Source of the DNA: a virus
Reading direction: 5' to 3' (one strand)
DNA length: 64,000 nt
IMG/VR virus record: IMGVR_UViG_3300030099_006944
Coordinates: 1 to 64,000 of that record
The notes under the pieces are model-generated. The model did not search any database. It saw only the letters and a program-made list of their open reading frames with translations, and was not told where the DNA came from. Made by a program: the position numbers and the translations under genes. Position 1 is the stretch's first letter. Every line of letters starts with the position of its first letter. This document shows positions 1 through 64,000 of this stretch, piece by piece.

Positions 1-1
1 T

Positions 2-760
2 CGCCAAGGTATCTTCGAGTTGTGCGACAGCCGCAAGATCGCAGGGTATACCCTACACCCTGACACCCTTATCTTTGCTTGTGTAAACGGCGGAGAGCAC
101 GGTGCTCAGTATCAAGTCGGGGAGTTTGACCCTGCGGAACTTGACCGTTACACCTGCTTCGATGTTCAGCCTACTGTCGAAGACTGGCTCGAATGGGCAG
201 ATGGTAACGTAGTTGAGCAAGTCTGGGACTTCATCAACCAGAACCACCAACATCTTGAACACAAAGACGACTTCGAGCCTAACAAGGTTTATCCTTCTCG
301 TCGCTCTTGGGTTCGCCTTTCCGATGCTCTGCTTTCAATGGGTGGTGAAATCAAGTCAACTCCTGTGCTTTATCACCTTGCCTCTTCTTTCATTGGCTTC
401 GAAGGTGCGGTTGCTTTCAATGACTTTGTTGCAAACTACAAGAAGATTGTGACTGTCGAGAACATCTTGGATGAAGGTAAGTTGGAACTTACCAAAGAGT
501 TCAAGATCAACGACCACAACGCTCTCATCGAGAAGTTCAAGCAGTCTAAGTGCTTCGATGATAAGTTGTCTGCCAAGCAGCTAAAGAATGTAGCCGAATA
601 TATGGTCACTCTTCCTTCGGAAATCGGCATGTCCTTCTGGACTGTGATTGCCTCTGGTTCGGAAGCGAAGCATAACGCCGCTGGTGTTCATGGTATCAAT
701 CTGTCTAACGGAACTTCCGTTAAAGACTATATGATTGAAATCCTTGGTGCTAAAAAGTAG
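2..760 (+). CDS. MoxR-type AAA+ ATPase, C-terminal part (5' end outside window)
   Basis: The frame is open from base 2, and the residues read before the first possible start (RQGIFEL) already fit the family, so this is a 5'-truncated gene; the internal TTG at 20 is not taken as the start. The visible 252 residues begin with the region after the Walker B motif, 'FELCDSRKIAGYTLHPDT', followed by an FACVNGG segment that matches sensor-1 of MoxR/CbbQ-type ATPases. A helical lid region follows. These ATPases remodel partner proteins and are usually paired with a VWA-domain protein, which is exactly what follows here. The Walker A and B motifs lie outside the window, so ATPase competence cannot be judged. 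A hairpin and an early promoter separate it from the next gene. Confidence 0.75.
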   Translation, partial: RQGIFELCDSRKIAGYTLHPDTLIFACVNGGEHGAQYQVGEFDPAELDRYTCFDVQPTVEDWLEWADGNVVEQVWDFINQNHQHLEHKDDFEPNKVYPSRRSWVRLSDALLSMGGEIKSTPVLYHLASSFIGFEGAVAFNDFVANYKKIVTVENILDEGKLELTKEFKINDHNALIEKFKQSKCFDDKLSAKQLKNVAEYMVTLPSEIGMSFWTVIASGSEAKHNAAGVHGINLSNGTSVKDYMIEILGAKK

Positions 761-783
761 TCGAGGTGCTCGAAGGGATAGGG

Positions 784-804
784 TTGAGGACAGTTTTTGT
801 CCTC
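784..804 (+). terminator. GGACA-type hairpin (intergenic cassette 1)
   Basis: GAGGACA (786-792), a five-base loop GTTTT, then TGTCCTC (798-804). It lies just after the ATPase stop and directly before a promoter, and belongs to a repeated family (see 3087, 3701, 3992 and 7252). There is no long T-tract, so the terminator function is inferred. Confidence 0.5.
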
Positions 805-843
805 GACAAATCCCCAAATCATGATACATTTATAGTATAACCC
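803..843 (+). promoter_or_regulatory. Early-type promoter P1
   Basis: TCGACA (803-808), a 16-bp spacer, then TGA-TACATT (-10 at 825-830, extended by TG) followed by TATAGTATAACCC. It matches six other copies in the first 7.3 kb and sits 20 bases upstream of the VWA gene start. Confidence 0.65.
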
Positions 844-862
844 AAAACAATGGAGGTCGTCA

Positions 863-2101
863 ATGACTACCGATGACAAAACAAAACCAAAGTTTGACTT
901 GAACAAACACACTTTCAAGTTGTTACAATCTGAACCCTTCTTCGCTGGACTATCTCGACGTATCCACAAAGTGGAAAGTTATGCCATTCCTACGGCTGGT
1001 GTGATGATTGACAAGGAAACTGCACAGTTCGTTATGATGTACAACCCTGACTTCTTTGCTGACCTTCCAGAAGAACAGCGTCTTGGTGTTCTTATGCACG
1101 AGTTCTATCATCTTATCTTTGAACATGTTACTGGTCGCCTACCCCCCGAGGGTATGAGCAAGATGTGGAATGTAGCCACAGACCTTGCGATTAACTCCTT
1201 CTTGGTTGGTAAACTTCCCGAAGGTGGCTGTATCCCGACACAAGAGCCGTTTCAAGACTATCCTCTTGAAAAGTCTGCTGAGTGGTACTTCTCGAAGTTG
1301 CAGAATGATGAGCAGTTCAAACCCAAAGATGGCGATGGTGAAGGGCAGGGCGAAGGTGGCGAAGGTCAAGGCGACCCCTCCGAAGGCAACGGCAGTGGTT
1401 CTGGTCTGCCTGACAGCCTCGACGACCACAGCGGCTGGGGTGAAGTTGACCAAGAGACTAAAGCTATGGCTGAAGAGCGTTTGAAAGACGCTATCCGCAA
1501 GGCTACCGATGAAGTCAACTCTGGCGGTCGTGGCTGGGGTTCGGTATCTCAGGGTATGAGAAAGAAGATCCAAGACATGGTTACACCGAAGGTGAACTGG
1601 CGGTCTGTGCTTCGCTACTTCGTGAAGACTTCTCAAAGAGCCAACAAACGCTCCACAGTTCGGAGGATAAACAAACGTTTTCCATATATCCACGCTGGGA
1701 AGAAGGTCAATCGAACAGCCAAGATTGCTATCTCTATCGACCAGTCGGGTTCAGTCTCTGATGAAATGCTCTCCATCTTCTTTGCTGAACTCAATGGGCT
1801 TGCAAAGTATGCAGAGTTCACCGTTGTTCCCTTCGATACTGTTGTTGCAGAAGATGAAGTCTATGTTTGGAAGAAAGGGAAACGTCGAGTATTCGAGCGT
1901 GTCTCTTGCGGTGGTACTTGCTTCAATGCTCCGACCCGCTGGGTCAATGAGCGTGGCTTCGATGGTCATATCGTCTTGACCGATATGGAAGCCCCAAAGC
2001 CGATACCCTCGAAGTGTCAGAGAATGTGGATGACTACTCCTGAGTGTGCTTCTCGTCCATACTTCACTACAAATGAGCGTGTTATAGCAGTGGATAAATA
2101 A
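863..2101 (+). CDS. VWA-like / putative metallopeptidase protein (DUF2201-like), partner of the MoxR ATPase
   Basis: This protein has 412 residues. Residues about 20-150 resemble a metallopeptidase-like N-terminal domain with the motif LMHEFYHLIFEH (HExxH at about residue 79). A Gly/Glu/Ser-rich low-complexity linker spans about 155-195. The C-terminal part is a VWA-like fold with a MIDAS-type motif DQSGSVSDE near residue 290 and a VLTDMEAP strand. In bacteria and large phages such proteins act with MoxR ATPases as metal-dependent chaperone or protein-remodelling pairs; the substrate is unknown. The start ATG 863 has an excellent GGAGG site (AATGGAGGTCGTCA). It is expressed from promoter P1 and ends in a hairpin terminator at 2100. 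Confidence 0.75.
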   Translation: MTTDDKTKPKFDLNKHTFKLLQSEPFFAGLSRRIHKVESYAIPTAGVMIDKETAQFVMMYNPDFFADLPEEQRLGVLMHEFYHLIFEHVTGRLPPEGMSKMWNVATDLAINSFLVGKLPEGGCIPTQEPFQDYPLEKSAEWYFSKLQNDEQFKPKDGDGEGQGEGGEGQGDPSEGNGSGSGLPDSLDDHSGWGEVDQETKAMAEERLKDAIRKATDEVNSGGRGWGSVSQGMRKKIQDMVTPKVNWRSVLRYFVKTSQRANKRSTVRRINKRFPYIHAGKKVNRTAKIAISIDQSGSVSDEMLSIFFAELNGLAKYAEFTVVPFDTVVAEDEVYVWKKGKRRVFERVSCGGTCFNAPTRWVNERGFDGHIVLTDMEAPKPIPSKCQRMWMTTPECASRPYFTTNERVIAVDK

Positions 2102-2115
2102 GCCCGTAAGGGCTT
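2100..2115 (+). terminator. Hairpin terminator after VWA gene
   Basis: AAGCCC-GTAA-GGGCTT: a perfect 6-bp stem closed by a GNRA-type tetraloop, followed by the pyrimidine tract CTCTTCTCC. It overlaps the stop codon of the VWA gene. Confidence 0.6.
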
Positions 2116-2175
2116 CTCTTCTCCTACCCTACCTACACCCCTATGAACCTTCACAAATGCCTTATAGGAGCGTTT

Positions 2176-2535
2176 ATGAGCCTTAAAATACAAACAATCT
2201 TGCTTGCTACTGGTGAGAACAGCAAACAACTGTTTACAACCCCATGTGAGTTCCTCTATCCTCTTGCTGTACATCGTACCATTGACGAGACAAGGGAAAA
2301 GGAAAGAGGTGAGCGGTTGCGGTTCTCTAAGAGAGTTGCGGTATCTCACTTGCTCACTGGTGGTCAACTTGCTTTGTGTCACAACTACGAAGATGCTTTT
2401 GCTTTTGCAAAGGCTCTACATGAAGAAGAAATCTTCCTCATGCCTACCATTGACCTACTCACCACCCACCCAGACTGGGCAAGGGTAGCCGAAAAGGTTC
2501 GAGATCTCAAACATTCCTTGTGTGCGATAACATAG
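2176..2535 (+). CDS. Hypothetical protein, 119 aa
   Basis: The function is not recognised. ATG 2176 is preferred over ATG 2143 because TAGGAG lies seven bases upstream, while 2143 has no Shine-Dalgarno sequence. The product is a mixed alpha/beta protein with a region of alternating charge (TRE-KERGERLRF) near its middle and no membrane segment. A small soluble early protein is likely. Confidence 0.55.
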   Translation: MSLKIQTILLATGENSKQLFTTPCEFLYPLAVHRTIDETREKERGERLRFSKRVAVSHLLTGGQLALCHNYEDAFAFAKALHEEEIFLMPTIDLLTTHPDWARVAEKVRDLKHSLCAIT

Positions 2536-2554
2536 AACTTTTTTAACTTTTTTC

Positions 2555-2595
2555 TTGACAAACTGCTCTCAATCAGATAGTAGTATATATAACCC
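2555..2595 (+). promoter_or_regulatory. Early-type promoter P2
   Basis: TTGACA (2555-2560), then the -10 region GATAGTAGTATATATAACCC. This copy is more degenerate at the TACATT box than the others but keeps the -35 box, the spacing and the TATATAACCC tail. It lies 18 bases before the next gene's start. Confidence 0.55.
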
Positions 2596-2613
2596 AAAGC
2601 CACGGAGGAAATC

Positions 2614-2913
2614 ATGGCATACTTTACAACTAACGATGGAGTAATCGACTACTTCTTAAATCAAAAGCCTGCAAACGCTGGACGCTTAAAGACAGATGGG
2701 CAATCACTCTTCTCTTATGACTTGCGGATTGCTGAACACGTCCCACAAGATGATGGTTCTGCTATCACGATAGTCTATGACTATACAAGAGGCGGCAACG
2801 CTTATAAGTCACAGACCACTTCAAGCCACGTTGGCTTGATCAAGCGGCGAGTTCCTAGGAGAAACGTTATGTTAGTCGAGGCGGCTAAAGCTGCTGGTCT
2901 TATTGGCGGCTGA
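2614..2913 (+). CDS. Hypothetical protein, 99 aa
   Basis: Not recognised. It is a small basic soluble protein with a very good Shine-Dalgarno site (CGGAGGAAATC before ATG). Residues about 10-45 contain DYFLNQKPANAGRLK and the rest is beta-rich. It is first in a unit with the following 56-aa gene and is transcribed from P2. Confidence 0.6.
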   Translation: MAYFTTNDGVIDYFLNQKPANAGRLKTDGQSLFSYDLRIAEHVPQDDGSAITIVYDYTRGGNAYKSQTTSSHVGLIKRRVPRRNVMLVEAAKAAGLIGG

Positions 2914-2914
2914 T

Positions 2915-3085
2915 ATGTTTCTCGTTAAACATTTTGAAAGAGGATATGGACATGCGACAAAGGATACTTCATATAACGGTGGGATTGGTTATTTTGTGCG
3001 GTTTTTCGACCGTTATGATCATCCAGTCTATTTCACGGAAACGTCCTTCACCTACAAGGTGTTAGAGTTTGTCGAGGAAGAATAA
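2915..3085 (+). CDS. Small hypothetical protein, 56 aa, paralogue of the gene at 5641
   Basis: The product shares a YGHA...VRxxxRYD...F.YxVLExxE pattern with the 64-aa protein at 5641-5835, so the two look like diverged copies of one small early gene. An upstream in-frame TTG (2903) is also possible; ATG 2915 is chosen because it starts two bases after the preceding stop. The function is unknown. Confidence 0.55.
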   Translation: MFLVKHFERGYGHATKDTSYNGGIGYFVRFFDRYDHPVYFTETSFTYKVLEFVEEE

Positions 3086-3086
3086 A

Positions 3087-3107
3087 AACGGACAGTTTTT
3101 GTCCGTT
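3087..3107 (+). terminator. GGACA-type hairpin (cassette 3)
   Basis: AACGGACA, loop GTTTT, TGTCCGTT: an 8-bp perfect stem, the strongest member of the family, placed directly after a stop codon and eight bases before a -35 box. Confidence 0.6.
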
Positions 3108-3114
3108 CCTTCTC

Positions 3115-3156
3115 TTGACAAATACTTACTATCAGGATACATTACTAATATAACCC
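3115..3156 (+). promoter_or_regulatory. Early-type promoter P3
   Basis: TTGACA (3115-3120), 17-bp spacer, TACATT (3138-3143) within GGATACATT, then TAACCC at 3151-3156. It is upstream of the 92-aa gene. Confidence 0.7.
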
Positions 3157-3175
3157 GAAAAGACTAGGAGGTCTT

Positions 3176-3454
3176 ATGGAAAAATACTTCACTGTTGAGC
3201 ATTACAAATATGGTATCGGAACTGCTATTTTAATCAAGCACCGAAGGAAGAGACAAGACGACTTGTTCATGTGTTCTTTCAAAGACTTGAAGGGTCAGCG
3301 GTCATTCTACTGTCGTAAGCACTTTGATGAAGGTGATGAAGTATGGTGGAGCGATGGAACTCCTAGGAAGCGTCGCAAGACAAAATCCAGACAAGAAGAG
3401 TTGGAAGATGCAATCAGAGGCTTCTTTGTCGGCGGTCAGCCGATTAACTCTTAG
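3176..3454 (+). CDS. Hypothetical basic protein, 92 aa
   Basis: The opening EKYFTVEHYKYGIGTAIL resembles the opening of the mini-protein at 2915 (LVKHFERGYGHAT), which suggests distant relationship. Residues about 60-75 are strongly basic (TPRKRRKTKSRQEE), which may allow nucleic-acid binding. AGGAGG lies directly upstream of ATG. The function is unknown. Confidence 0.6.
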   Translation: MEKYFTVEHYKYGIGTAILIKHRRKRQDDLFMCSFKDLKGQRSFYCRKHFDEGDEVWWSDGTPRKRRKTKSRQEELEDAIRGFFVGGQPINS

Positions 3455-3459
3455 GCTTA

Positions 3460-3696
3460 ATGTTTGAGGTTGGAGATCTTGTAACAGTGGACAGCGAAGC
3501 CCTTCGCCTCCATGTTCACTTAAACGTCTACAACCAGTGGAAAACTTGTGAACTCGGCATCGTCGTTGGTGTCGAGGGATACAAGAACCAAGCAACGCTT
3601 CTGGTCAAGGTCTACTTTACCAGCTTAAGCAATGCTTATTGGCTTCATGCTCATGAAGTTATTCCCGTTGTCTCCCAGATAGCGGAGGACAAATAA
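3460..3696 (+). CDS. GDLV-family mini-protein, 78 aa
   Basis: It starts MFEVGDLVTVDSE and continues with a GIVVGVEG strand and a LVKVYFT strand: a compact all-beta pattern (N-terminal GDLV turn, central xGxVxxV, late VxxxxxxxW/YxxxxxE). At least eight other small genes in this window share it. The pattern suggests an SH3/KOW-like barrel; this is inference from the strand pattern only. It begins six bases after the preceding stop. Confidence 0.6.
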   Translation: MFEVGDLVTVDSEALRLHVHLNVYNQWKTCELGIVVGVEGYKNQATLLVKVYFTSLSNAYWLHAHEVIPVVSQIAEDK

Positions 3697-3700
3697 AAAC

Positions 3701-3715
3701 GGACACATTCTGTCC
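3701..3715 (+). terminator. GGACA-type hairpin (cassette 4)
   Basis: GGACA-CATTC-TGTCC, immediately abutting the TTGACT -35 box of P4, so hairpin and promoter are fused. Confidence 0.5.
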
Positions 3716-3756
3716 TTGACTTTTTCCCTCATCGTGATACATTATATATGTAACCC
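3716..3756 (+). promoter_or_regulatory. Early-type promoter P4
   Basis: TTGACT (3716-3721), 16-bp spacer, TGATACATT with -10 at 3738-3743, TAACCC at 3751-3756. Confidence 0.7.
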
Positions 3757-3774
3757 AAACAAATGGAGTTCACT

Positions 3775-3990
3775 ATGAACATTACAGAAGTTAAAATAGG
3801 AGACATTCTCCTCAACGAATGCAACGTAGGCAACGAAGTTCTAATTGTCACCGAAGTATCGTACAATTGCTCTCGTTATGGTGCGCCTTACATAGCAACC
3901 AAAGTAATCAAGTCTCCTGTCTATGGCAAGGACAAAGAGAAAGTGTTTACAGGGATCTCTCTACTTCAAGGCATATCAAAAATCGCATAA
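3775..3990 (+). CDS. GDLV-related mini-protein, 71 aa
   Basis: The motif is degenerate (MNITEVKIGDILLNE), followed by VLIVTEVSY. It is probably a diverged member of the GDLV family. ATG 3775 is chosen over the upstream in-frame start at 3763 because TGGAG lies 5-9 bases upstream of 3775 and would sit inside the coding region otherwise. Confidence 0.55.
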   Translation: MNITEVKIGDILLNECNVGNEVLIVTEVSYNCSRYGAPYIATKVIKSPVYGKDKEKVFTGISLLQGISKIA

Positions 3991-3991
3991 A

Positions 3992-4007
3992 CGGACATTT
4001 TATGTCC
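3992..4007 (+). terminator. GGACA-type hairpin (cassette 5)
   Basis: CGGACAT / ATGTCC with a short T loop, three bases after the preceding stop and abutting the -35 box of P5. Confidence 0.5.
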
Positions 4008-4048
4008 TTGACTTTTCCCCGAAACGTGATACATTACTTATATAACCC
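4008..4048 (+). promoter_or_regulatory. Early-type promoter P5
   Basis: TTGACT (4008-4013), 16-bp spacer, TGATACATT with -10 at 4030-4035, then TTATATAACCC. It probably drives the whole mini-gene run 4066-5983, in which no further promoter was seen. Confidence 0.7.
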
Positions 4049-4065
4049 CAACAAAAGGAACTAAG

Positions 4066-4248
4066 ATGATTGACAAGATTTGGCAATACCTTAACAACAC
4101 TCCTGAACCAGACTATGACAGACTGGTTCAGATCCAGCAATGGATAGTTCACAGAACATCAACAACAACCGATCAAGACGAGGTGCATGACCTTCTCGAA
4201 CTTGATGAAGCAATCGACGAAATCATCTACGCTTTGGAGGCAAAATGA
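4066..4248 (+). CDS. Small acidic helical protein, 60 aa
   Basis: Not recognised. It is predicted mostly helical and acidic, and its tail (DEAIDEIIYALEAK) resembles the tail of the 96-aa protein at 4811 (HIDDIINELHTILEAE). It overlaps the next start (ATGA). Confidence 0.5.
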   Translation: MIDKIWQYLNNTPEPDYDRLVQIQQWIVHRTSTTTDQDEVHDLLELDEAIDEIIYALEAK

Positions 4249-4469
4249 GATTACGACTTAAATCAGGCGATTTGGTTCGCAACCAATGGACAGGGGAACT
4301 CTTCATAGTTATATCACAAGGATACAGTTATGTCGATGCTACCGACACCAGAGGCAAAGAAGTCAAGTTGAGAACTTGGGATCTCGAACTGTTCGATGGT
4401 ATCGACAGATGGATTACTCACAAAGACCTGACCTTCTGCACTGAAACTCTTCAGCCTACTTGGGATTGA
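4245..4469 (+). CDS. GDLV-family mini-protein, 74 aa
   Basis: It begins MRLRLKSGDLVRNQWTGEL, then FIVISQGYSYV and a late WDLELF element. It overlaps its neighbours by a few bases on both sides, as is usual for this array. Confidence 0.6.
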   Translation: MRLRLKSGDLVRNQWTGELFIVISQGYSYVDATDTRGKEVKLRTWDLELFDGIDRWITHKDLTFCTETLQPTWD

Positions 4470-4633
4470 TGATGTTGCAGGTAGGTGATTTAGTCTTAGA
4501 CAAAGAACTCGGTGAACTGGCGGTAGTTATCGAGATTAGAAACGCGCTCTATGTTGTGCGCTCATTGGAAACTGGCTGTGCATATCCTGTACCGTGCGGA
4601 TTAGCAGATGAAGAATTGGAGAAGATAGCATGA
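4469..4633 (+). CDS. GDLV-family mini-protein, 54 aa
   Basis: Too short for usual gene calling. MMLQVGDLVLDKELGELAVV is followed by YVVRSLETG. Starts overlap the preceding TGA (TGATGATG), and the reading frame ends in ATAGCATGA, where the next gene starts. It aligns with its neighbours at GDLV and at the GELxV strand. Confidence 0.6.
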   Translation: MMLQVGDLVLDKELGELAVVIEIRNALYVVRSLETGCAYPVPCGLADEELEKIA

Positions 4634-4803
4634 ATATAGGTGATTTAGTAAAATGTTTAATACTCGGTGAGTTGGGAATACTCATTGATTTTCACTGGGA
4701 GGACACAGAAGATGAAGTCTACGCTGTTGTCCAACTAGCCGACAACTCAACGGTTCTATGCTCTTATGAGGATATGGAACTGATAGCATGCTCAAACCCG
4801 TGA
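4630..4803 (+). CDS. GDLV-family mini-protein, 57 aa
   Basis: MNIGDLVKCLILGELGILID, then DEVYAVVQL and YEDMELI. The closest relative is the copy immediately upstream (shared GDLV...LGELxxLI/VVI), which suggests a recent tandem duplication. The start overlaps the upstream stop (ATGA). Confidence 0.6.
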   Translation: MNIGDLVKCLILGELGILIDFHWEDTEDEVYAVVQLADNSTVLCSYEDMELIACSNP

Positions 4804-4810
4804 GGACAAT

Positions 4811-5101
4811 ATGACACCAACAAATAAAACTCAATACTTAGCAGTCCTTCTCGGACTAGTCGGAAAACACTTCGAGGATCTAACCAAAAACCAAGAGGTA
4901 GCAATGGTGAAGGCTTGGAACTGTCTAGCTGATAGCGGCGACCTTCCAGCATTGCAACATGCGCATGCTCTTGCTGGACATCGGATCGTCGAGATAGTTA
5001 AAAACGAAAACGATAATGATCCAGACAGTCAAATCGCTGCATCGAAGGGTCATATCGATGATATAATAAATGAACTTCATACCATCTTGGAGGCAGAATG
5101 A
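4811..5101 (+). CDS. Hypothetical helical protein, 96 aa
   Basis: Not recognised. It is helical with a His-rich middle (LQHAHALAGHR). Its acidic C-terminus resembles that of the 60-aa protein at 4066. Shine-Dalgarno GAGGACAAT precedes ATG. Confidence 0.55.
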   Translation: MTPTNKTQYLAVLLGLVGKHFEDLTKNQEVAMVKAWNCLADSGDLPALQHAHALAGHRIVEIVKNENDNDPDSQIAASKGHIDDIINELHTILEAE

Positions 5102-5286
5102 AGAAAAAAATACAAGTAGGCGATTTAGTAAAACACCTGAGAAGCCGAGGACAACTGACGCTTGGAGTAGTAACAGCAATAAGAGGAAACATTGTAGAAG
5201 AAGTTTATTCTTGCGATGTTCTTTGGAGTTGCGGGAGACACAGCGCACACCCAAGTCAATGGCTGTGGCTATTGGAGGCAGAATGA
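5098..5286 (+). CDS. GDLV-family mini-protein, 62 aa
   Basis: MKKKIQVGDLVKHLRSRGQL with LGVVTAI and a late VLWSCGRHS...W segment. ATG lies within GGAGGCAGAATG, so the Shine-Dalgarno sequence is inside the upstream gene's last codons. Confidence 0.6.
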   Translation: MKKKIQVGDLVKHLRSRGQLTLGVVTAIRGNIVEEVYSCDVLWSCGRHSAHPSQWLWLLEAE

Positions 5287-5465
5287 AAGTAGGAGATATG
5301 GTTGTTGAAAGGAGATTAAGAGCACAGCCATTCCATCGACAACTCTCGATAGTGGTTGGCTTATCGGAATCTCCATACGCGGCGACGACAAGGAAGGTGA
5401 AAGTGCAAAACATTCGCACGGGTGGCATCTACTGGCTTAGATGGTGTGACGTGGAGAGACTATGA
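5283..5465 (+). CDS. GDLV-family mini-protein, 60 aa
   Basis: MKVGDMVVERRL, SIVVGLSE, VKVQNIRTGG and YWLRWCDVERL give the full family pattern with GDMV instead of GDLV. The same GGAGGCAGAATGA junction is used as for the preceding gene. Confidence 0.6.
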   Translation: MKVGDMVVERRLRAQPFHRQLSIVVGLSESPYAATTRKVKVQNIRTGGIYWLRWCDVERL

Positions 5466-5644
5466 AATCAGGAGATCTAGTGAAAAGAGCCAACTGGAAG
5501 GTCGGTGGAACTAAGGAAACAATAGGAGTGATTATCCAAGAAGGGATAGGGAATGACTGTGTTCAGGTTGTCTGGGCGCACGGAGAAATCGTCTGCATGT
5601 CAGTGCAGGACTTAATACTGATCGAAGCATCGGAGGACAAATGA
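5462..5644 (+). CDS. GDLV-family mini-protein, 60 aa
   Basis: MKSGDLVKRANWK, TIGVIIQEG, VQVVWAHGE, MSVQDLILIE. This is the most typical member of the family and would make a good query for structure prediction. Confidence 0.6.
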   Translation: MKSGDLVKRANWKVGGTKETIGVIIQEGIGNDCVQVVWAHGEIVCMSVQDLILIEASEDK

Positions 5645-5835
5645 AAAATAAAATAATCTTTATACGTGATATACATAACGGTGAATATGGACATGCTTGG
5701 CTAAGAGAAGCCACAGCAAGAAAACCAGAACATTATGAAGTAAGACTACTGAATGACTACGACAATAGTTCTATCCATTCAGTACCTACGTTTTTTATAT
5801 ATTATGAGGTGTTAGAGAATGAAGAAAGAGATTAA
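5641..5835 (+). CDS. Small hypothetical protein, 64 aa, paralogue of 2915
   Basis: It has the pattern EYGHA...YEVRLLNDYD...FIYYEVLENEE, matching the 56-aa protein encoded at 2915. GGAGGACAA precedes ATG. The function is unknown. Confidence 0.55.
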   Translation: MKNKIIFIRDIHNGEYGHAWLREATARKPEHYEVRLLNDYDNSSIHSVPTFFIYYEVLENEERD

Positions 5836-5983
5836 AGCAGGAATGCTTGTTAGCCGTGGTTCACTTCTTTTGTTAGTGATAGAGATAGGGAAGAACTATT
5901 ACAACGGCTTCGCGTTATGCTGTACAGTTGATAGCGATCCCAGTGAGTTCTGGATTGATAAATGCTTGTTGCATCCCGTGTGA
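5819..5983 (+). CDS. GDLV-like mini-protein, 54 aa
   Basis: MKKEIKAGMLVSRGS, LLLVIEIGK and FWIDKCLLHPV. It is the last member of the left array and has diverged from GDLV to GMLV. It overlaps the upstream gene by 17 bases, so its own ribosome binding site is inside that gene. Confidence 0.5.
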   Translation: MKKEIKAGMLVSRGSLLLLVIEIGKNYYNGFALCCTVDSDPSEFWIDKCLLHPV

Positions 5984-6041
5984 ACCGATCTTCTACCCTA
6001 GTACCCCCCTACCCGATGCCCACTCTTTTAACATTTTATAT

Positions 6042-6059
6042 TTCCTATAGCTATAGGAA
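6042..6059. repeat. 18-bp perfect palindrome
   Basis: TTCCTATAG|CTATAGGAA reads identically on both strands. It could be a protein-binding site or a nick/transition site; the function is unknown. Confidence 0.6.
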
Positions 6060-6297
6060 CACCCGACAGAGCGCAGGAAAGAGCAAGTGTCAGATGCGCA
6101 TTCAAGCGCGTTAAACGTGTATGTGCGCATTTAGTGTGCTGTGTGAGTGTGTTGACCTGTCCAAGTCAATAGAAGGGCTTGTAGGCGTGTTGTGCGTCTG
6201 TGTAAGCGGTGTGTGTATGTGCTAGGTATGGTGGGAACAAGAGCATTCACGTCGTGTTCACGGGGCTTATAGGCGAAACTCCCATATGTATATAGCG

Positions 6298-6313
6298 TGT
6301 TACGAGCGTAACA
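6298..6313. repeat. Inverted repeat TGTTACG-AG-CGTAACA
   Basis: Two 7-bp arms separated by two bases. The tight spacing favours a dimeric DNA-binding protein site over an RNA hairpin. Confidence 0.5.
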
Positions 6314-6516
6314 GCCGAAACTCCGAGGGAAATAAAGTGGAACTCTTAGGGAGACTATTGACTAACCCCCCGATTTTATTGAGGTTTTTCATTTCAACAT
6401 TTTTGCGCTGTGTATACATGAGGCGCGTAACAATGAAACAAGTTTCATTCAATGCAAGCGACGTGAATGTGAGAGTAACGAAACACCTCCCGATGTTACG
6501 GAAATCCGAGGATCTC

Positions 6517-6617
6517 TTGACAAGTTCTTGACAAAATACTTTACATAACTATAAGGAAGGGAGTTGTCAAGCAAATGTAAAAATTTTACATAACTATACG
6601 AAATACTTTACATAACT
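6517..6617. repeat. TTTACATAACT iteron / operator cluster
   Basis: The core TTTACATAACT occurs at 6540-6550, 6585-6595 and 6607-6617, at spacings of 45 and 22 bp. The first and third copies share 17 bp (AAATACTTTACATAACT). A reverse-strand half copy makes a perfect palindrome ATGTAAAA-A-TTTTACAT at 6575-6591. The first copy lies in the spacer of a TTGACA(6528)-N16-TATAAG promoter-like sequence. A regulator or replication initiator could bind here. Confidence 0.55.
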
Positions 6618-6658
6618 CATTTAAATGTCAAGAAGTTGTTAAAAGAACCCCATAAAGT

Positions 6659-6690
6659 TTGACAAACGCTTTCAACGTGATACATTATAT
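6659..6690 (+). promoter_or_regulatory. Early-type promoter P6
   Basis: TTGACA (6659-6664), 16-bp spacer, TGATACATT (-10 at 6681-6686) and TATATATG. This copy lacks the TAACCC tail, and a small GAAAC/GTTTC hairpin (6695-6710) lies downstream of it. Confidence 0.7.
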
Positions 6691-6726
6691 ATATGAAACG
6701 CTGTTGTTTCACTTCTCGGAGGTCTT

Positions 6727-7026
6727 ATGACTACTATTCAACCTAACTTTGTTGCTCTCACTCCTTGCCGCTCTCAACTTGTCGGCTGTCATAACCACTC
6801 TTCTGCTGTCGCCTATGCTACGGGGCGTTTACCAGAGAAGGATAACACCCGTCAGCCGGTCACTGTCGAGGTCACAGCTTTTGTCTCTCCCCGTGGTCAA
6901 TACTACGTTATGCACGGTAACCAACGGATGGACGTTGCAAACGCTTCGACGGCTCGATACTACGTTAAAAATGGTGTACCTGTTTCCGTTATGCTTGATG
7001 CTTCTCTTTCAACTCTCAACCAATAA
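6727..7026 (+). CDS. Hypothetical protein, 99 aa
   Basis: Not recognised. It is soluble, with beta strands VTVEVTAFVSPRGQYYVMHGN in the middle. TCGGAGGTCTT precedes ATG. Codon use is richer in C/T-ending codons than the genes after 8.4 kb, as in the rest of the left arm. Confidence 0.6.
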   Translation: MTTIQPNFVALTPCRSQLVGCHNHSSAVAYATGRLPEKDNTRQPVTVEVTAFVSPRGQYYVMHGNQRMDVANASTARYYVKNGVPVSVMLDASLSTLNQ

Positions 7027-7039
7027 CCCGAGGTCATAC

Positions 7040-7141
7040 ATGGATTATATTATCGTTGCTTTCCTTGCCTATCTAGCAGGTTCTTTATCTATCATCTTTT
7101 ACTTTGAGTATTTACAACTCTTAGAGGATAGACATGACTAG
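7040..7141 (+). CDS. Single-span membrane mini-protein, 33 aa
   Basis: MDYIIVAFLAYLAGSLSIIF is a clear transmembrane helix with an acidic C-terminal tail (EDRHD). A CGAGG site precedes ATG. It overlaps the next short gene (GACATGACTAG). Confidence 0.5.
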   Translation: MDYIIVAFLAYLAGSLSIIFYFEYLQLLEDRHD

Positions 7142-7223
7142 CCTGTATCTCTTCCTTCTCTTTCCTCTCTTCTATTTCATTCTGTGCCCTTATCTTATTT
7201 CCTTGGAGGCTTCATGCGACTAA
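7134..7223 (+). CDS. Very hydrophobic mini-protein, 29 aa
   Basis: MTSLYLFLLFPLFYFILC is a single hydrophobic helix. AGAGGATAG precedes the start, which overlaps the preceding stop. Phages often encode such small membrane proteins, but at this length the call rests only on the ribosome site, the overlap and hydrophobicity. Confidence 0.4.
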   Translation: MTSLYLFLLFPLFYFILCPYLISLEASCD

Positions 7224-7251
7224 GACCATATAAATAATATTTTTTTGTTCT

Positions 7252-7268
7252 CGGACATATTCTGTCCG
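7252..7268 (+). terminator. GGACA-type hairpin (cassette 7)
   Basis: CGGACA-TATTC-TGTCCG: a 6-bp stem preceded by a T-tract (TATTTTTTTG) and followed by promoter P7. Confidence 0.55.
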
Positions 7269-7276
7269 CTCTTTGT

Positions 7277-7311
7277 TTGACAACCCTGTATCACCATGAT
7301 ACATTATATAT
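7277..7311 (+). promoter_or_regulatory. Early-type promoter P7
   Basis: TTGACA (7277-7282), 17-bp spacer, TGATACATT (-10 at 7300-7305) and TATATATAG. The leader to the next gene is about 45 bases. Confidence 0.7.
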
Positions 7312-7356
7312 AGAGGTTGGGAATGGTTCTCTTCTCTCTTTCGCCTTGGAGGCATT

Positions 7357-8022
7357 TTGACTACTACTACTGAAAATACTAACTCTCCCGCTTTTGTTAC
7401 AACCCCGCGTGGCTCGCGCATTCCGAAGACTGGTACTCTCGCGTACCATTCATCCATCGGCTTCTGCGATGTTATCGGGCGTGTAGGTGAGCGCGTTCGT
7501 ATCCGTGTGACAGATTTCTCTGAAGCTACTGATGTTGTTCTCGCCGCTGGTACTAAGCAAGAGCGTACAATCTCGCGCTCAGACTGGTTGCTACGTGTTG
7601 CCGAGGCTTCCGATGCTGCCGCTCTTGCAGAGTGTGCTCACTACGATGCCCGTGGTCAGGACGATACCGATGCACTCTACGGTGCTTCTCCTATGATACG
7701 TCAGTTGCAAGAGAGCGTAATGTCTCGATGCCGCGCGGCTACTGAGATGCTCGTTGCTATCGATGGTGCGGAGGCTATCGGCTGGGAGTTTGACGAGTAC
7801 CTCACAGAGCGTCCAGCGTCCGAGCGTAAGCGTGGTAAAGCCCCAGCACCTCGACCGTATAAGAAGCCTGCTTCTCGTGTCGGTACTCTCGAAGATCCCA
7901 CTAAGCCTGATTGGCTCGTGGCTGAAATGAATGAATGCTTCGGTGATATGTGGACGCCTGCTAATCCCGAGCGTGACGAGGCTTTCAATGCTTATGTTAA
8001 AGAGCACAACCCTCGCGCATAG
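7357..8022 (+). CDS. Hypothetical protein, 221 aa, TTG start
   Basis: Not recognised. The start is TTG 7357, supported by TTGGAGGCAT just upstream. The N-terminal 30 residues are Thr/Pro-rich and are followed by GRVGERVRIRVTDFSEATDVVL, a beta-rich stretch. A helical middle follows, then a basic Pro/Lys-rich linker (ERKRGKAPAPRPYKKP) and an acidic C-terminus. The linker may bind nucleic acid. It is followed by a strong terminator and is the last sizeable gene of the left arm. Confidence 0.6.
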   Translation: MTTTTENTNSPAFVTTPRGSRIPKTGTLAYHSSIGFCDVIGRVGERVRIRVTDFSEATDVVLAAGTKQERTISRSDWLLRVAEASDAAALAECAHYDARGQDDTDALYGASPMIRQLQESVMSRCRAATEMLVAIDGAEAIGWEFDEYLTERPASERKRGKAPAPRPYKKPASRVGTLEDPTKPDWLVAEMNECFGDMWTPANPERDEAFNAYVKEHNPRA

Positions 8023-8072
8023 CCCATAGCTATAGCTGCCTAACTCTCTCGCCCTTACTACTTACCTACCGC

Positions 8073-8093
8073 CCCCCGTACCACGGGGGTTTT
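8073..8093 (+). terminator. Strong rho-independent terminator
   Basis: CCCCCGT-ACC-ACGGGGG followed directly by TTTT: a 7-bp GC-rich stem with a U-tract. It closes the left-arm transcription unit. Confidence 0.8.
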
Positions 8094-8107
8094 ACATTGG
8101 AGGTTTT

Positions 8108-8197
8108 ATGACCCATCGCTTTGAAATGTTACTTGGTGGTTTCCTTGTTGGCATGCAACTTGGTTTGTTTGTTGTTACGTTTATTGTTTCGCTTTGA
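8108..8197 (+). CDS. Single-span membrane mini-protein, 29 aa
   Basis: MTHRFEMLLGGFLVGMQLGLFVVTFIVSL is written here only to its first 20 residues in meaning: a short His/Arg start followed by one hydrophobic helix that reaches the C-terminus. TTGGAGGTTTT precedes ATG. It lies directly after a terminator, so its promoter is unclear. Confidence 0.45.
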   Translation: MTHRFEMLLGGFLVGMQLGLFVVTFIVSL

Positions 8198-8267
8198 GCG
8201 CGTGAACCCCCTCCCCCCCGGGTGGTGGAGGTCTTGGAGATCTCTTCGAAATAAGTTCTTCATGTTA

Positions 8268-8290
8268 CGCTTTCGCGGACGAGCGAAGCG
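8268..8290 (+). other. Bulged hairpin CGCTTTCGC/GCGAAGCG
   Basis: Eight pairs with one bulged T and a six-base loop. It lies in the 209-bp gap between the left arm and the first virion-type gene. There is no U-tract. A short open frame through it (8121-8366) has no support. Confidence 0.35.
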
Positions 8291-8358
8291 AGATACGCCA
8301 GACCGCTCTACAAAAATTCCCAGAATCGAAAATTTCCCCCAATTAGATCACCGAGGTA

Positions 8359-8365
8359 CTATTTA
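8359..8365 (+). promoter_or_regulatory. CTATTTA motif upstream of 8407
   Basis: One of five intergenic CTATTTA sites (others 12756, 14889, 25210, 57082), all just before genes of the virion-type region. It could be a late promoter element or part of an extended translation signal. Confidence 0.35.
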
Positions 8366-8406
8366 AGGTAGTAAAAATATTCTCAAAAAATTTTTGGAGA
8401 TTTTGA

Positions 8407-8868
8407 ATGTCAAAAGATATGAAGCTGATAATGGAAACGTTTCGAAAAAACGTCGTACAAGAAAAAGAAGAATTGCAGACGGTTGGTGCCGTTTTAAGCA
8501 TCATACAGAAATTCCGACAAGCGAAAGCAGGTGGTGAGGCAGGCAAAAAAGCACTCGAAATGACCATTGAGCAAATTCCGATCGTTAGTAATATATGGAG
8601 CATCGTGAAGGGCGCCAAAGAAGCCAAAGATATGATCTCTACTCTATATGGGATGGATGATAAATTCCAGAGCAATACCGGACTAGACAAGCTTAACATC
8701 GATGATAATATTTCAAAGATAGTCGACGACAAAGTGGAGGCAGCGTTTTTAAATTTTTTAATTGACAAATTAGGAAAAATGAATCCAGACGCACCAATGC
8801 CAGACGCGTCGATTGAAATTCAAGATTTTTTAGCTAGCAAATTTGATCAACATACGATAAAAAAATAA
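8407..8868 (+). CDS. Putative internal (packaged) protein, 153 aa
   Basis: The N-terminus MSKDMKLIMETFRK matches that of the 454-aa protein at 25464 (MSKDMKKIMEAYRK). It fits a T4-like capsid-targeting peptide with a possible prohead-protease site after LIME or IME (residue 10). Residues about 55-75 are hydrophobic (MTIEQIPIVSNIWSIV), like a membrane-active helix. The rest is helical. The function after the peptide is unknown. TTTGGAG precedes ATG. Confidence 0.55.
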   Translation: MSKDMKLIMETFRKNVVQEKEELQTVGAVLSIIQKFRQAKAGGEAGKKALEMTIEQIPIVSNIWSIVKGAKEAKDMISTLYGMDDKFQSNTGLDKLNIDDNISKIVDDKVEAAFLNFLIDKLGKMNPDAPMPDASIEIQDFLASKFDQHTIKK

Positions 8869-8880
8869 GGACAATTCCCA

Positions 8881-9153
8881 ATGAAGATAACAAAAAAACA
8901 ATTAATGGAAATCATCGAAGAAGCAATGACAGTGATGGAAGACGATGAGGCTCCGGAGCCCGGTGGCGAGACGATGTCGGATGTTGGGAGGGTCCTAACT
9001 TATATCGACAAGATAGACAACTATAAAGAATACGGACAACTATTACAAAAAATATTAGAACACGAAGTTAGAGGAAAAGATGTCGTTATGAGGAAAGTTT
9101 TAGGCAACCAAATAGCCAACGCAATCCTTAAAAAATTGGGTGGATCAAAATGA
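8881..9153 (+). CDS. Putative internal protein with capsid-targeting-like peptide, 90 aa
   Basis: Starts MKITKKQLMEIIEE with glutamate at position 14, in the same register as the leaders at 9853, 12014, 18244 and 31481. An acidic linker follows (MEDDEAPEPGGE), then a helical domain. If cleaved after residue 14, a 76-aa mature protein results. The mature function is unknown. Confidence 0.6.
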   Translation: MKITKKQLMEIIEEAMTVMEDDEAPEPGGETMSDVGRVLTYIDKIDNYKEYGQLLQKILEHEVRGKDVVMRKVLGNQIANAILKKLGGSK

Positions 9154-9323
9154 AGTTGGAGTTATCACACATCATAGCACTATTGACCATTGGAGCAACG
9201 CTAGTGGGCTTTTATTACACTACAAATCACCGCCTAGACCATCTAGAAGATATCGTTGTAGAATTGAAAGAAAGGGATATGTTGCTTGAACAAAAGATAA
9301 ACAAAAAAGGAAAAAAGAAATGA
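9150..9323 (+). CDS. Membrane-anchored coiled-coil mini-protein, 57 aa
   Basis: One transmembrane helix (residues about 7-23, HIIALLTIGATLVGFYY) is followed by a heptad-like helix (LDHLEDIVVELKERDMLLEQ) and a Lys-rich tail. Size and layout resemble small spanin-like or other phage inner-membrane proteins, but there is no lysis cluster here, so no function is assigned. It overlaps both neighbours (ATGA). Confidence 0.55.
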   Translation: MKLELSHIIALLTIGATLVGFYYTTNHRLDHLEDIVVELKERDMLLEQKINKKGKKK

Positions 9324-9856
9324 GCAAAAGAAAAAGTCAATGGCCGTCACAATTTTCGCCGGTAAAACCATGGGAGTCGTTTTTGGTATATTTCGACAAA
9401 GGAGCAAAGGCTCCGCCCATTCCACCTAGGATGGTTCGAATAAAAGGAAGCATTGACGTACGTCACACTCTTAACCTTAAAAAAAATTATCAACAAAACA
9501 ACGTAATCATTGATATTCAGGTCGATAACATCACCCCTGATGGTAGACACACTCCCGTTGATATGTGGCTTAACGTTAGTGGTTACAACATAGAACCCGA
9601 CCCCGATGGGAAGTATATCGATATCGATGCATGGGTTCTCAAAAACAAAGGGATTTCCGATGACTTTGGTAATATCCTTGACCGTCAAGGAAAACTTGTT
9701 GCAACAAAGAAACAACAAAACAAATGGTCGGGCGTTCCAACGCACACTCCTAAGCCTCCGCAAAAACAAACTGATTCTAGCGGTAATATCATGGAAGGAC
9801 TTACCAAAGAGAAGTTGCACAAACTAATTGAACAGGTAATGAGAGATTTGAAATGA
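9320..9856 (+). CDS. Hypothetical protein with the packaging-like motif at its C-terminus, 178 aa
   Basis: Residues about 30-130 are beta-rich, with VRIKGSIDVRHTL, NVIIDIQVDNI and MWLNVSGYN. A Pro/Lys/Gln-rich linker follows. The last 20 residues (LTKEKLHKLIEQVMRDLK) are the same amphipathic motif that other genes here carry at the N-terminus. So the tag may work from either end, or this protein may have been fused with a former neighbour. The mature role is unknown. Confidence 0.55.
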   Translation: MSKRKSQWPSQFSPVKPWESFLVYFDKGAKAPPIPPRMVRIKGSIDVRHTLNLKKNYQQNNVIIDIQVDNITPDGRHTPVDMWLNVSGYNIEPDPDGKYIDIDAWVLKNKGISDDFGNILDRQGKLVATKKQQNKWSGVPTHTPKPPQKQTDSSGNIMEGLTKEKLHKLIEQVMRDLK

Positions 9857-12027
9857 AGCTTAACAAAAAATATTTGTTCGGGCTGATAATGGAAGCCTTG
9901 GAAGACGATGGTTTATCAAACGAAGAGCGTCAAGATTTTTTCGCGAAAGCAATGGATCTTGCCTCTGTTGATTGGCCAAGTGTACAACAAGCATTAGAAT
10001 TAATTCAATACGTTAATTTTGACGAAAAACAAATGCAAGCTCTTAAGAGCACCATGGAAGATACAATTTTAGGCGCGAATGGGCCCGACGAACCCGGACC
10101 GGCTTTAAAAGAATTAGGCTTTGATTTTCACCAAATTTTTCAAAACGAAATGGGGTTTCGTCCTCCGGAAGGAGAGTTCGAACTAAAAAACAAAATCTTT
10201 TCTCTTCGGGCTAACCCCGGCGGTAATCGAATGGAGTTTGAATTTTATTTTGATCAACAAGGGCCGCTAGCGATAGAGCCTTTCTTTCATTTCAAAAGCC
10301 CTCTTCAACCATATGATGGCTATGTCGGAATGGACATGGACAGAGAGATCACTTTTTCTGCTGGCTCTGCTCGAACCTTTGGTGCTGATGAGATTACAAT
10401 ATCCAAGAGAGAGTTGCCCGGAAGACTTAGAAAAGCTATGGGTTTTGGTCCGGATGAGGACATCCCGGGATGGCCCGGATTACCGAAGGGATCGGCGCCA
10501 ACCATAAACGAAAACCAAGGGAATCTAGGATTCTCTACTGCTGAGGAGTTCGAAGAGTGGTTGTACTCCGAGTATATGAAGGGTGCAAAATATTTTAAAC
10601 AAGGTGCTGGGAACTTTAATCATGGTGAGTTTAAAAAGGTCATCAAAACTTTTTTAAATATCGAATGGAGACCTGCTAACAAAAGACCTTGGAAGGAACA
10701 CTCTATTCATGAACCTTTTGCGGCATATAGATTTATTGAAGAGGCTGATCACATGTTTCCTTTTATATGGCGTCTTTTAGGTCATGATAGGAGCCACAAG
10801 AGACCCGACGGGAAATCGTACGGATGGCAAGGAAGTAACTGGGAGGATAGGTATTATAGATTAAGGCATTCTTCTGAGCATCCAATAATTAAACGATTAC
10901 AAGACCTTGCAAAAAAGATGATGAATGCTCTTTCTTTTTCTAGTAGACAATTACCTACATTTAAAAAAGCGCTTGGCTTGAAAGAGTCCGGTAAACAAAA
11001 ATTAAATAAAGATTATTTGTTTCATATGATCAACGAGGTTCTTCGCGAAGACGAAGAAGAGCAAGAACCGATCGATATCTTAAAAGATAAAATTGAAAAC
11101 GTCATCAAACTAAAAGATTGGAGCTACTATGTCCAATTTTTTGAATTGATCGATACTTTCGAAGATAGCGCTTTAATAGAAAAGGAAGAGGCTAACGCAC
11201 TTCGCGAAAGGTTGTGGGGAGCCGTCTGGTTTTTAAAAGTTTATGATCGCGATAACTTGGATGAAGTTGCTGAATTATTTTTAACTCACAAAAACCTTCC
11301 GGAAGACACCAAAGAAGATATTCACTCTTCCATTTATTATTATGGTGGATATTTTAGGGATACCGAATGGACTCTCAAGTATGTGGCTAAATCGCTTGGA
11401 TTAAATTTGAAGATTGAAGCCATTGATCCTGATAATTTGTATGAACTTAGTGGCGCTGATGGAGATGATTTAGATAAGCTTAAGGATCACTTGCTTGAAT
11501 TGGGTGAAGAAGAGAAATACTTTGAGGTGTATCCTGAGACCGGAGGTCTGTTGTTTGGTGTGTTAGCAAAACCTTATGTCAACTTTGAGAAGAAAATAGA
11601 GGAAATTTTTGGCGCAACGCCGAGCGGCGATCCTATGATGTCTGGTGGTTCTATGATGACCGTCTCGATAAGGAAATCGATCGATGAACCTTTTGAGGCT
11701 CCGATGGTGAAGGGCAGTAAAGTAACAGCAGATATAATGTTTGAGTGGAGTCCGGAGACCGAGTATGGAATGGAGATCACTCTTCTTCCTGCTAAATTGG
11801 GAACTACACCACAAACATTGCTTGATGAGTATTATGGAATCTGGGTGAGTGTTGCACAAGAGGGTCCTAATATCGGAAAACTTGAAATTGGAATTCAAAA
11901 TTATGAGGATGAATTTGCGGACCACAAACAGGTTCAGAACAAAAACGGAACTTACGGATTTACTGTTGAAGAAATGAAAGACAAAATCAAAGAAATAACT
12001 GGAATTGACTTAAATGAAATTAACTAA
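9853..12027 (+). CDS. Large protein with two packaging-like motifs (apparent fusion), 724 aa
   Basis: It starts MKLNKKYLFGLIMEALEDD, and a second copy of the motif (KLNKDYLFHMINEVLRED) occurs at about residue 383. This suggests two tagged proteins fused into one frame. If both sites are cut, two mature fragments of about 370 and 330 residues are expected. The first half has beta-rich parts (FELKNKIFSLRANPGG, MEFEFYFDQQ). The second half has a helical part followed by a beta-rich domain (about 590-700). No known enzyme motif was recognised. Confidence 0.6.
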   Translation: MKLNKKYLFGLIMEALEDDGLSNEERQDFFAKAMDLASVDWPSVQQALELIQYVNFDEKQMQALKSTMEDTILGANGPDEPGPALKELGFDFHQIFQNEMGFRPPEGEFELKNKIFSLRANPGGNRMEFEFYFDQQGPLAIEPFFHFKSPLQPYDGYVGMDMDREITFSAGSARTFGADEITISKRELPGRLRKAMGFGPDEDIPGWPGLPKGSAPTINENQGNLGFSTAEEFEEWLYSEYMKGAKYFKQGAGNFNHGEFKKVIKTFLNIEWRPANKRPWKEHSIHEPFAAYRFIEEADHMFPFIWRLLGHDRSHKRPDGKSYGWQGSNWEDRYYRLRHSSEHPIIKRLQDLAKKMMNALSFSSRQLPTFKKALGLKESGKQKLNKDYLFHMINEVLREDEEEQEPIDILKDKIENVIKLKDWSYYVQFFELIDTFEDSALIEKEEANALRERLWGAVWFLKVYDRDNLDEVAELFLTHKNLPEDTKEDIHSSIYYYGGYFRDTEWTLKYVAKSLGLNLKIEAIDPDNLYELSGADGDDLDKLKDHLLELGEEEKYFEVYPETGGLLFGVLAKPYVNFEKKIEEIFGATPSGDPMMSGGSMMTVSIRKSIDEPFEAPMVKGSKVTADIMFEWSPETEYGMEITLLPAKLGTTPQTLLDEYYGIWVSVAQEGPNIGKLEIGIQNYEDEFADHKQVQNKNGTYGFTVEEMKDKIKEITGIDLNEIN

Positions 12028-12739
12028 AGAAAAATTAAAAAAACTTATTCTCGAAACAATGAGCGAATCACAATATTATTATGATGCGAGTGACTTAGAT
12101 ACTGACTTTGCTCAACAAGCTATCGAGATTGGACAATCCTTGGGGGATGAAGGAGAAAGAGATCGATCGGCGCAAGTCGACAAGTATGTTTCTCTCAAAG
12201 TAAACAAAGAACTCAAAAAAGCCATCGAAGAGCACACAAAAGAATTACTTAAAGACTTAACAAACGAAGCCGCACAAACCATGGGACTATTCGATAACGA
12301 TGACGAGGAATATTTTGAAAAAACTTGGAACGAACTCGAAGGGTTGTACACCAGAGCATTACGAAGACCTCTACAGGCTATGAAAGAATTTGACGGATCT
12401 CAGGAATCTATTGATAAATGGGTGGACACATTGAAAAGCGTTGAACGTGTTTTATATAAAGCAAAAGATCCCGGAATGTATTACCTAGGAAGACTTACAC
12501 CAGAACATCTTATTATTGGCGATACATACAACACTGGTAACACGTGGGATCTAGAAGGCTGGGATTATGAATACGATAAGATGTCAATAAAACCAGAAAC
12601 GGCAGTAAAAGAAGCAGAAGAGTTTTTCCGACCTGCTATTATGAAGACTATCATGGGCATTCAAAAACGTAAAACCGGTGTTGATGTTGGAGAAATGTTT
12701 GGCATCGATGAAGACAAAAAAAGATTAAATAAATTCTAA
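12014..12739 (+). CDS. Putative internal protein with capsid-targeting-like peptide, 241 aa
   Basis: Starts MKLTKEKLKKLILE with glutamate at residue 14, then TMSESQYYYDASD. The start overlaps the end of the preceding gene by 14 bases. The body is highly charged and helical. No enzyme motif was recognised. Confidence 0.6.
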   Translation: MKLTKEKLKKLILETMSESQYYYDASDLDTDFAQQAIEIGQSLGDEGERDRSAQVDKYVSLKVNKELKKAIEEHTKELLKDLTNEAAQTMGLFDNDDEEYFEKTWNELEGLYTRALRRPLQAMKEFDGSQESIDKWVDTLKSVERVLYKAKDPGMYYLGRLTPEHLIIGDTYNTGNTWDLEGWDYEYDKMSIKPETAVKEAEEFFRPAIMKTIMGIQKRKTGVDVGEMFGIDEDKKRLNKF

Positions 12740-12751
12740 ATCCTTCTATAA

Positions 12752-12777
12752 CCCCCTATTTACTTATATAAGGGGGG
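12752..12777 (+). promoter_or_regulatory. Hairpin pairing the ribosome site of the VWA lipoprotein gene
   Basis: CCCCCT (12752-12757) can pair with AGGGGG (12771-12776). That G-run is also the best Shine-Dalgarno sequence for ATG 12785. The stem could end upstream transcription or hide the ribosome site. A CTATTTA motif (12756-12762) overlaps its left arm. Confidence 0.45.
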
Positions 12778-12784
12778 CTTATGA

Positions 12785-14368
12785 ATGTGGTTATTGGGAA
12801 TTTTATTTGCGTGTAATGACATAACACTAACAAAAGTACAGGATCCAGAGCCTGAAATTGTGGTTTTGCCGGAGATTATTGACTTTGGCAACATAAGGTC
12901 AGGAGAAGAGACTGGTGTAGAAGAATTAACTATTGTAAATGCAGGGGACGAAGTATTATTGCTTAGTCCCTTGAATCTTATTGCGGGTAATCACCGTTTC
13001 AGCATTGATCATGATGAAACAGAAGATTGGGAGTTACAACCCGGAGAAGGAATTCAAATTGATGTCTATTATGAGCCTCAAACATATGAGAGTAATGGTG
13101 GCCTCATAGAAGTCGTTTCTAACGACGATGAGAGCCCTCAGATTGAAGTTTTAGTTCTCGGCAAGGGTGATGCCCCTGTAATGACTGTCGAGCCAATCTC
13201 GTACGATTATGGGACGATTTCAATGGGCTGTGATAATGAAGAAAGAATCACTATTAGAAATGATGGCAACTTGCCTCTCACTGTTGATAGTGTATCGCAA
13301 ATGGTAACACAACCGGTTGATATCATTATGGAATTTGGTTCTCTACCTCCGCCACCTTGGGTTCTCGACCCAAATCAAGAAGTTGACTTTCTAGTTTCTT
13401 ATATTCCATCCGATGTTGGGCTGGATGAAAGTTCTATCACAGTTATTGGTGATGACCCTCAAACGCCAGAAGTAGAAGTTAGACAATTAGGTGATGGAGT
13501 AATAGAGCAATACATAATACAAACTCACGTACAAGAAGAGATTGCAATCTTAGACATTGTTTTTGTTATTGACAATTCTGGTTCGATGAATGTCTTTCAG
13601 CAACAGTTAGCTTCTCAAATGACTTCTTTCATGAATGTTTTTCTTGCCAGTGGTGCTGATTTTCATATGGGCTTCATCACAACTGATCGCGGTTTTTTAC
13701 AATGCAGTGGCGTAATTTGTTGGATTGACAATACCTCCGCTAATCCAGTCGACTGGGCTCAGGGAGTAATATCGCAAATAAATATTGGAGGGTCTGCTGT
13801 TGAGAAAGGTATTGAAATGGCCAAAAGATTTTTTGAGAATACGAATTATGATAATGGTGGTGCCCCCGGAACTTCTTTTTGGAGGAACGATTCTACTACG
13901 GTTGTAATTTATGTATCAGACGAACCTGATTTTAGTATTGGTGGCTGGTCTGCTTATACATATTTTTTCGACACACTAAAAGCTGATGTTGATATGATGA
14001 GGCATTTTGCTGTGATTGGAGATTATCCTTCCGGTTGTGGTTTTCAGTTTGGCGGTAATTTCAGAAATATTCAATTTGGATCAGGATATTGGGATATGAC
14101 TCAACGTTATAACGGAGACTGGTATTCGATTTGTGCAACAGATTGGGGTAGTCAAATGCAAGACCTAGCAAACACTGTTACTATTAGAAGCACATTTCCA
14201 TTAGACGAACCAGATCCGATCGAATCTTCTATCATAGTCAGTGTTAATGGTCAAGTGGTTACTGGTTGGCAATATGACTCCATAAGCAATTCTGTTGTCT
14301 TCAACGAAGATTCCATTCCGGAGTCTAGTCAAACCATTACGATCGAATATGGTATCTGGGGATGCTAA
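12785..14368 (+). CDS. VWA-domain lipoprotein with two ASH/choice-of-anchor-like beta domains, 527 aa
   Basis: The N-terminus MWLLGILFAC ends in a lipobox-like LFAC (Cys at residue 10), suggesting lipid anchoring outside the cytoplasm. The n-region lacks Lys/Arg, which is unusual. Two Ig-like repeats follow (about 25-115 and 120-225), each with the pattern 'xxDFGxxxxGxxxxxxxxIxNxG', typical of HYDIN/ASH/choice-of-anchor-D domains. A VWA domain starts near residue 255 (LDIVFVIDNSGSM, a complete MIDAS DxSxS at about 263-267). This architecture is common in deltaproteobacterial lineages and very unusual for a phage, so capture from the host is likely. The role could be adhesion or surface alteration. 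It is followed by a metzincin gene with an 7-base overlap. Confidence 0.7.
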   Translation: MWLLGILFACNDITLTKVQDPEPEIVVLPEIIDFGNIRSGEETGVEELTIVNAGDEVLLLSPLNLIAGNHRFSIDHDETEDWELQPGEGIQIDVYYEPQTYESNGGLIEVVSNDDESPQIEVLVLGKGDAPVMTVEPISYDYGTISMGCDNEERITIRNDGNLPLTVDSVSQMVTQPVDIIMEFGSLPPPPWVLDPNQEVDFLVSYIPSDVGLDESSITVIGDDPQTPEVEVRQLGDGVIEQYIIQTHVQEEIAILDIVFVIDNSGSMNVFQQQLASQMTSFMNVFLASGADFHMGFITTDRGFLQCSGVICWIDNTSANPVDWAQGVISQINIGGSAVEKGIEMAKRFFENTNYDNGGAPGTSFWRNDSTTVVIYVSDEPDFSIGGWSAYTYFFDTLKADVDMMRHFAVIGDYPSGCGFQFGGNFRNIQFGSGYWDMTQRYNGDWYSICATDWGSQMQDLANTVTIRSTFPLDEPDPIESSIIVSVNGQVVTGWQYDSISNSVVFNEDSIPESSQTITIEYGIWGC

Positions 14369-14874
14369 CCCGTCATTATAGGTGGTGGCTAATTCTTTCT
14401 GGAATTGTTGGGTTTATTTTGGGGGTGACCTTGAAAATTGCTTGGGAAGAGAGTCAGTTTATCTTAGCCGAATGGGAAGAAGACCCTATCTTAGTTATAT
14501 GTCCTGATAGTCATTTGACCAATTATCGCGTTAGTAAAGCGGTTGAATGGTGGGGAATCCGCGGATATAATATTTCATATGTGCACTGGGACAGGAGCAA
14601 CGAAATATGTTCCAACACTTGGTCACAAGGAATGATTTTGGTTCGAGGCCAAGGCGAGTTACTGCCTGATACCTATGCTATCACTTCTAGATTAACAATT
14701 ATCAACAAAATGATTTCTGCTCAAATCATACTTCCAAACGATCGTAAATTTATGCCCAGATTGTTAGAACACGAACTAGGTCACGCTTTTGGTATGAAGC
14801 ATGTAGAGAAGATTGGACACATAATGCACCCAATACATGAGCAAGGCGGAGAAAAATTTTGGATTCCAGATTAA
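14362..14874 (+). CDS. Membrane-anchored metzincin-type zinc protease, 170 aa
   Basis: One N-terminal transmembrane helix (residues about 8-26, WWLILSGIVGFILGV). The zinc motif HELGHAFGMKH (HExxHxxGxxH, residues about 137-147) is complete. It is followed by a Met-turn-like GHIMHP, as in matrixins and astacins. The protein is small, consistent with a minimal catalytic domain facing the periplasm. The overlap with the VWA lipoprotein gene suggests that the two act together. Protease activity is inferred from the complete motif; the substrate is unknown. Confidence 0.75.
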   Translation: MLTRHYRWWLILSGIVGFILGVTLKIAWEESQFILAEWEEDPILVICPDSHLTNYRVSKAVEWWGIRGYNISYVHWDRSNEICSNTWSQGMILVRGQGELLPDTYAITSRLTIINKMISAQIILPNDRKFMPRLLEHELGHAFGMKHVEKIGHIMHPIHEQGGEKFWIPD

Positions 14875-14888
14875 CATTTACCTCCAAA

Positions 14889-14905
14889 CTATTTATTGTG
14901 AGGTG
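14889..14905 (+). promoter_or_regulatory. CTATTTATTGTGAGGT leader motif (copy 1)
   Basis: Identical over 16 bases to the leader at 25210. The GAGG part is probably the Shine-Dalgarno sequence for ATG 14912. The upstream CTATTTATT part is unexplained. Confidence 0.5.
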
Positions 14906-14911
14906 GAAGTA

Positions 14912-16513
14912 ATGAAGATTCGGATAATAAAAGAAGTTATAAGTAAGAGCGGTGACAAGTGGGTTGTGAAATCAAAAAAGGGAAAGACCCTAGGCACACA
15001 TGATTCTGAAACAAAAGCAAAAGCACAATTGGCAGCCATCGAGGCTAGCAAGAATGAAGAACAATTGGAAGAAATTTCTTCTGTTGGCAGTGGTGCTGTT
15101 CAAGGTTATGGAGCTCCGCTAGGTAGTAAAAAAGACAACGAAGAATTCAATGAAAGTGAAAAACAAGCCTCTAAACTCAAAGGAAAAAAATTAGCAGAAA
15201 TGTTTTCTTCCTCGACACAAACAGGTGGTTTGCGAATTAGTATCGTACGGGGAGAAAAAGAACATGCTGGTCATGTAGAAAGAGCCAGACACCAAGGTCT
15301 CAGAAACGTAATGAAAGAAGATGATGATGCTACTTTACCTATGGATGACAGCACTAGGCCTTTACCTGATGCTAAACCAATCCCTGTACCTCGTGATCCA
15401 GTGGAAGTCATGTTGGAGAAAAACGGATATAAGCTCAAAAAGAAACTAGGAGAAGGACAGTATGGAGTTGTTGTTCTTGCTACTGAGATTGACGAATATG
15501 GTGGTCACAATTTCGCTATTAAGATCTTAAAGAAGACTGGTGGAGAAGCTATAGCACGTGAAGTTAGAAACTATCGAGAGATATCTAGTGCTCGCGATAA
15601 AAACCCGGTAATTGCAAAGCATTTTCCAGAAGTCTTTAAGATATTTGAAGAAGAGGGGAACACTTTTATTGTAATGGAAGTATTGGAGCCTCTGCATGCT
15701 GAATTGAAGGGGATTTTTAGCGGAGTTGAACAGATTATGCATAAACAAAGACCTATGATGGCGCCGAATTGGCCAATCTCACAATTTGACAGCGACAAAG
15801 ATGTATCAAAAAGAGTTGAAATGATGTTGGATGACTCTAAGCAGATTGCTAATCTGATTGATGTTGTTAAAAGGAGACTACTAACGTATTCTACTGAGTA
15901 TAATAAAAAAATAGAACCACAAGTTTTAAAAGATATAGAGACCGCTATAAACCCAAGTGTATTCGCGAACTTCCGGAGTGTGTCTAGAAAAGAAGCTAGT
16001 CAAAAAGTCAATCGGTTTAACGACCAAATTTTAGATTATCTTGGCGGGGCGGCAGGAATTTACTCATCTATCATGACTGATATGAAGAATTCTCCTGCTA
16101 GTCAAGTTTTTGTCACATTGATGTGCAAAAAGATTATAGAAATAATGAAACGTTATACCCCACAAGGTGACAACGTCAAAGATTTTACTGAATTTATCGT
16201 CAAGCCCTTCTTGGAGCGGTTCCAAAAACAATATAGGATGTCAACTTCTCTCAAAGGTGGCTATTCCCAATCAGATATTGGCAAAGAAGGAGGCAGAAGA
16301 GATGATGCTGAGAGTATCTTTCAAGCAATTATGGGCCTTCAAAAAGAAACAGGGTTGTTTGCTCGCGATTTACACGACGGAAACGCAATGAGAAGGCCGG
16401 ATGGTGACATTGTAATAGTAGATGTTGGAATGTTTAAAACAGACACTGAACTAAATCAAATGAAAAAAGGAAAACTCCGGGAAAACCGGATCAGAATCAA
16501 AATAAAACGTTGA
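14912..16513 (+). CDS. Atypical protein-kinase-like protein, 533 aa
   Basis: N-terminal module MKIRIIKEVI...DKWVVKSKKGKTLGTH is followed by a GSGAVQGYGAPLG segment seen in other phage structural proteins. A kinase N-lobe starts near residue 172: LGEGQYGVVVLA (Gly-rich loop, about 180), FAIKILKK (Lys about 204), a helix with AREVRNYREI, and the hinge FIVMEVLEP. A helical stretch of about 220 residues intervenes before the catalytic loop RDLHDGN (about 485-491) and a DVG in place of DFG (about 504). Only about 30 residues follow, so the usual C-lobe after DFG is missing or is supplied by the insertion. All key catalytic residues are present. ATG 14912 (GAGGTGGAAGTA upstream) is chosen over the upstream TTG at 14837. 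Confidence 0.7.
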   Translation: MKIRIIKEVISKSGDKWVVKSKKGKTLGTHDSETKAKAQLAAIEASKNEEQLEEISSVGSGAVQGYGAPLGSKKDNEEFNESEKQASKLKGKKLAEMFSSSTQTGGLRISIVRGEKEHAGHVERARHQGLRNVMKEDDDATLPMDDSTRPLPDAKPIPVPRDPVEVMLEKNGYKLKKKLGEGQYGVVVLATEIDEYGGHNFAIKILKKTGGEAIAREVRNYREISSARDKNPVIAKHFPEVFKIFEEEGNTFIVMEVLEPLHAELKGIFSGVEQIMHKQRPMMAPNWPISQFDSDKDVSKRVEMMLDDSKQIANLIDVVKRRLLTYSTEYNKKIEPQVLKDIETAINPSVFANFRSVSRKEASQKVNRFNDQILDYLGGAAGIYSSIMTDMKNSPASQVFVTLMCKKIIEIMKRYTPQGDNVKDFTEFIVKPFLERFQKQYRMSTSLKGGYSQSDIGKEGGRRDDAESIFQAIMGLQKETGLFARDLHDGNAMRRPDGDIVIVDVGMFKTDTELNQMKKGKLRENRIRIKIKR

Positions 16514-16538
16514 CAAATAGCAAAAAACGTGTTATAAT
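16510..16538 (+). promoter_or_regulatory. Perfect sigma70-type promoter before HAD-Nudix gene
   Basis: TTGACA (16510-16515), 17-bp spacer, TATAAT (16533-16538) with an upstream TG (GTGT-TATAAT). The -35 box overlaps the kinase stop codon. It lies 18 bases before ATG 16557. Confidence 0.8.
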
Positions 16539-16556
16539 ATATTAAAAGGACAAGAG

Positions 16557-17780
16557 ATGAAAGAATTATTGGATAAAATGAAAAAATTAAATGAAAATAA
16601 AAATGGAAAAGTTGTTACTTTTGATTTTGATAATACAATCATAAAGTCATATGAAGATTCTAACGATGGCGAAGAGACAATTTACCAATATGGTGGTAAA
16701 AATCCACAAATTATTGCAAGAATCAAGAAATTTAAACAGGCTGGTTCGACAGTGCTGATAGTAACAGCAAGAACACATGCCCTTGAAGTACCAGAAAGCT
16801 CTGTTCAAAACATGTTGGCTAAATACGGTATCGAAGTGGACGGCATATTCTATACAAATGGAGATAAAAAGGCCAAAAAGCTTTATGAACTAGGATCTAC
16901 TCTTCATTATGACGACGACCCTGCTGAAAGAGAAGCCATTGAGGCTTATAGAAAACTGCATCCTAATGATATTGTGGTAAAAGATCCCGACAAACTAGTC
17001 AAAGATATCGATGAAATCTCCAAAGGTTTGATCATGACCACTGATGGTAAGTATATCATAGCCCAAAGGTCAGATTCATATGAATGGGATGCTCCCGGTG
17101 GACATCTTATGGAAGGAGAGGAAGCAAATTACGCTTTTTATCGTGAAGTTTTAGAAGAATTGTCTTTAAAAGTAAAGAAAGTTCAGTATATGTCATCCCT
17201 TAACACCACTTGGAAAAAGAAAAACAAGTTGGTTCATTATTTTATAGCACAAGTTCCTCACTCTTCTGATGAATTAGAGGGGATTGTACAGTTACAATGG
17301 GAAATTGCTGATTATTTTTGCGGAGATCTAGAAGAAGTGATGGAAAAGATGGGAGAAGGGGCAACACAAAACCTAAAAAACACCATAGGTTTCCTAAATG
17401 AGTCTGATTTGATGCTTGAAAGAGCATGGCCGCACTCTAATAATCATTCTACAAAGAAAAGAAGACTAGTCGGAACAGGAATCAACAAACACACAGGTGG
17501 CGGTGATGCTAAAAACGTTGAAGACCACAGTAGATCAGACAATGCACCGGTTGGATATGGTGTTTTCGAAGAATCTAACGAAAAAAAAACTAAAAAAATA
17601 AAAATTTCTATCGTTTCTGATCTCGAAGAAAGAAGAAAGAAGCGAAAAAAACGTAAAAAACGTAGAAAAAAGAGAAAATACACTAAATCCAAAGGTATCG
17701 GATGGCCATATGGTGATTGGAACATTGGAAGTTTAGGTGATAGTAGCGATGGAGGCGGCGATGGTGGCGGCGGAGAATAG
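16557..17780 (+). CDS. HAD-like phosphatase fused to Nudix hydrolase, with basic tail, 407 aa
   Basis: The N-terminal HAD-type domain has VVTFDFDNT (nucleophile Asp about 23), TART near 71 and HYDDDPAE near 118, resembling the polynucleotide-kinase phosphatase type. The Nudix domain has the full box GHLMEGEEANYAFYREVLEEL (shown to 20 residues of pattern Gx5Ex7REUxEE, about 181-201). An acidic to neutral linker follows, then a run of Arg/Lys (RKKRKKRKKRRKKRK, about 360-376) and a Gly/Asp tail. The fusion could remove and hydrolyse nucleotide-type phosphates, and the basic tail could bind RNA or DNA. It has its own sigma70-type promoter, unlike its neighbours, so it is probably expressed early. 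Confidence 0.75.
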   Translation: MKELLDKMKKLNENKNGKVVTFDFDNTIIKSYEDSNDGEETIYQYGGKNPQIIARIKKFKQAGSTVLIVTARTHALEVPESSVQNMLAKYGIEVDGIFYTNGDKKAKKLYELGSTLHYDDDPAEREAIEAYRKLHPNDIVVKDPDKLVKDIDEISKGLIMTTDGKYIIAQRSDSYEWDAPGGHLMEGEEANYAFYREVLEELSLKVKKVQYMSSLNTTWKKKNKLVHYFIAQVPHSSDELEGIVQLQWEIADYFCGDLEEVMEKMGEGATQNLKNTIGFLNESDLMLERAWPHSNNHSTKKRRLVGTGINKHTGGGDAKNVEDHSRSDNAPVGYGVFEESNEKKTKKIKISIVSDLEERRKKRKKRKKRRKKRKYTKSKGIGWPYGDWNIGSLGDSSDGGGDGGGGE

Positions 17781-18099
17781 TGGAATCAAAAATAAAGCAA
17801 AACTCAGAGAGTATTTGTACAAAAATCCAAATAAATTAGCACAAAAGCTAGCCCAATTTTTAAAATCAGACGATGGAGAGCTTCTTCAATTAGTAAATAT
17901 GAAAGGAAAGGGTATTGGATATTATTATTCCCACAATCACAAGAGGCACATACCGGTACCCAGAAGCTCAGAGTTCTATATATTGCCATGGGTTGATGAT
18001 GATAAAGAAAGATGTTATGTTTATTGCCACTACAATTGGCAAGTTGGAGTTATTTTGAAGGTTTTTAAAAGCGATATTGAATATTTGGGGTTTAATTAA
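17761..18099 (+). CDS. Hypothetical protein, 112 aa
   Basis: Not recognised. Start ATG 17761 is preferred because GGAGGCGGCG lies directly upstream, inside the end of the previous gene; ATG 17749 is possible. The product opens with a charged helix and ends in a beta-rich part with several aromatic residues (YYYSHNHKRH, CYVYCHYNWQVGVILKVF). Confidence 0.55.
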   Translation: MVAAENSGIKNKAKLREYLYKNPNKLAQKLAQFLKSDDGELLQLVNMKGKGIGYYYSHNHKRHIPVPRSSEFYILPWVDDDKERCYVYCHYNWQVGVILKVFKSDIEYLGFN

Positions 18100-18101
18100 C
18101 G

Positions 18102-18239
18102 ATGGCGATGGAAGAAAAGATTGAAAAGTATATAAAAATAGCTTTTTTATTCCTAATTATGTTATTAGGTATATCATTAACGTCAAAAGAATCAGCCGTG
18201 ATCTTTTTTCTGTTCTATATCGCATTCGTAAAGGATTAA
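18102..18239 (+). CDS. Two-span membrane mini-protein, 45 aa
   Basis: Residues about 11-25 (IKIAFLFLIMLLGISL) and 31-43 (AVIFFLFYIAF) are hydrophobic, with a charged N-terminus. It starts two bases after the preceding stop and ends just before the next gene. The function is unknown. Confidence 0.45.
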   Translation: MAMEEKIEKYIKIAFLFLIMLLGISLTSKESAVIFFLFYIAFVKD

Positions 18240-18243
18240 AAAA

Positions 18244-18621
18244 ATGAAAATTAGTAAAAAAAGACTCATAGAAATCATCACAGAAGAGTGTGAGATGATG
18301 AATGAGCCCGAAATGTCTCATGAGATCGACAAAGAAGGTGCCATGGCGAAGAGACAACTACATGATATGGAAAAATATTCACGTGAATTAAGCCAAATGC
18401 TCACAGACACAACACAATTGGAGTCTTGGGTACAAGCAAAGCTAACAAAAGCAGCAGATTACCTCAAAACTGTTAAACATTATGTTGAATATGGCATGGA
18501 AGAGGGTGCTTATGATCAAGTTATGCCTGAAATGGAGCCAATCGAGCCAGATTATGAGCAAATGTACGACATGGGTGGAGAAGAAATTAAAAAAATGCTT
18601 GAAAAGTTAGGTGAATCGTGA
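18244..18621 (+). CDS. Putative internal protein with capsid-targeting-like peptide, 125 aa
   Basis: Starts MKISKKRLIEIITE with glutamate at residue 14, then ECEMMNEPEMS. The rest is helical and acidic (DYEQMYDMGGEEIKKMLEKL). It overlaps the next start (GTGA). Confidence 0.6.
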   Translation: MKISKKRLIEIITEECEMMNEPEMSHEIDKEGAMAKRQLHDMEKYSRELSQMLTDTTQLESWVQAKLTKAADYLKTVKHYVEYGMEEGAYDQVMPEMEPIEPDYEQMYDMGGEEIKKMLEKLGES

Positions 18622-18932
18622 AAATTGATCACATTGCACTACAAGTTGGGGATATTTATGAAGCATGTGAGTGGTATCACGTGCGTTTTGGTGCAAATGT
18701 ACTCTATTTTGACCAAACTTGGGCTCTTTTGGAGTTCGATAACATAAAAATGGCGTTAGTTCTCCCAAATCAGCACCAAAATCACGTTGCAATAGAGGTA
18801 AACCCTGAAAAGTGGCCAAATTTGGAGTTCAAACAACACCGAGACGGCTCAAATTACCATTATTTGACTGATCCTTGGGGAAATTGCGTGGAATTGATCA
18901 ATTATGGATGCAATTCAAGCAAGAATTCTTAA
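18618..18932 (+). CDS. VOC-family (glyoxalase/dioxygenase-like) protein, 104 aa
   Basis: Begins MKIDHIALQVGDIYEACEWY and ends in HYLTDPWGNCVELINY, the two ends of a VOC beta-alpha-beta-beta-beta fold. At 104 residues it covers about one VOC repeat pair. Candidate metal ligands are His5, His57 and Glu near the C-terminus. The substrate cannot be predicted. GTG 18618 is the start, overlapping the upstream TGA. Confidence 0.7.
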   Translation: MKIDHIALQVGDIYEACEWYHVRFGANVLYFDQTWALLEFDNIKMALVLPNQHQNHVAIEVNPEKWPNLEFKQHRDGSNYHYLTDPWGNCVELINYGCNSSKNS

Positions 18933-19206
18933 ATTGAGCAAAGAAATGCTCGATAAACTCAAAAATAAGGTTTTGGGAGACTCTCAAACGGAAAAATTCG
19001 AGATCGGAGAGATAGTTAGGTGGCCCGGATGGCATCATACACCCGAAAACGTGACCAGAAACTACAAATATGGCGTTTTATTGTCTATTTATACTGGAAT
19101 ATTAGACAAAAGAGACATAAAAATAGCCGAAATATTGCCTTTTGGGGCCTCAAAACCCATAAAAATAAGCCTTATTTTAGTTAAAAAATCAGATTTAGAG
19201 GACTAA
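18904..19206 (+). CDS. GDLV-like beta protein, 100 aa
   Basis: After a helical N-terminus (residues 1-30) it has FEIGEIVRWPGW, YGVLLSIYTG and KISLILVKKSDLE, matching the order of strands in the GDLV mini-proteins with GEIV for GDLV. It overlaps the VOC gene by 29 bases. Confidence 0.5.
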   Translation: MDAIQARILKLSKEMLDKLKNKVLGDSQTEKFEIGEIVRWPGWHHTPENVTRNYKYGVLLSIYTGILDKRDIKIAEILPFGASKPIKISLILVKKSDLED

Positions 19207-19213
19207 TTAAGGT

Positions 19214-20239
19214 ATGCCCTGTGATATAAAAAACCCTGCTAGCATTGATTTGAGTGACTTAGAACCTCATATCCAAGGAATGTATGACTATTTTGATCAA
19301 AAAATAGGTTTCAAGAAACCACCAACAATGGTTTTCGACTCAGATTCAAAGAATCAGAGCGATGTTCTTGGAAAAACAGCTTATTATGACCCTCAGACCC
19401 TAGAAATACATATTTATAGTGATGGTAGACACCCAAAAGATATGCTACGCTCTATCGCACATGAATTGATCCACCACAAGCAAAATATGGACGGTAGATT
19501 AGATACAGGTGGTTACAATGGTCCGGGATACTATTTAGAGAACGATAAACTACGTAAAATTGAGCACGAAGCCATGTTAAAAGGCAATGCTTTAATGCGT
19601 GAATACGAAGACACGATTAAAAAGGAGAATAATCAAATGTCATTAAAAGAATGGAAAAACAACGAGTTAAACAAGCTTCTTCTGAAGAAATTTGGTATTC
19701 TCAAAGAAGAAAAAGAAATAACCCACATGTGTGCTCTCGAAGTGACTCACAAAGCATCTGGTAAGAAAGGTCACCCGATCAAACACACCCTAACAGAGTC
19801 TGGTGATATTTCTCACTACACTGTTGAGTTTGAAGATGTAATTGTTGAGAATATTGCTGTTGAAAACTTGGAAATCGTTGTACAAGAGATGCATAGTCAC
19901 AAAAGAGACGACGAAAAACAACATAATAAAGACAAAGACGTTGTTAAAGAAGAAGAATTGGAAGAAGCAAAGGATAAAAAGCCAGATGAGGATGGAGATG
20001 GTGTACCTGATTGGGCTGACAAGAAATCTGGTGATGATAACGAGAAAGACGATGAAGAGAGTTCTGACAAAAAGGAAGATGACGAGAAAGAAGACAAAGA
20101 TATGTCAAAAGTACCTCCCCAACTCCGTGATCACGTTAAAAGTAAAATGAAGGAAAATAGAAAAGTAAACATTAAAGAAGTTGTACGCAGAGTTCTTGAA
20201 AACAATAAAAGAGTTATGCAAAAATTGAAGGATAAATAA
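19214..20239 (+). CDS. Zinc-metallopeptidase-like protein with acidic calcium-type repeat, 341 aa
   Basis: The N-terminal domain has SIAHELIHHKQ (HExxH near residue 83) with an Asn/Gly-rich stretch and a following EHEAM glutamate that could be the third ligand. A charged helix with a tag-like segment (LNKLLLKKFGILKEE) follows, then a beta-rich domain. A very acidic linker contains DEDGDGVPDWADKK, a thrombospondin type-3-like calcium loop. The C-terminus (VNIKEVVRRVLENNKR) again resembles the packaging motif. It may be a virion-carried protease; activity is inferred from the motif only. Confidence 0.6.
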   Translation: MPCDIKNPASIDLSDLEPHIQGMYDYFDQKIGFKKPPTMVFDSDSKNQSDVLGKTAYYDPQTLEIHIYSDGRHPKDMLRSIAHELIHHKQNMDGRLDTGGYNGPGYYLENDKLRKIEHEAMLKGNALMREYEDTIKKENNQMSLKEWKNNELNKLLLKKFGILKEEKEITHMCALEVTHKASGKKGHPIKHTLTESGDISHYTVEFEDVIVENIAVENLEIVVQEMHSHKRDDEKQHNKDKDVVKEEELEEAKDKKPDEDGDGVPDWADKKSGDDNEKDDEESSDKKEDDEKEDKDMSKVPPQLRDHVKSKMKENRKVNIKEVVRRVLENNKRVMQKLKDK

Positions 20240-20989
20240 ATGAATTCTAAAGAAGAAAAAATAATTCGAAAATATGTTCGCAAGAAGATAAATGAATCTT
20301 TGCAAAAACAAAAGAATAGTCAAAAAGAAAGGATGAATGAAGAAATACGTCTTCGAAAATTAGTTCGAGAGCTTCTCAAAGAAGGAGATATCTCGGATAT
20401 GCACCCGCATCGTTCTACTGGTATTAATGTTCTAGAAGATGTTCTTAAAAAGATGATAACAACTCTCAGAACAGATTATAAACGCATGACTACCAACAAG
20501 AATCAAAGAGATTCCTTTCGTGCCCACATGATCTCTGCTGTGAAAGGAGCATTGGCTCCATCATTAGTAAATGACACATATTTACAAGGCACTGATGTTA
20601 TGTTAGCAGAGCCGGCGCCTGAATTGGGTGATGATAGTGATGATTTAGATATTCAATTGGAAGAAATCGATATTGAAATCGAGGATGATGAAGAAGAAGC
20701 TAAAAAAATTCCTGTGGAGGATGATGATCAACCTGATGAAAAGGAAGAATTTGGTGGCGGTCTAGAAGGTCTAGATGAAACTGGACGTAATATGGCCTTT
20801 ACAACATTCAAAAAAGTCTCCCAATATATTTTGGATGCATACGATATGTTAGCTAACGTTGAAGATAAAAAAATCTTTGTGGATTATCTGATTACAAATA
20901 TGAAACTATATTTTGACAAATTTGAACAAGAAATACAAAAAGAAGTTGAAGAGCCAACAACTCAACAATACGATTCGATGCAAAAATAA
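20240..20989 (+). CDS. Hypothetical protein, 249 aa, probable virion/core protein
   Basis: The N-terminus is a basic helix (IIRKYVRKKINESLQKQ), and a second motif-like helix (EEIRLRKLVRELLKEGD) spans residues about 33-50. Both resemble the tag family. A very acidic segment (about 135-180) separates a helical C-terminal domain. It starts directly at the preceding stop. No enzyme motif was seen. Confidence 0.5.
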   Translation: MNSKEEKIIRKYVRKKINESLQKQKNSQKERMNEEIRLRKLVRELLKEGDISDMHPHRSTGINVLEDVLKKMITTLRTDYKRMTTNKNQRDSFRAHMISAVKGALAPSLVNDTYLQGTDVMLAEPAPELGDDSDDLDIQLEEIDIEIEDDEEEAKKIPVEDDDQPDEKEEFGGGLEGLDETGRNMAFTTFKKVSQYILDAYDMLANVEDKKIFVDYLITNMKLYFDKFEQEIQKEVEEPTTQQYDSMQK

Positions 20990-21026
20990 TTACTACACTC
21001 TTTTAATATAACATATTAAGGTTCTG

Positions 21027-21362
21027 ATGTCAAATAAAAAAAATAAAAATTATTCGTTTATACATGTTCTGAGACAGAACAAAAGGATAAACGAAAGTTT
21101 TCTGAACACCTTGTCCTCGTTGTCACTGGAAGAAGTCATAGCTTTGAAGTTGGAATTGTCGATAAAAATGATAAACAACAAGCTTTATAACTTTCCATTG
21201 TGGTCCGCTATGCCTAATATTACTAGAGATGCATTATTGAGATATGCCATGTCAGCATGTCAATCCAAAAGAGACATGGCTAGGTTTTTAGGTATACCTA
21301 CTAATAAAATTAATGAATTATTAAGAAAATATAATACTGAGAAGTTATTTAATAATGAATAA
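21027..21362 (+). CDS. Helix-turn-helix protein (Fis/HTH_8-like), 111 aa
   Basis: Residues about 70-102 (ALLRYAMSACQSKRDMARFLGI, then PTNKINELLRKY) form a Fis-type helix-turn-helix like the C-terminus of NtrC-family regulators. The N-terminal part is helical. It may regulate phage genes. It lies immediately upstream of the second GDLV array and its promoter. Confidence 0.6.
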   Translation: MSNKKNKNYSFIHVLRQNKRINESFLNTLSSLSLEEVIALKLELSIKMINNKLYNFPLWSAMPNITRDALLRYAMSACQSKRDMARFLGIPTNKINELLRKYNTEKLFNNE

Positions 21363-21415
21363 TAGTATTATAATATACATGTATATAAAAAAAGAAAATA
21401 TATAAAAGAAAAAGC

Positions 21416-21444
21416 TTGACAACCAAGTGGTAACAGGATATAAT
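21416..21444 (+). promoter_or_regulatory. Perfect sigma70-type promoter overlapping a start codon
   Basis: TTGACA (21416-21421), 17-bp spacer, TATAAT (21439-21444). The last two bases of the -10 box are the AT of the apparent ATG 21443, so a transcript from this promoter would not contain that start codon. Confidence 0.7.
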
Positions 21445-21640
21445 GGATGTAGGTGATCTTGTCAGAATCAAATATAGTCACTACTCTCCTTTTTACATCA
21501 GACCAGATGTAGGAGAAATAGGTATTATAGTAGAAGTCAGCAAGAGTTCTTCCCTAGGAGTCATATATTTTGTACAAACATCAGATGGAATTTGGAAATT
21601 CTCAGATTATGAAGTGGAGCCTTTTGATGGAGGTAGGTGA
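21443..21640 (+). CDS. GDLV-family mini-protein, 65 aa (start uncertain)
   Basis: MDVGDLVRIKYS, IGIIVEVSK, IYFVQTSDGIW and DYEVEPFDGG. ATG 21443 overlaps a -10 box and has only a weak ribosome site, and no later in-frame start preserves the GDLV motif. It may be translated from longer upstream transcripts. Confidence 0.55.
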   Translation: MDVGDLVRIKYSHYSPFYIRPDVGEIGIIVEVSKSSSLGVIYFVQTSDGIWKFSDYEVEPFDGGR

Positions 21641-21824
21641 TCTGGTTAGAGTGACTTGTACCAACGAACCTTTTCGGTTCAGGCCGGACAAAGGTAGTGT
21701 TGGTATAATAGTAGAAATTAAATATTATAACTGGGCAGGGACTTGTTATTTCGTATTGATAGATGACATTGGTTGGAGATATTTAGAAACGGAATTGGAG
21801 TTAATTAGCAGTGGAAGTAGGTGA
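21627..21824 (+). CDS. GDLV-family mini-protein, 65 aa
   Basis: MEVGDLVRVTCTNEPFRFRPDKGSVGII resembles the preceding copy (RPDxGxxGIIVEI), pointing to tandem duplication. Its ATGGAGGTAGGTGAT also contains the upstream gene's TGA stop. GGAG lies seven bases upstream. Confidence 0.6.
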   Translation: MEVGDLVRVTCTNEPFRFRPDKGSVGIIVEIKYYNWAGTCYFVLIDDIGWRYLETELELISSGSR

Positions 21825-22047
21825 TTTAGTAAGACAAAGGTCGGTTGGAGTTGCGATCATATCAGAATATATAAGAAGCAGTTTGCATCTAGGTTTAATT
21901 GGTGTCATAAAAGAAGTGCACGATAAAACTAATTTTTCATATGATGGAAGGAACCGAGGAGATATTACAGTTGTGTGGTCCAATGGAAAAGAGGAAACAC
22001 TACCAGAGATTTATTTAGAAAAGGTGGAAGATGAGCAAAGAACTTGA
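21811..22047 (+). CDS. GDLV-family mini-protein, 78 aa, GTG start
   Basis: GTG 21811 reads MEVGDLVRQRSVG, then LGLIGVIKEV, ITVVWSNGKEETL and IYLEKV. As for its neighbour, the AGGTGA of the GDLV codons supplies the upstream stop codon. Confidence 0.6.
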   Translation: MEVGDLVRQRSVGVAIISEYIRSSLHLGLIGVIKEVHDKTNFSYDGRNRGDITVVWSNGKEETLPEIYLEKVEDEQRT

Positions 22048-22225
22048 TACAAAAATATGGCTAACATTAGACAAAGTGGAACATCAAATCAGGAGAGCGG
22101 CATACCTCGCCACAGCGGAGGAATATCAAAAAAAGATATACGATGCTCTCGACATTATAAAAGAAGTTAAAGAAGAAGTGGAAAAAAAACTTGACAAACC
22201 CAAGCCAAAAGGCTATAATATATAA
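22031..22225 (+). CDS. Small coiled-coil protein, 64 aa
   Basis: Helical and charged throughout (ALDIIKEVKEEVEKKLDKPK). It resembles the small helical proteins that accompany the left GDLV array (4066, 4811). Its 3' end contains the next promoter. Confidence 0.5.
   Translation: MSKELDTKIWLTLDKVEHQIRRAAYLATAEEYQKKIYDALDIIKEVKEEVEKKLDKPKPKGYNI
22191..22219 (+). promoter_or_regulatory. Perfect sigma70-type promoter
   Basis: TTGACA (22191-22196), 17-bp spacer, TATAAT (22214-22219). It is inside the end of the upstream gene and 40 bases before ATG 22260. Confidence 0.8.
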
Positions 22226-22259
22226 TACTACACACATAATATAACCAAAGGAGAAAAGT

Positions 22260-22475
22260 ATGAGTGAAAACACGACGATTACTAGTAAGAGGCTCCCAAA
22301 CCCTCAGAAAGTAAGATGGTATAACGTTGCTTATTATGATAACTTTCAGCAAGCAGACGAACATAGAAAAAATTTAGATGGCCTCACAAAGGTTAGAAGA
22401 TGTGGCCCAGATAAAACAATGTTTGTTGTAAAGTCAGGTACACCAATCCCAACCAAGGAGTCAAAAAATGAATAA
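22260..22475 (+). CDS. Hypothetical protein, 71 aa
   Basis: Not recognised. It has a WYNVAYYDNFQQADEH segment and a beta strand KTMFVVKSG. It is first in the unit with phosphomannomutase and has a strong AAAGGAGAAAAGT site. Confidence 0.55.
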   Translation: MSENTTITSKRLPNPQKVRWYNVAYYDNFQQADEHRKNLDGLTKVRRCGPDKTMFVVKSGTPIPTKESKNE

Positions 22476-23265
22476 TACAATAGTTCTTTTTGACATGGAT
22501 GGGACATTGACCGAACCTCGCGAAAGTTTTAATAGCGAAGATCTTTCAAGGGCTTTGTACAAACTGACCAATGGTGGCGCTCATGTTGGGATCATTACTG
22601 GTTCCGACGAGGATTATTTAAGAGAACAGATGGGAACTTTTTTAAGAAGCAGTTCTTCTCGTTACAAAACTCATCTTTTGCCTTGTAATGGCACAAAGTA
22701 TTTGAAACCACCAGAATTTGCAAATCAAGATTTTAAATTAATACACGAGGTTTCCATGGAAGAAGCTTTAACATCTAAAAAATATAGAGAATTGATTTGC
22801 GAATTGATATACTCACAGGTTGATATATGTCATCTTGGTGCACCGTTGACCGGTCACTTTATAAATTGTAGAGGTTCTATGATAAATTGGAGTCCAATCG
22901 GACGCAATGCTACAAAAACCCAACGTGAAGAGTTTATAGAGTTAGACAAAGAGAAAAACGTTAGAGACCGTGTAATTAATGAACTCAGGGCAATTTTAGA
23001 ACTGAAACATATGAACAAAGAGGTGACTATTAAATTAGGTGGTGATACATCTTTTGATATATACCCAACCGGTTGGGATAAAACTTATGGATTAAAACAC
23101 TTTCAAGGTTGGGATGTTTGGTTTGTCGGCGATCGCTGTGGTGAGAATGGTAATGACTATGAGATTTACCAAGCCTGTCTGGGTCAATCTTACGTCTCAT
23201 CAGGACCAGAAAGCACGGTTGAGATAATTGAGTGCATAATAAGTAATTTGCGAGGTGAAAAATGA
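22468..23265 (+). CDS. Eukaryotic-type phosphomannomutase (HAD IIB family), 265 aa
   Basis: The family isomerises mannose-6-phosphate to mannose-1-phosphate, the step before GDP-mannose. It has the HAD nucleophile motif FDMDGTLT (residues 8-15), IITGSDEDYL, a GSMINWSPIGRNA signature, R.EF..LD, and SFDIYPTGWDKTYGL followed by FVGDRCGENGND. These match the alpha-PMM/eukaryotic PMM subfamily, and the length is near normal (about 245-265). It is rare in phages. Together with GDP-mannose 4,6-dehydratase at 44047 it suggests supply of a GDP-deoxyhexose. It is probably transcribed from the promoter at 22191. Confidence 0.8.
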   Translation: MNNTIVLFDMDGTLTEPRESFNSEDLSRALYKLTNGGAHVGIITGSDEDYLREQMGTFLRSSSSRYKTHLLPCNGTKYLKPPEFANQDFKLIHEVSMEEALTSKKYRELICELIYSQVDICHLGAPLTGHFINCRGSMINWSPIGRNATKTQREEFIELDKEKNVRDRVINELRAILELKHMNKEVTIKLGGDTSFDIYPTGWDKTYGLKHFQGWDVWFVGDRCGENGNDYEIYQACLGQSYVSSGPESTVEIIECIISNLRGEK

Positions 23266-23693
23266 GCGATGATTTTAGATCTAATGGTATCAAGGGTATT
23301 TTAGATTATGGCATAGATTTAAAGCTCGAATCGGAAGAGGAAGAAATATACTATACCGCCCGAATGTGCGAATATTTTAACGAAGAATCCGAATTTAAAG
23401 CCTATTTAAGTGGAGAGAAAAGTTTCGAGGTGGAACTTGACAGAACCTCTCCAATCATGGAAGTTACAATTATGAGTTCGATGCTAACAATACTACCATA
23501 TTCAGATGATATATTTGAGGCCTTCGCAGTAATGCTAGCGTTTATTGCAAAGAAGCACCAAGAAATTATAATAGAACTTAGAGGAGAAGAAGAATCCATA
23601 ATTCAATCATTAAACGAGGTTAATAAAATTGAAAATGAAAAAGAAGAAATTGAAGAAGACTCCAGTGGCGATGATGATTATGAATGGATCTAG
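23262..23693 (+). CDS. Hypothetical acidic protein, 143 aa
   Basis: Not recognised. It is acidic throughout with an alpha/beta pattern in the middle (SPIMEVTIMSSMLTILPY) and a Glu/Asp-rich tail. It overlaps phosphomannomutase by four bases. Confidence 0.5.
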   Translation: MSDDFRSNGIKGILDYGIDLKLESEEEEIYYTARMCEYFNEESEFKAYLSGEKSFEVELDRTSPIMEVTIMSSMLTILPYSDDIFEAFAVMLAFIAKKHQEIIIELRGEEESIIQSLNEVNKIENEKEEIEEDSSGDDDYEWI

Positions 23694-23706
23694 GAGAACC
23701 AATACT

Positions 23707-24030
23707 ATGAAAATATTTTATTTAAACAGAACAGAAGATGAAAGCGGAATAAGCGGAACAGGCAGAGTGGCGCAAGGCTTTGTGTTTGATAATGGCAAAG
23801 TTGCTGTTACTTGGCTTTCAGAACATCCAAGCGTTACCGTGTATGATTCAATCGGAGAAGTTCATGCAATTCATGGTCACGGCGGCAAGACAGAAGTTGT
23901 AATGGAGCCGGATTACAAGAAGGCATTTGGAGAATTGAAATCCTTTGTTGATAATTTTAATATGTCAGAAGTGGTTAATTCTAAATTAACTCCCGATGGT
24001 CCGGCGTCAAAACTGATGGCAAAGGCCTAA
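23707..24030 (+). CDS. Hypothetical protein, 107 aa
   Basis: Starts MKIFYLNRTEDESGISGTGRVAQG, followed by FDNGKVAVTWLSEHPSVTVYDS, a compact beta domain. TAGGAGAACC precedes ATG 23707. The function is unknown, but a WLS...SV.VYDS pattern recurs in small phage and bacterial proteins of unknown role. Confidence 0.55.
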   Translation: MKIFYLNRTEDESGISGTGRVAQGFVFDNGKVAVTWLSEHPSVTVYDSIGEVHAIHGHGGKTEVVMEPDYKKAFGELKSFVDNFNMSEVVNSKLTPDGPASKLMAKA

Positions 24031-24049
24031 TTACTATGTGGAGAATTTA

Positions 24050-24538
24050 ATGACGCTAAAATTGGACGCTTCATGGCGACCTATAGAAATCATACCAGCC
24101 GAGAAAGCTTTCTCAATGGTTTATACTGGACGGGCACAACCTGTTGAGAATTATACTCACGGGCCATGTGCCCGTTTTCTGTTTCCATCCGTGATCGTTC
24201 TTAAAAACTACATCCAAAAAAGAAGAATAACAATGGCACCCACAAGAAAAAATATATATTGGAGAGACAAATACATCTGCCAATATTGCGCCGAGCCATT
24301 TAAATACAAACAGTTGTCTTTGGACCACGTCATTCCAAAGTCAAGAGGGGGTGATAGAGGTTGGTTAAACCTTGTGACCTGTTGTCACCGCTGCAATCAA
24401 AAGAAAGGTAACAAAACGCCTTCTGAGGCCTCTATGATACTAATTAGAGAGCCATCAATACCACAGGTATCTATAATAGACTTTTATCATCATATTGATG
24501 TGCCAAAAAATTGGCTAAATTTTATTGTGAGGAAATAA
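24050..24538 (+). CDS. HNH endonuclease, 162 aa
   Basis: The HNH core LSLDHVIPKSRGG...LVTCCHRCNQKKGN is complete, with two Cys pairs (CQYC and CHRC) for a structural zinc. The N-terminal part (LDASWRPIEIIPAEKAF) is typical of the free-standing HNH proteins found in many phages and bacteria. ATG 24050 has GGAG seven bases upstream. It may nick host or rival DNA, or act in packaging. Confidence 0.8.
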   Translation: MTLKLDASWRPIEIIPAEKAFSMVYTGRAQPVENYTHGPCARFLFPSVIVLKNYIQKRRITMAPTRKNIYWRDKYICQYCAEPFKYKQLSLDHVIPKSRGGDRGWLNLVTCCHRCNQKKGNKTPSEASMILIREPSIPQVSIIDFYHHIDVPKNWLNFIVRK

Positions 24539-24972
24539 TGAAAATAAAAAGAATAATGGTTAGCGGAGGTTTCGACCCCGTGCATATAGGTCATATTCAA
24601 ATGATCGAAAAAGCATCAGAATGGGGCGAAGTGATTGTCGTAATAAATTCTGATGATTGGCTAATGAGAAAAAAAGGTTATGTCTTTATGCCATGGAAAG
24701 AAAGAGCCTATATAATGGGTAACATCAAAGGAGTATCTTTGGTATCAGGAGTAAACGATGAAGACGGAACAGTTTGTCAAGCCATCGGAATTCACAGACC
24801 AGATGCGTTTGCAAACGGTGGAGATAGAAAAAAAGATAATACTCCGGAAATGGAGTTGTGCGATGAACTTGGCATTCAAATGATGTGGGGCGTCGGAGGA
24901 AAAGATAAACCACAATCATCATCGTGGTTAGTAAATAAAGCAATGGAGCAATTAAATGGAACTAGGAAATAA
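24538..24972 (+). CDS. Cytidylyltransferase-like nucleotidyltransferase, 144 aa
   Basis: VSGGFDPVHIGHIQMI carries the HxGH motif of the nucleotidyltransferase superfamily (glycerol-3-phosphate cytidylyltransferase and RfaE/HldE C-domain types). It continues with INSDDWL, WKERAYI and SSSWLVNKA (ISSTxx-like). The enzyme probably activates a sugar- or alcohol-phosphate with CTP or ATP. It lies two genes from phosphomannomutase. ATG 24538 has GAGGAAATA upstream and overlaps the HNH stop. Confidence 0.75.
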   Translation: MKIKRIMVSGGFDPVHIGHIQMIEKASEWGEVIVVINSDDWLMRKKGYVFMPWKERAYIMGNIKGVSLVSGVNDEDGTVCQAIGIHRPDAFANGGDRKKDNTPEMELCDELGIQMMWGVGGKDKPQSSSWLVNKAMEQLNGTRK

Positions 24973-25198
24973 AAATTTAGAGAATTTTCTCAAAAAAGCG
25001 GAAGAAGATCCGGAGTTGATGGAGATACTGAAAGGTATAGTTTATTACTGTCAAGCCGCTTCGGAAAAGGGTATACCCCTCGAAGAGGTAGCATCTGCCG
25101 GTACCGTTGGGTGGACAATTGGACAAGACCCTAGGTTGAAAGAAATGTTGAAACACCTAATTAAGATTAGTGAAATGGGTTTAGGAACAGAACATTAA
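24956..25198 (+). CDS. Hypothetical helical protein, 80 aa
   Basis: Not recognised. Entirely helical with charged ends (ENFLKKAEEDPELMEILKG). It overlaps the nucleotidyltransferase gene by 17 bases. Confidence 0.5.
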   Translation: MELGNKNLENFLKKAEEDPELMEILKGIVYYCQAASEKGIPLEEVASAGTVGWTIGQDPRLKEMLKHLIKISEMGLGTEH

Positions 25199-25209
25199 TC
25201 CTTTACAAT

Positions 25210-25226
25210 CTATTTATTGTGAGGTA
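25210..25226 (+). promoter_or_regulatory. CTATTTATTGTGAGGT leader motif (copy 2)
   Basis: Same 16-base sequence as at 14889, here 17-18 bases before ATG 25234. A partial copy (TTTATTGTGAGG) precedes ATG 24538. Confidence 0.5.
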
Positions 25227-25233
25227 ATCTATT

Positions 25234-25464
25234 ATGTTTTTGATGTTAATTATGAATTTGGCCTTCGCCCAAGACGAAGGACGTACTGTCACGTACAAGA
25301 AAAAGACAGAAATCGACTTCGAAGGAGTTGATGTTTCTGGTGAACTCGTAAAGCCCCAAGGTGCACTTTTGCTTGATCGTAAAAGAGCCTCTTTCAATCC
25401 GTTGATTAAATTACGTTCAGACTTTAATCCGGAAATGTCCTCATCGGTGTCGGAGATTAAATAA
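25234..25464 (+). CDS. Small secreted protein, 76 aa, resembling deltaproteobacterial periplasmic proteins
   Basis: A signal peptide (MFLMLIMNLAFAQD, cleavage probably after FAQ or AFA) is followed by YKKKTEIDFEGVDVSGELVKP, LLLDRKRASFNPLIKLRSDF and NPEM. From memory this sequence resembles short secreted proteins encoded near gliding/TonB-type systems of Myxococcota and Bdellovibrionota; that recall was not checked. It overlaps the next gene (ATG at the stop). It probably acts in the periplasm and may have been acquired from the host. Confidence 0.5.
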   Translation: MFLMLIMNLAFAQDEGRTVTYKKKTEIDFEGVDVSGELVKPQGALLLDRKRASFNPLIKLRSDFNPEMSSSVSEIK

Positions 25465-26828
25465 TGTCGAAAGATATGAAAAAGATAATGGAAGCGTATC
25501 GTAAGGGTATTTTGTTGAACGAGAAACGTTATTCCATCGGTGATATTAGATACAGAAAAGACAAAAAACCTAGTGCCGACGTCAAAGGATCTGATTTTGA
25601 TAAAGACGGCGTAGAGAACCAATTTGATGATGTTCCTTTTGACGCAAATTTTCACGATATAGATGGAGTAGATCAGGAAAAATTTGCGGACGCAGTCGGA
25701 GTAGATCCGAATGTTATAGGGAGAGGAATAACCGATACCCTATCAGATAAATTTAAAGATTATTATAAGAGTCAAGGTGTTGAAAACCCGCGAGATATAA
25801 CAGAGCCAATACCCGCTGGTCCAGATCCAGATCAAGAAAAATCAGCAGACGGAGATCAAGAACCATCTACTGACCTAGACCAAGAAGAGATAGCTGCCGC
25901 GTTAACGACACTGGATCCGTCCAACTTCGGAAAAGGGGCCAAAGCAGTTTACAATGATGGAGAAGTTACTGTTTTTGAGTTTATGGAGTGGATGTCGGGC
26001 CGTGAGTTATTGAAGAGTAATTTTGAAAGGTTCAAAGAAAACCTTCAAACATTTGCCCAAAATTTTGCAGAAAAAAACCCTAAGATAGTAAAAATGCTCC
26101 CGGGCGATGCCACACTAAGAGGTTTGATTGGACAAACTATAACTTTTTTCGAGGAGCAAGGTTATGCATTATTAAAGGGCGGCGCCAAAGGAGGCCTCTT
26201 GGATGTGATAGCAGGGATTCTTGATCAAGCCGGTGTACCTAACACATTAGGATTCCGAAGAATGCTAGCCAGAGTGATAAGCGCAGCCATAATCCAAACA
26301 GCAACAGATAAGGCAGAAGATATTGTTGATGGTGTAATTAAAAAATTAACAGATTCATCTAATTCGTTAAAGAGAAAATCTATGAAGATCATGACCGTCG
26401 GTGACGACGGCAAACCAGTGTTAAAATACAACCAAGACATCCAAGAAATGTTTGACGTGCCGGAGGAGATTGTGAAAATGTTCCAAGGGAAATTACAAGA
26501 CAACGGACAAAGACTAATCAGTAAGTTTTTTAATGAATATAGAACAAATCTAGTTAAAATATTCGAAATGGCAAAAGAGGCAACTAGCGATCCGAAGAAG
26601 TATCAGAACATCATTAATCAAGATCTAACAGAATTTCTAAAAGATCAAGACACAAGCACCAATGCTGCCAAAGACGCGTTGGAATATATAAGAAATGCTT
26701 ACAATTTAAAAGGAATAAAGGTCACAACGAAAGCCAATGATGAGAAAGGAACGTCTTCTCGTACTGTCACTGCTGGTACTGTGAATGAATCCAAGCGTCG
26801 TCGCATAGTATACCGAGGAAAGAAATGA
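25464..26828 (+). CDS. Putative internal virion protein, 454 aa
   Basis: The N-terminus MSKDMKKIMEAYRKGILLNE matches the 153-aa protein at 8407, with a potential cleavage after IME (residue 10). A Ca-loop-like DKDGVENQFDDVPFD occurs at about 45-60. The central part (about 190-300) is helical with amphipathic and Gly/Ala-rich stretches (ALLKGGAKGGLLDVIAGIL), which may be membrane-active. It is translationally coupled to the 1113-aa protein. The function is unknown. Confidence 0.55.
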   Translation: MSKDMKKIMEAYRKGILLNEKRYSIGDIRYRKDKKPSADVKGSDFDKDGVENQFDDVPFDANFHDIDGVDQEKFADAVGVDPNVIGRGITDTLSDKFKDYYKSQGVENPRDITEPIPAGPDPDQEKSADGDQEPSTDLDQEEIAAALTTLDPSNFGKGAKAVYNDGEVTVFEFMEWMSGRELLKSNFERFKENLQTFAQNFAEKNPKIVKMLPGDATLRGLIGQTITFFEEQGYALLKGGAKGGLLDVIAGILDQAGVPNTLGFRRMLARVISAAIIQTATDKAEDIVDGVIKKLTDSSNSLKRKSMKIMTVGDDGKPVLKYNQDIQEMFDVPEEIVKMFQGKLQDNGQRLISKFFNEYRTNLVKIFEMAKEATSDPKKYQNIINQDLTEFLKDQDTSTNAAKDALEYIRNAYNLKGIKVTTKANDEKGTSSRTVTAGTVNESKRRRIVYRGKK

Positions 26829-29800
26829 ACAATAAAGAACTTTTAATCGAGTTATACAGCCACCCATTAGTCCAACGAATGCTTATCAAGGAACTTTTGA
26901 CCAAGCGTCAATTAGTAGAATTGGTTTTGTTGGAGAAGAAAAAATGGTATCACGGCCCATGGTACAAAGAAAAAGAAGAAACAACCTTAGACCGAAGAGA
27001 CAAAGCAGATAGAAACACATCTAAGATAGCTTCAACAGTAAAATCAAAAATAGATTCATGGACGAAGCCTCTCGGGGGCAAAGCCGATGAATTAATAGAC
27101 CCAGAAAAAAAAATAAGCAAAAAGACTTACGATGGCGCTTTTAAAAAGACAAAGAGAGAAATTGCCGCCAAGCTAGACGAAAAATCGAAATCCAAACAAA
27201 AGGTTTATTCCAAAACAGGGACAGATGCGACGGGGTCTAAATATACAAAAGAAGGTGGTATCTATTACACAAAACAAGATAAAAGTAAAGGGTCGGATCT
27301 CGCAAATATCTTTAAAGACCTTTCAAGTTCCCTAGGGAAACCGAAATTTCAGGGTAACACAATAAACAGACCAACAGTGACATTCTTGTTGTGGTTCAAA
27401 AAAGTTTCCGAGCTAGATTGGAACAATTTCAAGACAGAAACGGAAGCATCAGTCATACAAGAATCAAAAAATCCGAAAAAGTTTTTAGAGAGAACTCAGA
27501 AAAATCTTGAACAAATTGCCCTTGAAATTGGATTAAAAATAGTAAAGCAAGCTATGGATGATTTAATAAACGACAAAGACCTATCGGAAGAAGTGAGAGA
27601 ATACGCTGAAAAAAATATTCCGAAGTATATGAAAGCTCGAAAGGATGCTTCTAATAACTGGACAGACCCAAACCACCAGTTTAGATCTTTGCTTCTGGCG
27701 TTAGGAGAATCATCGCAAGATTTTTATGAAAAATACCTAAAATTAAACGACACTAGATGGCTTGATAAATTGGAGAAAGAAGAACGGGCAGCTATCAAGA
27801 GATTTATAAAGCTTTATAAAGCAGAGTTTTTAGCTAAAAAATGGCAAAACACACAAGAAATCAATGAACAGGACGAGGGAGAAAACGATGGGTTGCAAAC
27901 TTTTTTGGGCTTAGAGGTCTTCGCGAAAGAGTTATCAAAGTCACAAGCAACAGAGATCTGGAACAAACTTGATGATGCAGAGAAACAAATCATAGTTAAT
28001 TTGGTGAAAGAATATCCAGAGGGTTTTAACAAATACCTTTATGGAAGAGCAGATACTCATGGGGATATTTGGGGCCTCGAAGATGAAATGAGTAACAGAC
28101 TTATTAGAGCCTCAGAAGAAGAAATAGAAAAAGCCAAAGAGCGTCTCGAAATGGAAAAGAGACAAAAGAAAGAAAAAGAAGAAAAATATGAAAAAACCCG
28201 AGGATCCTTGAAGAAGATCCTTCCTTTTGCAATAAACAAATCTGCGCGATTAATCAAGGCTTTGGAAAAGATGGTGTCTTTCTTAGACAAAGATACGTTA
28301 AAAGATCCCGGAGGACCAGAGCTTGGAAAAAGAGAGTTCGTATCAGAAGATATGAATCCTCCAATGAAAAGTAGACAACAAATCAAAGATCAACTAGAAA
28401 AAGAATTAAAATATCAAAAAGAATTAATGAAGTTGTTGGAGTTTTATTTCAAAGTATTTGTACAAGAGAAAGACAAGCTCCAAGATGCTAATTTTCTAGA
28501 TCAAATGATATTGAAGGCAAAAAATATCGTAAGAATGATGAAAGAGATTCTAGCAGATGCATCTGATTCCATAAAGACAAAGTTCGTTGGTGGTGATGAA
28601 GAAGGTACCCAAGAACAAGCGGAAGAGGTCTTGGAGACAGAACCAGAGCAAGCAGTTAACGAGCAACAATCCGGCACTTCTGCAATCGATAATGCAAACG
28701 AGTGGATACAGGCAATAGAATCTTTAATAAGAGACAATTATACTCGCTTAGAGAGAGTTTATGGCGAAACCAAGAAGGTACTATCTGATCTCAAAAAGGG
28801 TCAATTTGAACTGTCCTCTGAGTTACAAGATATCTTGAATAGAACCCTAGGTAGCAAAGTCATTGATTTGTTTGACAAGGCCTTGTCGGACCTCAAAAAC
28901 AATTTACCGATGGAAGATTATAAAACTAAACTTAAAAACATATCCGATCTAGAAAACCGCGACTTAGTGGGCTTAAAACCTGACGTCGAACCGGTAACAG
29001 AAGCTCCCGAAGATCAAGAAACCCAGCCTGCTAACAAAGAACAAGCCCAAAGAGAATTCATCCGTACGTACGATACTTTTGAATCCCATAAAAATGTAAC
29101 ATTAAAAGCTTTGGAGGGCCTTCGAAGGAGTCTCGATTCTGTCGATCAAGAAAAATACTTTGCATTCTTTCAATTAGCCGGTAAGACAGCAGAGAAGATT
29201 ACAGAATATGATAATTCGCTAAACGAGATAAAGAAGTTTCTGGCAAACCCGACAAACGTACCGGACTATATTAAAATAGGAGAAAAAGTCAGAAAGAAAG
29301 AAGAATTGATCCCTAAGCAAGGAAAACAACTTATACCAGCAAAATATGCCGAACAAATTAAGAATTCCATTGGTCAACAAGATGAGTTGAAGAGACTCTA
29401 CGATGATCAACAAGGACAAGGTGGTTTGTCAATGGAAAAAGTAGAAGAATATATGTCTGACGTCTCGCTGGTTATCGATGTTTTATCCGCTGCTTCCGCC
29501 GCAACCGGTGTAGGCCTTCCAGCAGCCGCTGCTCTCCAAGCCTTAGGTAAAGCTTTGACGGTAGGAGAGATAGCAAAGAAACTAGCAGATGGTGACTTTG
29601 CAGGAGCCGGTACCAAAGCAGTACTGATGCTGATGCCCGGAGAAAAAATAGCTAAATATTTAGGCGGAGCCGCTGGGAAGGTTGCCGCAAACTCATTTGG
29701 AAAATTCCTCAAACCGCTATCGGATTTTATGATAAAAAATCCAGACAAAGCTGGCGGTGTTATTGATTTATTAATAACGGGAGTTGGGCAAAAATTAGAC

Positions 29801-30166
29801 AACGACGACACACCTGAGGAGACAACAGGAACACCTGCCGGAAAGATAGAGAAAGCCAAAACTGAACTAGAAGAATTAAAAGAAGCCATAGGCAAAACCA
29901 ACGCAGCTGATGATCAAAAGAAAAAATGGATTGCATTTATTAACGATGCAGTGAATAGAACGGTTGCTATGGGCGAAGAAGATCTAACCGATGAACAATA
30001 TTTGAAAATATTGCTCGATGCAAAGCAAACTATAACCAACCAGATCAAGCAATTTCAGAACAATCAGGGAAACGAACCCAAACAAGAACACATAGAGCGA
30101 GCATTAAAGCCGATAATAGAACAACTACTAAGAGGTAAACATGGCGAAAAAGAACTTTATTATTGA
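26825..30166 (+). CDS. Large helical, putative internal virion protein, 1113 aa
   Basis: It begins with tandem tag-like helices (MLIKELLTKRQLVELVLLE) and ends with IERALKPIIEQLLRGKHG, again similar to the tag family. Most of the body is charged helix with probable coiled coils (about 435-470, EEEIEKAKERLEMEKRQKK). Near residues 880-955 a Gly/Ala-rich hydrophobic region (VIDVLSAASAATGVGLPAAA, KAVLMLMPGE, YLGGAAGKVAA) could insert in membranes, as in phage ejection proteins. No peptidoglycan-cleaving motif was seen. It overlaps the PIN-PhoH start by 26 bases. Confidence 0.55.
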   Translation: MNNKELLIELYSHPLVQRMLIKELLTKRQLVELVLLEKKKWYHGPWYKEKEETTLDRRDKADRNTSKIASTVKSKIDSWTKPLGGKADELIDPEKKISKKTYDGAFKKTKREIAAKLDEKSKSKQKVYSKTGTDATGSKYTKEGGIYYTKQDKSKGSDLANIFKDLSSSLGKPKFQGNTINRPTVTFLLWFKKVSELDWNNFKTETEASVIQESKNPKKFLERTQKNLEQIALEIGLKIVKQAMDDLINDKDLSEEVREYAEKNIPKYMKARKDASNNWTDPNHQFRSLLLALGESSQDFYEKYLKLNDTRWLDKLEKEERAAIKRFIKLYKAEFLAKKWQNTQEINEQDEGENDGLQTFLGLEVFAKELSKSQATEIWNKLDDAEKQIIVNLVKEYPEGFNKYLYGRADTHGDIWGLEDEMSNRLIRASEEEIEKAKERLEMEKRQKKEKEEKYEKTRGSLKKILPFAINKSARLIKALEKMVSFLDKDTLKDPGGPELGKREFVSEDMNPPMKSRQQIKDQLEKELKYQKELMKLLEFYFKVFVQEKDKLQDANFLDQMILKAKNIVRMMKEILADASDSIKTKFVGGDEEGTQEQAEEVLETEPEQAVNEQQSGTSAIDNANEWIQAIESLIRDNYTRLERVYGETKKVLSDLKKGQFELSSELQDILNRTLGSKVIDLFDKALSDLKNNLPMEDYKTKLKNISDLENRDLVGLKPDVEPVTEAPEDQETQPANKEQAQREFIRTYDTFESHKNVTLKALEGLRRSLDSVDQEKYFAFFQLAGKTAEKITEYDNSLNEIKKFLANPTNVPDYIKIGEKVRKKEELIPKQGKQLIPAKYAEQIKNSIGQQDELKRLYDDQQGQGGLSMEKVEEYMSDVSLVIDVLSAASAATGVGLPAAAALQALGKALTVGEIAKKLADGDFAGAGTKAVLMLMPGEKIAKYLGGAAGKVAANSFGKFLKPLSDFMIKNPDKAGGVIDLLITGVGQKLDNDDTPEETTGTPAGKIEKAKTELEELKEAIGKTNAADDQKKKWIAFINDAVNRTVAMGEEDLTDEQYLKILLDAKQTITNQIKQFQNNQGNEPKQEHIERALKPIIEQLLRGKHGEKELYY

Positions 30167-31484
30167 TACGAGCGTATTCCTATCAGACTCAAACTGCTTT
30201 TACAAGTTTCAAAACAACGATATATTTGTACCCCTTAAAGTATTAGAAGAAATTGACAAACACAAAAAGCGCCAAGACACCGTTGGCCATCATGCAAGGC
30301 AGGCAATAAGAACATTTGACGTTCTAAGGGGCGCTGGTAGCCTTTCTAAGGGCGTACGCATCGCCAAAGGGTTAGGGGTGCTTCGTGTAATCAAAGCGTC
30401 TGAAATATGCCTCAATGAGCTTCCTAGGGACCTTACGCACCAAATGTCCGATCACCTCATTTTAGCAACAGCGTTGACCATCAAAAAAGATCAACCGAAA
30501 AGAAAGACAGTTGTTGTGTCACGTGATATTAACATGAGAGTGATAGCAGACGCGTTAAGTCTGTTAACAGAAGATTACAGTAACTCTCAGGTTGTTGAGA
30601 ACACTGATAAAATATATGAGGGGTTTACAAAACTTTTGGTAGATGAAGAATCAATCAATCAATTTTATCTCGGAGATGATGTATATTTAGATGAGGATGT
30701 TGTAACAGAACAAAAAATTAAGCTATATCCGAATGAGTTTGTTATGTTAGTGTCATCTAGTAACGAAAAAAAAACGGCACTTTCCAGATTTACTGATTAT
30801 TCCAAACCACTACGTCACATTCGAGATTTAAAAAATGAATTAATGTGGGGTATCCATCCTCGAAACAAAGAACAATCCTTTGCGTTTGATTTGCTATTTG
30901 ATGATGAAATACCATTGGTATCTCTCATAGGTAAAGCCGGCTCTGGGAAGACCTTGATGGCCATTGCAGCCGCTTTGGAACAAGGGCTAGGGGGAAAGGG
31001 TGACCAATACCGTAGGATCATTATATCGCGCCCTGTACAGCCTCTGGGGAAAGACATTGGTTTCCTTCCGGGAACGATGGAAGAGAAAATGCTACCTTGG
31101 CTCAAACCAATTCAGGATAACATTCGTCACCTCATGGGAGACGATCGTACTATGCTCGAAGCCTATGTTGAGAAAGGAAAAATCGAAGTTGAGGCATTAA
31201 CTTACATAAGAGGACGGTCAATTTCTAATGCGTTTGTAATTATAGATGAGGCACAAAATCTCACAGCACATGAAGTCAAGACGATTATCACTCGGATTGG
31301 CGAGAACACAAAAATTGTTTTAACTGGTGACATTGAGCAAATTGACAATGTATATACTAATGAAACAAGCAATGGTTTGACGTATGCTGTTGAGAAGTTT
31401 AAAGAAAGTGAACTTGCCGGCCATATTACATTTAGAAAAGGAGAGCGGAGTAAACTCGCAACAGCAGCCGCAAAATTGTTATGA
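30141..31484 (+). CDS. PIN-PhoH fusion protein (PhoH2-like), 447 aa
   Basis: N-terminal PIN ribonuclease-like domain: FIIDTSVFL (Asp9), LEEIDKHK, QMSDHLIL and VVSRDINMR supply the acidic residues. The C-terminal PhoH ATPase starts near 225 with Walker A LIGKAGSGKTLMA, then ISRPVQPLGKDIGFLPG, Walker B FVIIDEAQN and LTGDIEQID. In bacteria the fused form acts as an RNA helicase/ribonuclease (PhoH2). It lies among virion genes here. ATG 30141 has AGAGGTAAAC upstream and sits inside the preceding gene. Confidence 0.85.
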   Translation: MAKKNFIIDTSVFLSDSNCFYKFQNNDIFVPLKVLEEIDKHKKRQDTVGHHARQAIRTFDVLRGAGSLSKGVRIAKGLGVLRVIKASEICLNELPRDLTHQMSDHLILATALTIKKDQPKRKTVVVSRDINMRVIADALSLLTEDYSNSQVVENTDKIYEGFTKLLVDEESINQFYLGDDVYLDEDVVTEQKIKLYPNEFVMLVSSSNEKKTALSRFTDYSKPLRHIRDLKNELMWGIHPRNKEQSFAFDLLFDDEIPLVSLIGKAGSGKTLMAIAAALEQGLGGKGDQYRRIIISRPVQPLGKDIGFLPGTMEEKMLPWLKPIQDNIRHLMGDDRTMLEAYVEKGKIEVEALTYIRGRSISNAFVIIDEAQNLTAHEVKTIITRIGENTKIVLTGDIEQIDNVYTNETSNGLTYAVEKFKESELAGHITFRKGERSKLATAAAKLL

Positions 31485-31846
31485 AACTTACAAAAGAAAA
31501 ACTTAAACATATTATTTTAGAAGAACTCAACCAAATGATCACAGAGCAGGACGGCGTCGATTTTCAGGGCATGTTAGCCAGTGAAACAGACGATGAAGAT
31601 CTCTATCAGAGGATGGTACTAGCAGCAGACTCTGGGATTTTAAACTTCGAGGAAGAGGAAATCGAAAAATTTTTAGATGGATATAGAAAATCTATGGATG
31701 CAATGGATTCTATCGGAGGCCTCCAAAACAAAGATAATTGGTCTGATGAACAATCGACAATTGCATACAACCAATCAGATGATCTGAATTTTTACAGAAA
31801 TACTTCTAGAAGTATATTAAAACAAGCCGGCTTACTAAAACAATGA
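31481..31846 (+). CDS. Putative internal protein with capsid-targeting-like peptide, 121 aa
   Basis: Starts MKLTKEKLKHIILE, nearly identical to the peptide at 12014, with glutamate at residue 14. An acidic body follows. It starts inside the PhoH stop region (ATGA) and overlaps the next gene. Confidence 0.6.
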   Translation: MKLTKEKLKHIILEELNQMITEQDGVDFQGMLASETDDEDLYQRMVLAADSGILNFEEEEIEKFLDGYRKSMDAMDSIGGLQNKDNWSDEQSTIAYNQSDDLNFYRNTSRSILKQAGLLKQ

Positions 31847-32262
31847 TAGGATTTATTTTAGGAACGATTTATGCAAGTTTTTTGGAATGGTGGATACACA
31901 AGTATCTATTTCATGTAAGAGGAAAGAAAAAAGATAGCCTCTTTGCATATCACCTGAGAGATCACCATGTCGTTGCTAAAAAGAACAATTTCGTTGATAT
32001 TAGAATGTCTATCATCGAGACGTTTGGTTTACTATTCCTTGCTATTATCCATCTCCCTATTTTTTATATTAGCTGTATGTTCTATTTCGCTACGGTTGTT
32101 TATGCTATAGCTTTCTTTGTTTTGCACAACTACGGCCACAGAAATCCTTGTTGGGCTCAAAATTATCAACCTTGGCACTGGAAGCATCATATGAAAAACC
32201 CAAATTCAAACTGGAATGTCGTCCTTCCAATTGCTGACTGGATTATGAAGACAAATAAATAA
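31843..32262 (+). CDS. Fatty-acid-hydroxylase/sterol-desaturase-like membrane protein, 139 aa
   Basis: Histidine boxes HKYLFH, HLRDHH, HNYGH and WHWKHHM occur between two hydrophobic spans (about 1-17 and 52-92). This is the arrangement of the fatty acid hydroxylase superfamily, which uses a di-iron centre. The protein is short but has all the clusters. It may hydroxylate a host lipid or lipid-linked intermediate. It overlaps the previous gene by four bases. It is unusual in a phage. Confidence 0.75.
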   Translation: MIGFILGTIYASFLEWWIHKYLFHVRGKKKDSLFAYHLRDHHVVAKKNNFVDIRMSIIETFGLLFLAIIHLPIFYISCMFYFATVVYAIAFFVLHNYGHRNPCWAQNYQPWHWKHHMKNPNSNWNVVLPIADWIMKTNK

Positions 32263-32263
32263 T

Positions 32264-32292
32264 TTGACAAACTCATTCCTTTGTGTTATATT
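32264..32292 (+). promoter_or_regulatory. Sigma70-type promoter before peptidase/nuclease pair
   Basis: TTGACA (32264-32269), 17-bp spacer, TGT-TATATT (-10 at 32287-32292), extended -10. ATG 32319 follows after 26 bases. Confidence 0.75.
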
Positions 32293-32318
32293 AATAATAA
32301 TTAACAAGGAAAACAATT

Positions 32319-32984
32319 ATGTGGATAACAGAATCAGCCAACAAAGGAAGGAAGATGAACGACATGTATAGAGTTAGTGGCATCGATGTTTATATTAAAG
32401 ACAGGTTACCTGAAAATGTAGATCCGGGTTTTGTTTTCAAATATATAAACGCTAGGATACCTTTTCATCTTACGACCGGCATAGATATAATTTATATAGG
32501 ACAATTCCCGGAAATGGCAGAGAGAGAAATCAATGCCTATTATGAGGATGGTGCAATATATGTTACGAACGATCAGGATGAAGAAATGGATATGATAGAT
32601 GATATAATTCATGAATTAGCACATGCCGTAGAAAGAAACAATGATGAACTGATTTACGGATCAGGCGCACTACAAAGTGAATTTACAGCAAAAAGAAAGA
32701 ATTTGACAACTCGCCTCAAAGAAATGTACGATGTTCCTAGGGATTTCAATGTTAATATAGAATTTGATCAAGATATTGATGATTTTTTGTACAAGGTCGT
32801 CGGGTATGATATATTAAACCAACTAGTTGTTAATATATTTGTATCAGGCTATGCCGCTACATCAGTTAGTGAATATTTTGCCCGAGGATTTGAAGAATAC
32901 TTTATTGGGGACAAAGATACCCTAAAACAATTAAGCCCTGTATTATACAGGATAATTGACGAACTTGTTCATTTGGAGGACTAA
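32319..32984 (+). CDS. Zincin-type metallopeptidase-like protein, 221 aa
   Basis: IIHELAHAVE (HExxH near residue 99) is followed about 90 residues later by SVSEYFARGFEEYF, where the second glutamate of the EYFAxGFEEY element is the likely third ligand, as in ATLF/anthrax-lethal-factor-like zincins. There is no signal peptide, so it would act in the cytoplasm or virion. The substrate is unknown. It abuts the nuclease gene. Confidence 0.7.
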   Translation: MWITESANKGRKMNDMYRVSGIDVYIKDRLPENVDPGFVFKYINARIPFHLTTGIDIIYIGQFPEMAEREINAYYEDGAIYVTNDQDEEMDMIDDIIHELAHAVERNNDELIYGSGALQSEFTAKRKNLTTRLKEMYDVPRDFNVNIEFDQDIDDFLYKVVGYDILNQLVVNIFVSGYAATSVSEYFARGFEEYFIGDKDTLKQLSPVLYRIIDELVHLED

Positions 32985-33757
32985 TGACAAAACAACACAT
33001 TTCGTTTTCAGAACTGAAAACTTGGGCGGAATGCCCTTACAAACACAGATTAAAATATATCGATGGCATTAACGGATTTACCGGTAATGCTTTCACTGCA
33101 TTTGGCACCGCAATACATAGTGTTTGCGAGTTTATAGCCAAAGGTGAATTGGATCCGATAGATTATGATGAACACTTTGATTTAGCATTTCTTGTTGAAC
33201 TAAAGAAACTGGAAGAAAAACCTGATAACCAATTGATCACAGACATGCGACGGCAGGGGAAAGAGATTTCCCCTTCTGTTTTTCCTCAACTAAAAGAGCA
33301 CTTTGGTGCGTACGAAGTTTTTTCTACCGAGGAAAGATTATATCAAACAATAAGTGAGTTAACGTACAAATGGCACCTTAAAGGTTTCATAGACTTAGTT
33401 ATCAAAACCGAAGACGGTAAATATCATATCTTAGATTGGAAATCATGTAGTTGGGGCTGGGACGCAAAGAAACGTTCTGAAAAATTAGTAACATATCAAT
33501 TGACATTGTATAAGAAGTTTTTCTGTGAAAAGCATAATATTGACCCTGAATTGGTGGAGACTCATTTTGGCCTTCTTAAAAGAACTGCGAAAGACAATAA
33601 AGTTGAAATATTTAGAGTAACGTCCGGTAGTAGAAAAACAGCGAATGCTACTAAATTATTGACTGATGGTTGCCGCACGATAAAAGCGGCAAATTATGTT
33701 AAAAACAGAAACTCTTGTACCGGTTGTGAATTCTACAAAACAGAACATTGCAAATAA
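32984..33757 (+). CDS. Cas4/RecB-like PD-(D/E)XK nuclease with Fe-S type cysteines, 257 aa
   Basis: ISFSELKTWAECPYKHRLKY matches the N-terminus of RecB/Cas4 family nucleases (first Cys). GTAIH supplies the conserved His, and GFIDLVI...YHILDWKS is the catalytic D-x(n)-DxK core. YQLTLYKKF is the QxxxY motif. The C-terminal CTGCEFYKTEHC adds three Cys, so a 4Fe-4S cluster of one N-terminal and three C-terminal Cys is possible. It probably acts as an exonuclease in phage recombination or replication. Confidence 0.8.
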   Translation: MTKQHISFSELKTWAECPYKHRLKYIDGINGFTGNAFTAFGTAIHSVCEFIAKGELDPIDYDEHFDLAFLVELKKLEEKPDNQLITDMRRQGKEISPSVFPQLKEHFGAYEVFSTEERLYQTISELTYKWHLKGFIDLVIKTEDGKYHILDWKSCSWGWDAKKRSEKLVTYQLTLYKKFFCEKHNIDPELVETHFGLLKRTAKDNKVEIFRVTSGSRKTANATKLLTDGCRTIKAANYVKNRNSCTGCEFYKTEHCK

Positions 33758-33771
33758 TTTTTATTTTTTTC

Positions 33772-33800
33772 TTGACAATGTCTTTTCTCTATGTTATATT
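33772..33800 (+). promoter_or_regulatory. Sigma70-type promoter of the glycan island
   Basis: TTGACA (33772-33777), 17-bp spacer, TGT-TATATT (-10 at 33795-33800). ATG 33830 follows after 29 bases with a GAGGAG site. Confidence 0.75.
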
Positions 33801-33829
33801 AGGTTTATATAATATTGTTGAGGAGACAT

Positions 33830-35095
33830 ATGTCTAAAAAAATAAAAGTACTAACATTTGGTGACCATCCTCTTTCCCCATCTGGGGTTGGATCACAAAC
33901 GAAATATATATGTGAGGCTTTGCTTAAATCTGGTAAGTTTGAAATCCTATCATTAGGCGGAGCCATGAAGCATCAGAATTATAACCCCATCACCGTAGAA
34001 CCATATGGTCACGATTGGAGAATTATACCAGTTGATGGTTACGGAACTCAGGAAATGATTCGTTCAATTCTTAGAAACGAGAAGCCTGATATTTTATGGA
34101 TGATGACGGATCCTAGATTTTACGAATGGCTTTGGGCAATGGAAAACGAAATTAGACCATTGTGCCCTATCGTTTATTATCATGTTTGGGACAACTATCC
34201 TTTTCCGATGTTTAACAGAAAGTACTATTTGTCAAATGATTACATCGCCTGTATTTCCAAATTGACTCATGATATAATTAAGAATGTAGTACCAGAAGTC
34301 AATTCGAGCTATCTTCCTCATGCTATTGACTCTAATATTTTTGCCCCTAGGACGAAAGAAGAACGCTTGACTATTCGCGAAAGAAATGTTGATCAACGAG
34401 ATAAGGATAAATTTATTTTGTTTTGGAACAACAGGAACGCTCGTAGAAAGCAGTCCGGAACTTTAATCTGGTGGTTTAAAGAGTGGCTTGATGAAAGAGA
34501 TCTTCATGATAAGGCACAATTGATTATGCATACAGATCCCTATGATGTTCATGGGCAAGACTTGGGCCATATTGTCAAGCGTTTGGATTTAGAAAACAGA
34601 CAGGTTCTCTTTTCCACTAGTAAAATAGCACCAGAGCAACTTGCTGTTTTATATAATATGGCGGACGTAACTGTAAACATCTCAGATGCCGAAGGTTTTG
34701 GACTAGCTACACTAGAATCTTTATCTTGCGGTACGCCAATCATTGCTAACATGACAGGTGGGTTACAAGAACAAGTTGTTGGTGATGGAGACGTATATGG
34801 TGTGCCTATTTTTCCTTCTTCAAAGGCTATAATTGGTTCTCAACAAGTCCCCTATATTTACGAAGACAGAATTAGTAAAAAAGATTTTTTGAAAGCACTG
34901 AGTAAAATGTACGATATAGGGCTGGACGCTCGTTTGGAAATGGGAATGCGCGGTCATGAGTATGTTAAGAGAAATTATAATTTTTCTACCTTTAATAAAT
35001 CTTGGGTCGATCTTATGACTCGAATCCACGAAACAGAAGGTTCTTGGGAAACTAGAAAAAACTATAACGGCGTAAGATTCAAGGAGGTCGCGTGA
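33830..35095 (+). CDS. Glycosyltransferase, GT4 family, 421 aa
   Basis: N-terminal FGDHPLSPSGVGSQTKY is a Rossmann glycine-rich start, and EGFGLATLESLSCGTPIIANMTGG (EX7E type, about residues 288-296) is the donor-binding element of GT-B enzymes. ATG 33830 is preferred to an upstream TTG because GAGGAGACAT directly precedes it. It is the first gene of the glycan island. Donor and acceptor are unknown. Confidence 0.85.
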   Translation: MSKKIKVLTFGDHPLSPSGVGSQTKYICEALLKSGKFEILSLGGAMKHQNYNPITVEPYGHDWRIIPVDGYGTQEMIRSILRNEKPDILWMMTDPRFYEWLWAMENEIRPLCPIVYYHVWDNYPFPMFNRKYYLSNDYIACISKLTHDIIKNVVPEVNSSYLPHAIDSNIFAPRTKEERLTIRERNVDQRDKDKFILFWNNRNARRKQSGTLIWWFKEWLDERDLHDKAQLIMHTDPYDVHGQDLGHIVKRLDLENRQVLFSTSKIAPEQLAVLYNMADVTVNISDAEGFGLATLESLSCGTPIIANMTGGLQEQVVGDGDVYGVPIFPSSKAIIGSQQVPYIYEDRISKKDFLKALSKMYDIGLDARLEMGMRGHEYVKRNYNFSTFNKSWVDLMTRIHETEGSWETRKNYNGVRFKEVA

Positions 35096-36339
35096 GAAAA
35101 AAAATATTTGTAAGAGCACCATGTCTAAGTCAATCCGGATACGGTGAGCAATCTCGGTATGCTTTGAGAGCACTTCGTTCACGTGAAGACTTGTTCGACA
35201 TATACATACAACCTATTCCATGGGGAAAAACTGGTTGGGTCTGGCAAGATAACGAATTCAGAAGATGGATGGATGAAAAGATAACACAAACACAACTTCT
35301 TCTTCAAGAGAAAAAACTACACCCAGATATTAGTTTGCAGATCACTATACCAAATGAATTTGAGAAACTGTGTCCGATCAATATTGGGTACACGGCTGGT
35401 ATAGAAACAACCAAAGTCGCCCCGCAATGGTTACAAAAAGGAAACGATATGGACAAGATATTAGTTGTATCCAATCATTCTAAGGTCACCTACGAGGGTA
35501 CAAAAGCCCAAGCTCAAAATCAACAAACTGGTGAGGTCTTTATGTATGAACTCAAAACACCGATTGAGGTAGTTTGGGAAAACACTCCGAGAGCAGAAGC
35601 CACACACATATCTGGTTTTGAATTGCCATATGATTTCAATTTTCTTATGGTCTCTCAGATGGGAGGTAGAAAGAATTTTGACAATGCTATTAAATGGTGG
35701 GTCGAAGAATTTGTCGATCAAAAAGTTGGATTAGTTATCAAAACAAATATGATAGGTAATTCAATTATGGACTTTGAACATGTTGAGGGTCACCTTCAAA
35801 ATATATTAAAAGAATACCCAGAAAGAAAATGCAAAGTACATTTGCTCCATGGAGATTTAACCGCTGGTCAGATGACCGGTCTTTATACCAATGAAAAAAT
35901 TAAAGCCATCGTGAATATTGCACATGGTGAAGGTTTTGGTCTACCATTGTTTGAAGCAGCCAGAGAAGGTCTACCAGTAATAACAGTAGGTTGGAGCGGC
36001 CAAATGGACTTCCTGAGACATGATGGGAAAAACTACTTCCAGAACGTCAAATACAGCTTGCAGCCTGTACAGGAGTCATCTAGATGGGAAGGTGTGATAG
36101 AGGCGGATTCTCAATGGGCTTTTGCCGATCAGGGTTCTTATAAAATGACTCTACGTAAAACAAAAAAGAACTGGAAAAAAGTCAAAAAGACAGCAGAAGA
36201 TCTCAAGAAAATAATAGAACAAAAGTTCTCAGATGAAGTACTACATGCTTTATTCGTTTCAAATATAATTGACGAACCAGAAACAATTGATTGGATGAAT
36301 TGGCAAGAAGATCAACAGGAAGCGCAAGATTTTGACTAA
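35092..36339 (+). CDS. Glycosyltransferase, GT4-like, 415 aa
   Basis: GTG start (GTGAGAAAAAAA) overlapping the preceding TGA. FVRAPCLSQSGYGEQSRYA is the N-terminal GT-B motif and HGEGFGLPLFEAAREGLPVI the EX7E element. The C-terminus is highly charged. It follows the first glycosyltransferase in one transcription unit. Confidence 0.8.
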   Translation: MRKKIFVRAPCLSQSGYGEQSRYALRALRSREDLFDIYIQPIPWGKTGWVWQDNEFRRWMDEKITQTQLLLQEKKLHPDISLQITIPNEFEKLCPINIGYTAGIETTKVAPQWLQKGNDMDKILVVSNHSKVTYEGTKAQAQNQQTGEVFMYELKTPIEVVWENTPRAEATHISGFELPYDFNFLMVSQMGGRKNFDNAIKWWVEEFVDQKVGLVIKTNMIGNSIMDFEHVEGHLQNILKEYPERKCKVHLLHGDLTAGQMTGLYTNEKIKAIVNIAHGEGFGLPLFEAAREGLPVITVGWSGQMDFLRHDGKNYFQNVKYSLQPVQESSRWEGVIEADSQWAFADQGSYKMTLRKTKKNWKKVKKTAEDLKKIIEQKFSDEVLHALFVSNIIDEPETIDWMNWQEDQQEAQDFD

Positions 36340-37969
36340 ACTAATAGTATTTATAGCAGATTTCTTTTTGGAACAGGGTATCAACGGTGGAGCAGAAGCT
36401 TTTAATGACGAATTAATCAATATGCTAAAACTCAAAGGATATGATGTTCGAAAAATAAACTCAAACAAATTCCAGCCATCGATGGTGTCTGATGACCACT
36501 TTTATATCGTGTCTAATTTTATGAATTTAAGAGAGGAGAGCAAATCAGCACTAGTCTCTAAAAGTTATGTAATCTTGGAACATGATCACAAATACGTTTC
36601 CACAAATGATCCTTCTAAGTTTGTGAACATGATAGCTCCTTTCAAAGAAATAATAAACAAAAGTTTCTTTGAGGGAGCTATTTGTGTTTTTTGCCAAAGC
36701 AAAATACATGCGGAAGTATTACAAAAAAATCTTTTGCTGGATAATATTGTTAATATTGGCTGCAATTTATGGTCAGAAGAGAGACTAGATTTTCTAGAAA
36801 CCTTAGTTGGAACAGAGAAAACTAAAAAAAATGTCATACTTTATTCTGATAATAAAAACAAAGGTATGCCATATGCAGTTCAATATTGTGAGAGCAATGG
36901 TATTGAATATGAGTTTATAATGCCTTGTGAATATCAAGAGTTTATCAAACAACTGGCACAATCTGAGAGAGTGTTCTTTTTTCCTCAGTGGCTTGAATCT
37001 TTTAACCGTGTCATAATAGAGGCTAGAATTCTGGGCTGCAAGGTTACATCCAATAAACTAATCGGAGCAACATCAGAGCCTTGGTTTCGCAACTACAAGG
37101 GGCTGGAACTAGCCCACTTCCTCAGAGAAAAGAGAGAAGAGATTTGTGAAAAATTTATAAATGTAATTGAGTCACGACCTTTGCAATTTATTCCGCCACT
37201 AGTGGTACCTAAGATTTCAATCATTACGTCCTTGTATAAGGGAGGTAAATATATCGAACACTTTATGAATGAAGTTACCAACCAAACCGTATTTAAGAAT
37301 TGCGAATTTATAATACTGGACGCTAACTCACCTGACGGTGAATATGAAATAATAAAAAAATATATAGAAGAGCACGACAATATTATATATGAACGCTTAG
37401 AAACCACTCCAACTGTACAAGAGACTATGAATATGGCCATAAAGAAGTGTACCGGTGAATTTATTACATTATGGAACCTTGACGACACCAGAGCCTATGA
37501 AGGACTGGAAGTGTTGTCTAAAATATTGATGGTCGATCCGTCCATTAGCTTGGTGTATGGTGAATCTCTCCAAACTACAAAAGAAAATGAAACATTGGGT
37601 TTGAACAGTTCAGGTGGTGTCTTATACCAACATTCTAGAATGGAGTTTTCAAAAGAAAACATGATAAAGTGCCTACCGGGCCCAATGCCTCTTTGGAGAA
37701 AGTCTATGACAGATGAGGTTGGTCTGTTTGACGAGACATTAAAATATGCTGGTGACTGGGATATGTGGCTTCGTTGCGTTGAAGCGGGTCATAAATTCAA
37801 GAGAGTTCCATATGTTCTAGGTTTGTACTATATGAACCCAGATGGTCTATCAACATCAACTAAAAATGCCAAAGAAAGATTTATAGAAGAAAAAAGCATA
37901 TTCAACAAATACAAACACGTGTTCGGAGAAAAAATGTACAATCGATTCAAAGGATATTTTAATGGATAA
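36332..37969 (+). CDS. Two-domain glycosyltransferase (GT4-like + GT2), 545 aa
   Basis: Residues 1-280 resemble a GT-B half enzyme (FFLEQGINGGAEAFNDELI; FFPQWLESFNRVIIEARILG). Residues about 290-545 form a GT2 family GT-A domain: ISIITSLYKGGKYIEHFM, LDANSPDGE, WNLDDTRAYEGL (DxD-like) and GDWDMWLRCVEAG. The protein may add two sugars in sequence. TTG start overlaps the upstream stop. Confidence 0.75.
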   Translation: MTKLIVFIADFFLEQGINGGAEAFNDELINMLKLKGYDVRKINSNKFQPSMVSDDHFYIVSNFMNLREESKSALVSKSYVILEHDHKYVSTNDPSKFVNMIAPFKEIINKSFFEGAICVFCQSKIHAEVLQKNLLLDNIVNIGCNLWSEERLDFLETLVGTEKTKKNVILYSDNKNKGMPYAVQYCESNGIEYEFIMPCEYQEFIKQLAQSERVFFFPQWLESFNRVIIEARILGCKVTSNKLIGATSEPWFRNYKGLELAHFLREKREEICEKFINVIESRPLQFIPPLVVPKISIITSLYKGGKYIEHFMNEVTNQTVFKNCEFIILDANSPDGEYEIIKKYIEEHDNIIYERLETTPTVQETMNMAIKKCTGEFITLWNLDDTRAYEGLEVLSKILMVDPSISLVYGESLQTTKENETLGLNSSGGVLYQHSRMEFSKENMIKCLPGPMPLWRKSMTDEVGLFDETLKYAGDWDMWLRCVEAGHKFKRVPYVLGLYYMNPDGLSTSTKNAKERFIEEKSIFNKYKHVFGEKMYNRFKGYFNG

Positions 37970-39002
37970 GAAAAATTTAATTATAGACTCACGACCATAT
38001 GGATTTTTTTCCATATTTTTGCACACAATTGATAATTTAAAGTGGGCTGACGACAATGGCTACGAACCGCATATCCGCTGGGGTCCGGGCAGAGTCGATG
38101 TCAACGACGGCAGACCGGGAGCCAAAGAAGCTTCTAGGAAGGGGCACCCATCTTTTGTAGGGAATAGTCCTAATTTTTTTGAAGATAGTCATGCTGGGGA
38201 AGTAAAGAAGAGTCTTTATTATTCTCCATCGGGCTATAATGGATCCGATAATGTATGGGAATATTACTTTGAACCAGTAGGAACTTCGGAAACCAAAGAA
38301 CATAAGGTATCAGACATATTTCAGGTAGGTTTCCACGATCTTAAATTGGACAGTTTAAATGACAAATTTTTGATTTACAATTTACACAGTTATACACCGC
38401 TGACAACTTGGTTATATTTTAGAACAGACCCAGAAGCCGAATCGACATGTCCAAGTGAAGAAAGTACTTTTTTGAAACATAGAAGAAACGTTAATCAATA
38501 TATTAAAAAATATGTAAAACTCAGATCTAACATCGAGAATAAAGTAAAAGAGTATACTGATAGGTATTTTGACGGACCAGTCATTGGTGTACACGTAAGA
38601 GGGACAGATAAGAAGTCTGAAAGCAAAATTGGTCAACGACCGTTTGTTACTATTGATGACTATTTGAGAGTCTTAGAAGATACTCTGGGTAAGTTTCCGG
38701 ATGCGTCTATCTTTGTTGCTTCGGACAACAATGAGGCTATTGCAAAAATATTTAAAAAATTTGTAAATAATAAAATAATAGTGTATAATTGCACTAGGAT
38801 GAAAAGCTATGACAGCATCATCCCAGTGCACCTCTCATCACAGTCCGGACCAAAAGCAGGTGAAGAGGCTTTGATCGATTGTCTACTATTATCAGAATGC
38901 AATCACATCATTTGTACAGATTCAAACCTATCAGCGGCAGCCTTGTATTTCAATCCTGCCGCAACTTGCACATATATTAACAAACATTTGGAGAAAAAAT
39001 GA
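37962..39002 (+). CDS. Fucosyltransferase-like protein, copy 1, 346 aa
   Basis: The motif IGVHVRGTDK (about residues 207-216) matches the HxRxTDK donor-binding motif I of alpha-1,6/alpha-1,2 and protein O-fucosyltransferases (NodZ/FUT8-like). IFVASDNNEAI and the C-terminal DCLLLSECNHIICTDSN segment also fit. The downstream gene is a clear tandem paralogue. With GDP-mannose dehydratase nearby, a GDP-fucose-like donor is likely. The acceptor is unknown. Confidence 0.7.
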   Translation: MDKKNLIIDSRPYGFFSIFLHTIDNLKWADDNGYEPHIRWGPGRVDVNDGRPGAKEASRKGHPSFVGNSPNFFEDSHAGEVKKSLYYSPSGYNGSDNVWEYYFEPVGTSETKEHKVSDIFQVGFHDLKLDSLNDKFLIYNLHSYTPLTTWLYFRTDPEAESTCPSEESTFLKHRRNVNQYIKKYVKLRSNIENKVKEYTDRYFDGPVIGVHVRGTDKKSESKIGQRPFVTIDDYLRVLEDTLGKFPDASIFVASDNNEAIAKIFKKFVNNKIIVYNCTRMKSYDSIIPVHLSSQSGPKAGEEALIDCLLLSECNHIICTDSNLSAAALYFNPAATCTYINKHLEKK

Positions 39003-40018
39003 GTAAGAAATTTTTAATCATAGATTCAAGACCATATGGTTTGTATTCTATATTTTTGCATACAGTCGACAATATTAAGTGGGCGCTTGATAACAACTAC
39101 ATCCCAGTAGTACGTTGGGGCCCGGGCAGAAGAGACCCCAATCGAGGCCGTGCCGGTGCAATTGAAGCTACCCGAGCAAAAAATGCGAGTCTAGTTAAGG
39201 ATAAAAACAATTTCTTAACCAACGATACACCTCCATCTAGGAATAACACTCCCGGATTAAAACACTGTCAGTGTTTATACTGGTCTGATTCTGGCTGGAA
39301 TGGGAGTCATAATATATGGGAATACTACTATGAACCACTCAATGAACACACAGTAGAAGAAGCTGAGAGATCTGAACATGATGTATCGGATATCTTTATG
39401 GTAGGTGAATTAGATGACGATCCATCCAATAAATTTCTTATAGCCGACATACATCGATATGAACCGTTGGCTTTGTGGAATTTACTTGGTACCGATGCAG
39501 AAAAGCAGCACCGCCAAAATGTTTATGAGGTTATAGAAAAAAATATAAAAGTAAAACAAACAATCTTAGACAAAGTAAATGATTTTTACGACAAGCATTT
39601 TGATGATGACGTGTTGGCCGTGCACGTAAGAGGAACAGATAAGAAACTTGAATATCCACACAAAGCATTACCACTAGAAGCCTACCTCAGTGCTATTGAA
39701 GAGAGATTGGCCATTAAGGACACCAAGATATTTGTTGCTTCGGATAACAATGAAGCAATTATGGAGATGGTCAAAAGGTTTGGTAAGAAAAGAATGATCG
39801 CAATGCCGGCAGTTAGAATGAATAAATATTTCTCTCCTGATCCAATTTGTCTGACATCAGCAACTGGGCCAAAACACGGAGAGGAATGTTTAATGGAATC
39901 ATTATTGCTAGCAAGATGCAACCACATTATATGTACAGATTCAAATGTAGCTGCTGGTGCACTATATATGAATCCAAACTCAACCGTAACTTATTTAAAT
40001 CGAATATATGGAAAATAA
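38999..40018 (+). CDS. Fucosyltransferase-like protein, copy 2, 339 aa
   Basis: Starts FLIIDSRPYGLYSIFLHTVDN, matching copy 1 (LIIDSRPYGFFSIFLHTIDN), and keeps AVHVRGTDKK, IFVASDNNEAI and SLLLARCNHIICTDSN. The copies differ mainly in the middle region (about 70-150), where the acceptor may bind, so they may act on different acceptors or in sequence. Confidence 0.7.
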   Translation: MSKKFLIIDSRPYGLYSIFLHTVDNIKWALDNNYIPVVRWGPGRRDPNRGRAGAIEATRAKNASLVKDKNNFLTNDTPPSRNNTPGLKHCQCLYWSDSGWNGSHNIWEYYYEPLNEHTVEEAERSEHDVSDIFMVGELDDDPSNKFLIADIHRYEPLALWNLLGTDAEKQHRQNVYEVIEKNIKVKQTILDKVNDFYDKHFDDDVLAVHVRGTDKKLEYPHKALPLEAYLSAIEERLAIKDTKIFVASDNNEAIMEMVKRFGKKRMIAMPAVRMNKYFSPDPICLTSATGPKHGEECLMESLLLARCNHIICTDSNVAAGALYMNPNSTVTYLNRIYGK

Positions 40019-40778
40019 ATTGACTATCACAAATAAATTAAGAAAAAATATTTTACAAGCATCTTTTAAAGCCCAAGCCGGCCATATCCCCAGTGCTTTC
40101 TCAATATTAGAAATTATATATGTCTTATATAAATACCACTTGACTAATGATGAAGTGTTTGTATTGAGCAAAGGGCATGGTTGTTTGGCTTTGTACGCTG
40201 TGTTTTTAGAAATGGGATTTATAACGGAGGAAGAATTTTATTCTTTTTCAGAATATGACAGTATTCTAGGTGGACATCCCCATCGAGGAAAGCACGAGAA
40301 GATTTATGCATCAACAGGGTCTTTGGGTCACGGTTTGCCTATTTGTGTAGGTTCCGCATTAGCAAAAAAACTAAATGGTTCAAAAGAGAAAGTATATTGT
40401 CTATTGGGCGATGGAGAATGCAACGAAGGATCGGTGTGGGAATCCGTGATGCTAGCTGATAATTTGAGATTAAATAATTTAATTTGTATTGTAGACAACA
40501 ACCGTTCGCAAACAAGGTCTATGCCAACCAGAGATTTAGAACTTAAATTCCAATCATTTGGGTGGATGGTTATATCAGTTGCCGATGGTAATGATTTGGA
40601 CTCTGTCTGTCGTGCTATTGTAGCAGCGAAACAGCAGGTAGCGACACCGGTATGTATTGTTTGTAATACTGTAAAGGGAAAGGGAATTGCGGATATGGAA
40701 AACAATATGTTCGCATGGCACCATGGTCCGCCTAACGAGGAACAGTTTAAAAAGTTTTGTGAGGAATTAGATGCGTAA
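40008..40778 (+). CDS. Transketolase N-terminal subunit (TPP-binding), 256 aa
   Basis: KAQAGHIPSAFSILEI, SKGHGCLALYA, GSLGHGLPICVGSALA and the thiamine-pyrophosphate motif LLGDGECNEGSVWES...ICIVDNN are all present. It pairs with the next gene as a split transketolase, a form used in unusual sugar pathways. It is rare in phages. Confidence 0.85.
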   Translation: MENKLTITNKLRKNILQASFKAQAGHIPSAFSILEIIYVLYKYHLTNDEVFVLSKGHGCLALYAVFLEMGFITEEEFYSFSEYDSILGGHPHRGKHEKIYASTGSLGHGLPICVGSALAKKLNGSKEKVYCLLGDGECNEGSVWESVMLADNLRLNNLICIVDNNRSQTRSMPTRDLELKFQSFGWMVISVADGNDLDSVCRAIVAAKQQVATPVCIVCNTVKGKGIADMENNMFAWHHGPPNEEQFKKFCEELDA

Positions 40779-41661
40779 AGCTTTTGCAAAAAAAATGATT
40801 GAGATGGCTGAGAAAGATGACAAGCTAGTTGTCTTGATAGGAGACATAAGTCACTATTTGTTAAAAGAATTTGAGGAGAAATTCCCAGATCGTTTTTATA
40901 ATGTGGGCATATGTGAACAATCAATGGTAGGTATGGCAGCAGGGTTAGCTATGGAAGGGTATAGGCCCGTTATACACACGATTGCGCCATTCTGTGTGGA
41001 AAGAGCCTATGAACAAATCAAAGTGGATTTATGCTACCAAAACGTGGACGTAACGATAGTGTCTGTTGGTGGTTCCTTTGACTATGCTCACTTGGGGTGT
41101 ACCCATCATTGTTATTCTGATATCGCAATTTTACGACCTTTGCCCAATATTGAAATATTTTGTCCGGGCAATTCAAAAGAATTTGGAACTTTGTTTGAGG
41201 ACTCATGGTCTAACGGAAAACCGAAGTATTTTAAATTAATTAAGGATGAACACAAAAAAGAACTTGACATCCTTCCTTATGAGTGTTATATTATGAATAG
41301 TGGAAATTTACAAAATCCAATAATCTTCACATCTGGACATTTATTGGATCTAGCCACAGAGGTAATAAACCATACAGTTGTTTATTGTCCAACAATAGAA
41401 CCTATGTCATTAGCTGCAAAGATGAAAATACAGAACTTATTAAGAATACAAAACAAATGTGTAACGCTAGAAGAGAACTCTTCTATTGGATGCCTAGCAG
41501 ATAAAATTTTTGATATAGCTTCTGATGGCAGTTGCCCCATTACTATGAAGAAAGTCGGCATACCTAGAAAATTTTGCACGAGTTACGGAAAAGCTTCCGA
41601 TCACAGAAAGGAAGTTGGAATTACACTCGAAAAACTATTGGAGTCTGTACGTGCACTATAA
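40771..41661 (+). CDS. Transketolase C-terminal subunit, 296 aa
   Basis: RKAFAKKMIEMAEKDDKLVV, GDISHYLLKEFEEKFPDRFYNVGICEQSMVGMAAGLAMEG (E-containing TPP-activating segment) and a C-terminal domain VTLEENSSIGCLADKI give a complete partner for the N-terminal subunit. It overlaps that gene by eight bases, which fits a 1:1 complex. Confidence 0.85.
   Translation: MRKAFAKKMIEMAEKDDKLVVLIGDISHYLLKEFEEKFPDRFYNVGICEQSMVGMAAGLAMEGYRPVIHTIAPFCVERAYEQIKVDLCYQNVDVTIVSVGGSFDYAHLGCTHHCYSDIAILRPLPNIEIFCPGNSKEFGTLFEDSWSNGKPKYFKLIKDEHKKELDILPYECYIMNSGNLQNPIIFTSGHLLDLATEVINHTVVYCPTIEPMSLAAKMKIQNLLRIQNKCVTLEENSSIGCLADKIFDIASDGSCPITMKKVGIPRKFCTSYGKASDHRKEVGITLEKLLESVRAL
41264..41292 (+). promoter_or_regulatory. 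Intragenic sigma70-type promoter in the transketolase C-subunit gene
   Basis: TTGACA (41264-41269), exactly 17 bp, then TGT-TATATT (41287-41292), the same pattern as the promoters at 32264 and 33772. It could drive the epimerase and later genes. Chance occurrence is possible. Confidence 0.5.
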
Positions 41662-42709
41662 CTTATCAGTAATAACAGAAGAATGTCGCGAATTGACTAA
41701 AAGAGTTGATTACAAGAAATTTCGAAAGAGAACTATATTGATTACCGGCGCTAATGGTTTAATTGGTGGTTTTCTAGCGGATTTTTTCTGTTATTTAAAT
41801 GATAAACATGATTTGGGTATAAAGATACATTTGACTTCTTACAGTAACTTAACCAACGTTATCAGAATAAGACACCTTCTACACAGAAGTGATCTGGAAT
41901 ATTTTTCATGGGATTGTTCCAATTCTGTTAGCCCATTTGTTCTACCAAAGAAAATTGACTATTGTTTCTTTTGCTCAGGCTACGGACAGCCGTCTAAATT
42001 TTTGAAGAACAATATAAAGACTAGTCTGATAAATGTCGTTGGGGTAGATTCTTTATTGAGTTGGATGTTGCAACATGGCGGCGGTAATTTTCTGTTTCTG
42101 AGTACTAGTGAAATATACGGCAATCCTCCGGAGACCATGATACCCACACCAGAAACATATGGTGGCTTATATGACCTAAGTAACAATAGAGCCGCGTACA
42201 AGGTTTCTAAGTGCCTAGGTGAGGTTATATGTAAAGAATATAATCGCGATGAAACCATGAATGTTAAAATAGCTCGCGTTGCTTTGACCTATGGCCCGGG
42301 AACACTGCTAAATGATAACCGTGTTTTGCAAGAATTTATTTTTAAAGCCCGAAAGGGGATGGTAAGAATGCTGGATGGCGGAGAGTCATTGAGAAATTAT
42401 TTATATTTGACAGACTCGGCTGAGTTGTTGATCAATATATTGTTTGGAAAAGAGATGGTATACAATGTTGGGGGAGATACGGAAGAAATATCTATCCTTA
42501 ATTTAGCCAATATGATATCGAAAAATTTCGGAGCCAAGGTCGTTCCGGGCAAGTCAAAACTGGATTCTGTAAAATCAGCACCGAAAGGCGTTAGTTTAGA
42601 TATGACAAGAGCCCGAAAAGAATTTAAGACTTTCGGACATAATTTGACCGGATTAGATAAGGGAATAAAGCAAGTTATACGATGGTATAATTTCGAGGAT
42701 AAAGAATGA
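41651..42709 (+). CDS. NAD-dependent epimerase/dehydratase, 352 aa
   Basis: Rossmann motif TILITGANGLIGGFLADF (GxxGxxG), STSEIYGNPPE and YKVSK (the catalytic YxxxK), and a GGESLRNYLYLTD stretch typical of UDP-/dTDP-sugar dehydratases and epimerases. The substrate cannot be predicted. GTG 41651 is chosen over TTG 41615 because TTGGAG lies seven bases upstream of it. Confidence 0.8.
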   Translation: MHYNLSVITEECRELTKRVDYKKFRKRTILITGANGLIGGFLADFFCYLNDKHDLGIKIHLTSYSNLTNVIRIRHLLHRSDLEYFSWDCSNSVSPFVLPKKIDYCFFCSGYGQPSKFLKNNIKTSLINVVGVDSLLSWMLQHGGGNFLFLSTSEIYGNPPETMIPTPETYGGLYDLSNNRAAYKVSKCLGEVICKEYNRDETMNVKIARVALTYGPGTLLNDNRVLQEFIFKARKGMVRMLDGGESLRNYLYLTDSAELLINILFGKEMVYNVGGDTEEISILNLANMISKNFGAKVVPGKSKLDSVKSAPKGVSLDMTRARKEFKTFGHNLTGLDKGIKQVIRWYNFEDKE

Positions 42710-43632
42710 AAAAAACTATCACAATAAAAGACTTTACAGACGCAATCGGAGAAGACCTCACCGAGTTGGTCAAAGAGAAGATAAACGAATGTCAATTTAC
42801 TTATAATGAATTATCTAAAAACGAAAGAGATAGCTTGATACTGTTGATAGTCGATTTTCTTCTAGAAGATATGTTCGTAAAGAAAGCAGGTCCCCACAGG
42901 ATTAATGATTGGATAAAAGGCTGGGGAGAAAACTGCACAGAGTTTTCAGATACAGGAGATTTCAATTCTCTTGTTCCAAAATATTTTGGAAAACACCCTT
43001 ATGTAAGATGGCAAGGTCAATGGTTAAAGCCGGTTGATAATGATTTTGAATACAATATGGTTCGAATATTGCAATATTGGTTGTTTGAAAAATTCTTTGC
43101 CTCATGTGATAATATCTATGAGTTCGGCTGCGGCACTGGTCATAACCTATTTCGTGCACAAGAAGTCAATCCATCAGCCAGTGTTACAGGTTTAGATTGG
43201 GCATCGAGTTCCCAGAATACTTTGGAGCAAATTAATAAGATTTATGGTTTTAATTTTTCCGGTCATAATTTTGATTTTTACAACGTCGACAACGATTTTG
43301 TATTGGGAGATAATTCCGGAGTATACACCTTCGCTGCACTGGAACAGATTGGAAACAAGTATGAAGATTTCGTGCAATATTTGATTCGGAATAACCCGCG
43401 GGTGTGTATACATATCGAACCGATAGCGGAGTGTCTAGACAAGAGTGAATTGTGCGATTACCTCAGTATAAAGTACTTTGAGAAAAGAAAGTATCTAAGT
43501 GGGTTTGCAGATTATTTAACCGGTTTAGCATCGGAAAATAAGATAGAGATTTTATATGAAAAAAGAAGTTTTGTGGGTAGCGTTTTTATTAATGGATATT
43601 CTATAATTGCATGGAGAGTTAAAAATGCCTGA
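42706..43632 (+). CDS. SAM-dependent methyltransferase, 308 aa
   Basis: The N-terminal 120 residues are a helical domain. YEFGCGTGHNLFRAQEV is motif I of class I methyltransferases, and GLDWASSSQ follows at the position of the acidic ribose-binding residue. It is probably a sugar methyltransferase given the island. Confidence 0.7.
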   Translation: MKKTITIKDFTDAIGEDLTELVKEKINECQFTYNELSKNERDSLILLIVDFLLEDMFVKKAGPHRINDWIKGWGENCTEFSDTGDFNSLVPKYFGKHPYVRWQGQWLKPVDNDFEYNMVRILQYWLFEKFFASCDNIYEFGCGTGHNLFRAQEVNPSASVTGLDWASSSQNTLEQINKIYGFNFSGHNFDFYNVDNDFVLGDNSGVYTFAALEQIGNKYEDFVQYLIRNNPRVCIHIEPIAECLDKSELCDYLSIKYFEKRKYLSGFADYLTGLASENKIEILYEKRSFVGSVFINGYSIIAWRVKNA

Positions 43633-44044
43633 GAAAATTTATTCCAAAGTAAAAGATGGCTTGTTGTTATTGGCAATTAACAGGAGATCCGAAATATGCA
43701 CAGACAGGATTGATCTGTGTCCAGAAGACCAGTTGTTACAAATTTCCACAAAAGCCCTTTCAAAGGATACGACGTTTCGTCCGCATAAACATAATGTTCT
43801 GCGACGCGAGACGTTTACAACAAATGAAGCTTGGATAATCCTCAAAGGATCTGTAGAAGCAAAGTTTTGGGATGTCGATGACAATTTGATACTTAAAACT
43901 GTTTTGGAAGAGGGGGATTGCGCTGTTGTGTTCCACGCCGGTCATGGTTTCAGCGTACTAGAAGAAGGAACAATATTATACGAAGTAAAAAATGGCCCAT
44001 ATTACGGTCAATTAAAAGATAAAACATTCATTGAAGGAGAATAG
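43625..44044 (+). CDS. Cupin-fold protein (WbuC-like), 139 aa
   Basis: Residues about 50-115 form a cupin core (RPHKHNVLRRETFTTNEAWIILKGSVEA, LKTVLEEGDCAVVFHAGHGFSVLEEGT) with the metal-ligand His pair and a second His. Similar proteins accompany O-antigen and exopolysaccharide sugar genes. Start ATG 43625 (GGAGAG upstream) is chosen over an upstream TTG. Confidence 0.65.
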   Translation: MPEKIYSKVKDGLLLLAINRRSEICTDRIDLCPEDQLLQISTKALSKDTTFRPHKHNVLRRETFTTNEAWIILKGSVEAKFWDVDDNLILKTVLEEGDCAVVFHAGHGFSVLEEGTILYEVKNGPYYGQLKDKTFIEGE

Positions 44045-44046
44045 TA

Positions 44047-45015
44047 ATGAAGAAAAGAGCATTGATTACCGGTATTGGAGGTCAAGACGGCAGCTACCTA
44101 TCAGAACATCTTCTGGACTTGGGATACGAAGTCCATGGAGTTATTCGTAGGCACTCGGTAGCGGAAAACCAAGACTCGCGGATTAATAAAATTACAGGAG
44201 ATATCAATACATATTACGGTGATCTTTTGGATTACCCATCACTACAGAGAATAGTTTCACATGTAAATCCAGATGAGATTTATAATCTTGCAGCTATGTC
44301 TCATGTTAGAATTAGTTTCGACGTTCCATCGTTCACGATTCAAACAAACGCATTGGGTGTGCTCAACATGTTGGAGGTGTATCGTAACACCTGTCCAAGG
44401 GCCAAATTTTACCAAGCTTCTTCATCAGAAATGTTTGGAAATTCAGTGGATGAAGACGGGTCTCAGAGATTAACAACACCAATGAACCCTGTTAGTCCAT
44501 ATGGATGTGCAAAGGTTATGGGTTACAATCTTGTACGACATTATAGAAACGCCTATAAACTACATGCATGTAACGGAATCTTGTTTAATCACGAGTCTCC
44601 CCGTCGCGGTTCAAACTTTGTTACTAACAAGGTTGTCAAAACAGCAGTAGAGATCAAAAAAGGCTTAAAGAATCAATTGGAACTTGGAAACTTGGACTCA
44701 TCACGTGACTGGGGTCATTCGTATGACTATGTTCGAGCAATGCATATGATCGTGAATCACCACGAACCAGATGAATTTATTGTAGCTACTGGTCGTACCC
44801 ATACTGTTAGAGATCTGTGTCGATACACCTTTAATGCATTGGGTATGAACTATGAAGACTACGTCGTACAGAACCCTAAGTTTATGCGACCGGAAGAATT
44901 AAAATATCTCCGCGGAGATTCTACTAAGGTTAGAGAAGTATTAGGTTGGCAACCAAAGTACACTTTTGAATCCATGATTGATGAAATGATTGCAACTTGG
45001 ATGGAGAGAATTTAA
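44047..45015 (+). CDS. gmd: GDP-mannose 4,6-dehydratase, 322 aa
   Basis: ALITGIGGQDGSYLSEHLL (GxxGxxG with the family-specific QDGSYL), VIRRHS, DxxDYPSL, YNLAAMSHV, YQASSSEMFG, SPYGCAKVMGYNL (YxxxK) and LFNHESPRRGSNFVTNK are all characteristic of Gmd. It converts GDP-mannose to GDP-4-keto-6-deoxymannose, the precursor of GDP-fucose and GDP-rhamnose. Length is slightly short of the usual 345-370. A dedicated GDP-fucose synthase was not seen, so the product's fate depends on the epimerase at 41651 or the host. Confidence 0.9.
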   Translation: MKKRALITGIGGQDGSYLSEHLLDLGYEVHGVIRRHSVAENQDSRINKITGDINTYYGDLLDYPSLQRIVSHVNPDEIYNLAAMSHVRISFDVPSFTIQTNALGVLNMLEVYRNTCPRAKFYQASSSEMFGNSVDEDGSQRLTTPMNPVSPYGCAKVMGYNLVRHYRNAYKLHACNGILFNHESPRRGSNFVTNKVVKTAVEIKKGLKNQLELGNLDSSRDWGHSYDYVRAMHMIVNHHEPDEFIVATGRTHTVRDLCRYTFNALGMNYEDYVVQNPKFMRPEELKYLRGDSTKVREVLGWQPKYTFESMIDEMIATWMERI

Positions 45016-45230
45016 TGTTTGAAGTTGGTGATCTAGTGAAGTGGTATGAAATGTATGGAGACATACATATCGTAAAAGATTCCGGAATGGGAATCATTAT
45101 TTCTGCAACGGAGATCTCATACTTAGAACATTGTCAAGTTTTATATACAGTCTTCACTGCCAAGGCTGGATCCACGCTCATATTAGAAGAGCATTGTCTA
45201 GAAAAATTAAATGAGGAAACATTATTATGA
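45015..45230 (+). CDS. GDLV-family mini-protein, 71 aa
   Basis: MFEVGDLVKWYEMYG, MGIIISATE and a late EEHCLEKL segment. It starts at the last base of the gmd stop (TAATG). It lies far from the other members and is a useful link showing the family is dispersed. Confidence 0.6.
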   Translation: MFEVGDLVKWYEMYGDIHIVKDSGMGIIISATEISYLEHCQVLYTVFTAKAGSTLILEEHCLEKLNEETLL

Positions 45231-45430
45231 ACTATAAATTATCAAACCAAGCCGTTGGAGCAATTATGATGGCGCTCCAAAAATCATTAATGGAACAAAC
45301 TGATATAGTACCAGTAATCAAAGGGTTCGATATACAGATCGATGATTCTGGTCAACTACTGGTCGTGAACCCTCCTGTTGTCGAAACCAGTGACACAGAC
45401 AAAGTAGATATTGAAACGAGCGTTCAATAA
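45227..45430 (+). CDS. Hypothetical protein, 67 aa
   Basis: Not recognised. It has an N-terminal helix (AVGAIMMALQKSLMEQ) followed by a FDIQIDDSGQLLVV strand pair and an acidic tail. It overlaps both neighbours. The pattern is common in small phage proteins near late-gene regulators. Confidence 0.5.
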   Translation: MNYKLSNQAVGAIMMALQKSLMEQTDIVPVIKGFDIQIDDSGQLLVVNPPVVETSDTDKVDIETSVQ

Positions 45431-45693
45431 TGCCGAAATATATTTACCAATGTGAAACTTGCTCCGGTCATTTTGAAATCTATCATGGTATGACCGAGAG
45501 TGAAGATTACTGTCCCCAGTGCGAATCAGAACACTTTCATAGAGTGCCGCAAATGCCCTTTATTAAGCGTTCTGAGGAGCCAAAGGGTGGTAAGGTAGGT
45601 GAAGAAACAAAAGCTGCTATCGAGGCAAATAGAGAGCTTCTAAAAGATATGAAAAAAGAAGTTCTGAGGGATTATTATAGAGATGACAATTGA
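45430..45693 (+). CDS. FmdB-type zinc-ribbon protein, 87 aa
   Basis: MPKYIYQCETCSGHFEIYHGM with CETC and CPQC pairs is the FmdB/CxxC zinc-ribbon family, followed by a charged helix. It is commonly found as a small regulator-like protein in phages. Its role is not known. Confidence 0.7.
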   Translation: MPKYIYQCETCSGHFEIYHGMTESEDYCPQCESEHFHRVPQMPFIKRSEEPKGGKVGEETKAAIEANRELLKDMKKEVLRDYYRDDN

Positions 45694-46063
45694 AACATGG
45701 CTCATAATCGCTCTGGTGTTTTCAGTGGCGACCAATATATTTTTAGTCTGGTTTTCTCGTTTGCAAAGCGTAAAGTTAACGTACGTCGCGACAAACATTG
45801 GAGATCTAATAGATATGTTGGTTGGCTATCGAGAACATTTGAGAAAAGTATATGGAATGGAAATGTTTTATGGAGACGAAACATTAGGTAACCTAATGGA
45901 TCATACACGTGCGCTCATAGAAATAATCGATCAAGAATATCAAGATATAACAGTAATATCTGAACCAATAGAATTACAAGAGACAGAAGAATATGAAGAA
46001 AACGAAGAAGAAGTCGAAGTCAAAGATGTACTTTACGCAGGAACACGAAGACGCGATTCTTAA
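45683..46063 (+). CDS. Membrane-anchored hypothetical protein, 126 aa
   Basis: One transmembrane helix at residues 5-26 (TWLIIALVFSVATNIFLVWF), then a helical soluble domain and an acidic Glu-rich tail. It overlaps the sigma factor gene by 71 bases, an unusually long overlap, in which the tail codons double as that gene's start. Confidence 0.5.
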   Translation: MTIETWLIIALVFSVATNIFLVWFSRLQSVKLTYVATNIGDLIDMLVGYREHLRKVYGMEMFYGDETLGNLMDHTRALIEIIDQEYQDITVISEPIELQETEEYEENEEEVEVKDVLYAGTRRRDS

Positions 46064-46685
46064 ATATTGTACAACAGATGACAGAGCAGAGAAAGAAAGA
46101 CTTTACGAAAACTTAATACAACCAGCCTTTAATCAGATGGTCGACAAGATTGTGTTTTCATATAAGTTCACTTCTTTACCAAACATTGATGAATTACGAA
46201 TGGAATGTAAGGTGTGGTTAACAACGATCTTGGATAAGTACGATCCAAATCGCGGTTCAAAAGCTTTTTCGTATTTTAGCGTCATCACTAAGAACTGGTT
46301 TATACACAAAGTGAAAAGGAACACCAAGAGGCTTCAACGTGAAGTGCCTTATGAAGACGCCGAACTGGAAGTTGAATCTACATTTGTGGATCCCGGAGAC
46401 CAATATTACCAAGAGCGCGTCAAGAAAGAATTTTGGCAAAATCTTTGGGGAGAAATAGAATCTTGGGAAGTTGATTACGAGAAGGAATCCGAGAAGAAAG
46501 TATACGAGGCTGTTAAGATAATTTTGTCTTCTGTTGATGAGATAGAGATTTTTAATAAAAAAGCTGTTTATTTATATCTCCGAGAAATAACCGGTATGAA
46601 CACAAAACAAATAGTGACCCAACTAAACAAGATGAGAACCAGATATCGCGATTTTAAAAAAGACTGGGACGATGGGAAAATTTAA
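45993..46685 (+). CDS. 55: gp55-like late sigma factor, 230 aa
   Basis: The segment LRMECKVWLTTILDKYDPNRGSKAFSYFSVITKNWFIHKVKR (about residues 69-110) matches sigma70 region 2 (2.2-2.4), as in T4-type gp55. There is no region 4. In T4, gp55 directs host RNA polymerase to TATAAATA late promoters together with the sliding clamp. ATG 45993 is used; ATG 46026 (MYFTQEHED) is an alternative that would shorten the overlap. Confidence 0.7.
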   Translation: MKKTKKKSKSKMYFTQEHEDAILKYCTTDDRAEKERLYENLIQPAFNQMVDKIVFSYKFTSLPNIDELRMECKVWLTTILDKYDPNRGSKAFSYFSVITKNWFIHKVKRNTKRLQREVPYEDAELEVESTFVDPGDQYYQERVKKEFWQNLWGEIESWEVDYEKESEKKVYEAVKIILSSVDEIEIFNKKAVYLYLREITGMNTKQIVTQLNKMRTRYRDFKKDWDDGKI

Positions 46686-46704
46686 GTAATTTCTAATTAT
46701 TCAT

Positions 46705-46992
46705 ATGAAGAGTAAAAAACACATAGAAAAGGCGATTAAAAATATAGAGGACGACCGAGAAATAACTCGCGAGTTGTTAGATGATGCGATTAAATGGCTA
46801 GCTGTTGACGATGCAAGGCACAAAGAGATAGGATTGACTCTTGCGAAATATGTGGAAACATTACAAAGATCAAACGAACAGTTGGTTAAGTTATGTGGCT
46901 TAATGTCAAAGCAGGAATCATCTGATGAACTCACTGATAAAGATTTCGCTCAAATCTTTGATCAAATTCAAAAATCGGAGGAGGACGAGTAG
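46705..46992 (+). CDS. Hypothetical helical protein, 95 aa
   Basis: Helical (ELLDDAIKWLAVDDARHKEIG, YVETLQRSNEQLVKLCGLM) with an acidic tail. Its position directly after the late sigma factor suggests a late-transcription or packaging role, but no motif supports this. It overlaps the next gene's GTG start. Confidence 0.5.
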   Translation: MKSKKHIEKAIKNIEDDREITRELLDDAIKWLAVDDARHKEIGLTLAKYVETLQRSNEQLVKLCGLMSKQESSDELTDKDFAQIFDQIQKSEEDE

Positions 46993-48269
46993 TGCCAAAA
47001 GTAGGTAAATCATTTGTTAACACCAACTTTCATAGTTTATTCAATAATTCAGATTCTGATTATTTTGATTATACTATGGCTAATATCCAAGATGCTTTTT
47101 TCAAAACATCGATGAACACCGCAACAGAGGGAAAGTTTAGAGCTATCGTTCTGTCTGGTCTTTTTAGCCCGGGAGAGAATACTGGGTTTTCTCATGAGTG
47201 GACAGATGCTAGAAAAGTTGTAAGAACAGATGGTCAATTTTTTCAATGCATTGTTAGGCCTTTGGGGGTGACTGATGGGGTTATATTGCCTGACCCATGT
47301 GCTCCCAATCTAGACATACAGACTAGGAGAAAATTGATAGAGATGCACCCGTGGGCCACATCAGAATGGTCCATCGAAGCAACCGGTCAAGAATTTCCAC
47401 AATTGTATCCGGGCCAAGTTATAACTTGTTATTATGAAACTGGTACAATTGGAGATTCAACATATTCAGAATTAAAATTTGAGAACCCTACCATCGGAGG
47501 CAGTTCGAGTCCAATTAATGGACTGTGCTTGGCGGCGTTTCAGATAGACGCCTCCGCCTTTACAGGAGAAGATTATCAAGGTATTTTTTCTGGTACTAAT
47601 GCTCCAACATTAAATGACATTGGATCTGACATGGGTGACTACGAATCGGATATAGGCGCGAGTGATCTTACCGGTACAGACGATGAACACAAAAACAACG
47701 AAGTGTGGCCTCTTTATGATAGTGATTCAACGATAAAAAACAAGGCGCAACATGCTCAATATTTTGCTACTATGCATCCCACTTTTGTGAAATTTTGTAA
47801 AGCCATAATATATGATATACATAAAGTTTTAGGCGGCTGGGTTAATATTAATTCTGGTTTTCGCACAATAGCAGAGCAAGACGCAATGCGCGCAAAGTGG
47901 GACAAATGGAATGCTGAAGGAAGAGTGGGTCCCAAACCGTATGTTGTAAGACCAGTCGCAGGAGGCGATAGCAAACACAACTATGCAACTGCTATGGATT
48001 TCAATGTTTGGATTGGGTCCAAGATGTATAGAGGCGCAACATCGAAAGAAGAATGGATAAATAGCGGGGTTCCTACAATTATAGAGCATTATGGAATGCA
48101 ATGGGGCGGTCACTTCAAAAGTGGTTATGATCCCATCCATCTTCACATGGAAATAAAGAAATCATCCAAAGACGCAATCAAAGCAGCCACCGGAGACATA
48201 GTTTCTCGTACAGAGGCAATCGAGAAAATAAAAGACATCGCATTAGAGTGGAAAGCAACGGGTTATTGA
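46992..48269 (+). CDS. Baseplate protein with C-terminal M15 peptidase (cell-wall hydrolase), 425 aa
   Basis: The N-terminal half is beta-rich and resembles an OB-fold baseplate/spike region (FRAIVLSGLFSPGENTG, QVITCYYETG). The C-terminal domain (about 275-400) has GGWVNINSGFRT, SKHNYATAMDFNV and PIHLHME, the HxxxxxxD and HxH ligands of the M15/VanY D-Ala-D-Ala or L-Ala-D-Glu peptidase family. The virion probably carries this to cut peptidoglycan during entry, a job done in T4 by gp5 lysozyme. GTG start. Confidence 0.75.
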   Translation: MPKVGKSFVNTNFHSLFNNSDSDYFDYTMANIQDAFFKTSMNTATEGKFRAIVLSGLFSPGENTGFSHEWTDARKVVRTDGQFFQCIVRPLGVTDGVILPDPCAPNLDIQTRRKLIEMHPWATSEWSIEATGQEFPQLYPGQVITCYYETGTIGDSTYSELKFENPTIGGSSSPINGLCLAAFQIDASAFTGEDYQGIFSGTNAPTLNDIGSDMGDYESDIGASDLTGTDDEHKNNEVWPLYDSDSTIKNKAQHAQYFATMHPTFVKFCKAIIYDIHKVLGGWVNINSGFRTIAEQDAMRAKWDKWNAEGRVGPKPYVVRPVAGGDSKHNYATAMDFNVWIGSKMYRGATSKEEWINSGVPTIIEHYGMQWGGHFKSGYDPIHLHMEIKKSSKDAIKAATGDIVSRTEAIEKIKDIALEWKATGY

Positions 48270-48270
48270 A

Positions 48271-49281
48271 ATGGCTAAGATTAAGAATGTTAACAAAAAA
48301 AATGTGGTCTCAAACCAACCCCTAGGGGAATATGCCCGAAGTGGAATTAGACATGGTATTGCGGGAACCGAAATAGATGAAGCGATCCCAACATACGAGA
48401 GTGCCCCTTCTGAAAAGATAATATCCGGAAAAAGCAACTCTATGATTGTTTTTGGTCGTGACAGACCGTCTGTACGAATGTCTGGCTATGGTGGTCGAGG
48501 AGGTACCCAATGTGCCAAGATTGATCTAGTTTGTGGTCTGGCATCTTCAATGACAGAAGACGGACCTCCCGGATCAGATACGGTTGTTAGTCCTAATTTT
48601 GCTCTCGACGCTAGCAGAATATATATATCACAAAGGTCGGATATAGATGCCTACATGGGTATTGCGTCCACTATGGATAGAGACGACAGTAAAGCATCCT
48701 CTGCTGTTGGTATCAAAGCTGATTGTGTTAGGATTTTTGGACGAAAGAATATAAAAATAGTAACCGGACACTCTAAGATGGAAGGTTTCGGGCCCGATGG
48801 TGAACTTACCGCCGCCGGCGGAATAAATGAGGTGCCGGGTACCATAACTTTTATAGCAGGAAACTCCGCCGAACCAGAGATGAAAGAAATGTTTTTGTAC
48901 GGTACAGACCCACGAAAACAAAAAGTACCTTTCGCTGTTAAAAAAATAAACCCTTTGGTCCGCGGAGATATGTTGCGAAAAGCCATTGAGGAACTTATGG
49001 ATGTGATGAGCGAACACTTGCAGTATACAAATCAATTGGCCCAAGAATTAGCATTCTTAGGAACAGCATATGCTGCTGGTCAACCAATCCTGCCCGGCGC
49101 GCCACCCATACCATTGCCTCCCTTGACAACAGCACCAGTTGGCCAAAAAGTAGCAGGAAAATGTACAGCCATGATAGGTGCTCTACCAATGTTAGATGTA
49201 AAAATGAATTGGTTTCGGCAAAATTTTCTTACAAAAACATCTCCACTCTATATTAATAGTAAGCATGTATTTACAACGTGA
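48271..49281 (+). CDS. Putative baseplate/tail-spike structural protein, 336 aa
   Basis: Not recognised by enzyme motifs. It is beta-rich with glycine-containing strands (SVRMSGYGGRGGTQCAKIDLV, SAVGIKADCVRIFG). A Pro-rich linker (GQPILPGAPPIPLPPL) lies near residue 275. The position between the M15 baseplate gene and the giant gene suggests a baseplate role. Confidence 0.5.
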   Translation: MAKIKNVNKKNVVSNQPLGEYARSGIRHGIAGTEIDEAIPTYESAPSEKIISGKSNSMIVFGRDRPSVRMSGYGGRGGTQCAKIDLVCGLASSMTEDGPPGSDTVVSPNFALDASRIYISQRSDIDAYMGIASTMDRDDSKASSAVGIKADCVRIFGRKNIKIVTGHSKMEGFGPDGELTAAGGINEVPGTITFIAGNSAEPEMKEMFLYGTDPRKQKVPFAVKKINPLVRGDMLRKAIEELMDVMSEHLQYTNQLAQELAFLGTAYAAGQPILPGAPPIPLPPLTTAPVGQKVAGKCTAMIGALPMLDVKMNWFRQNFLTKTSPLYINSKHVFTT

Positions 49282-49289
49282 GGTAAACA

Positions 49290-52200
49290 ATGGATAAAAA
49301 GTTCTCAGATTTTCAAGAAAACTCTTGTGACGAACGTCAAACAATAACATTTAAGAAAAAAGTAAACCCTTGTCCTCCGTGTACACCGAATCCGGACTAT
49401 TTTCTAGAAAAAAATTGGTTTGAAATGGAAGAACCATGGTTAGATCAATCCACATGTAGATACAACATTCGAATTAGAAAAAGTGATCTGGAACGCGATT
49501 TGAGCCAAAGAGGCGATTTCAACGGTACCCCAACTGATCAGCAAAAGATACGTTTCGGAATTAGGGCTTTATTGGCACACCATAATCGACTAATAGCGGA
49601 TGAGACTGTGTGTGGTATTGGTGGTTGCATGACTAGCATCGATGACATAAAAGAATTCAGGGAGTCAATAAGAGAATATCAAACAGCCCTAGGGCAGTAT
49701 GAAGCAACAGAATCTACGCAGGAATTATCTGTCGCTGGCGCAGCCGGTGCTGGTCTCCTTGCTGCTTTTGGTGTTGGTGGCGGTTGGGCTGTTTTTGGAA
49801 CAGCAGCCCTAGCCGGAATCTTAATAGACAGTCTCCATGCAGCTAGAATGATGACAGCGAGAAATGAAAACTTCTCAGAATCTGAACTTGAAGATTTAGG
49901 TTTATTTTTGAGGAGTTATTTAGGCACAGATTTGTCATATAGACTGGACAAGTTATCTGCTCTTTATCCTCAAATACACCCTTTTGCCTTAGAGTGGCAT
50001 GCCAAACTTGAAGCACAACACATGACAGAAGCAGGTCTAGTTTACTACAAGATATCCGTACCTGCCTTAGATTTTCATCGGATACCAGAAAATCCAATTA
50101 CAGACACCACCGAAGAGACGGCTACAAATGCTATTCAACTTAACGATATCATCATCGATGGCCCCGATTTCATTGAAGATATGATCAAGTTGAAATTTGC
50201 CCTGCAAGCATATGAATTTTATTATACGGCATTTCAACATGTTGAAAAGATACAGATAGTACAACAGGAAGACATAACAAAAAGATTGAGCTACAACGCA
50301 GCAATAATGACCTTGGGATCCTTCAAAAACACCCTTAACAGAGTGTTGAGAAAAAACGGCTATCAATCATTGAACAGCCTAGCGGATTTCTTCACGGGAA
50401 AACCTTTTGCCAATAAGATAAAATTTAGGTTCAACATAGAAGACGATAGACCTTTTAATCTAGCTAAAAACGAGAATGGACAATTTGAGGTTTATGTTCT
50501 GGGAGGTGATTGTCCGGATTTTGTATTGTTAGAGGGTACCCAAGAATTAAATAATCCTAGATATATAGAGGCATATGGTTTTCTGAGTAGAATAGATGAT
50601 ATAATGTCCGATTTAACCGCTGAAAATACTCGACCATGGCTTGAATTTACATTAGAGTATTTTTATCCAAAATATGTTGTTGACTATGGTTTGAATTCCG
50701 GAGAAGCTGATGAAGAACAACAAAATGCTTTGCTTTGTTTTTTAGAGAAACAATTGGGCTTTGGCGACGGCGCCTTTATAAACAGTTTAAGTCAATCAAT
50801 CCTATCAGCATTTGATATTATGAGGGACGATTTTGTAAAAAAATCATGCAAAAAAGAAGACGAAGTTTCAGAACACACGTGGTGGTTCAAGAAATCAGAA
50901 GAACAAAAAGAGGAAGAAGAAAGAAGAAAAGACGCCGAACGCCGCGCAGAGATGATATCTAGACTGGAAGAGAGAGAATATAAAAAATTAATTAATGAAG
51001 AGATAAGAAAAATAGAACAAACACAAGAGTGGCTAGCAACACCAGAGGCTGCTTCCGGCCAGCGACCTACTGAGTCCACCGTGGAATCTTTTACCGGTGT
51101 TTCTTTGGGTGTTTATCGCGAAAGAGCAAACATCGCAGCCAACAAGGCGTATGATGATCCGCAATCTTGGGCCGATAATAAGCCATGGGTTCATGACGCC
51201 AATATGGCTGCTATGGAAACTATTGAAAAAGATCTCTTGCTAATAAATGAAGTAAAAAAATACTTTGATCCGGCTCCTAGCAAAGATGATTTGTTGGATT
51301 TGGTTATTTCGATCGGAATTTGTGGTAACTCAAAATTAGTGGATAAAGCCATAAAATGTTTAACAAGTGGTTTGACAATTGAGGATATATTAGAAATAAT
51401 GGTTGAAAAACTGTTCTCCTCTATGAATCTCCGTTTTGTGCCTAGGTTCCTAAATGGTCTACCTTTGCAAATAAGAGATGATCTGAATGATATTTTGTTG
51501 CAAGAGTTTGGAGTAGAAGACATAGTACAGTTGTTGATGGCAAAAGTAGAATCTGGTAATTTAACTGTCGGCGATGTGATGGGCGGAGACAATAATAAAG
51601 TCAAACAAATATACGACAAATTCCTAAACACACCAGCCCCAGATATAGAAGAGTGGGATCAAGTATCTTTCGCATCAGAATTAGTAGGGGTGTCCAGAGC
51701 AGAGTGGCACTCTGATTTAACAACACTGCTGATCAATGTAGATCGCGATACAGAAACGGGGGTCATAGTTGTACTACCAAAAGAAGATCCGGGATACAAA
51801 GAGCAGAGAAAGCAACTTAAAATATTAAAAAGAAAAATTCGTCGATTATTAACGAAGAGCGAAATGCGTTTTATAGAAGGAGCAAAAAACAGGTATAATA
51901 ATGTTAAAGACTCTATAAACGAAGGAATTCAAAATTTCAAGACGACACAAGAAGAGCGTGAACAAATGAGGCAATTGGTCAAAGAAATGACTTGGCATTT
52001 TGGCTCTGATTCTAATGGAGATTTTGTCTATCTCAAATCTGGTCCCTCGGAAGAGTGGACGAACAAAGAATACTATAATAGCCCGTCTTATGTTCAGCCT
52101 ATGGCAGAAGTCAGAATTCTAGAAGATAATGGCGGTTGGGTCTATGAACAAGACATAGATAGCAGTATAACCTTCATCGAGGTGCCTTCTGGTAACCTTT

Positions 52201-55200
52201 TAAACACAACACTGACAGCAGACGATCCTCGGGTTCAACCAATCATTGCAAAATTTGGTATGCACCCGGGACCACCGCCCCTGCCGGAACGCACTAGGGA
52301 GTTTTACGAAGAACAAAACAAAATGATAGAAAAACAGGGGTCTTTTTTAAATATAATGGTAAGCACTAGTGACTTTTTGATAACAGCCGGAGAAGCAGAA
52401 GCAGACCCTGTATTGATTAATCAGAGACTATCTAGAACTACTGTCGGAATAAAAATTGATAAACTGATAAGTCACATCCTTTTAACGACGTATGAATTTA
52501 TAGAAACAGAACTGGGCATCGATGAGTTTTTAAAAAGAATTAAAGATCATCCTGTAACTGGTTTTATATGGGATATTGGAGAAAAAATAATACAAGACTG
52601 CCCAACTCAACCATTGTTCCATCCACCAGTGAAGGACTTTCTAAGATCTTATTCAGTAGATTATCTTTGTGATACAACTGAAAGCCCAACGTTTCCAAAA
52701 TGTGTCGTGCCATCTATAAACCCTAGATATGTAATAAAAGAGTCTTTCCTGAAAGCGTTTCAAGAGGCGTTGGAAAAAATATTAACTGATTTGCTGACAA
52801 AGTTGTTCTTAAAAGTGTTAAACATGCTAGAAGGTGCTCTATGTAAGGCATTGGGGATAGCCGGCTCTTTGGTCGTTGATGCTCTGCAAGGAAACCTAGG
52901 AAACAATTCGTGGCTCAACGCTCTCGATCAGGCTTTTTGCGGAACAGGCGATGAAGATAAAACCAGAGACCTTGCCAATAATTTGCTAGGGATAAGCGGC
53001 GACCCTTCTCAGATCAATCCGGAATTAAAAGACCAAGCTAGTCTAGTTGTGGATATAATGGGTAGAGTTGGAACGACAGAACAGTTCCTAGGCAATCTTA
53101 TAAATGCAGCAGAAGATCAAGACACAAGATTTAATACTGTTCTAGCAGAAGCTATTACTTATGTCTCTCCTAATTTTGCGCAATTGCTCGGTGATCCCGC
53201 TCAGGTTGCTGCATTCTTTGAAAATGTAGGAAGCTATTTGCCTTTACAAGAGAAACAAAGTATTCAAGATCTTCTAGATGCTGGTTTACCTTCAATGCCG
53301 GTTAGTGATAGTATCTGTCTAACAAATGAACAATTGGCGGACTGGAACGAATCCAGAATTAGAAATTTAATTAACAATGGGTTTAGTCCTGCTGAGGCCG
53401 AAAACCAAATCAACCAGCTAAACTCTTCTGCTTTAAATGCATTAGGGGATCTTATGGATCTAGCTAGGCAACTACAATCCCCGGGAGGATTAGCAGCAGG
53501 GGAGCTTGGAAGACTTACTGACGCGTCCCAAAACCCTTCAAATCCAGCTCCAAGATCTGTACCGGCAGATCCCGCTGACCCCGGCGGCTTAGATTCAGTT
53601 CTCGGGCCACCAAGAGAGGAAGACCCTAGTTGCGCAGACAGACCAATCAATCCTTTTGCAAACTATATGGCACCAGAAACTATTGAAATCATGAACTCTG
53701 TACAGGATATGCAGTATGAGTTAATAGAGGATCTGTTGGTTGATGATACGCTAGACAAAAAAGGTGTTCTAGGGCAGGCACTAGCAGACACTAATGGTTT
53801 GAATTTTAGAAAACATTCTAGAAGAACAAAGTGGAGATATCTGTATCCGGATTACGCAAACACAGAAGATGAGTTTGACGAAAAGAAAGATAGCAAAGAT
53901 CCTTTGTTGAAACTTCTTATGGGCAATAGCGCAATGGCTGTCTTTCCGGAAACTGTTTCAAAGCATCTTAAAGACAGACTGACTACGCATTTGGAGGACA
54001 TTAATCTTTCAAATATATATACGAGAGATTCTTCTCCCGAAGTTGAAGAATTTAATGCCCCGGGCTTATCACCAAACATAGAGTGGCTACCAAAGACCAA
54101 TGATTTGCCTTTGGGTAACATGCAAATGATATATGAAGAGGGTGATCTTAAAGAATCAACATATTACAGGTTTCAATTGAACAATGTCTTCCGCGGGAAA
54201 TCATTTAGACACTTGGATTATAAAATTGGAATTTGGGATGAATTTTCTGTTAAAAAAGACGAAACCACCGGACAAGTTCAGGTATATTCTAAAGATTACG
54301 AGATGAAATTTAACGAAGATGAGTTAGAATGGTATTTGAAAAATGATATATATATCCCAAATGAAACAGAAAATTTAGACGTATCATTGGATTATAGAGA
54401 GTACGCTTTCACTGAATATTTCAAAAAGAGGCAGTCCAATGCTTTTCTAAATAATACTTTATTAACAGAAGATGTTCTGACTGAGACTTATGAGTTGATT
54501 AGTAATCAAGTGTTTAAGGGAGTGGTAGAAGAGATATTGACAGACCCAGATGATGAAAATGGAGGTGACCCTTTGGGTTTTGTTTTCGGGTATCAAAGTG
54601 ATGTTCTTCCGGAAGATGCTTTCGAATATGAAGTGTCACCAGATGCCAACGAAACAAAGACGCTAGGTTCCTACCCAAATTCAAATGGAAGGGTTGTACC
54701 GTTAAGTCCTGATACGTATCCGGGATTAGGGATATCGTATTTAAATCCTCCTTTCACTATCTTACCAATTCAGCACACTGGGTGGGTTGATATAGCCTCT
54801 GCAATTCTTCCCGGTGCAGAAGGGTGCGACCCAAAGACTCCTTCGGTATTGAAACTTGATGACATCAGAGAAAGGGTGAAAACTTTGTCAAAAGATTTAC
54901 CTTTGGACCCTAGGTTATCAAAAGATGCGGATTGTGTTGATGAAATCCCTTTCAATATAATAATGGACAAGACAGCAAAAGCAGCACTAGATGGCACTGT
55001 GCGTACAACAATTAGGCTTTACGCAACAGAATATTTTCTTAGGGCAATGGGGCCATTATCAAATTTGCAATTCAACTCTGAGAACTACGATCATCATTTG
55101 AGTGATTATATATTGGAAGAAATGAAGAGGACTATGCTTGAATCCGGATCACGCTCCGGAGCTAGAAGAATCAGGATAAAAAGACAAAATTATTGGTATA

Positions 55201-57077
55201 CTTTTTTAGAACAATCCGTTGAAGCATATCAAAGAATGATAGATATGGACAAAATAACACCTCCGGATTATTTAGCACAACATTTAGAAAATATACAAAA
55301 GTGTCGCGACAACTACATTTATCCTACTAGAAAATTAAGATTAGAGTTTTTTAATAACCCACCACACAGATTGTTTAATCTACCCGGTAGGGAACTGACA
55401 GTGGATGATCTGGGAAATACAAACTTTATGAATTGGGCCATAGCTTATCGTTTGTATGAAGAAAGAATGTTCTCATCCAGTTCAGAAATAGATATGAACT
55501 TTAAGTATTTGGTAAGGCTCAAAAAAATAAGATTCTTTTCTAAAATATTGGCTATCCGAACCGTAGAGGAATCAGCCAAGGCTATCTTAGCAGAACTAAT
55601 TCGATCGGAACTAAGAACAGTAGTTAAGAAATTTGACCAAAAGACAATGTTTTCTCCAAAGATTGAAGATTTAAAAAGATATTTTTTGGGAATGGATAAG
55701 ATATTCAACAACACTAGTTTGAGAATAGGTCTTAAATCATATTACAACGATAAAGCAAATAGTGATTTTGTTGATACTGGTGATGTTGATAATGTAAACT
55801 CAGACGTTTCCACTTTTAAATACGACCATGGAGATCAAGATTTCTTGTTGGTTCTAGAAAAATATATAAAACTAGAAGACAAGGCAATGGATGATCTTCC
55901 TATTCCGTCCGGAGAACTAACAGAGGAAGAACAAACGCTCATAATGAGAGAATTCACTGAAAGGGATCCCAACTTGAAGGGAGTAATCTCTATGGACCAA
56001 GTACCAGATGTGATGGCTACTATTCAAGCAGAGTATGCACAAGGAAAACATTTATCTGATTTTTTTGGAAACCTTAAATTTACTTACAAGGTCAACATAA
56101 AGGATGTGTTTGATAATTTACTTAACATCTCCACATCCAGAGGCAACATGGCACTGATAAATAAGTTGGTAGCGATAAATCCAGAAGAGGCAACCAAAAT
56201 AAGGACAGCATTCCAATCATATGGATTAAATCAAGATTATGAGTTTTTTGAAGTTTTCGTATCCGAAGAGTTTTATGATGTATCTAATTTGGAGCCTTCT
56301 GGTGTAACAGGCACCACCGGCGTTTCTTATGGATTACGTGCATGCATAACTCCAAACCCAGAATCTGATTTGTACGAAATGCTTAACACTCGATTACTAG
56401 AATTAATCGACGCCGCCAGAGAAGCAGCCGACGATGCAGAAGAGGAATTTAATCTGAATGATTTTATTAACAATAGTGTCTCAAATACCAATAAGGCTTT
56501 TATATTTAACGTTGGAGACGAGGATAATCCGGAGTTTCAATATTTGATCCCAATAATATCTAAGGAACTAGAAGTTAAAGATTCCCTATTGAGCACTTTC
56601 GATCCATATTCTGGTCCGGACTCGTATGATATGGAGTGCATGGTAGATCTTATGGTTTCAGACGCACAATATTCCATATTGTTTGATAAGATTTTCCCAT
56701 TAAAAGTTATCTCTTCAATGACATCAGTGTTTTGTTGTTATGGCTTCCCTTACTCTTTGGGGCAATATGAAGGTGAGAGAGAAGAAGACTATGACGAAGA
56801 TGCAGATTGGGATCGAACGTTTTATAAGAAAAGTAGAAATTTTTTAAGAAGAGAGTTTCAGGGGCATTATTTATCTAGATATTTAGAAAATGAAGTCGAC
56901 GATAGGACAGATGATGAGCGACGAGATAGATTTAAGTTAAGAAATCCGTTTGCTGATATACATTTTAGTACTAATTGGCTCAAAGGACTCAATTGGTTTC
57001 AAAGGAGAAGACTGGTCTCGGCGCCCTATGATGCAAACGGAAACGAATGTGCTGATCCTGTAAAAGATTTGTTTTAA
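49290..57077 (+). CDS. Giant tail/baseplate-associated protein, 2595 aa
   Basis: The largest gene. Near the N-terminus is a Cys-rich KVNPCPPCTPNPDY motif. A Gly/Ala-rich hydrophobic stretch (about 145-185, GAAGAGLLAAFGVGGGWAVFG) could span or perturb a membrane. A charged coiled coil follows (about 540-595, KEEEERRKDAERRAEMISRLEE). The rest is mixed and multi-domain. A length-determining tape measure is possible, but it lies within the baseplate cluster and has limited coiled-coil content, so a large baseplate/ejection protein is equally likely. No catalytic motif was recognised. GAGGTAAACA precedes ATG. Confidence 0.55.
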   Translation: MDKKFSDFQENSCDERQTITFKKKVNPCPPCTPNPDYFLEKNWFEMEEPWLDQSTCRYNIRIRKSDLERDLSQRGDFNGTPTDQQKIRFGIRALLAHHNRLIADETVCGIGGCMTSIDDIKEFRESIREYQTALGQYEATESTQELSVAGAAGAGLLAAFGVGGGWAVFGTAALAGILIDSLHAARMMTARNENFSESELEDLGLFLRSYLGTDLSYRLDKLSALYPQIHPFALEWHAKLEAQHMTEAGLVYYKISVPALDFHRIPENPITDTTEETATNAIQLNDIIIDGPDFIEDMIKLKFALQAYEFYYTAFQHVEKIQIVQQEDITKRLSYNAAIMTLGSFKNTLNRVLRKNGYQSLNSLADFFTGKPFANKIKFRFNIEDDRPFNLAKNENGQFEVYVLGGDCPDFVLLEGTQELNNPRYIEAYGFLSRIDDIMSDLTAENTRPWLEFTLEYFYPKYVVDYGLNSGEADEEQQNALLCFLEKQLGFGDGAFINSLSQSILSAFDIMRDDFVKKSCKKEDEVSEHTWWFKKSEEQKEEEERRKDAERRAEMISRLEEREYKKLINEEIRKIEQTQEWLATPEAASGQRPTESTVESFTGVSLGVYRERANIAANKAYDDPQSWADNKPWVHDANMAAMETIEKDLLLINEVKKYFDPAPSKDDLLDLVISIGICGNSKLVDKAIKCLTSGLTIEDILEIMVEKLFSSMNLRFVPRFLNGLPLQIRDDLNDILLQEFGVEDIVQLLMAKVESGNLTVGDVMGGDNNKVKQIYDKFLNTPAPDIEEWDQVSFASELVGVSRAEWHSDLTTLLINVDRDTETGVIVVLPKEDPGYKEQRKQLKILKRKIRRLLTKSEMRFIEGAKNRYNNVKDSINEGIQNFKTTQEEREQMRQLVKEMTWHFGSDSNGDFVYLKSGPSEEWTNKEYYNSPSYVQPMAEVRILEDNGGWVYEQDIDSSITFIEVPSGNLLNTTLTADDPRVQPIIAKFGMHPGPPPLPERTREFYEEQNKMIEKQGSFLNIMVSTSDFLITAGEAEADPVLINQRLSRTTVGIKIDKLISHILLTTYEFIETELGIDEFLKRIKDHPVTGFIWDIGEKIIQDCPTQPLFHPPVKDFLRSYSVDYLCDTTESPTFPKCVVPSINPRYVIKESFLKAFQEALEKILTDLLTKLFLKVLNMLEGALCKALGIAGSLVVDALQGNLGNNSWLNALDQAFCGTGDEDKTRDLANNLLGISGDPSQINPELKDQASLVVDIMGRVGTTEQFLGNLINAAEDQDTRFNTVLAEAITYVSPNFAQLLGDPAQVAAFFENVGSYLPLQEKQSIQDLLDAGLPSMPVSDSICLTNEQLADWNESRIRNLINNGFSPAEAENQINQLNSSALNALGDLMDLARQLQSPGGLAAGELGRLTDASQNPSNPAPRSVPADPADPGGLDSVLGPPREEDPSCADRPINPFANYMAPETIEIMNSVQDMQYELIEDLLVDDTLDKKGVLGQALADTNGLNFRKHSRRTKWRYLYPDYANTEDEFDEKKDSKDPLLKLLMGNSAMAVFPETVSKHLKDRLTTHLEDINLSNIYTRDSSPEVEEFNAPGLSPNIEWLPKTNDLPLGNMQMIYEEGDLKESTYYRFQLNNVFRGKSFRHLDYKIGIWDEFSVKKDETTGQVQVYSKDYEMKFNEDELEWYLKNDIYIPNETENLDVSLDYREYAFTEYFKKRQSNAFLNNTLLTEDVLTETYELISNQVFKGVVEEILTDPDDENGGDPLGFVFGYQSDVLPEDAFEYEVSPDANETKTLGSYPNSNGRVVPLSPDTYPGLGISYLNPPFTILPIQHTGWVDIASAILPGAEGCDPKTPSVLKLDDIRERVKTLSKDLPLDPRLSKDADCVDEIPFNIIMDKTAKAALDGTVRTTIRLYATEYFLRAMGPLSNLQFNSENYDHHLSDYILEEMKRTMLESGSRSGARRIRIKRQNYWYTFLEQSVEAYQRMIDMDKITPPDYLAQHLENIQKCRDNYIYPTRKLRLEFFNNPPHRLFNLPGRELTVDDLGNTNFMNWAIAYRLYEERMFSSSSEIDMNFKYLVRLKKIRFFSKILAIRTVEESAKAILAELIRSELRTVVKKFDQKTMFSPKIEDLKRYFLGMDKIFNNTSLRIGLKSYYNDKANSDFVDTGDVDNVNSDVSTFKYDHGDQDFLLVLEKYIKLEDKAMDDLPIPSGELTEEEQTLIMREFTERDPNLKGVISMDQVPDVMATIQAEYAQGKHLSDFFGNLKFTYKVNIKDVFDNLLNISTSRGNMALINKLVAINPEEATKIRTAFQSYGLNQDYEFFEVFVSEEFYDVSNLEPSGVTGTTGVSYGLRACITPNPESDLYEMLNTRLLELIDAAREAADDAEEEFNLNDFINNSVSNTNKAFIFNVGDEDNPEFQYLIPIISKELEVKDSLLSTFDPYSGPDSYDMECMVDLMVSDAQYSILFDKIFPLKVISSMTSVFCCYGFPYSLGQYEGEREEDYDEDADWDRTFYKKSRNFLRREFQGHYLSRYLENEVDDRTDDERRDRFKLRNPFADIHFSTNWLKGLNWFQRRRLVSAPYDANGNECADPVKDLF

Positions 57078-57081
57078 GTGT

Positions 57082-57088
57082 CTATTTA
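57082..57088 (+). promoter_or_regulatory. CTATTTA motif before gp25 gene
   Basis: Located 18 bases before ATG 57107; same heptamer as at 8359, 12756, 14889 and 25210. TAGGAGATTG provides the ribosome site. Confidence 0.35.
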
Positions 57089-57106
57089 GGTTGATAGGAG
57101 ATTGTA

Positions 57107-57502
57107 ATGCCGTTATATGGACCCAAATGGCCTTTAAAATCAGGCAAAGAAGATACATACGAATTGAACACGAACCTCAGAGATCAGGTTAATTATAATT
57201 TGAAATGTATACTTTTAACATCCCCGGGAGAGAATATAAGCAGTCCCGGTTACGGCGTTGGACTGCGGTTTTATTTGTTTGAATCAAACAATGTATATAC
57301 GAGAAACCAAATTGTAAAAAGAATAAGAAATCAAGTATCAACATACGTTCCAGACATTAATCTGATTGATGTCGTGATAGAATCAGATGCCGCAGATATT
57401 GATCAAAATAGTTTATCGATAAAGATATATTATCGCTTAAATGATGAAAAGGTGGAGTTTGAGTTGACCATGGCAAATACCACCCAGACAGGATACAGTT
57501 AA
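57107..57502 (+). CDS. 25: gp25-like baseplate wedge protein, 131 aa
   Basis: NLRDQVNYNLKCILLTSPGE followed by SPGYGVGLRFYLFE and VSTYVPDINLIDVVIE is the GPW/gp25 family. In T4 it is a core wedge component with a fold also found in type VI secretion (TssE). Length matches the family. It overlaps no neighbours and starts the typical gp25-gp6 order. Confidence 0.85.
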   Translation: MPLYGPKWPLKSGKEDTYELNTNLRDQVNYNLKCILLTSPGENISSPGYGVGLRFYLFESNNVYTRNQIVKRIRNQVSTYVPDINLIDVVIESDAADIDQNSLSIKIYYRLNDEKVEFELTMANTTQTGYS

Positions 57503-57504
57503 AT

Positions 57505-59301
57505 ATGAAAAACAAAAAACGAGCAATTAATTACACAAATAGAAGCTTTAATACTATCAAAAGAGATTTGGAGAATATGGCAAAAGTCCACTATCCAGAT
57601 ACTTATAAGGACTTTTCCGAGAACTCGTTTGGGTCTTTTATACTAGATGCTGTTTCTTATGTGGGAGACCAACTCTCATTTTATTTAGATTATCAAGTTA
57701 ACGAAACTTTCTTGGAAACCGCTATTGAATACGATAACATCAAGAGGATGGCCGAAAACTATGGCTACACTTATGCTCCTCGCCCGGCTGCATTTGGTAT
57801 GGCTGTGTTTTATGTACTAGTACCAGCGTCATCTACTGGTCTTGGTCCTGACCCTAGGTATATACCTGTTTTAAGAACAGGAACCGAAGTTCAGTCCCAA
57901 ACGAACATAAATTTTGTTCTCACTGAGGATGTTGATTTCAATCACCCCAAAAACTCTGTTGTTGCCGCTCGATTTAGCGCCTCCTCTGGTAAACCTACTC
58001 AGTATGCCATTCGAGCATTCGGTCAAATAAAATCGTCTCTAAGATACAGAACAACAGTTCCAGTAGGAGACTTCACTAAATTTCGAAGAGTACGCGTCGG
58101 CCCGGGTTCTATTATTGATGTTGTATCTGTTTTTGATTCGGAAGGTCATGAATATTTCAAAGTCGAGAACCTGACACAAGACATCATACACGAAGAGACC
58201 GTTAATCCAAATGTAAAATCTGATGGTGTTCGTTCTATTTTGAAACCAAAAGCAGTCAAAAGAAGATTTGTCGTCGTACAAGATTCATCAGGGACTTATT
58301 TACAGTTTGGTTCTGGTTCTGATGAGGAAGTGACAACAGTAGATCATTTAGACCCATCACAGGTTGCTCTACAAATGTCCGGAAGAGACTATATATCTGA
58401 CGATCAATTTGATCCAACAAAACTTTTATATAGTGATTCTTTGGGGATATGCCCATCTAACACAACGCTGACTGTTATATATGAGAAAAATGCAGCAGAT
58501 TCAATAAATCTATCCTCTAATTCAATCACTAGAATGGCCAATAGGATTTTGACATTCCCAAACAGAACCGCGACCAGCGACATTACAGTGGAAAATGCAG
58601 TAACCAATTCGTTGGAAGTATCTAACGAGAAACCCATCGTTGGAAACACCAGTATCCCAACAGCAGAAGAAGTAAAGATACGATCGTACAGTGCTTTTGC
58701 TTCTCAATCTAGAATAGTTACTAAGAATGATTATGAAACGTATTGTTATCACATGCCGGCAAAATTTGGATCCGTTAAGAGAGCCAATGTTGTGTCAGAC
58801 CCTTCTTTTACCGATAAAGTGATAGACATATATGTCATAAGTACAGATGGTGCCAACAACCTAGTGACGACGAATGACACCATAAAGGTTAATTTAAAAA
58901 CTTGGCTTAACAGAAATTGTTCTATTAATGATAGAATTAATATAAAAAACGCAATCATATGTAATATAGGCTTTGAATACGTTATAACCGTTGATCCAAA
59001 GCGTAACAAGACTTCTGTGATCAATGCTGTTAATAGCAAACTTAGAGAGCACTTGGCTGATAAGTTTTATATTGGAGAATCTTTTTATATATCGAATCTG
59101 TATTATACTATCAATAAAGTATCCGGAGTTGTTGATGTCAAAGATGTTACAATGAAACTACCTAGTAGCAATTCGTTGACACAACCAAATGTCACAATAG
59201 ACCAAATGATGTCCAAAGACGGCACTAGACTGGACCCTCCAAAGAACGTCATATTTGAACTTAAAGAATTTAACAATGTTGTTACAGGAATTGCCCTATG
59301 A
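57505..59301 (+). CDS. 6: gp6/baseplate-J-like wedge protein, 598 aa
   Basis: It begins with DLENMAKVHYPDTYKDFSENSFGSFILDAVSYVGDQL, a well conserved start of the gp6/J family, and continues as a large beta-rich baseplate wedge protein. A C-terminal LREHLADKFYIGESFYISNLYY segment fits J-like proteins. It is directly downstream of gp25, as in most contractile phages. Confidence 0.8.
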   Translation: MKNKKRAINYTNRSFNTIKRDLENMAKVHYPDTYKDFSENSFGSFILDAVSYVGDQLSFYLDYQVNETFLETAIEYDNIKRMAENYGYTYAPRPAAFGMAVFYVLVPASSTGLGPDPRYIPVLRTGTEVQSQTNINFVLTEDVDFNHPKNSVVAARFSASSGKPTQYAIRAFGQIKSSLRYRTTVPVGDFTKFRRVRVGPGSIIDVVSVFDSEGHEYFKVENLTQDIIHEETVNPNVKSDGVRSILKPKAVKRRFVVVQDSSGTYLQFGSGSDEEVTTVDHLDPSQVALQMSGRDYISDDQFDPTKLLYSDSLGICPSNTTLTVIYEKNAADSINLSSNSITRMANRILTFPNRTATSDITVENAVTNSLEVSNEKPIVGNTSIPTAEEVKIRSYSAFASQSRIVTKNDYETYCYHMPAKFGSVKRANVVSDPSFTDKVIDIYVISTDGANNLVTTNDTIKVNLKTWLNRNCSINDRINIKNAIICNIGFEYVITVDPKRNKTSVINAVNSKLREHLADKFYIGESFYISNLYYTINKVSGVVDVKDVTMKLPSSNSLTQPNVTIDQMMSKDGTRLDPPKNVIFELKEFNNVVTGIAL

Positions 59302-61247
59302 TAAAAAGATATTTTGCCACAAAAGATAACACAATAACAAACGCTTTTAAAGAGGATCTAACAACCAGAGGTACTGGTTCGAACATGGGAGCCTCAGATG
59401 TCGTAGAGGTGTTTTCTATATATGGCCAAGCAGCTTCTGGCTCTGCTGAACTTTCCAGAGTGCTACTACAATTTGATATGTCTCATTTATCAACAGACCG
59501 TTCAGCGACAACCATACCGGGCAGTGGATCTGTTTCTTGGTTTCTTAAAATGTATGATGCTCCGCACTCCAAAACAGTTCCGCGAGATTATACATTGGTT
59601 GTTTCACAAGTATCATCGTCTTGGCAAGAAGGTTATGGTTTGGATATGGAGAACTATGAGGACATAACACGAGACAACATTGGATCAAGTTGGGTTAATG
59701 CGAACAATAGTTTTGCTAGCGCGAGTGCCACAATCACAGCGTTAAGTAAGACTGCCGGACAAGCAAACACGCGAGTTTTATCTGTTGCAGATTCAGCAGG
59801 AAACTCTGTTAGTTTCGCGATCGATAATAGTCTCTCTACCTCGACTGCCACCAAAATAGCCTTTGCGAACGCAAACAGTAACGCAAATCAGTTCGCAACC
59901 AATATAGCGGCAGCAGTAAATGCTGCCATGGCGGCATCGACTTTAAATGTCTCCGCTAGTTCATCCGACGCCACTGTGACCCTGACTCAAACTGCGAAAG
60001 GTATTGCTGGTAATTCTGCTGCGACCATCGTCGGTACTGCCGTCAGTGATAGTGTTTTGACTGTTGCAAGCCAATTTAGTGGTGGCGACGGTGAGTGGGC
60101 TACTCCCGGCGGTGATTTTAGAAGCACTGGTATGAAAGAACAGTCTTTCACAACAGGATTAGAAGACCTAGATTTAGATGTCACACATATCGTAGAGAAT
60201 TGGTTAGATGGAGGGGCTGCTGGTACCACTAATTACGGTTTTGGTATCTATCTGACAAGTTCTTTGGAAGCATATCATTCAAACTCTTCCGGAACAACAA
60301 GCGGCTCAGTCTTGCATAATGTCTCAGGTTCAACAAAATCATATTATACAAAAAGGTTTTTTGGTCGAGAAAGCGAGTTTTTCTTCAAAAGACCAGTGTT
60401 GGAAGCAAGATGGGATGATTCCCGTCGCGATGATCGCGGAAACTTTTATTTCTCTTCATCTCTGGCACCTGCAGGTGATAACTTAAACACAATATATTTA
60501 TACAACTATGTTCGTGGTAGACTAAGAGATATTCCATCCATTGGCACTAATCCAATCCATGTCAGTTTATTTTCAGGATCTTCCGATAATACCTCTCCTT
60601 CCGGAAGCGCTTTGGCACTTTCACTAGATATTGGAGGCAACGTTGGGTCAAACAACGTATATGTTGTTACTGGTAGTCGCGTTGCAACGGGTATATATGC
60701 TGCTACGTTTGCTATGACAGGCTCTTCTTCTTTATCCAAGGTATTCGATGTATGGTTTAGCGGAAGCACATCGATTCAGACCGCTGCTGGTGCTGCTATA
60801 CAGTTTTCTACGGGCTCTATATCCCCTAATTCTTTTAATGGAATGGGCGCCACGGAAAGTCAAAATTATGTATTGTCTATGCCAAATCTTAGAAATCAAT
60901 ATAGATACGGCGAGACTCCGAAAATGAGGTTGTATGTTAGAGAAAAGAATTGGTCTCCCAACATTTACACTGTTGCTAACCAAACATCTATACCGAGTTT
61001 GCTTATCGAGAGCGCTTCGTATCAAATAAAAAGAGCGATTGATGATGAAATAGTTGTTCCATACGGAACAGGATCTTTGTATCATACCGGATTATCGTAT
61101 GATGTGACAGGAAATTACTTTAAATTGGACACTAGGATGTTTGAACAAGGATATCAGTATGAAATTTATTATGCTTTCTATAATGAAGATACGGCTAATT
61201 ATGTAGAACAACCTTATAAGTTTAAATTTAGAGTGAGCGAAGAATGA
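59298..61247 (+). CDS. Tail/baseplate structural protein with an inserted beta domain, 649 aa
   Basis: Residues 1-130 resemble a DNRLRE-like/carbohydrate-module pattern (VLLQFDMSHL, WQEGYGLDMENYED). At about 132 the text GSSWVNANNS is interrupted by an Ala/Ser/Thr-rich domain (about 134-265, ALSKTAGQANTRVLSV, ANQFATNIAAAVNAAM, VTLTQTAKGIAGNSA, QFSGGDGE). The original sequence then resumes with WATPGGDFRS. A C-terminal beta-rich part follows. Such insertions are seen in tail fibre proteins and may expose a receptor-binding domain. Confidence 0.65.
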   Translation: MIKRYFATKDNTITNAFKEDLTTRGTGSNMGASDVVEVFSIYGQAASGSAELSRVLLQFDMSHLSTDRSATTIPGSGSVSWFLKMYDAPHSKTVPRDYTLVVSQVSSSWQEGYGLDMENYEDITRDNIGSSWVNANNSFASASATITALSKTAGQANTRVLSVADSAGNSVSFAIDNSLSTSTATKIAFANANSNANQFATNIAAAVNAAMAASTLNVSASSSDATVTLTQTAKGIAGNSAATIVGTAVSDSVLTVASQFSGGDGEWATPGGDFRSTGMKEQSFTTGLEDLDLDVTHIVENWLDGGAAGTTNYGFGIYLTSSLEAYHSNSSGTTSGSVLHNVSGSTKSYYTKRFFGRESEFFFKRPVLEARWDDSRRDDRGNFYFSSSLAPAGDNLNTIYLYNYVRGRLRDIPSIGTNPIHVSLFSGSSDNTSPSGSALALSLDIGGNVGSNNVYVVTGSRVATGIYAATFAMTGSSSLSKVFDVWFSGSTSIQTAAGAAIQFSTGSISPNSFNGMGATESQNYVLSMPNLRNQYRYGETPKMRLYVREKNWSPNIYTVANQTSIPSLLIESASYQIKRAIDDEIVVPYGTGSLYHTGLSYDVTGNYFKLDTRMFEQGYQYEIYYAFYNEDTANYVEQPYKFKFRVSEE

Positions 61248-64000
61248 GTATAAAGGATCTATTCAGTAATTATCACAACAAACAGCATACTAAACCAGAG
61301 ACAGTAGCCTCATCATCTGTGCTGTTGGAATCTCCGGAATATATTGCCGCGAAACAAGAAGAGTTTGATCGGTTTATACCGGATATTGACTTCTCCTCTG
61401 CTAGTAATTTTGCAAAATTCGGCTCTGCTGAATTATATTATGATACTGCTTTTAAGAGGATTTATCAAGAATACCCTTATGATGGTACACTAGCTGAAAA
61501 GCAGGAATTTGAAAATCAATCAAGTTATCTAGATCGTTACGTATTTGATAATCTCTACCCTAGGACCAACGGCTATGTTGTGTTTTCTAACCAAGGAACC
61601 GCAAAAGCTGATGCCAATCCTGCCGGAGGAAACTATACAAATCCAACTGTAAAAGAGTATATCTTGATTCATGGTGGTCCTCACACGGCTTCTGCTGGTA
61701 TGATCGGGTCGACCCTTCACTCTAAGTTTGAAGATTCAGGTATATATGATGTATCTAGTCGACGTGGGTCTAGTTTAGAAGTGACAATGGCTTCCGGAAG
61801 CACCATAGAATTTTGGATGAAGAAGCCTACCGCTATGGATATCCAAAGGGAAGATATTTTTGACCTTCATAACGGCGAGGCCTCAGGAAGTGCATATGGA
61901 AGAATGAAATTGTATGTAACAAGTTCAGATCAATCTTTATATATGACTTTGATTTCCGGTTCAGATGGATTCCAAGATGTAAGATTAATGACTGGAATGT
62001 TTGACGGAAACTGGAATCATCATGCGGTCACATTGATTACCTCCTCTGTCGGTACACAAGTAAAAGTATATAAAAATAATAAGCTTATAAATTCTTTTGT
62101 CTCCGGAGGAGTATCTGATATAGCACCAGTCAATAAAGGATTGATAGCCACCATCGGTGCAGCCTCACGTGATGATCATGTCGGCCATGGAGACATCGGC
62201 TTTAATAAACTATCAGCATCATTAGATGAGTTTAGGTTCTGGAAGACCGAACGATCTCACAAAGAAATTGACAATTGCTGGTTCAGGCCAATAGGCGGCG
62301 GCTCGAACGAGCATGATTCAAATGTTGATTTGGGAGTATACTATAAATTTAACGAAGGAACAACGTCCAACTCAGTTTACGACGCTACTGTGCTGGACTA
62401 TTCTGGCCGTATGGCTGATGGAATGTGGGTTGGATATGCCTCTGGTGCACGTAGTAGTGGCTCCGCCATGGTCGAATCAGGAGTCACAGTTAGAGAATTC
62501 CAAGATCCAATAATATATTCTTCACACCCAGAAGTGTCTTCTTCCATTGCTCGATATAAAACTTCCGGAAGTTTATCGGATATTGAGAATCCATCTATGT
62601 TTTATCGTCTTTTTCCTTCTTGGATGCAAGAAGAGGACACAGAGCAATCCGGACAATTAAAGACTTTGTCTCATATGATTGGTAGCTACTTTGACACGAT
62701 ATGGCACCAAACTAATGAAATAAATAAAATAAAGCACCATCGATACCTTAGTGGATCCAACAAGGCGTATCCCTTTGCTAGTAATATTCTTTATTCACGT
62801 GGTTTTGTTTTTCCGGAACTTTTTTCTAGTGCAAAAAATGTAGAACTCTTTTTAAACAGAGACAACAATGAAATATATGAAAAGAACATTGAGGAAGTAA
62901 AGAATTCCTTGTATCACAATATAAACCTAGGTCTTGTCTCTATGTACAAGTCCAAAGGGACAATGAAATCGTTCAGAAACTTTTTCAGATCGTTGGGGTT
63001 AAATAAAGAAATTGTTACCCTAAACATGTATGCCGATGAATCTACGCACATATTAAAGGACAATTATTATAACGACACGGTTACAAAGAAATATTTAAAT
63101 TTCTATTCTGAGAATAACATGTCCGCGACAGTATATGGGATGTCTAGTTCCACTAACAGCAATACTTATGTCGCTGCTCCCCAAAACTATTCTTCTATAA
63201 CATTGGAGACGAATCTTTTATTGCCAAAGAAGCGACACCCAAGTGATATCAATTTTTTGGAAACAAACTTTTTAACTTCATCAATAGCCGGGTTTCATAC
63301 CGCTGATACAAATTTAATCTCTTTTCCGGAAACGGATTACGAGATGGGTATATACATATACAAAGAAAAACAAGACAGTTTGTTATTTGAAAAGGAAAAG
63401 CCAAGAATAAAATTTGCTTTGAGTTCTTCCGCCTTGCCTTTTGTATTAACCAGTTCTTATATCGGGGCTCAGTATGACAACAACAAATGGAATCTGGCAG
63501 TCAAAGTAAAACACGACAGTTACCCTTATGGTAATTTTGTTACCGGAGCCACAGGTACCGGTTACACTGTGGAATTTTACGGTGTTGAAGCAGAGGGAAG
63601 AACAAAGCGCAATTCCTTTTCTCTGACTGGATCTGTCACCGGCCATAACTTAGTAGCCTCTGCGAAAAGGTTTTACGTTGGGGCACATCGACAAAACTTC
63701 ACAGGCTCTGTGTTGTGTCAAACAGATATCAAGATAGGGTCTTTACTACACTGGAACAGTTATATTCCAGATCATGTTATCGATGAACACTGCTATGATC
63801 AAGAAAATTATGGATTGAATGATAGCTACACCACAGATGTGATAAGCAACACTGGCATAAAAATACCAAGATCTGATACGTTGGCTTTGCATTGGTCTTT
63901 TGATACCATAACCGGCTCGAACGCAGCAGGTAATATGAGGGTCTATGACTACTCTTCCGGAAGTTCTGATGCAAAGTATGGAGATGTATCTAATGTAATA
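61244..64000 (+). CDS. Tail adhesin with laminin-G/concanavalin-like domain, 5' 919 codons (3' end outside window)
   Basis: The frame is open to the last base of the window (919 codons). The start ATG 61244 overlaps the previous stop. Residues about 180-310 contain a LamG-like beta sandwich (STIEFWMKKPTAMD, FDGNWNHHAVTLI, KVYKNNKLIN, ASLDEFRFWKTERSHKE). Beta-rich repeats continue. It is probably a receptor-recognising tail fibre or adhesin. The C-terminus is unseen. Confidence 0.7.
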   Translation, partial: MSIKDLFSNYHNKQHTKPETVASSSVLLESPEYIAAKQEEFDRFIPDIDFSSASNFAKFGSAELYYDTAFKRIYQEYPYDGTLAEKQEFENQSSYLDRYVFDNLYPRTNGYVVFSNQGTAKADANPAGGNYTNPTVKEYILIHGGPHTASAGMIGSTLHSKFEDSGIYDVSSRRGSSLEVTMASGSTIEFWMKKPTAMDIQREDIFDLHNGEASGSAYGRMKLYVTSSDQSLYMTLISGSDGFQDVRLMTGMFDGNWNHHAVTLITSSVGTQVKVYKNNKLINSFVSGGVSDIAPVNKGLIATIGAASRDDHVGHGDIGFNKLSASLDEFRFWKTERSHKEIDNCWFRPIGGGSNEHDSNVDLGVYYKFNEGTTSNSVYDATVLDYSGRMADGMWVGYASGARSSGSAMVESGVTVREFQDPIIYSSHPEVSSSIARYKTSGSLSDIENPSMFYRLFPSWMQEEDTEQSGQLKTLSHMIGSYFDTIWHQTNEINKIKHHRYLSGSNKAYPFASNILYSRGFVFPELFSSAKNVELFLNRDNNEIYEKNIEEVKNSLYHNINLGLVSMYKSKGTMKSFRNFFRSLGLNKEIVTLNMYADESTHILKDNYYNDTVTKKYLNFYSENNMSATVYGMSSSTNSNTYVAAPQNYSSITLETNLLLPKKRHPSDINFLETNFLTSSIAGFHTADTNLISFPETDYEMGIYIYKEKQDSLLFEKEKPRIKFALSSSALPFVLTSSYIGAQYDNNKWNLAVKVKHDSYPYGNFVTGATGTGYTVEFYGVEAEGRTKRNSFSLTGSVTGHNLVASAKRFYVGAHRQNFTGSVLCQTDIKIGSLLHWNSYIPDHVIDEHCYDQENYGLNDSYTTDVISNTGIKIPRSDTLALHWSFDTITGSNAAGNMRVYDYSSGSSDAKYGDVSNVI

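Follow-up and report, generated by a model that had tools for sequence, protein, structure and literature searches.

A 14-residue peptide recurs at the N-termini of otherwise unrelated proteins in an uncultivated bacterial virus and in many related phage records, and it is likely (probability about 0.82) that this tag is a cleavable capsid-targeting sequence, resembling that of phage T4 in action and unrelated to it in sequence. Its bearers appear to be a mostly uncultivated group of phages with gp23-type heads. Recurrence of the tag is shown by the sequences themselves; packaging, cleavage and injection of the tagged proteins are inferred.

The tag in one phage genome

The window, a stretch of 64 kb, is the beginning of a 187,355-bp viral contig, the rest of which was taken in stretches with ORFs called crudely. 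An earlier note, made without database searches, had listed seven proteins of the window with shared beginnings, five of them following a 14-residue pattern that ends in glutamate and two beginning MSKDMK-[LK]-IME. All seven N-termini were confirmed letter for letter, and the observation extends further than the window, to 12 genes over the whole phage. These begin with MK[IL]xKxxLxx[IL]IxE or a close variant; five lie inside the window (Table 1) and seven outside it (84889, 85306, 91285, 91894, 93439, 94696 and 102031). The strict 14-residue pattern, with E at residue 14, gave 12 credible gene starts genome-wide. A match at 14431 is a spurious internal or alternative start and was not counted among them. 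Composition-preserving shuffles of residues 2-20 yielded a mean of 0.34 matches and a maximum of 4 in 1000, versus the 12 observed, and the strict pattern occurred in none of the 785 spurious non-gene ORFs and at none of the 921 internal Met positions of this genome. The tagged proteins of the genome are mutually unrelated and unnamed; with the 9853 protein as query, tblastn gave no match among cultured phages.

The two MSKDMK-[LK]-IME starts were confirmed as well, but this peptide is separate from, and shorter than, the 14-residue tag. The mature parts of the two proteins bearing it show no similarity to each other, and its exact pattern had no other match in IMG/VR.

Table 1. Coordinates of tags, related peptides and head genes. 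Positions count from the start of the contig, which is also the start of the window.
Feature	Position	Strand	Remarks
14-residue tag MKITKKQLMEIIEE	8881..8922	+	ORF 8881-9153; profile score 28.2, null 0
Tag MKLNKKYLFGLIME, then A	9853..9894	+	ORF 9853-12027; strict pattern
Tag MKLTKEKLKKLILE, then T	12014..12055	+	ORF 12014-12739; pattern and profile
Tag MKISKKRLIEIITE, then E	18244..18285	+	ORF 18244-18621; pattern and profile
Second site of 18244 protein			MNE, then P, at residue 21
Tag MKLTKEKLKHIILE, then E	31481..31522	+	ORF 31481-31846; pattern and profile
Second site of 31481 protein			ITE, then Q, at residue 22
C-terminal tag-like helix MEGLTKEKLHKLIEQVMRDLK	9791..9853	+	ORF 9320-9856; profile score 14.9, ~0.1 expected per proteome
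Internal second copy KLNKDYLFHMINEVL	10996..11046	+	inside ORF 9853-12027
Tag-like segment LTKRQLVELVLLEK	26897..26938	+	residues 25-38 of ORF 26825-30166; weak, ~0.2 expected per proteome (profile)
Short N-terminal peptide MSKDMKLIME	8407..8436	+	ORF 8407-8868; 10 residues, IME then T
Short N-terminal peptide MSKDMKKIME, then A	25464..25493	+	ORF 25464-26828
Terminase-size ORF	95392		position beside portal, no profile support
Portal	96979		PHROGs
Acidic scaffold-like ORF	111049-112335		net charge -74 for the frame's longest reading
gp23-type major capsid protein (MCP)	112359

Distribution of the tag and diversity of its cargo

The motif search across phage proteomes suggested in the earlier note was run as a scan of IMG/VR with a degenerate DNA pattern for MK[IL]xKxxLxx[IL][IL]xE, and the peptide proved to be widespread. 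At least 178 matches were present in at least 120 stretches, 36 of which contained two or more, and 148 of the 178 led into ORFs of 60 aa or longer. The free positions of the pattern converge, giving the consensus MK[IL]TKxQLKQIIKEE[LI]. A scan that left residue 14 unconstrained gave 163 matches, 142 with E at this position and 12 with Q. The rows with Q mostly represent one shared N-terminus, the single tested member of which is a portal protein (PHROGs), and their resemblance to the tag is therefore considered coincidental; the T4 portal gp20 is unprocessed (PMC5694885). The reversed pattern gave no match in 51 whole records, and the tag was absent from all 17 control records, which had been found with a scrambled pattern. 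Exact matches number up to 15-16 per tagged record. Profile searching gave 24 tagged genes in each of two records (242 and 289 kb), with runs of 17-18 tagged genes within ~8 kb, all on one strand; the tagged share reaches 6-8% of the called genes in a genome.

Occurrence of the peptide on cellular proteins in non-phage genomes would have spoken against a phage-specific role, and this possibility was examined without refuting the reading. In 257 Gb of prokaryote genomes (85,000 genomes) the strict pattern was found on 6 contigs, all MAG-derived (chance expectation for this stricter pattern 0.006, assuming uniform bases). The longest, NHDW01000006.1 (305,838 bp), carries 16 tags together with genes for S77 protease and gp23 MCP and is therefore regarded as a phage contig inside a bacterial bin. 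Restriction to phages is read directly from sequence: within the material searched, the tag occurs in phage DNA alone.

Diversity of the cargo is likewise shown by sequence. After removal of the first 22 residues, 117 tagged proteins formed 107 clusters without detectable mutual similarity. Cargo length has a median of 106 aa and ranges from ~70 to 720 aa. The cargo is acidic on average, unlike the basic internal proteins of T4, a point against the capsid-targeting reading. Pfam, PHROGs and NCBIfam gave isolated matches only, among them a FliG_C-like (1.8e-8) and an RMF-like (1e-4) protein, and no domain shared across the cargo was found with these three collections; a regex search for the FliG_C-like and RMF-like members identified neither. 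Ordinary paralogy, in which one protein family would have retained its N-terminus alone, finds some support in the small clusters of related cargo, the largest of which has 5 members. The number of unrelated clusters, the spread of lengths and the absence of shared domains all speak against it, and this explanation is very unlikely.

A further alternative is that the shared 5′ end acts as a nucleic acid, in translation initiation or mRNA regulation, or that it reflects recent copying of gene starts. Consistent with this, codon agreement of tags within a locus was 0.69 versus 0.47 predicted from codon usage, and tag likeness was 0.46 within genomes versus 0.31 between them. Against it, the protein sequence is conserved across distant phages despite synonymous change (between-loci codon identity 0.54), and tags also lie within proteins and at their C-termini. 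It too is considered very improbable.

Prohead protease, head genes and candidate cleavage sites

The window was correctly described in the earlier note as lacking a prohead protease gene, and the proposed search of the remaining genome for a gp21-type enzyme was positive. A gp21-type (S77) prohead protease is encoded on the same contig at 101418-102026, with a match to Pfam PF03420 at 101514-101945 (E 2e-35) and a PHROG assignment as head-maturation protease; the tagged 79-aa ORF at 102031 starts 5 bp past its stop. The head cluster is T4-like, with the protease near the portal, a scaffold-like ORF and a gp23-type capsid gene. [LI]xE is moderately abundant in both the scaffold-like protein (z 3.4) and the MCP (z 2.9).

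A cleavage-type site, [LI]xE, is present in or at the end of the tag. In the MCPs of 20 tagged records an N-terminal segment closes with LLENQAxxLL[RK]E, and the next residue is A, S, T or Q in almost every case; most of the 20 have L[RK]E, a divergent one (L308) having LIHE instead. We take this segment to end at the position where the propeptide of T4 gp23 ends. [LI][KR]E is common to the tag end and to this propeptide-like end in the same phages, a match which, like the protease gene, is shown by sequence.

The earlier note had supposed a fixed cut after residue 14, which is now one of two candidate sites, the other being at residues 21-22. A second [LIM]xE was present in 89 of 134 non-redundant tags, versus 50 +/- 5 in shuffles, mostly at residues 21-22, and the next residue was G or A in 24 of 68. 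G or A at this point is T4-like. In T4, A is known to follow sites cut by gp21. Residue 15 of the tag is usually E, conserved almost as strongly as E14 and unlike the A after T4 sites, and a cut at residue 14 is therefore uncertain. Redundant sites in propeptides are known from phiKZ-like phages (PMC9026906, PMC5694885). The helical hydrophobic moment of the tag was only slightly higher than that of shuffled sequences (0.30 vs 0.25); a strong amphipathic helix was therefore rejected and the claim limited to 'helix-like'.

Of the 30 large IMG/VR records with tags, 19 have S77, versus 4 of 17 controls (p 0.009), and 18 have gp23, versus 3 of 17 (p 0.005); wherever a gp23-type capsid gene was detected in a tagged record, S77 was present too. 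All 11 tagged records without S77 are also without gp23, which would be expected if they were fragments lacking the head module, although two exceed 130 kb. A 135-kb record with three tags (G010), in which neither gene was found, speaks against the preferred reading. The association of tag and S77 cannot be told apart from common ancestry within a T4-like clade and is no proof of function.

Besides the N-terminal tags, related copies had been claimed in three proteins of the window. The internal copy in the 9853 protein held, its two halves self-aligning with 37% over 51 aa (E 7e-4); the C-terminal copy in 9320 received moderate support; and the copy in 20240 failed, not being among the top profile matches. 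Over the wider set, an extra copy inside or near the C-terminus was present in 17 of 344 N-tagged proteins versus 16 of the 3540 proteins without an N-terminal tag (odds ratio 11, p 3e-10), and 7 of 32 distinct copies lay within 12 residues of the C-terminus versus 2.5 expected. The window's 9853 and 9320 proteins agree with this trend. T4 Alt is cleaved at both ends (PMC9026906). The idea that internal and C-terminal copies have their own upstream [LIM]xE release site is unsupported (5 seen vs 5.9 expected).

This lack of enrichment just upstream of internal copies favors another explanation, that the tag is a non-cleaved helix docking to scaffold, tail or another phage complex, with [LI]xE ends incidental to a charged helix. 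The near-equal conservation of E15 and E14 and the occurrence of tags internally and at C-termini also favor it. A plain helix would need neither a second [LIM]xE with G or A at a fixed distance nor a match between tag and MCP site, and S77 is present in all tagged records where gp23 was found. Non-cleaved docking is accordingly judged unlikely, and a cleavable capsid-targeting sequence remains the preferred reading.

Proposed route into the head and known systems

According to the preferred reading, an N-terminal segment of ~14-22 residues, helix-like and rich in lysine (net charge +3), would dock new small proteins to the acidic scaffold core while the prohead assembles. The S77/gp21-type protease would then remove the tag at [LI]xE sites, at residue 14 and/or residues 21-22, so that the head retains mature proteins unrelated to one another, and these would subsequently be delivered to the host along with the DNA. 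The T4 precedent for this route is documented (PMC9026906, PMC3012670, PMC5694885). Targeting and cleavage are inferred with good support, and docking and packaging are likewise inferences. It counts against the reading that the search turned up no virion proteome for a phage with the tag. Injection, and with it a role in host takeover or anti-defence, is inferred by analogy with the T4 precedent only, the functions of the cargo being unknown. Anti-restriction and host-takeover functions are found among the injected proteins of T4. The battery of packaged and injected effectors proposed in the earlier note is thus supported where sequence can test it; presence in virions, cleavage, injection and effector activity remain inference.

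A bolder reading, toward which the balance tips by a modest margin, is that a large, mostly uncultivated, gp23-headed group shares a sequence-recognisable address for entry into the head, and that packaged and injected arsenals can be listed from sequence. If so, most of the proteins listed would belong to no known family. Injected phage proteins have been identified in few model phages only. A tag that can be read in sequence would permit a search naming, from environmental phages, hundreds of functionally uncharacterized proteins as candidates for injection, and it would represent a second, independent targeting peptide with which phage heads could be loaded with cargo.

Among cultured phages, Flavobacterium phage immuto (MW353176; host Flavobacterium sp. 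LMO8) and Microcystis phage Mel-JY01 come closest in MCP and protease, and Rhodothermus phage RM378 is also near by MCP. Allowing 2 mismatches, the pattern was absent from T4, KVP40, RM378 and HTVC008M; Mel-JY01 is also without it, and P-SSM2 has one match, out of context. A tblastn search of cultured phages with the consensus tag peptide, a weak query of 30 aa, gave no match. Immuto carries a shorter form of the tag on at least three genes, MKKSQLRQIIKEA (113144), MKKSQLREIIRKE (102836) and MKKSELVKLIKEE (102250), and a looser form at 123311, between portal and protease. Since immuto is cultured and has a variant tag, a laboratory system is at hand.

No description of the tag peptide was found in the open-access literature searched. 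The phiKZ-like giant phages (SPN3US, phiKZ) similarly have cleaved propeptides with redundant xxE sites on ejected head proteins (PMC5694885), but their head propeptides are mostly >100 residues long and go with an S80 protease, a description that does not fit ~14-22 residues and S77. Polyvalent proteins are likewise encoded by phages and presumed to enter the head and then the host (PMC5512222); these are large and multidomain with enzyme domains, which does not fit tagged proteins of median 106 aa with few weak domain matches. The closest parallel is with the T4 capsid-targeting sequence of IPI-III and Alt, cut by gp21, which is likewise an N-terminal peptide with an [LI]xE end on unrelated small proteins, conserved alone while its cargo varies (PMC9026906, PMC3012670), in a genome with an S77 protease and a gp23-type MCP that has an [LI]xE propeptide site. 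The tag was kept out of the T4 sequence family, since the test for kinship with the T4 peptide was negative and the consensus differs in length and sequence. In contrast to the T4 peptide, the tag described here is longer, has two sites and also occurs in internal or C-terminal copies; up to 24 genes carry it versus a handful in T4, and its cargo is acidic on average whereas the internal proteins of T4 are basic.

Apparent phage contigs in bacterial MAGs

The bacterial MAGs that hold the three tag-bearing contigs belong to Methylococcaceae, Halobacteriovorax and Ca. Peribacter. Since S77 (gp21-type prohead protease) and gp23 (major capsid protein) lie on NHDW01000006.1, this is a phage contig binned into a bacterial MAG, and the other two contigs are apparently of the same kind.

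Tag-bearing contigs and positions of other features (G000, whole virus contig)
Feature	Contig or position	N-terminus
Tag matches L160, L164, L165	NHDW01000006.1	
Tag matches L161, L163	PBIO01000025.1	
Tag match L162	DJKT01000044.1	
Kinase-like ORF	window 14837-16513	
Phosphatase-like/NUDIX ORF	window 16557-17780	MKELLDKMKKLNE
525-aa protein	G000:153875-155452 (L006:14875-16449)	tag-like
First outside protein	G000:100286-100996	MKKLLENFKSFLSE
Second outside protein	G000:145999-146520	MKKILNEWKKYLKE
Transketolase-like ORF pair	window 40008-41661	
Sugar-nucleotide and glycosyltransferase-like genes	window 33815-45015	
Tiny GDLV-start ORFs	window 4245-6000, 21443-22047; G000:152015-186323	

Other genes

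By eye only, two adjacent ORFs resemble the halves of one transketolase and adjoin the sugar-nucleotide and glycosyltransferase-like genes. Many tiny ORFs with GDLV-type starts (MxVGDLVxxxxxxxxGxIG), dispersed over both genome ends, appear to be paralogs.

Tag-like and CTS-like starts

The 525-aa protein shows the highest [LI]xE enrichment in the genome (14 versus 4.4 expected); it also has a tag-like helix in its interior, along with segments rich in Cys and Lys, and matches phrog_727 and, weakly, DUF5754. The protein-kinase-like ORF hits Pfam Pkinase at 3e-7 and weakly matches the PHROG of a kinase that inhibits host transcription. It probably starts downstream of its called start, at MKIRIIKEVIS, and the enzyme might also be packaged, its N-terminus being short and of the IIKE type. 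Its neighbor fuses phosphatase-like and NUDIX domains (Pfam), and its start resembles the T4 capsid targeting sequence. The starts of the two proteins outside the window are closer in form to that sequence, and the first of these proteins is encoded between the portal and protease genes, the place occupied by core proteins in T4.
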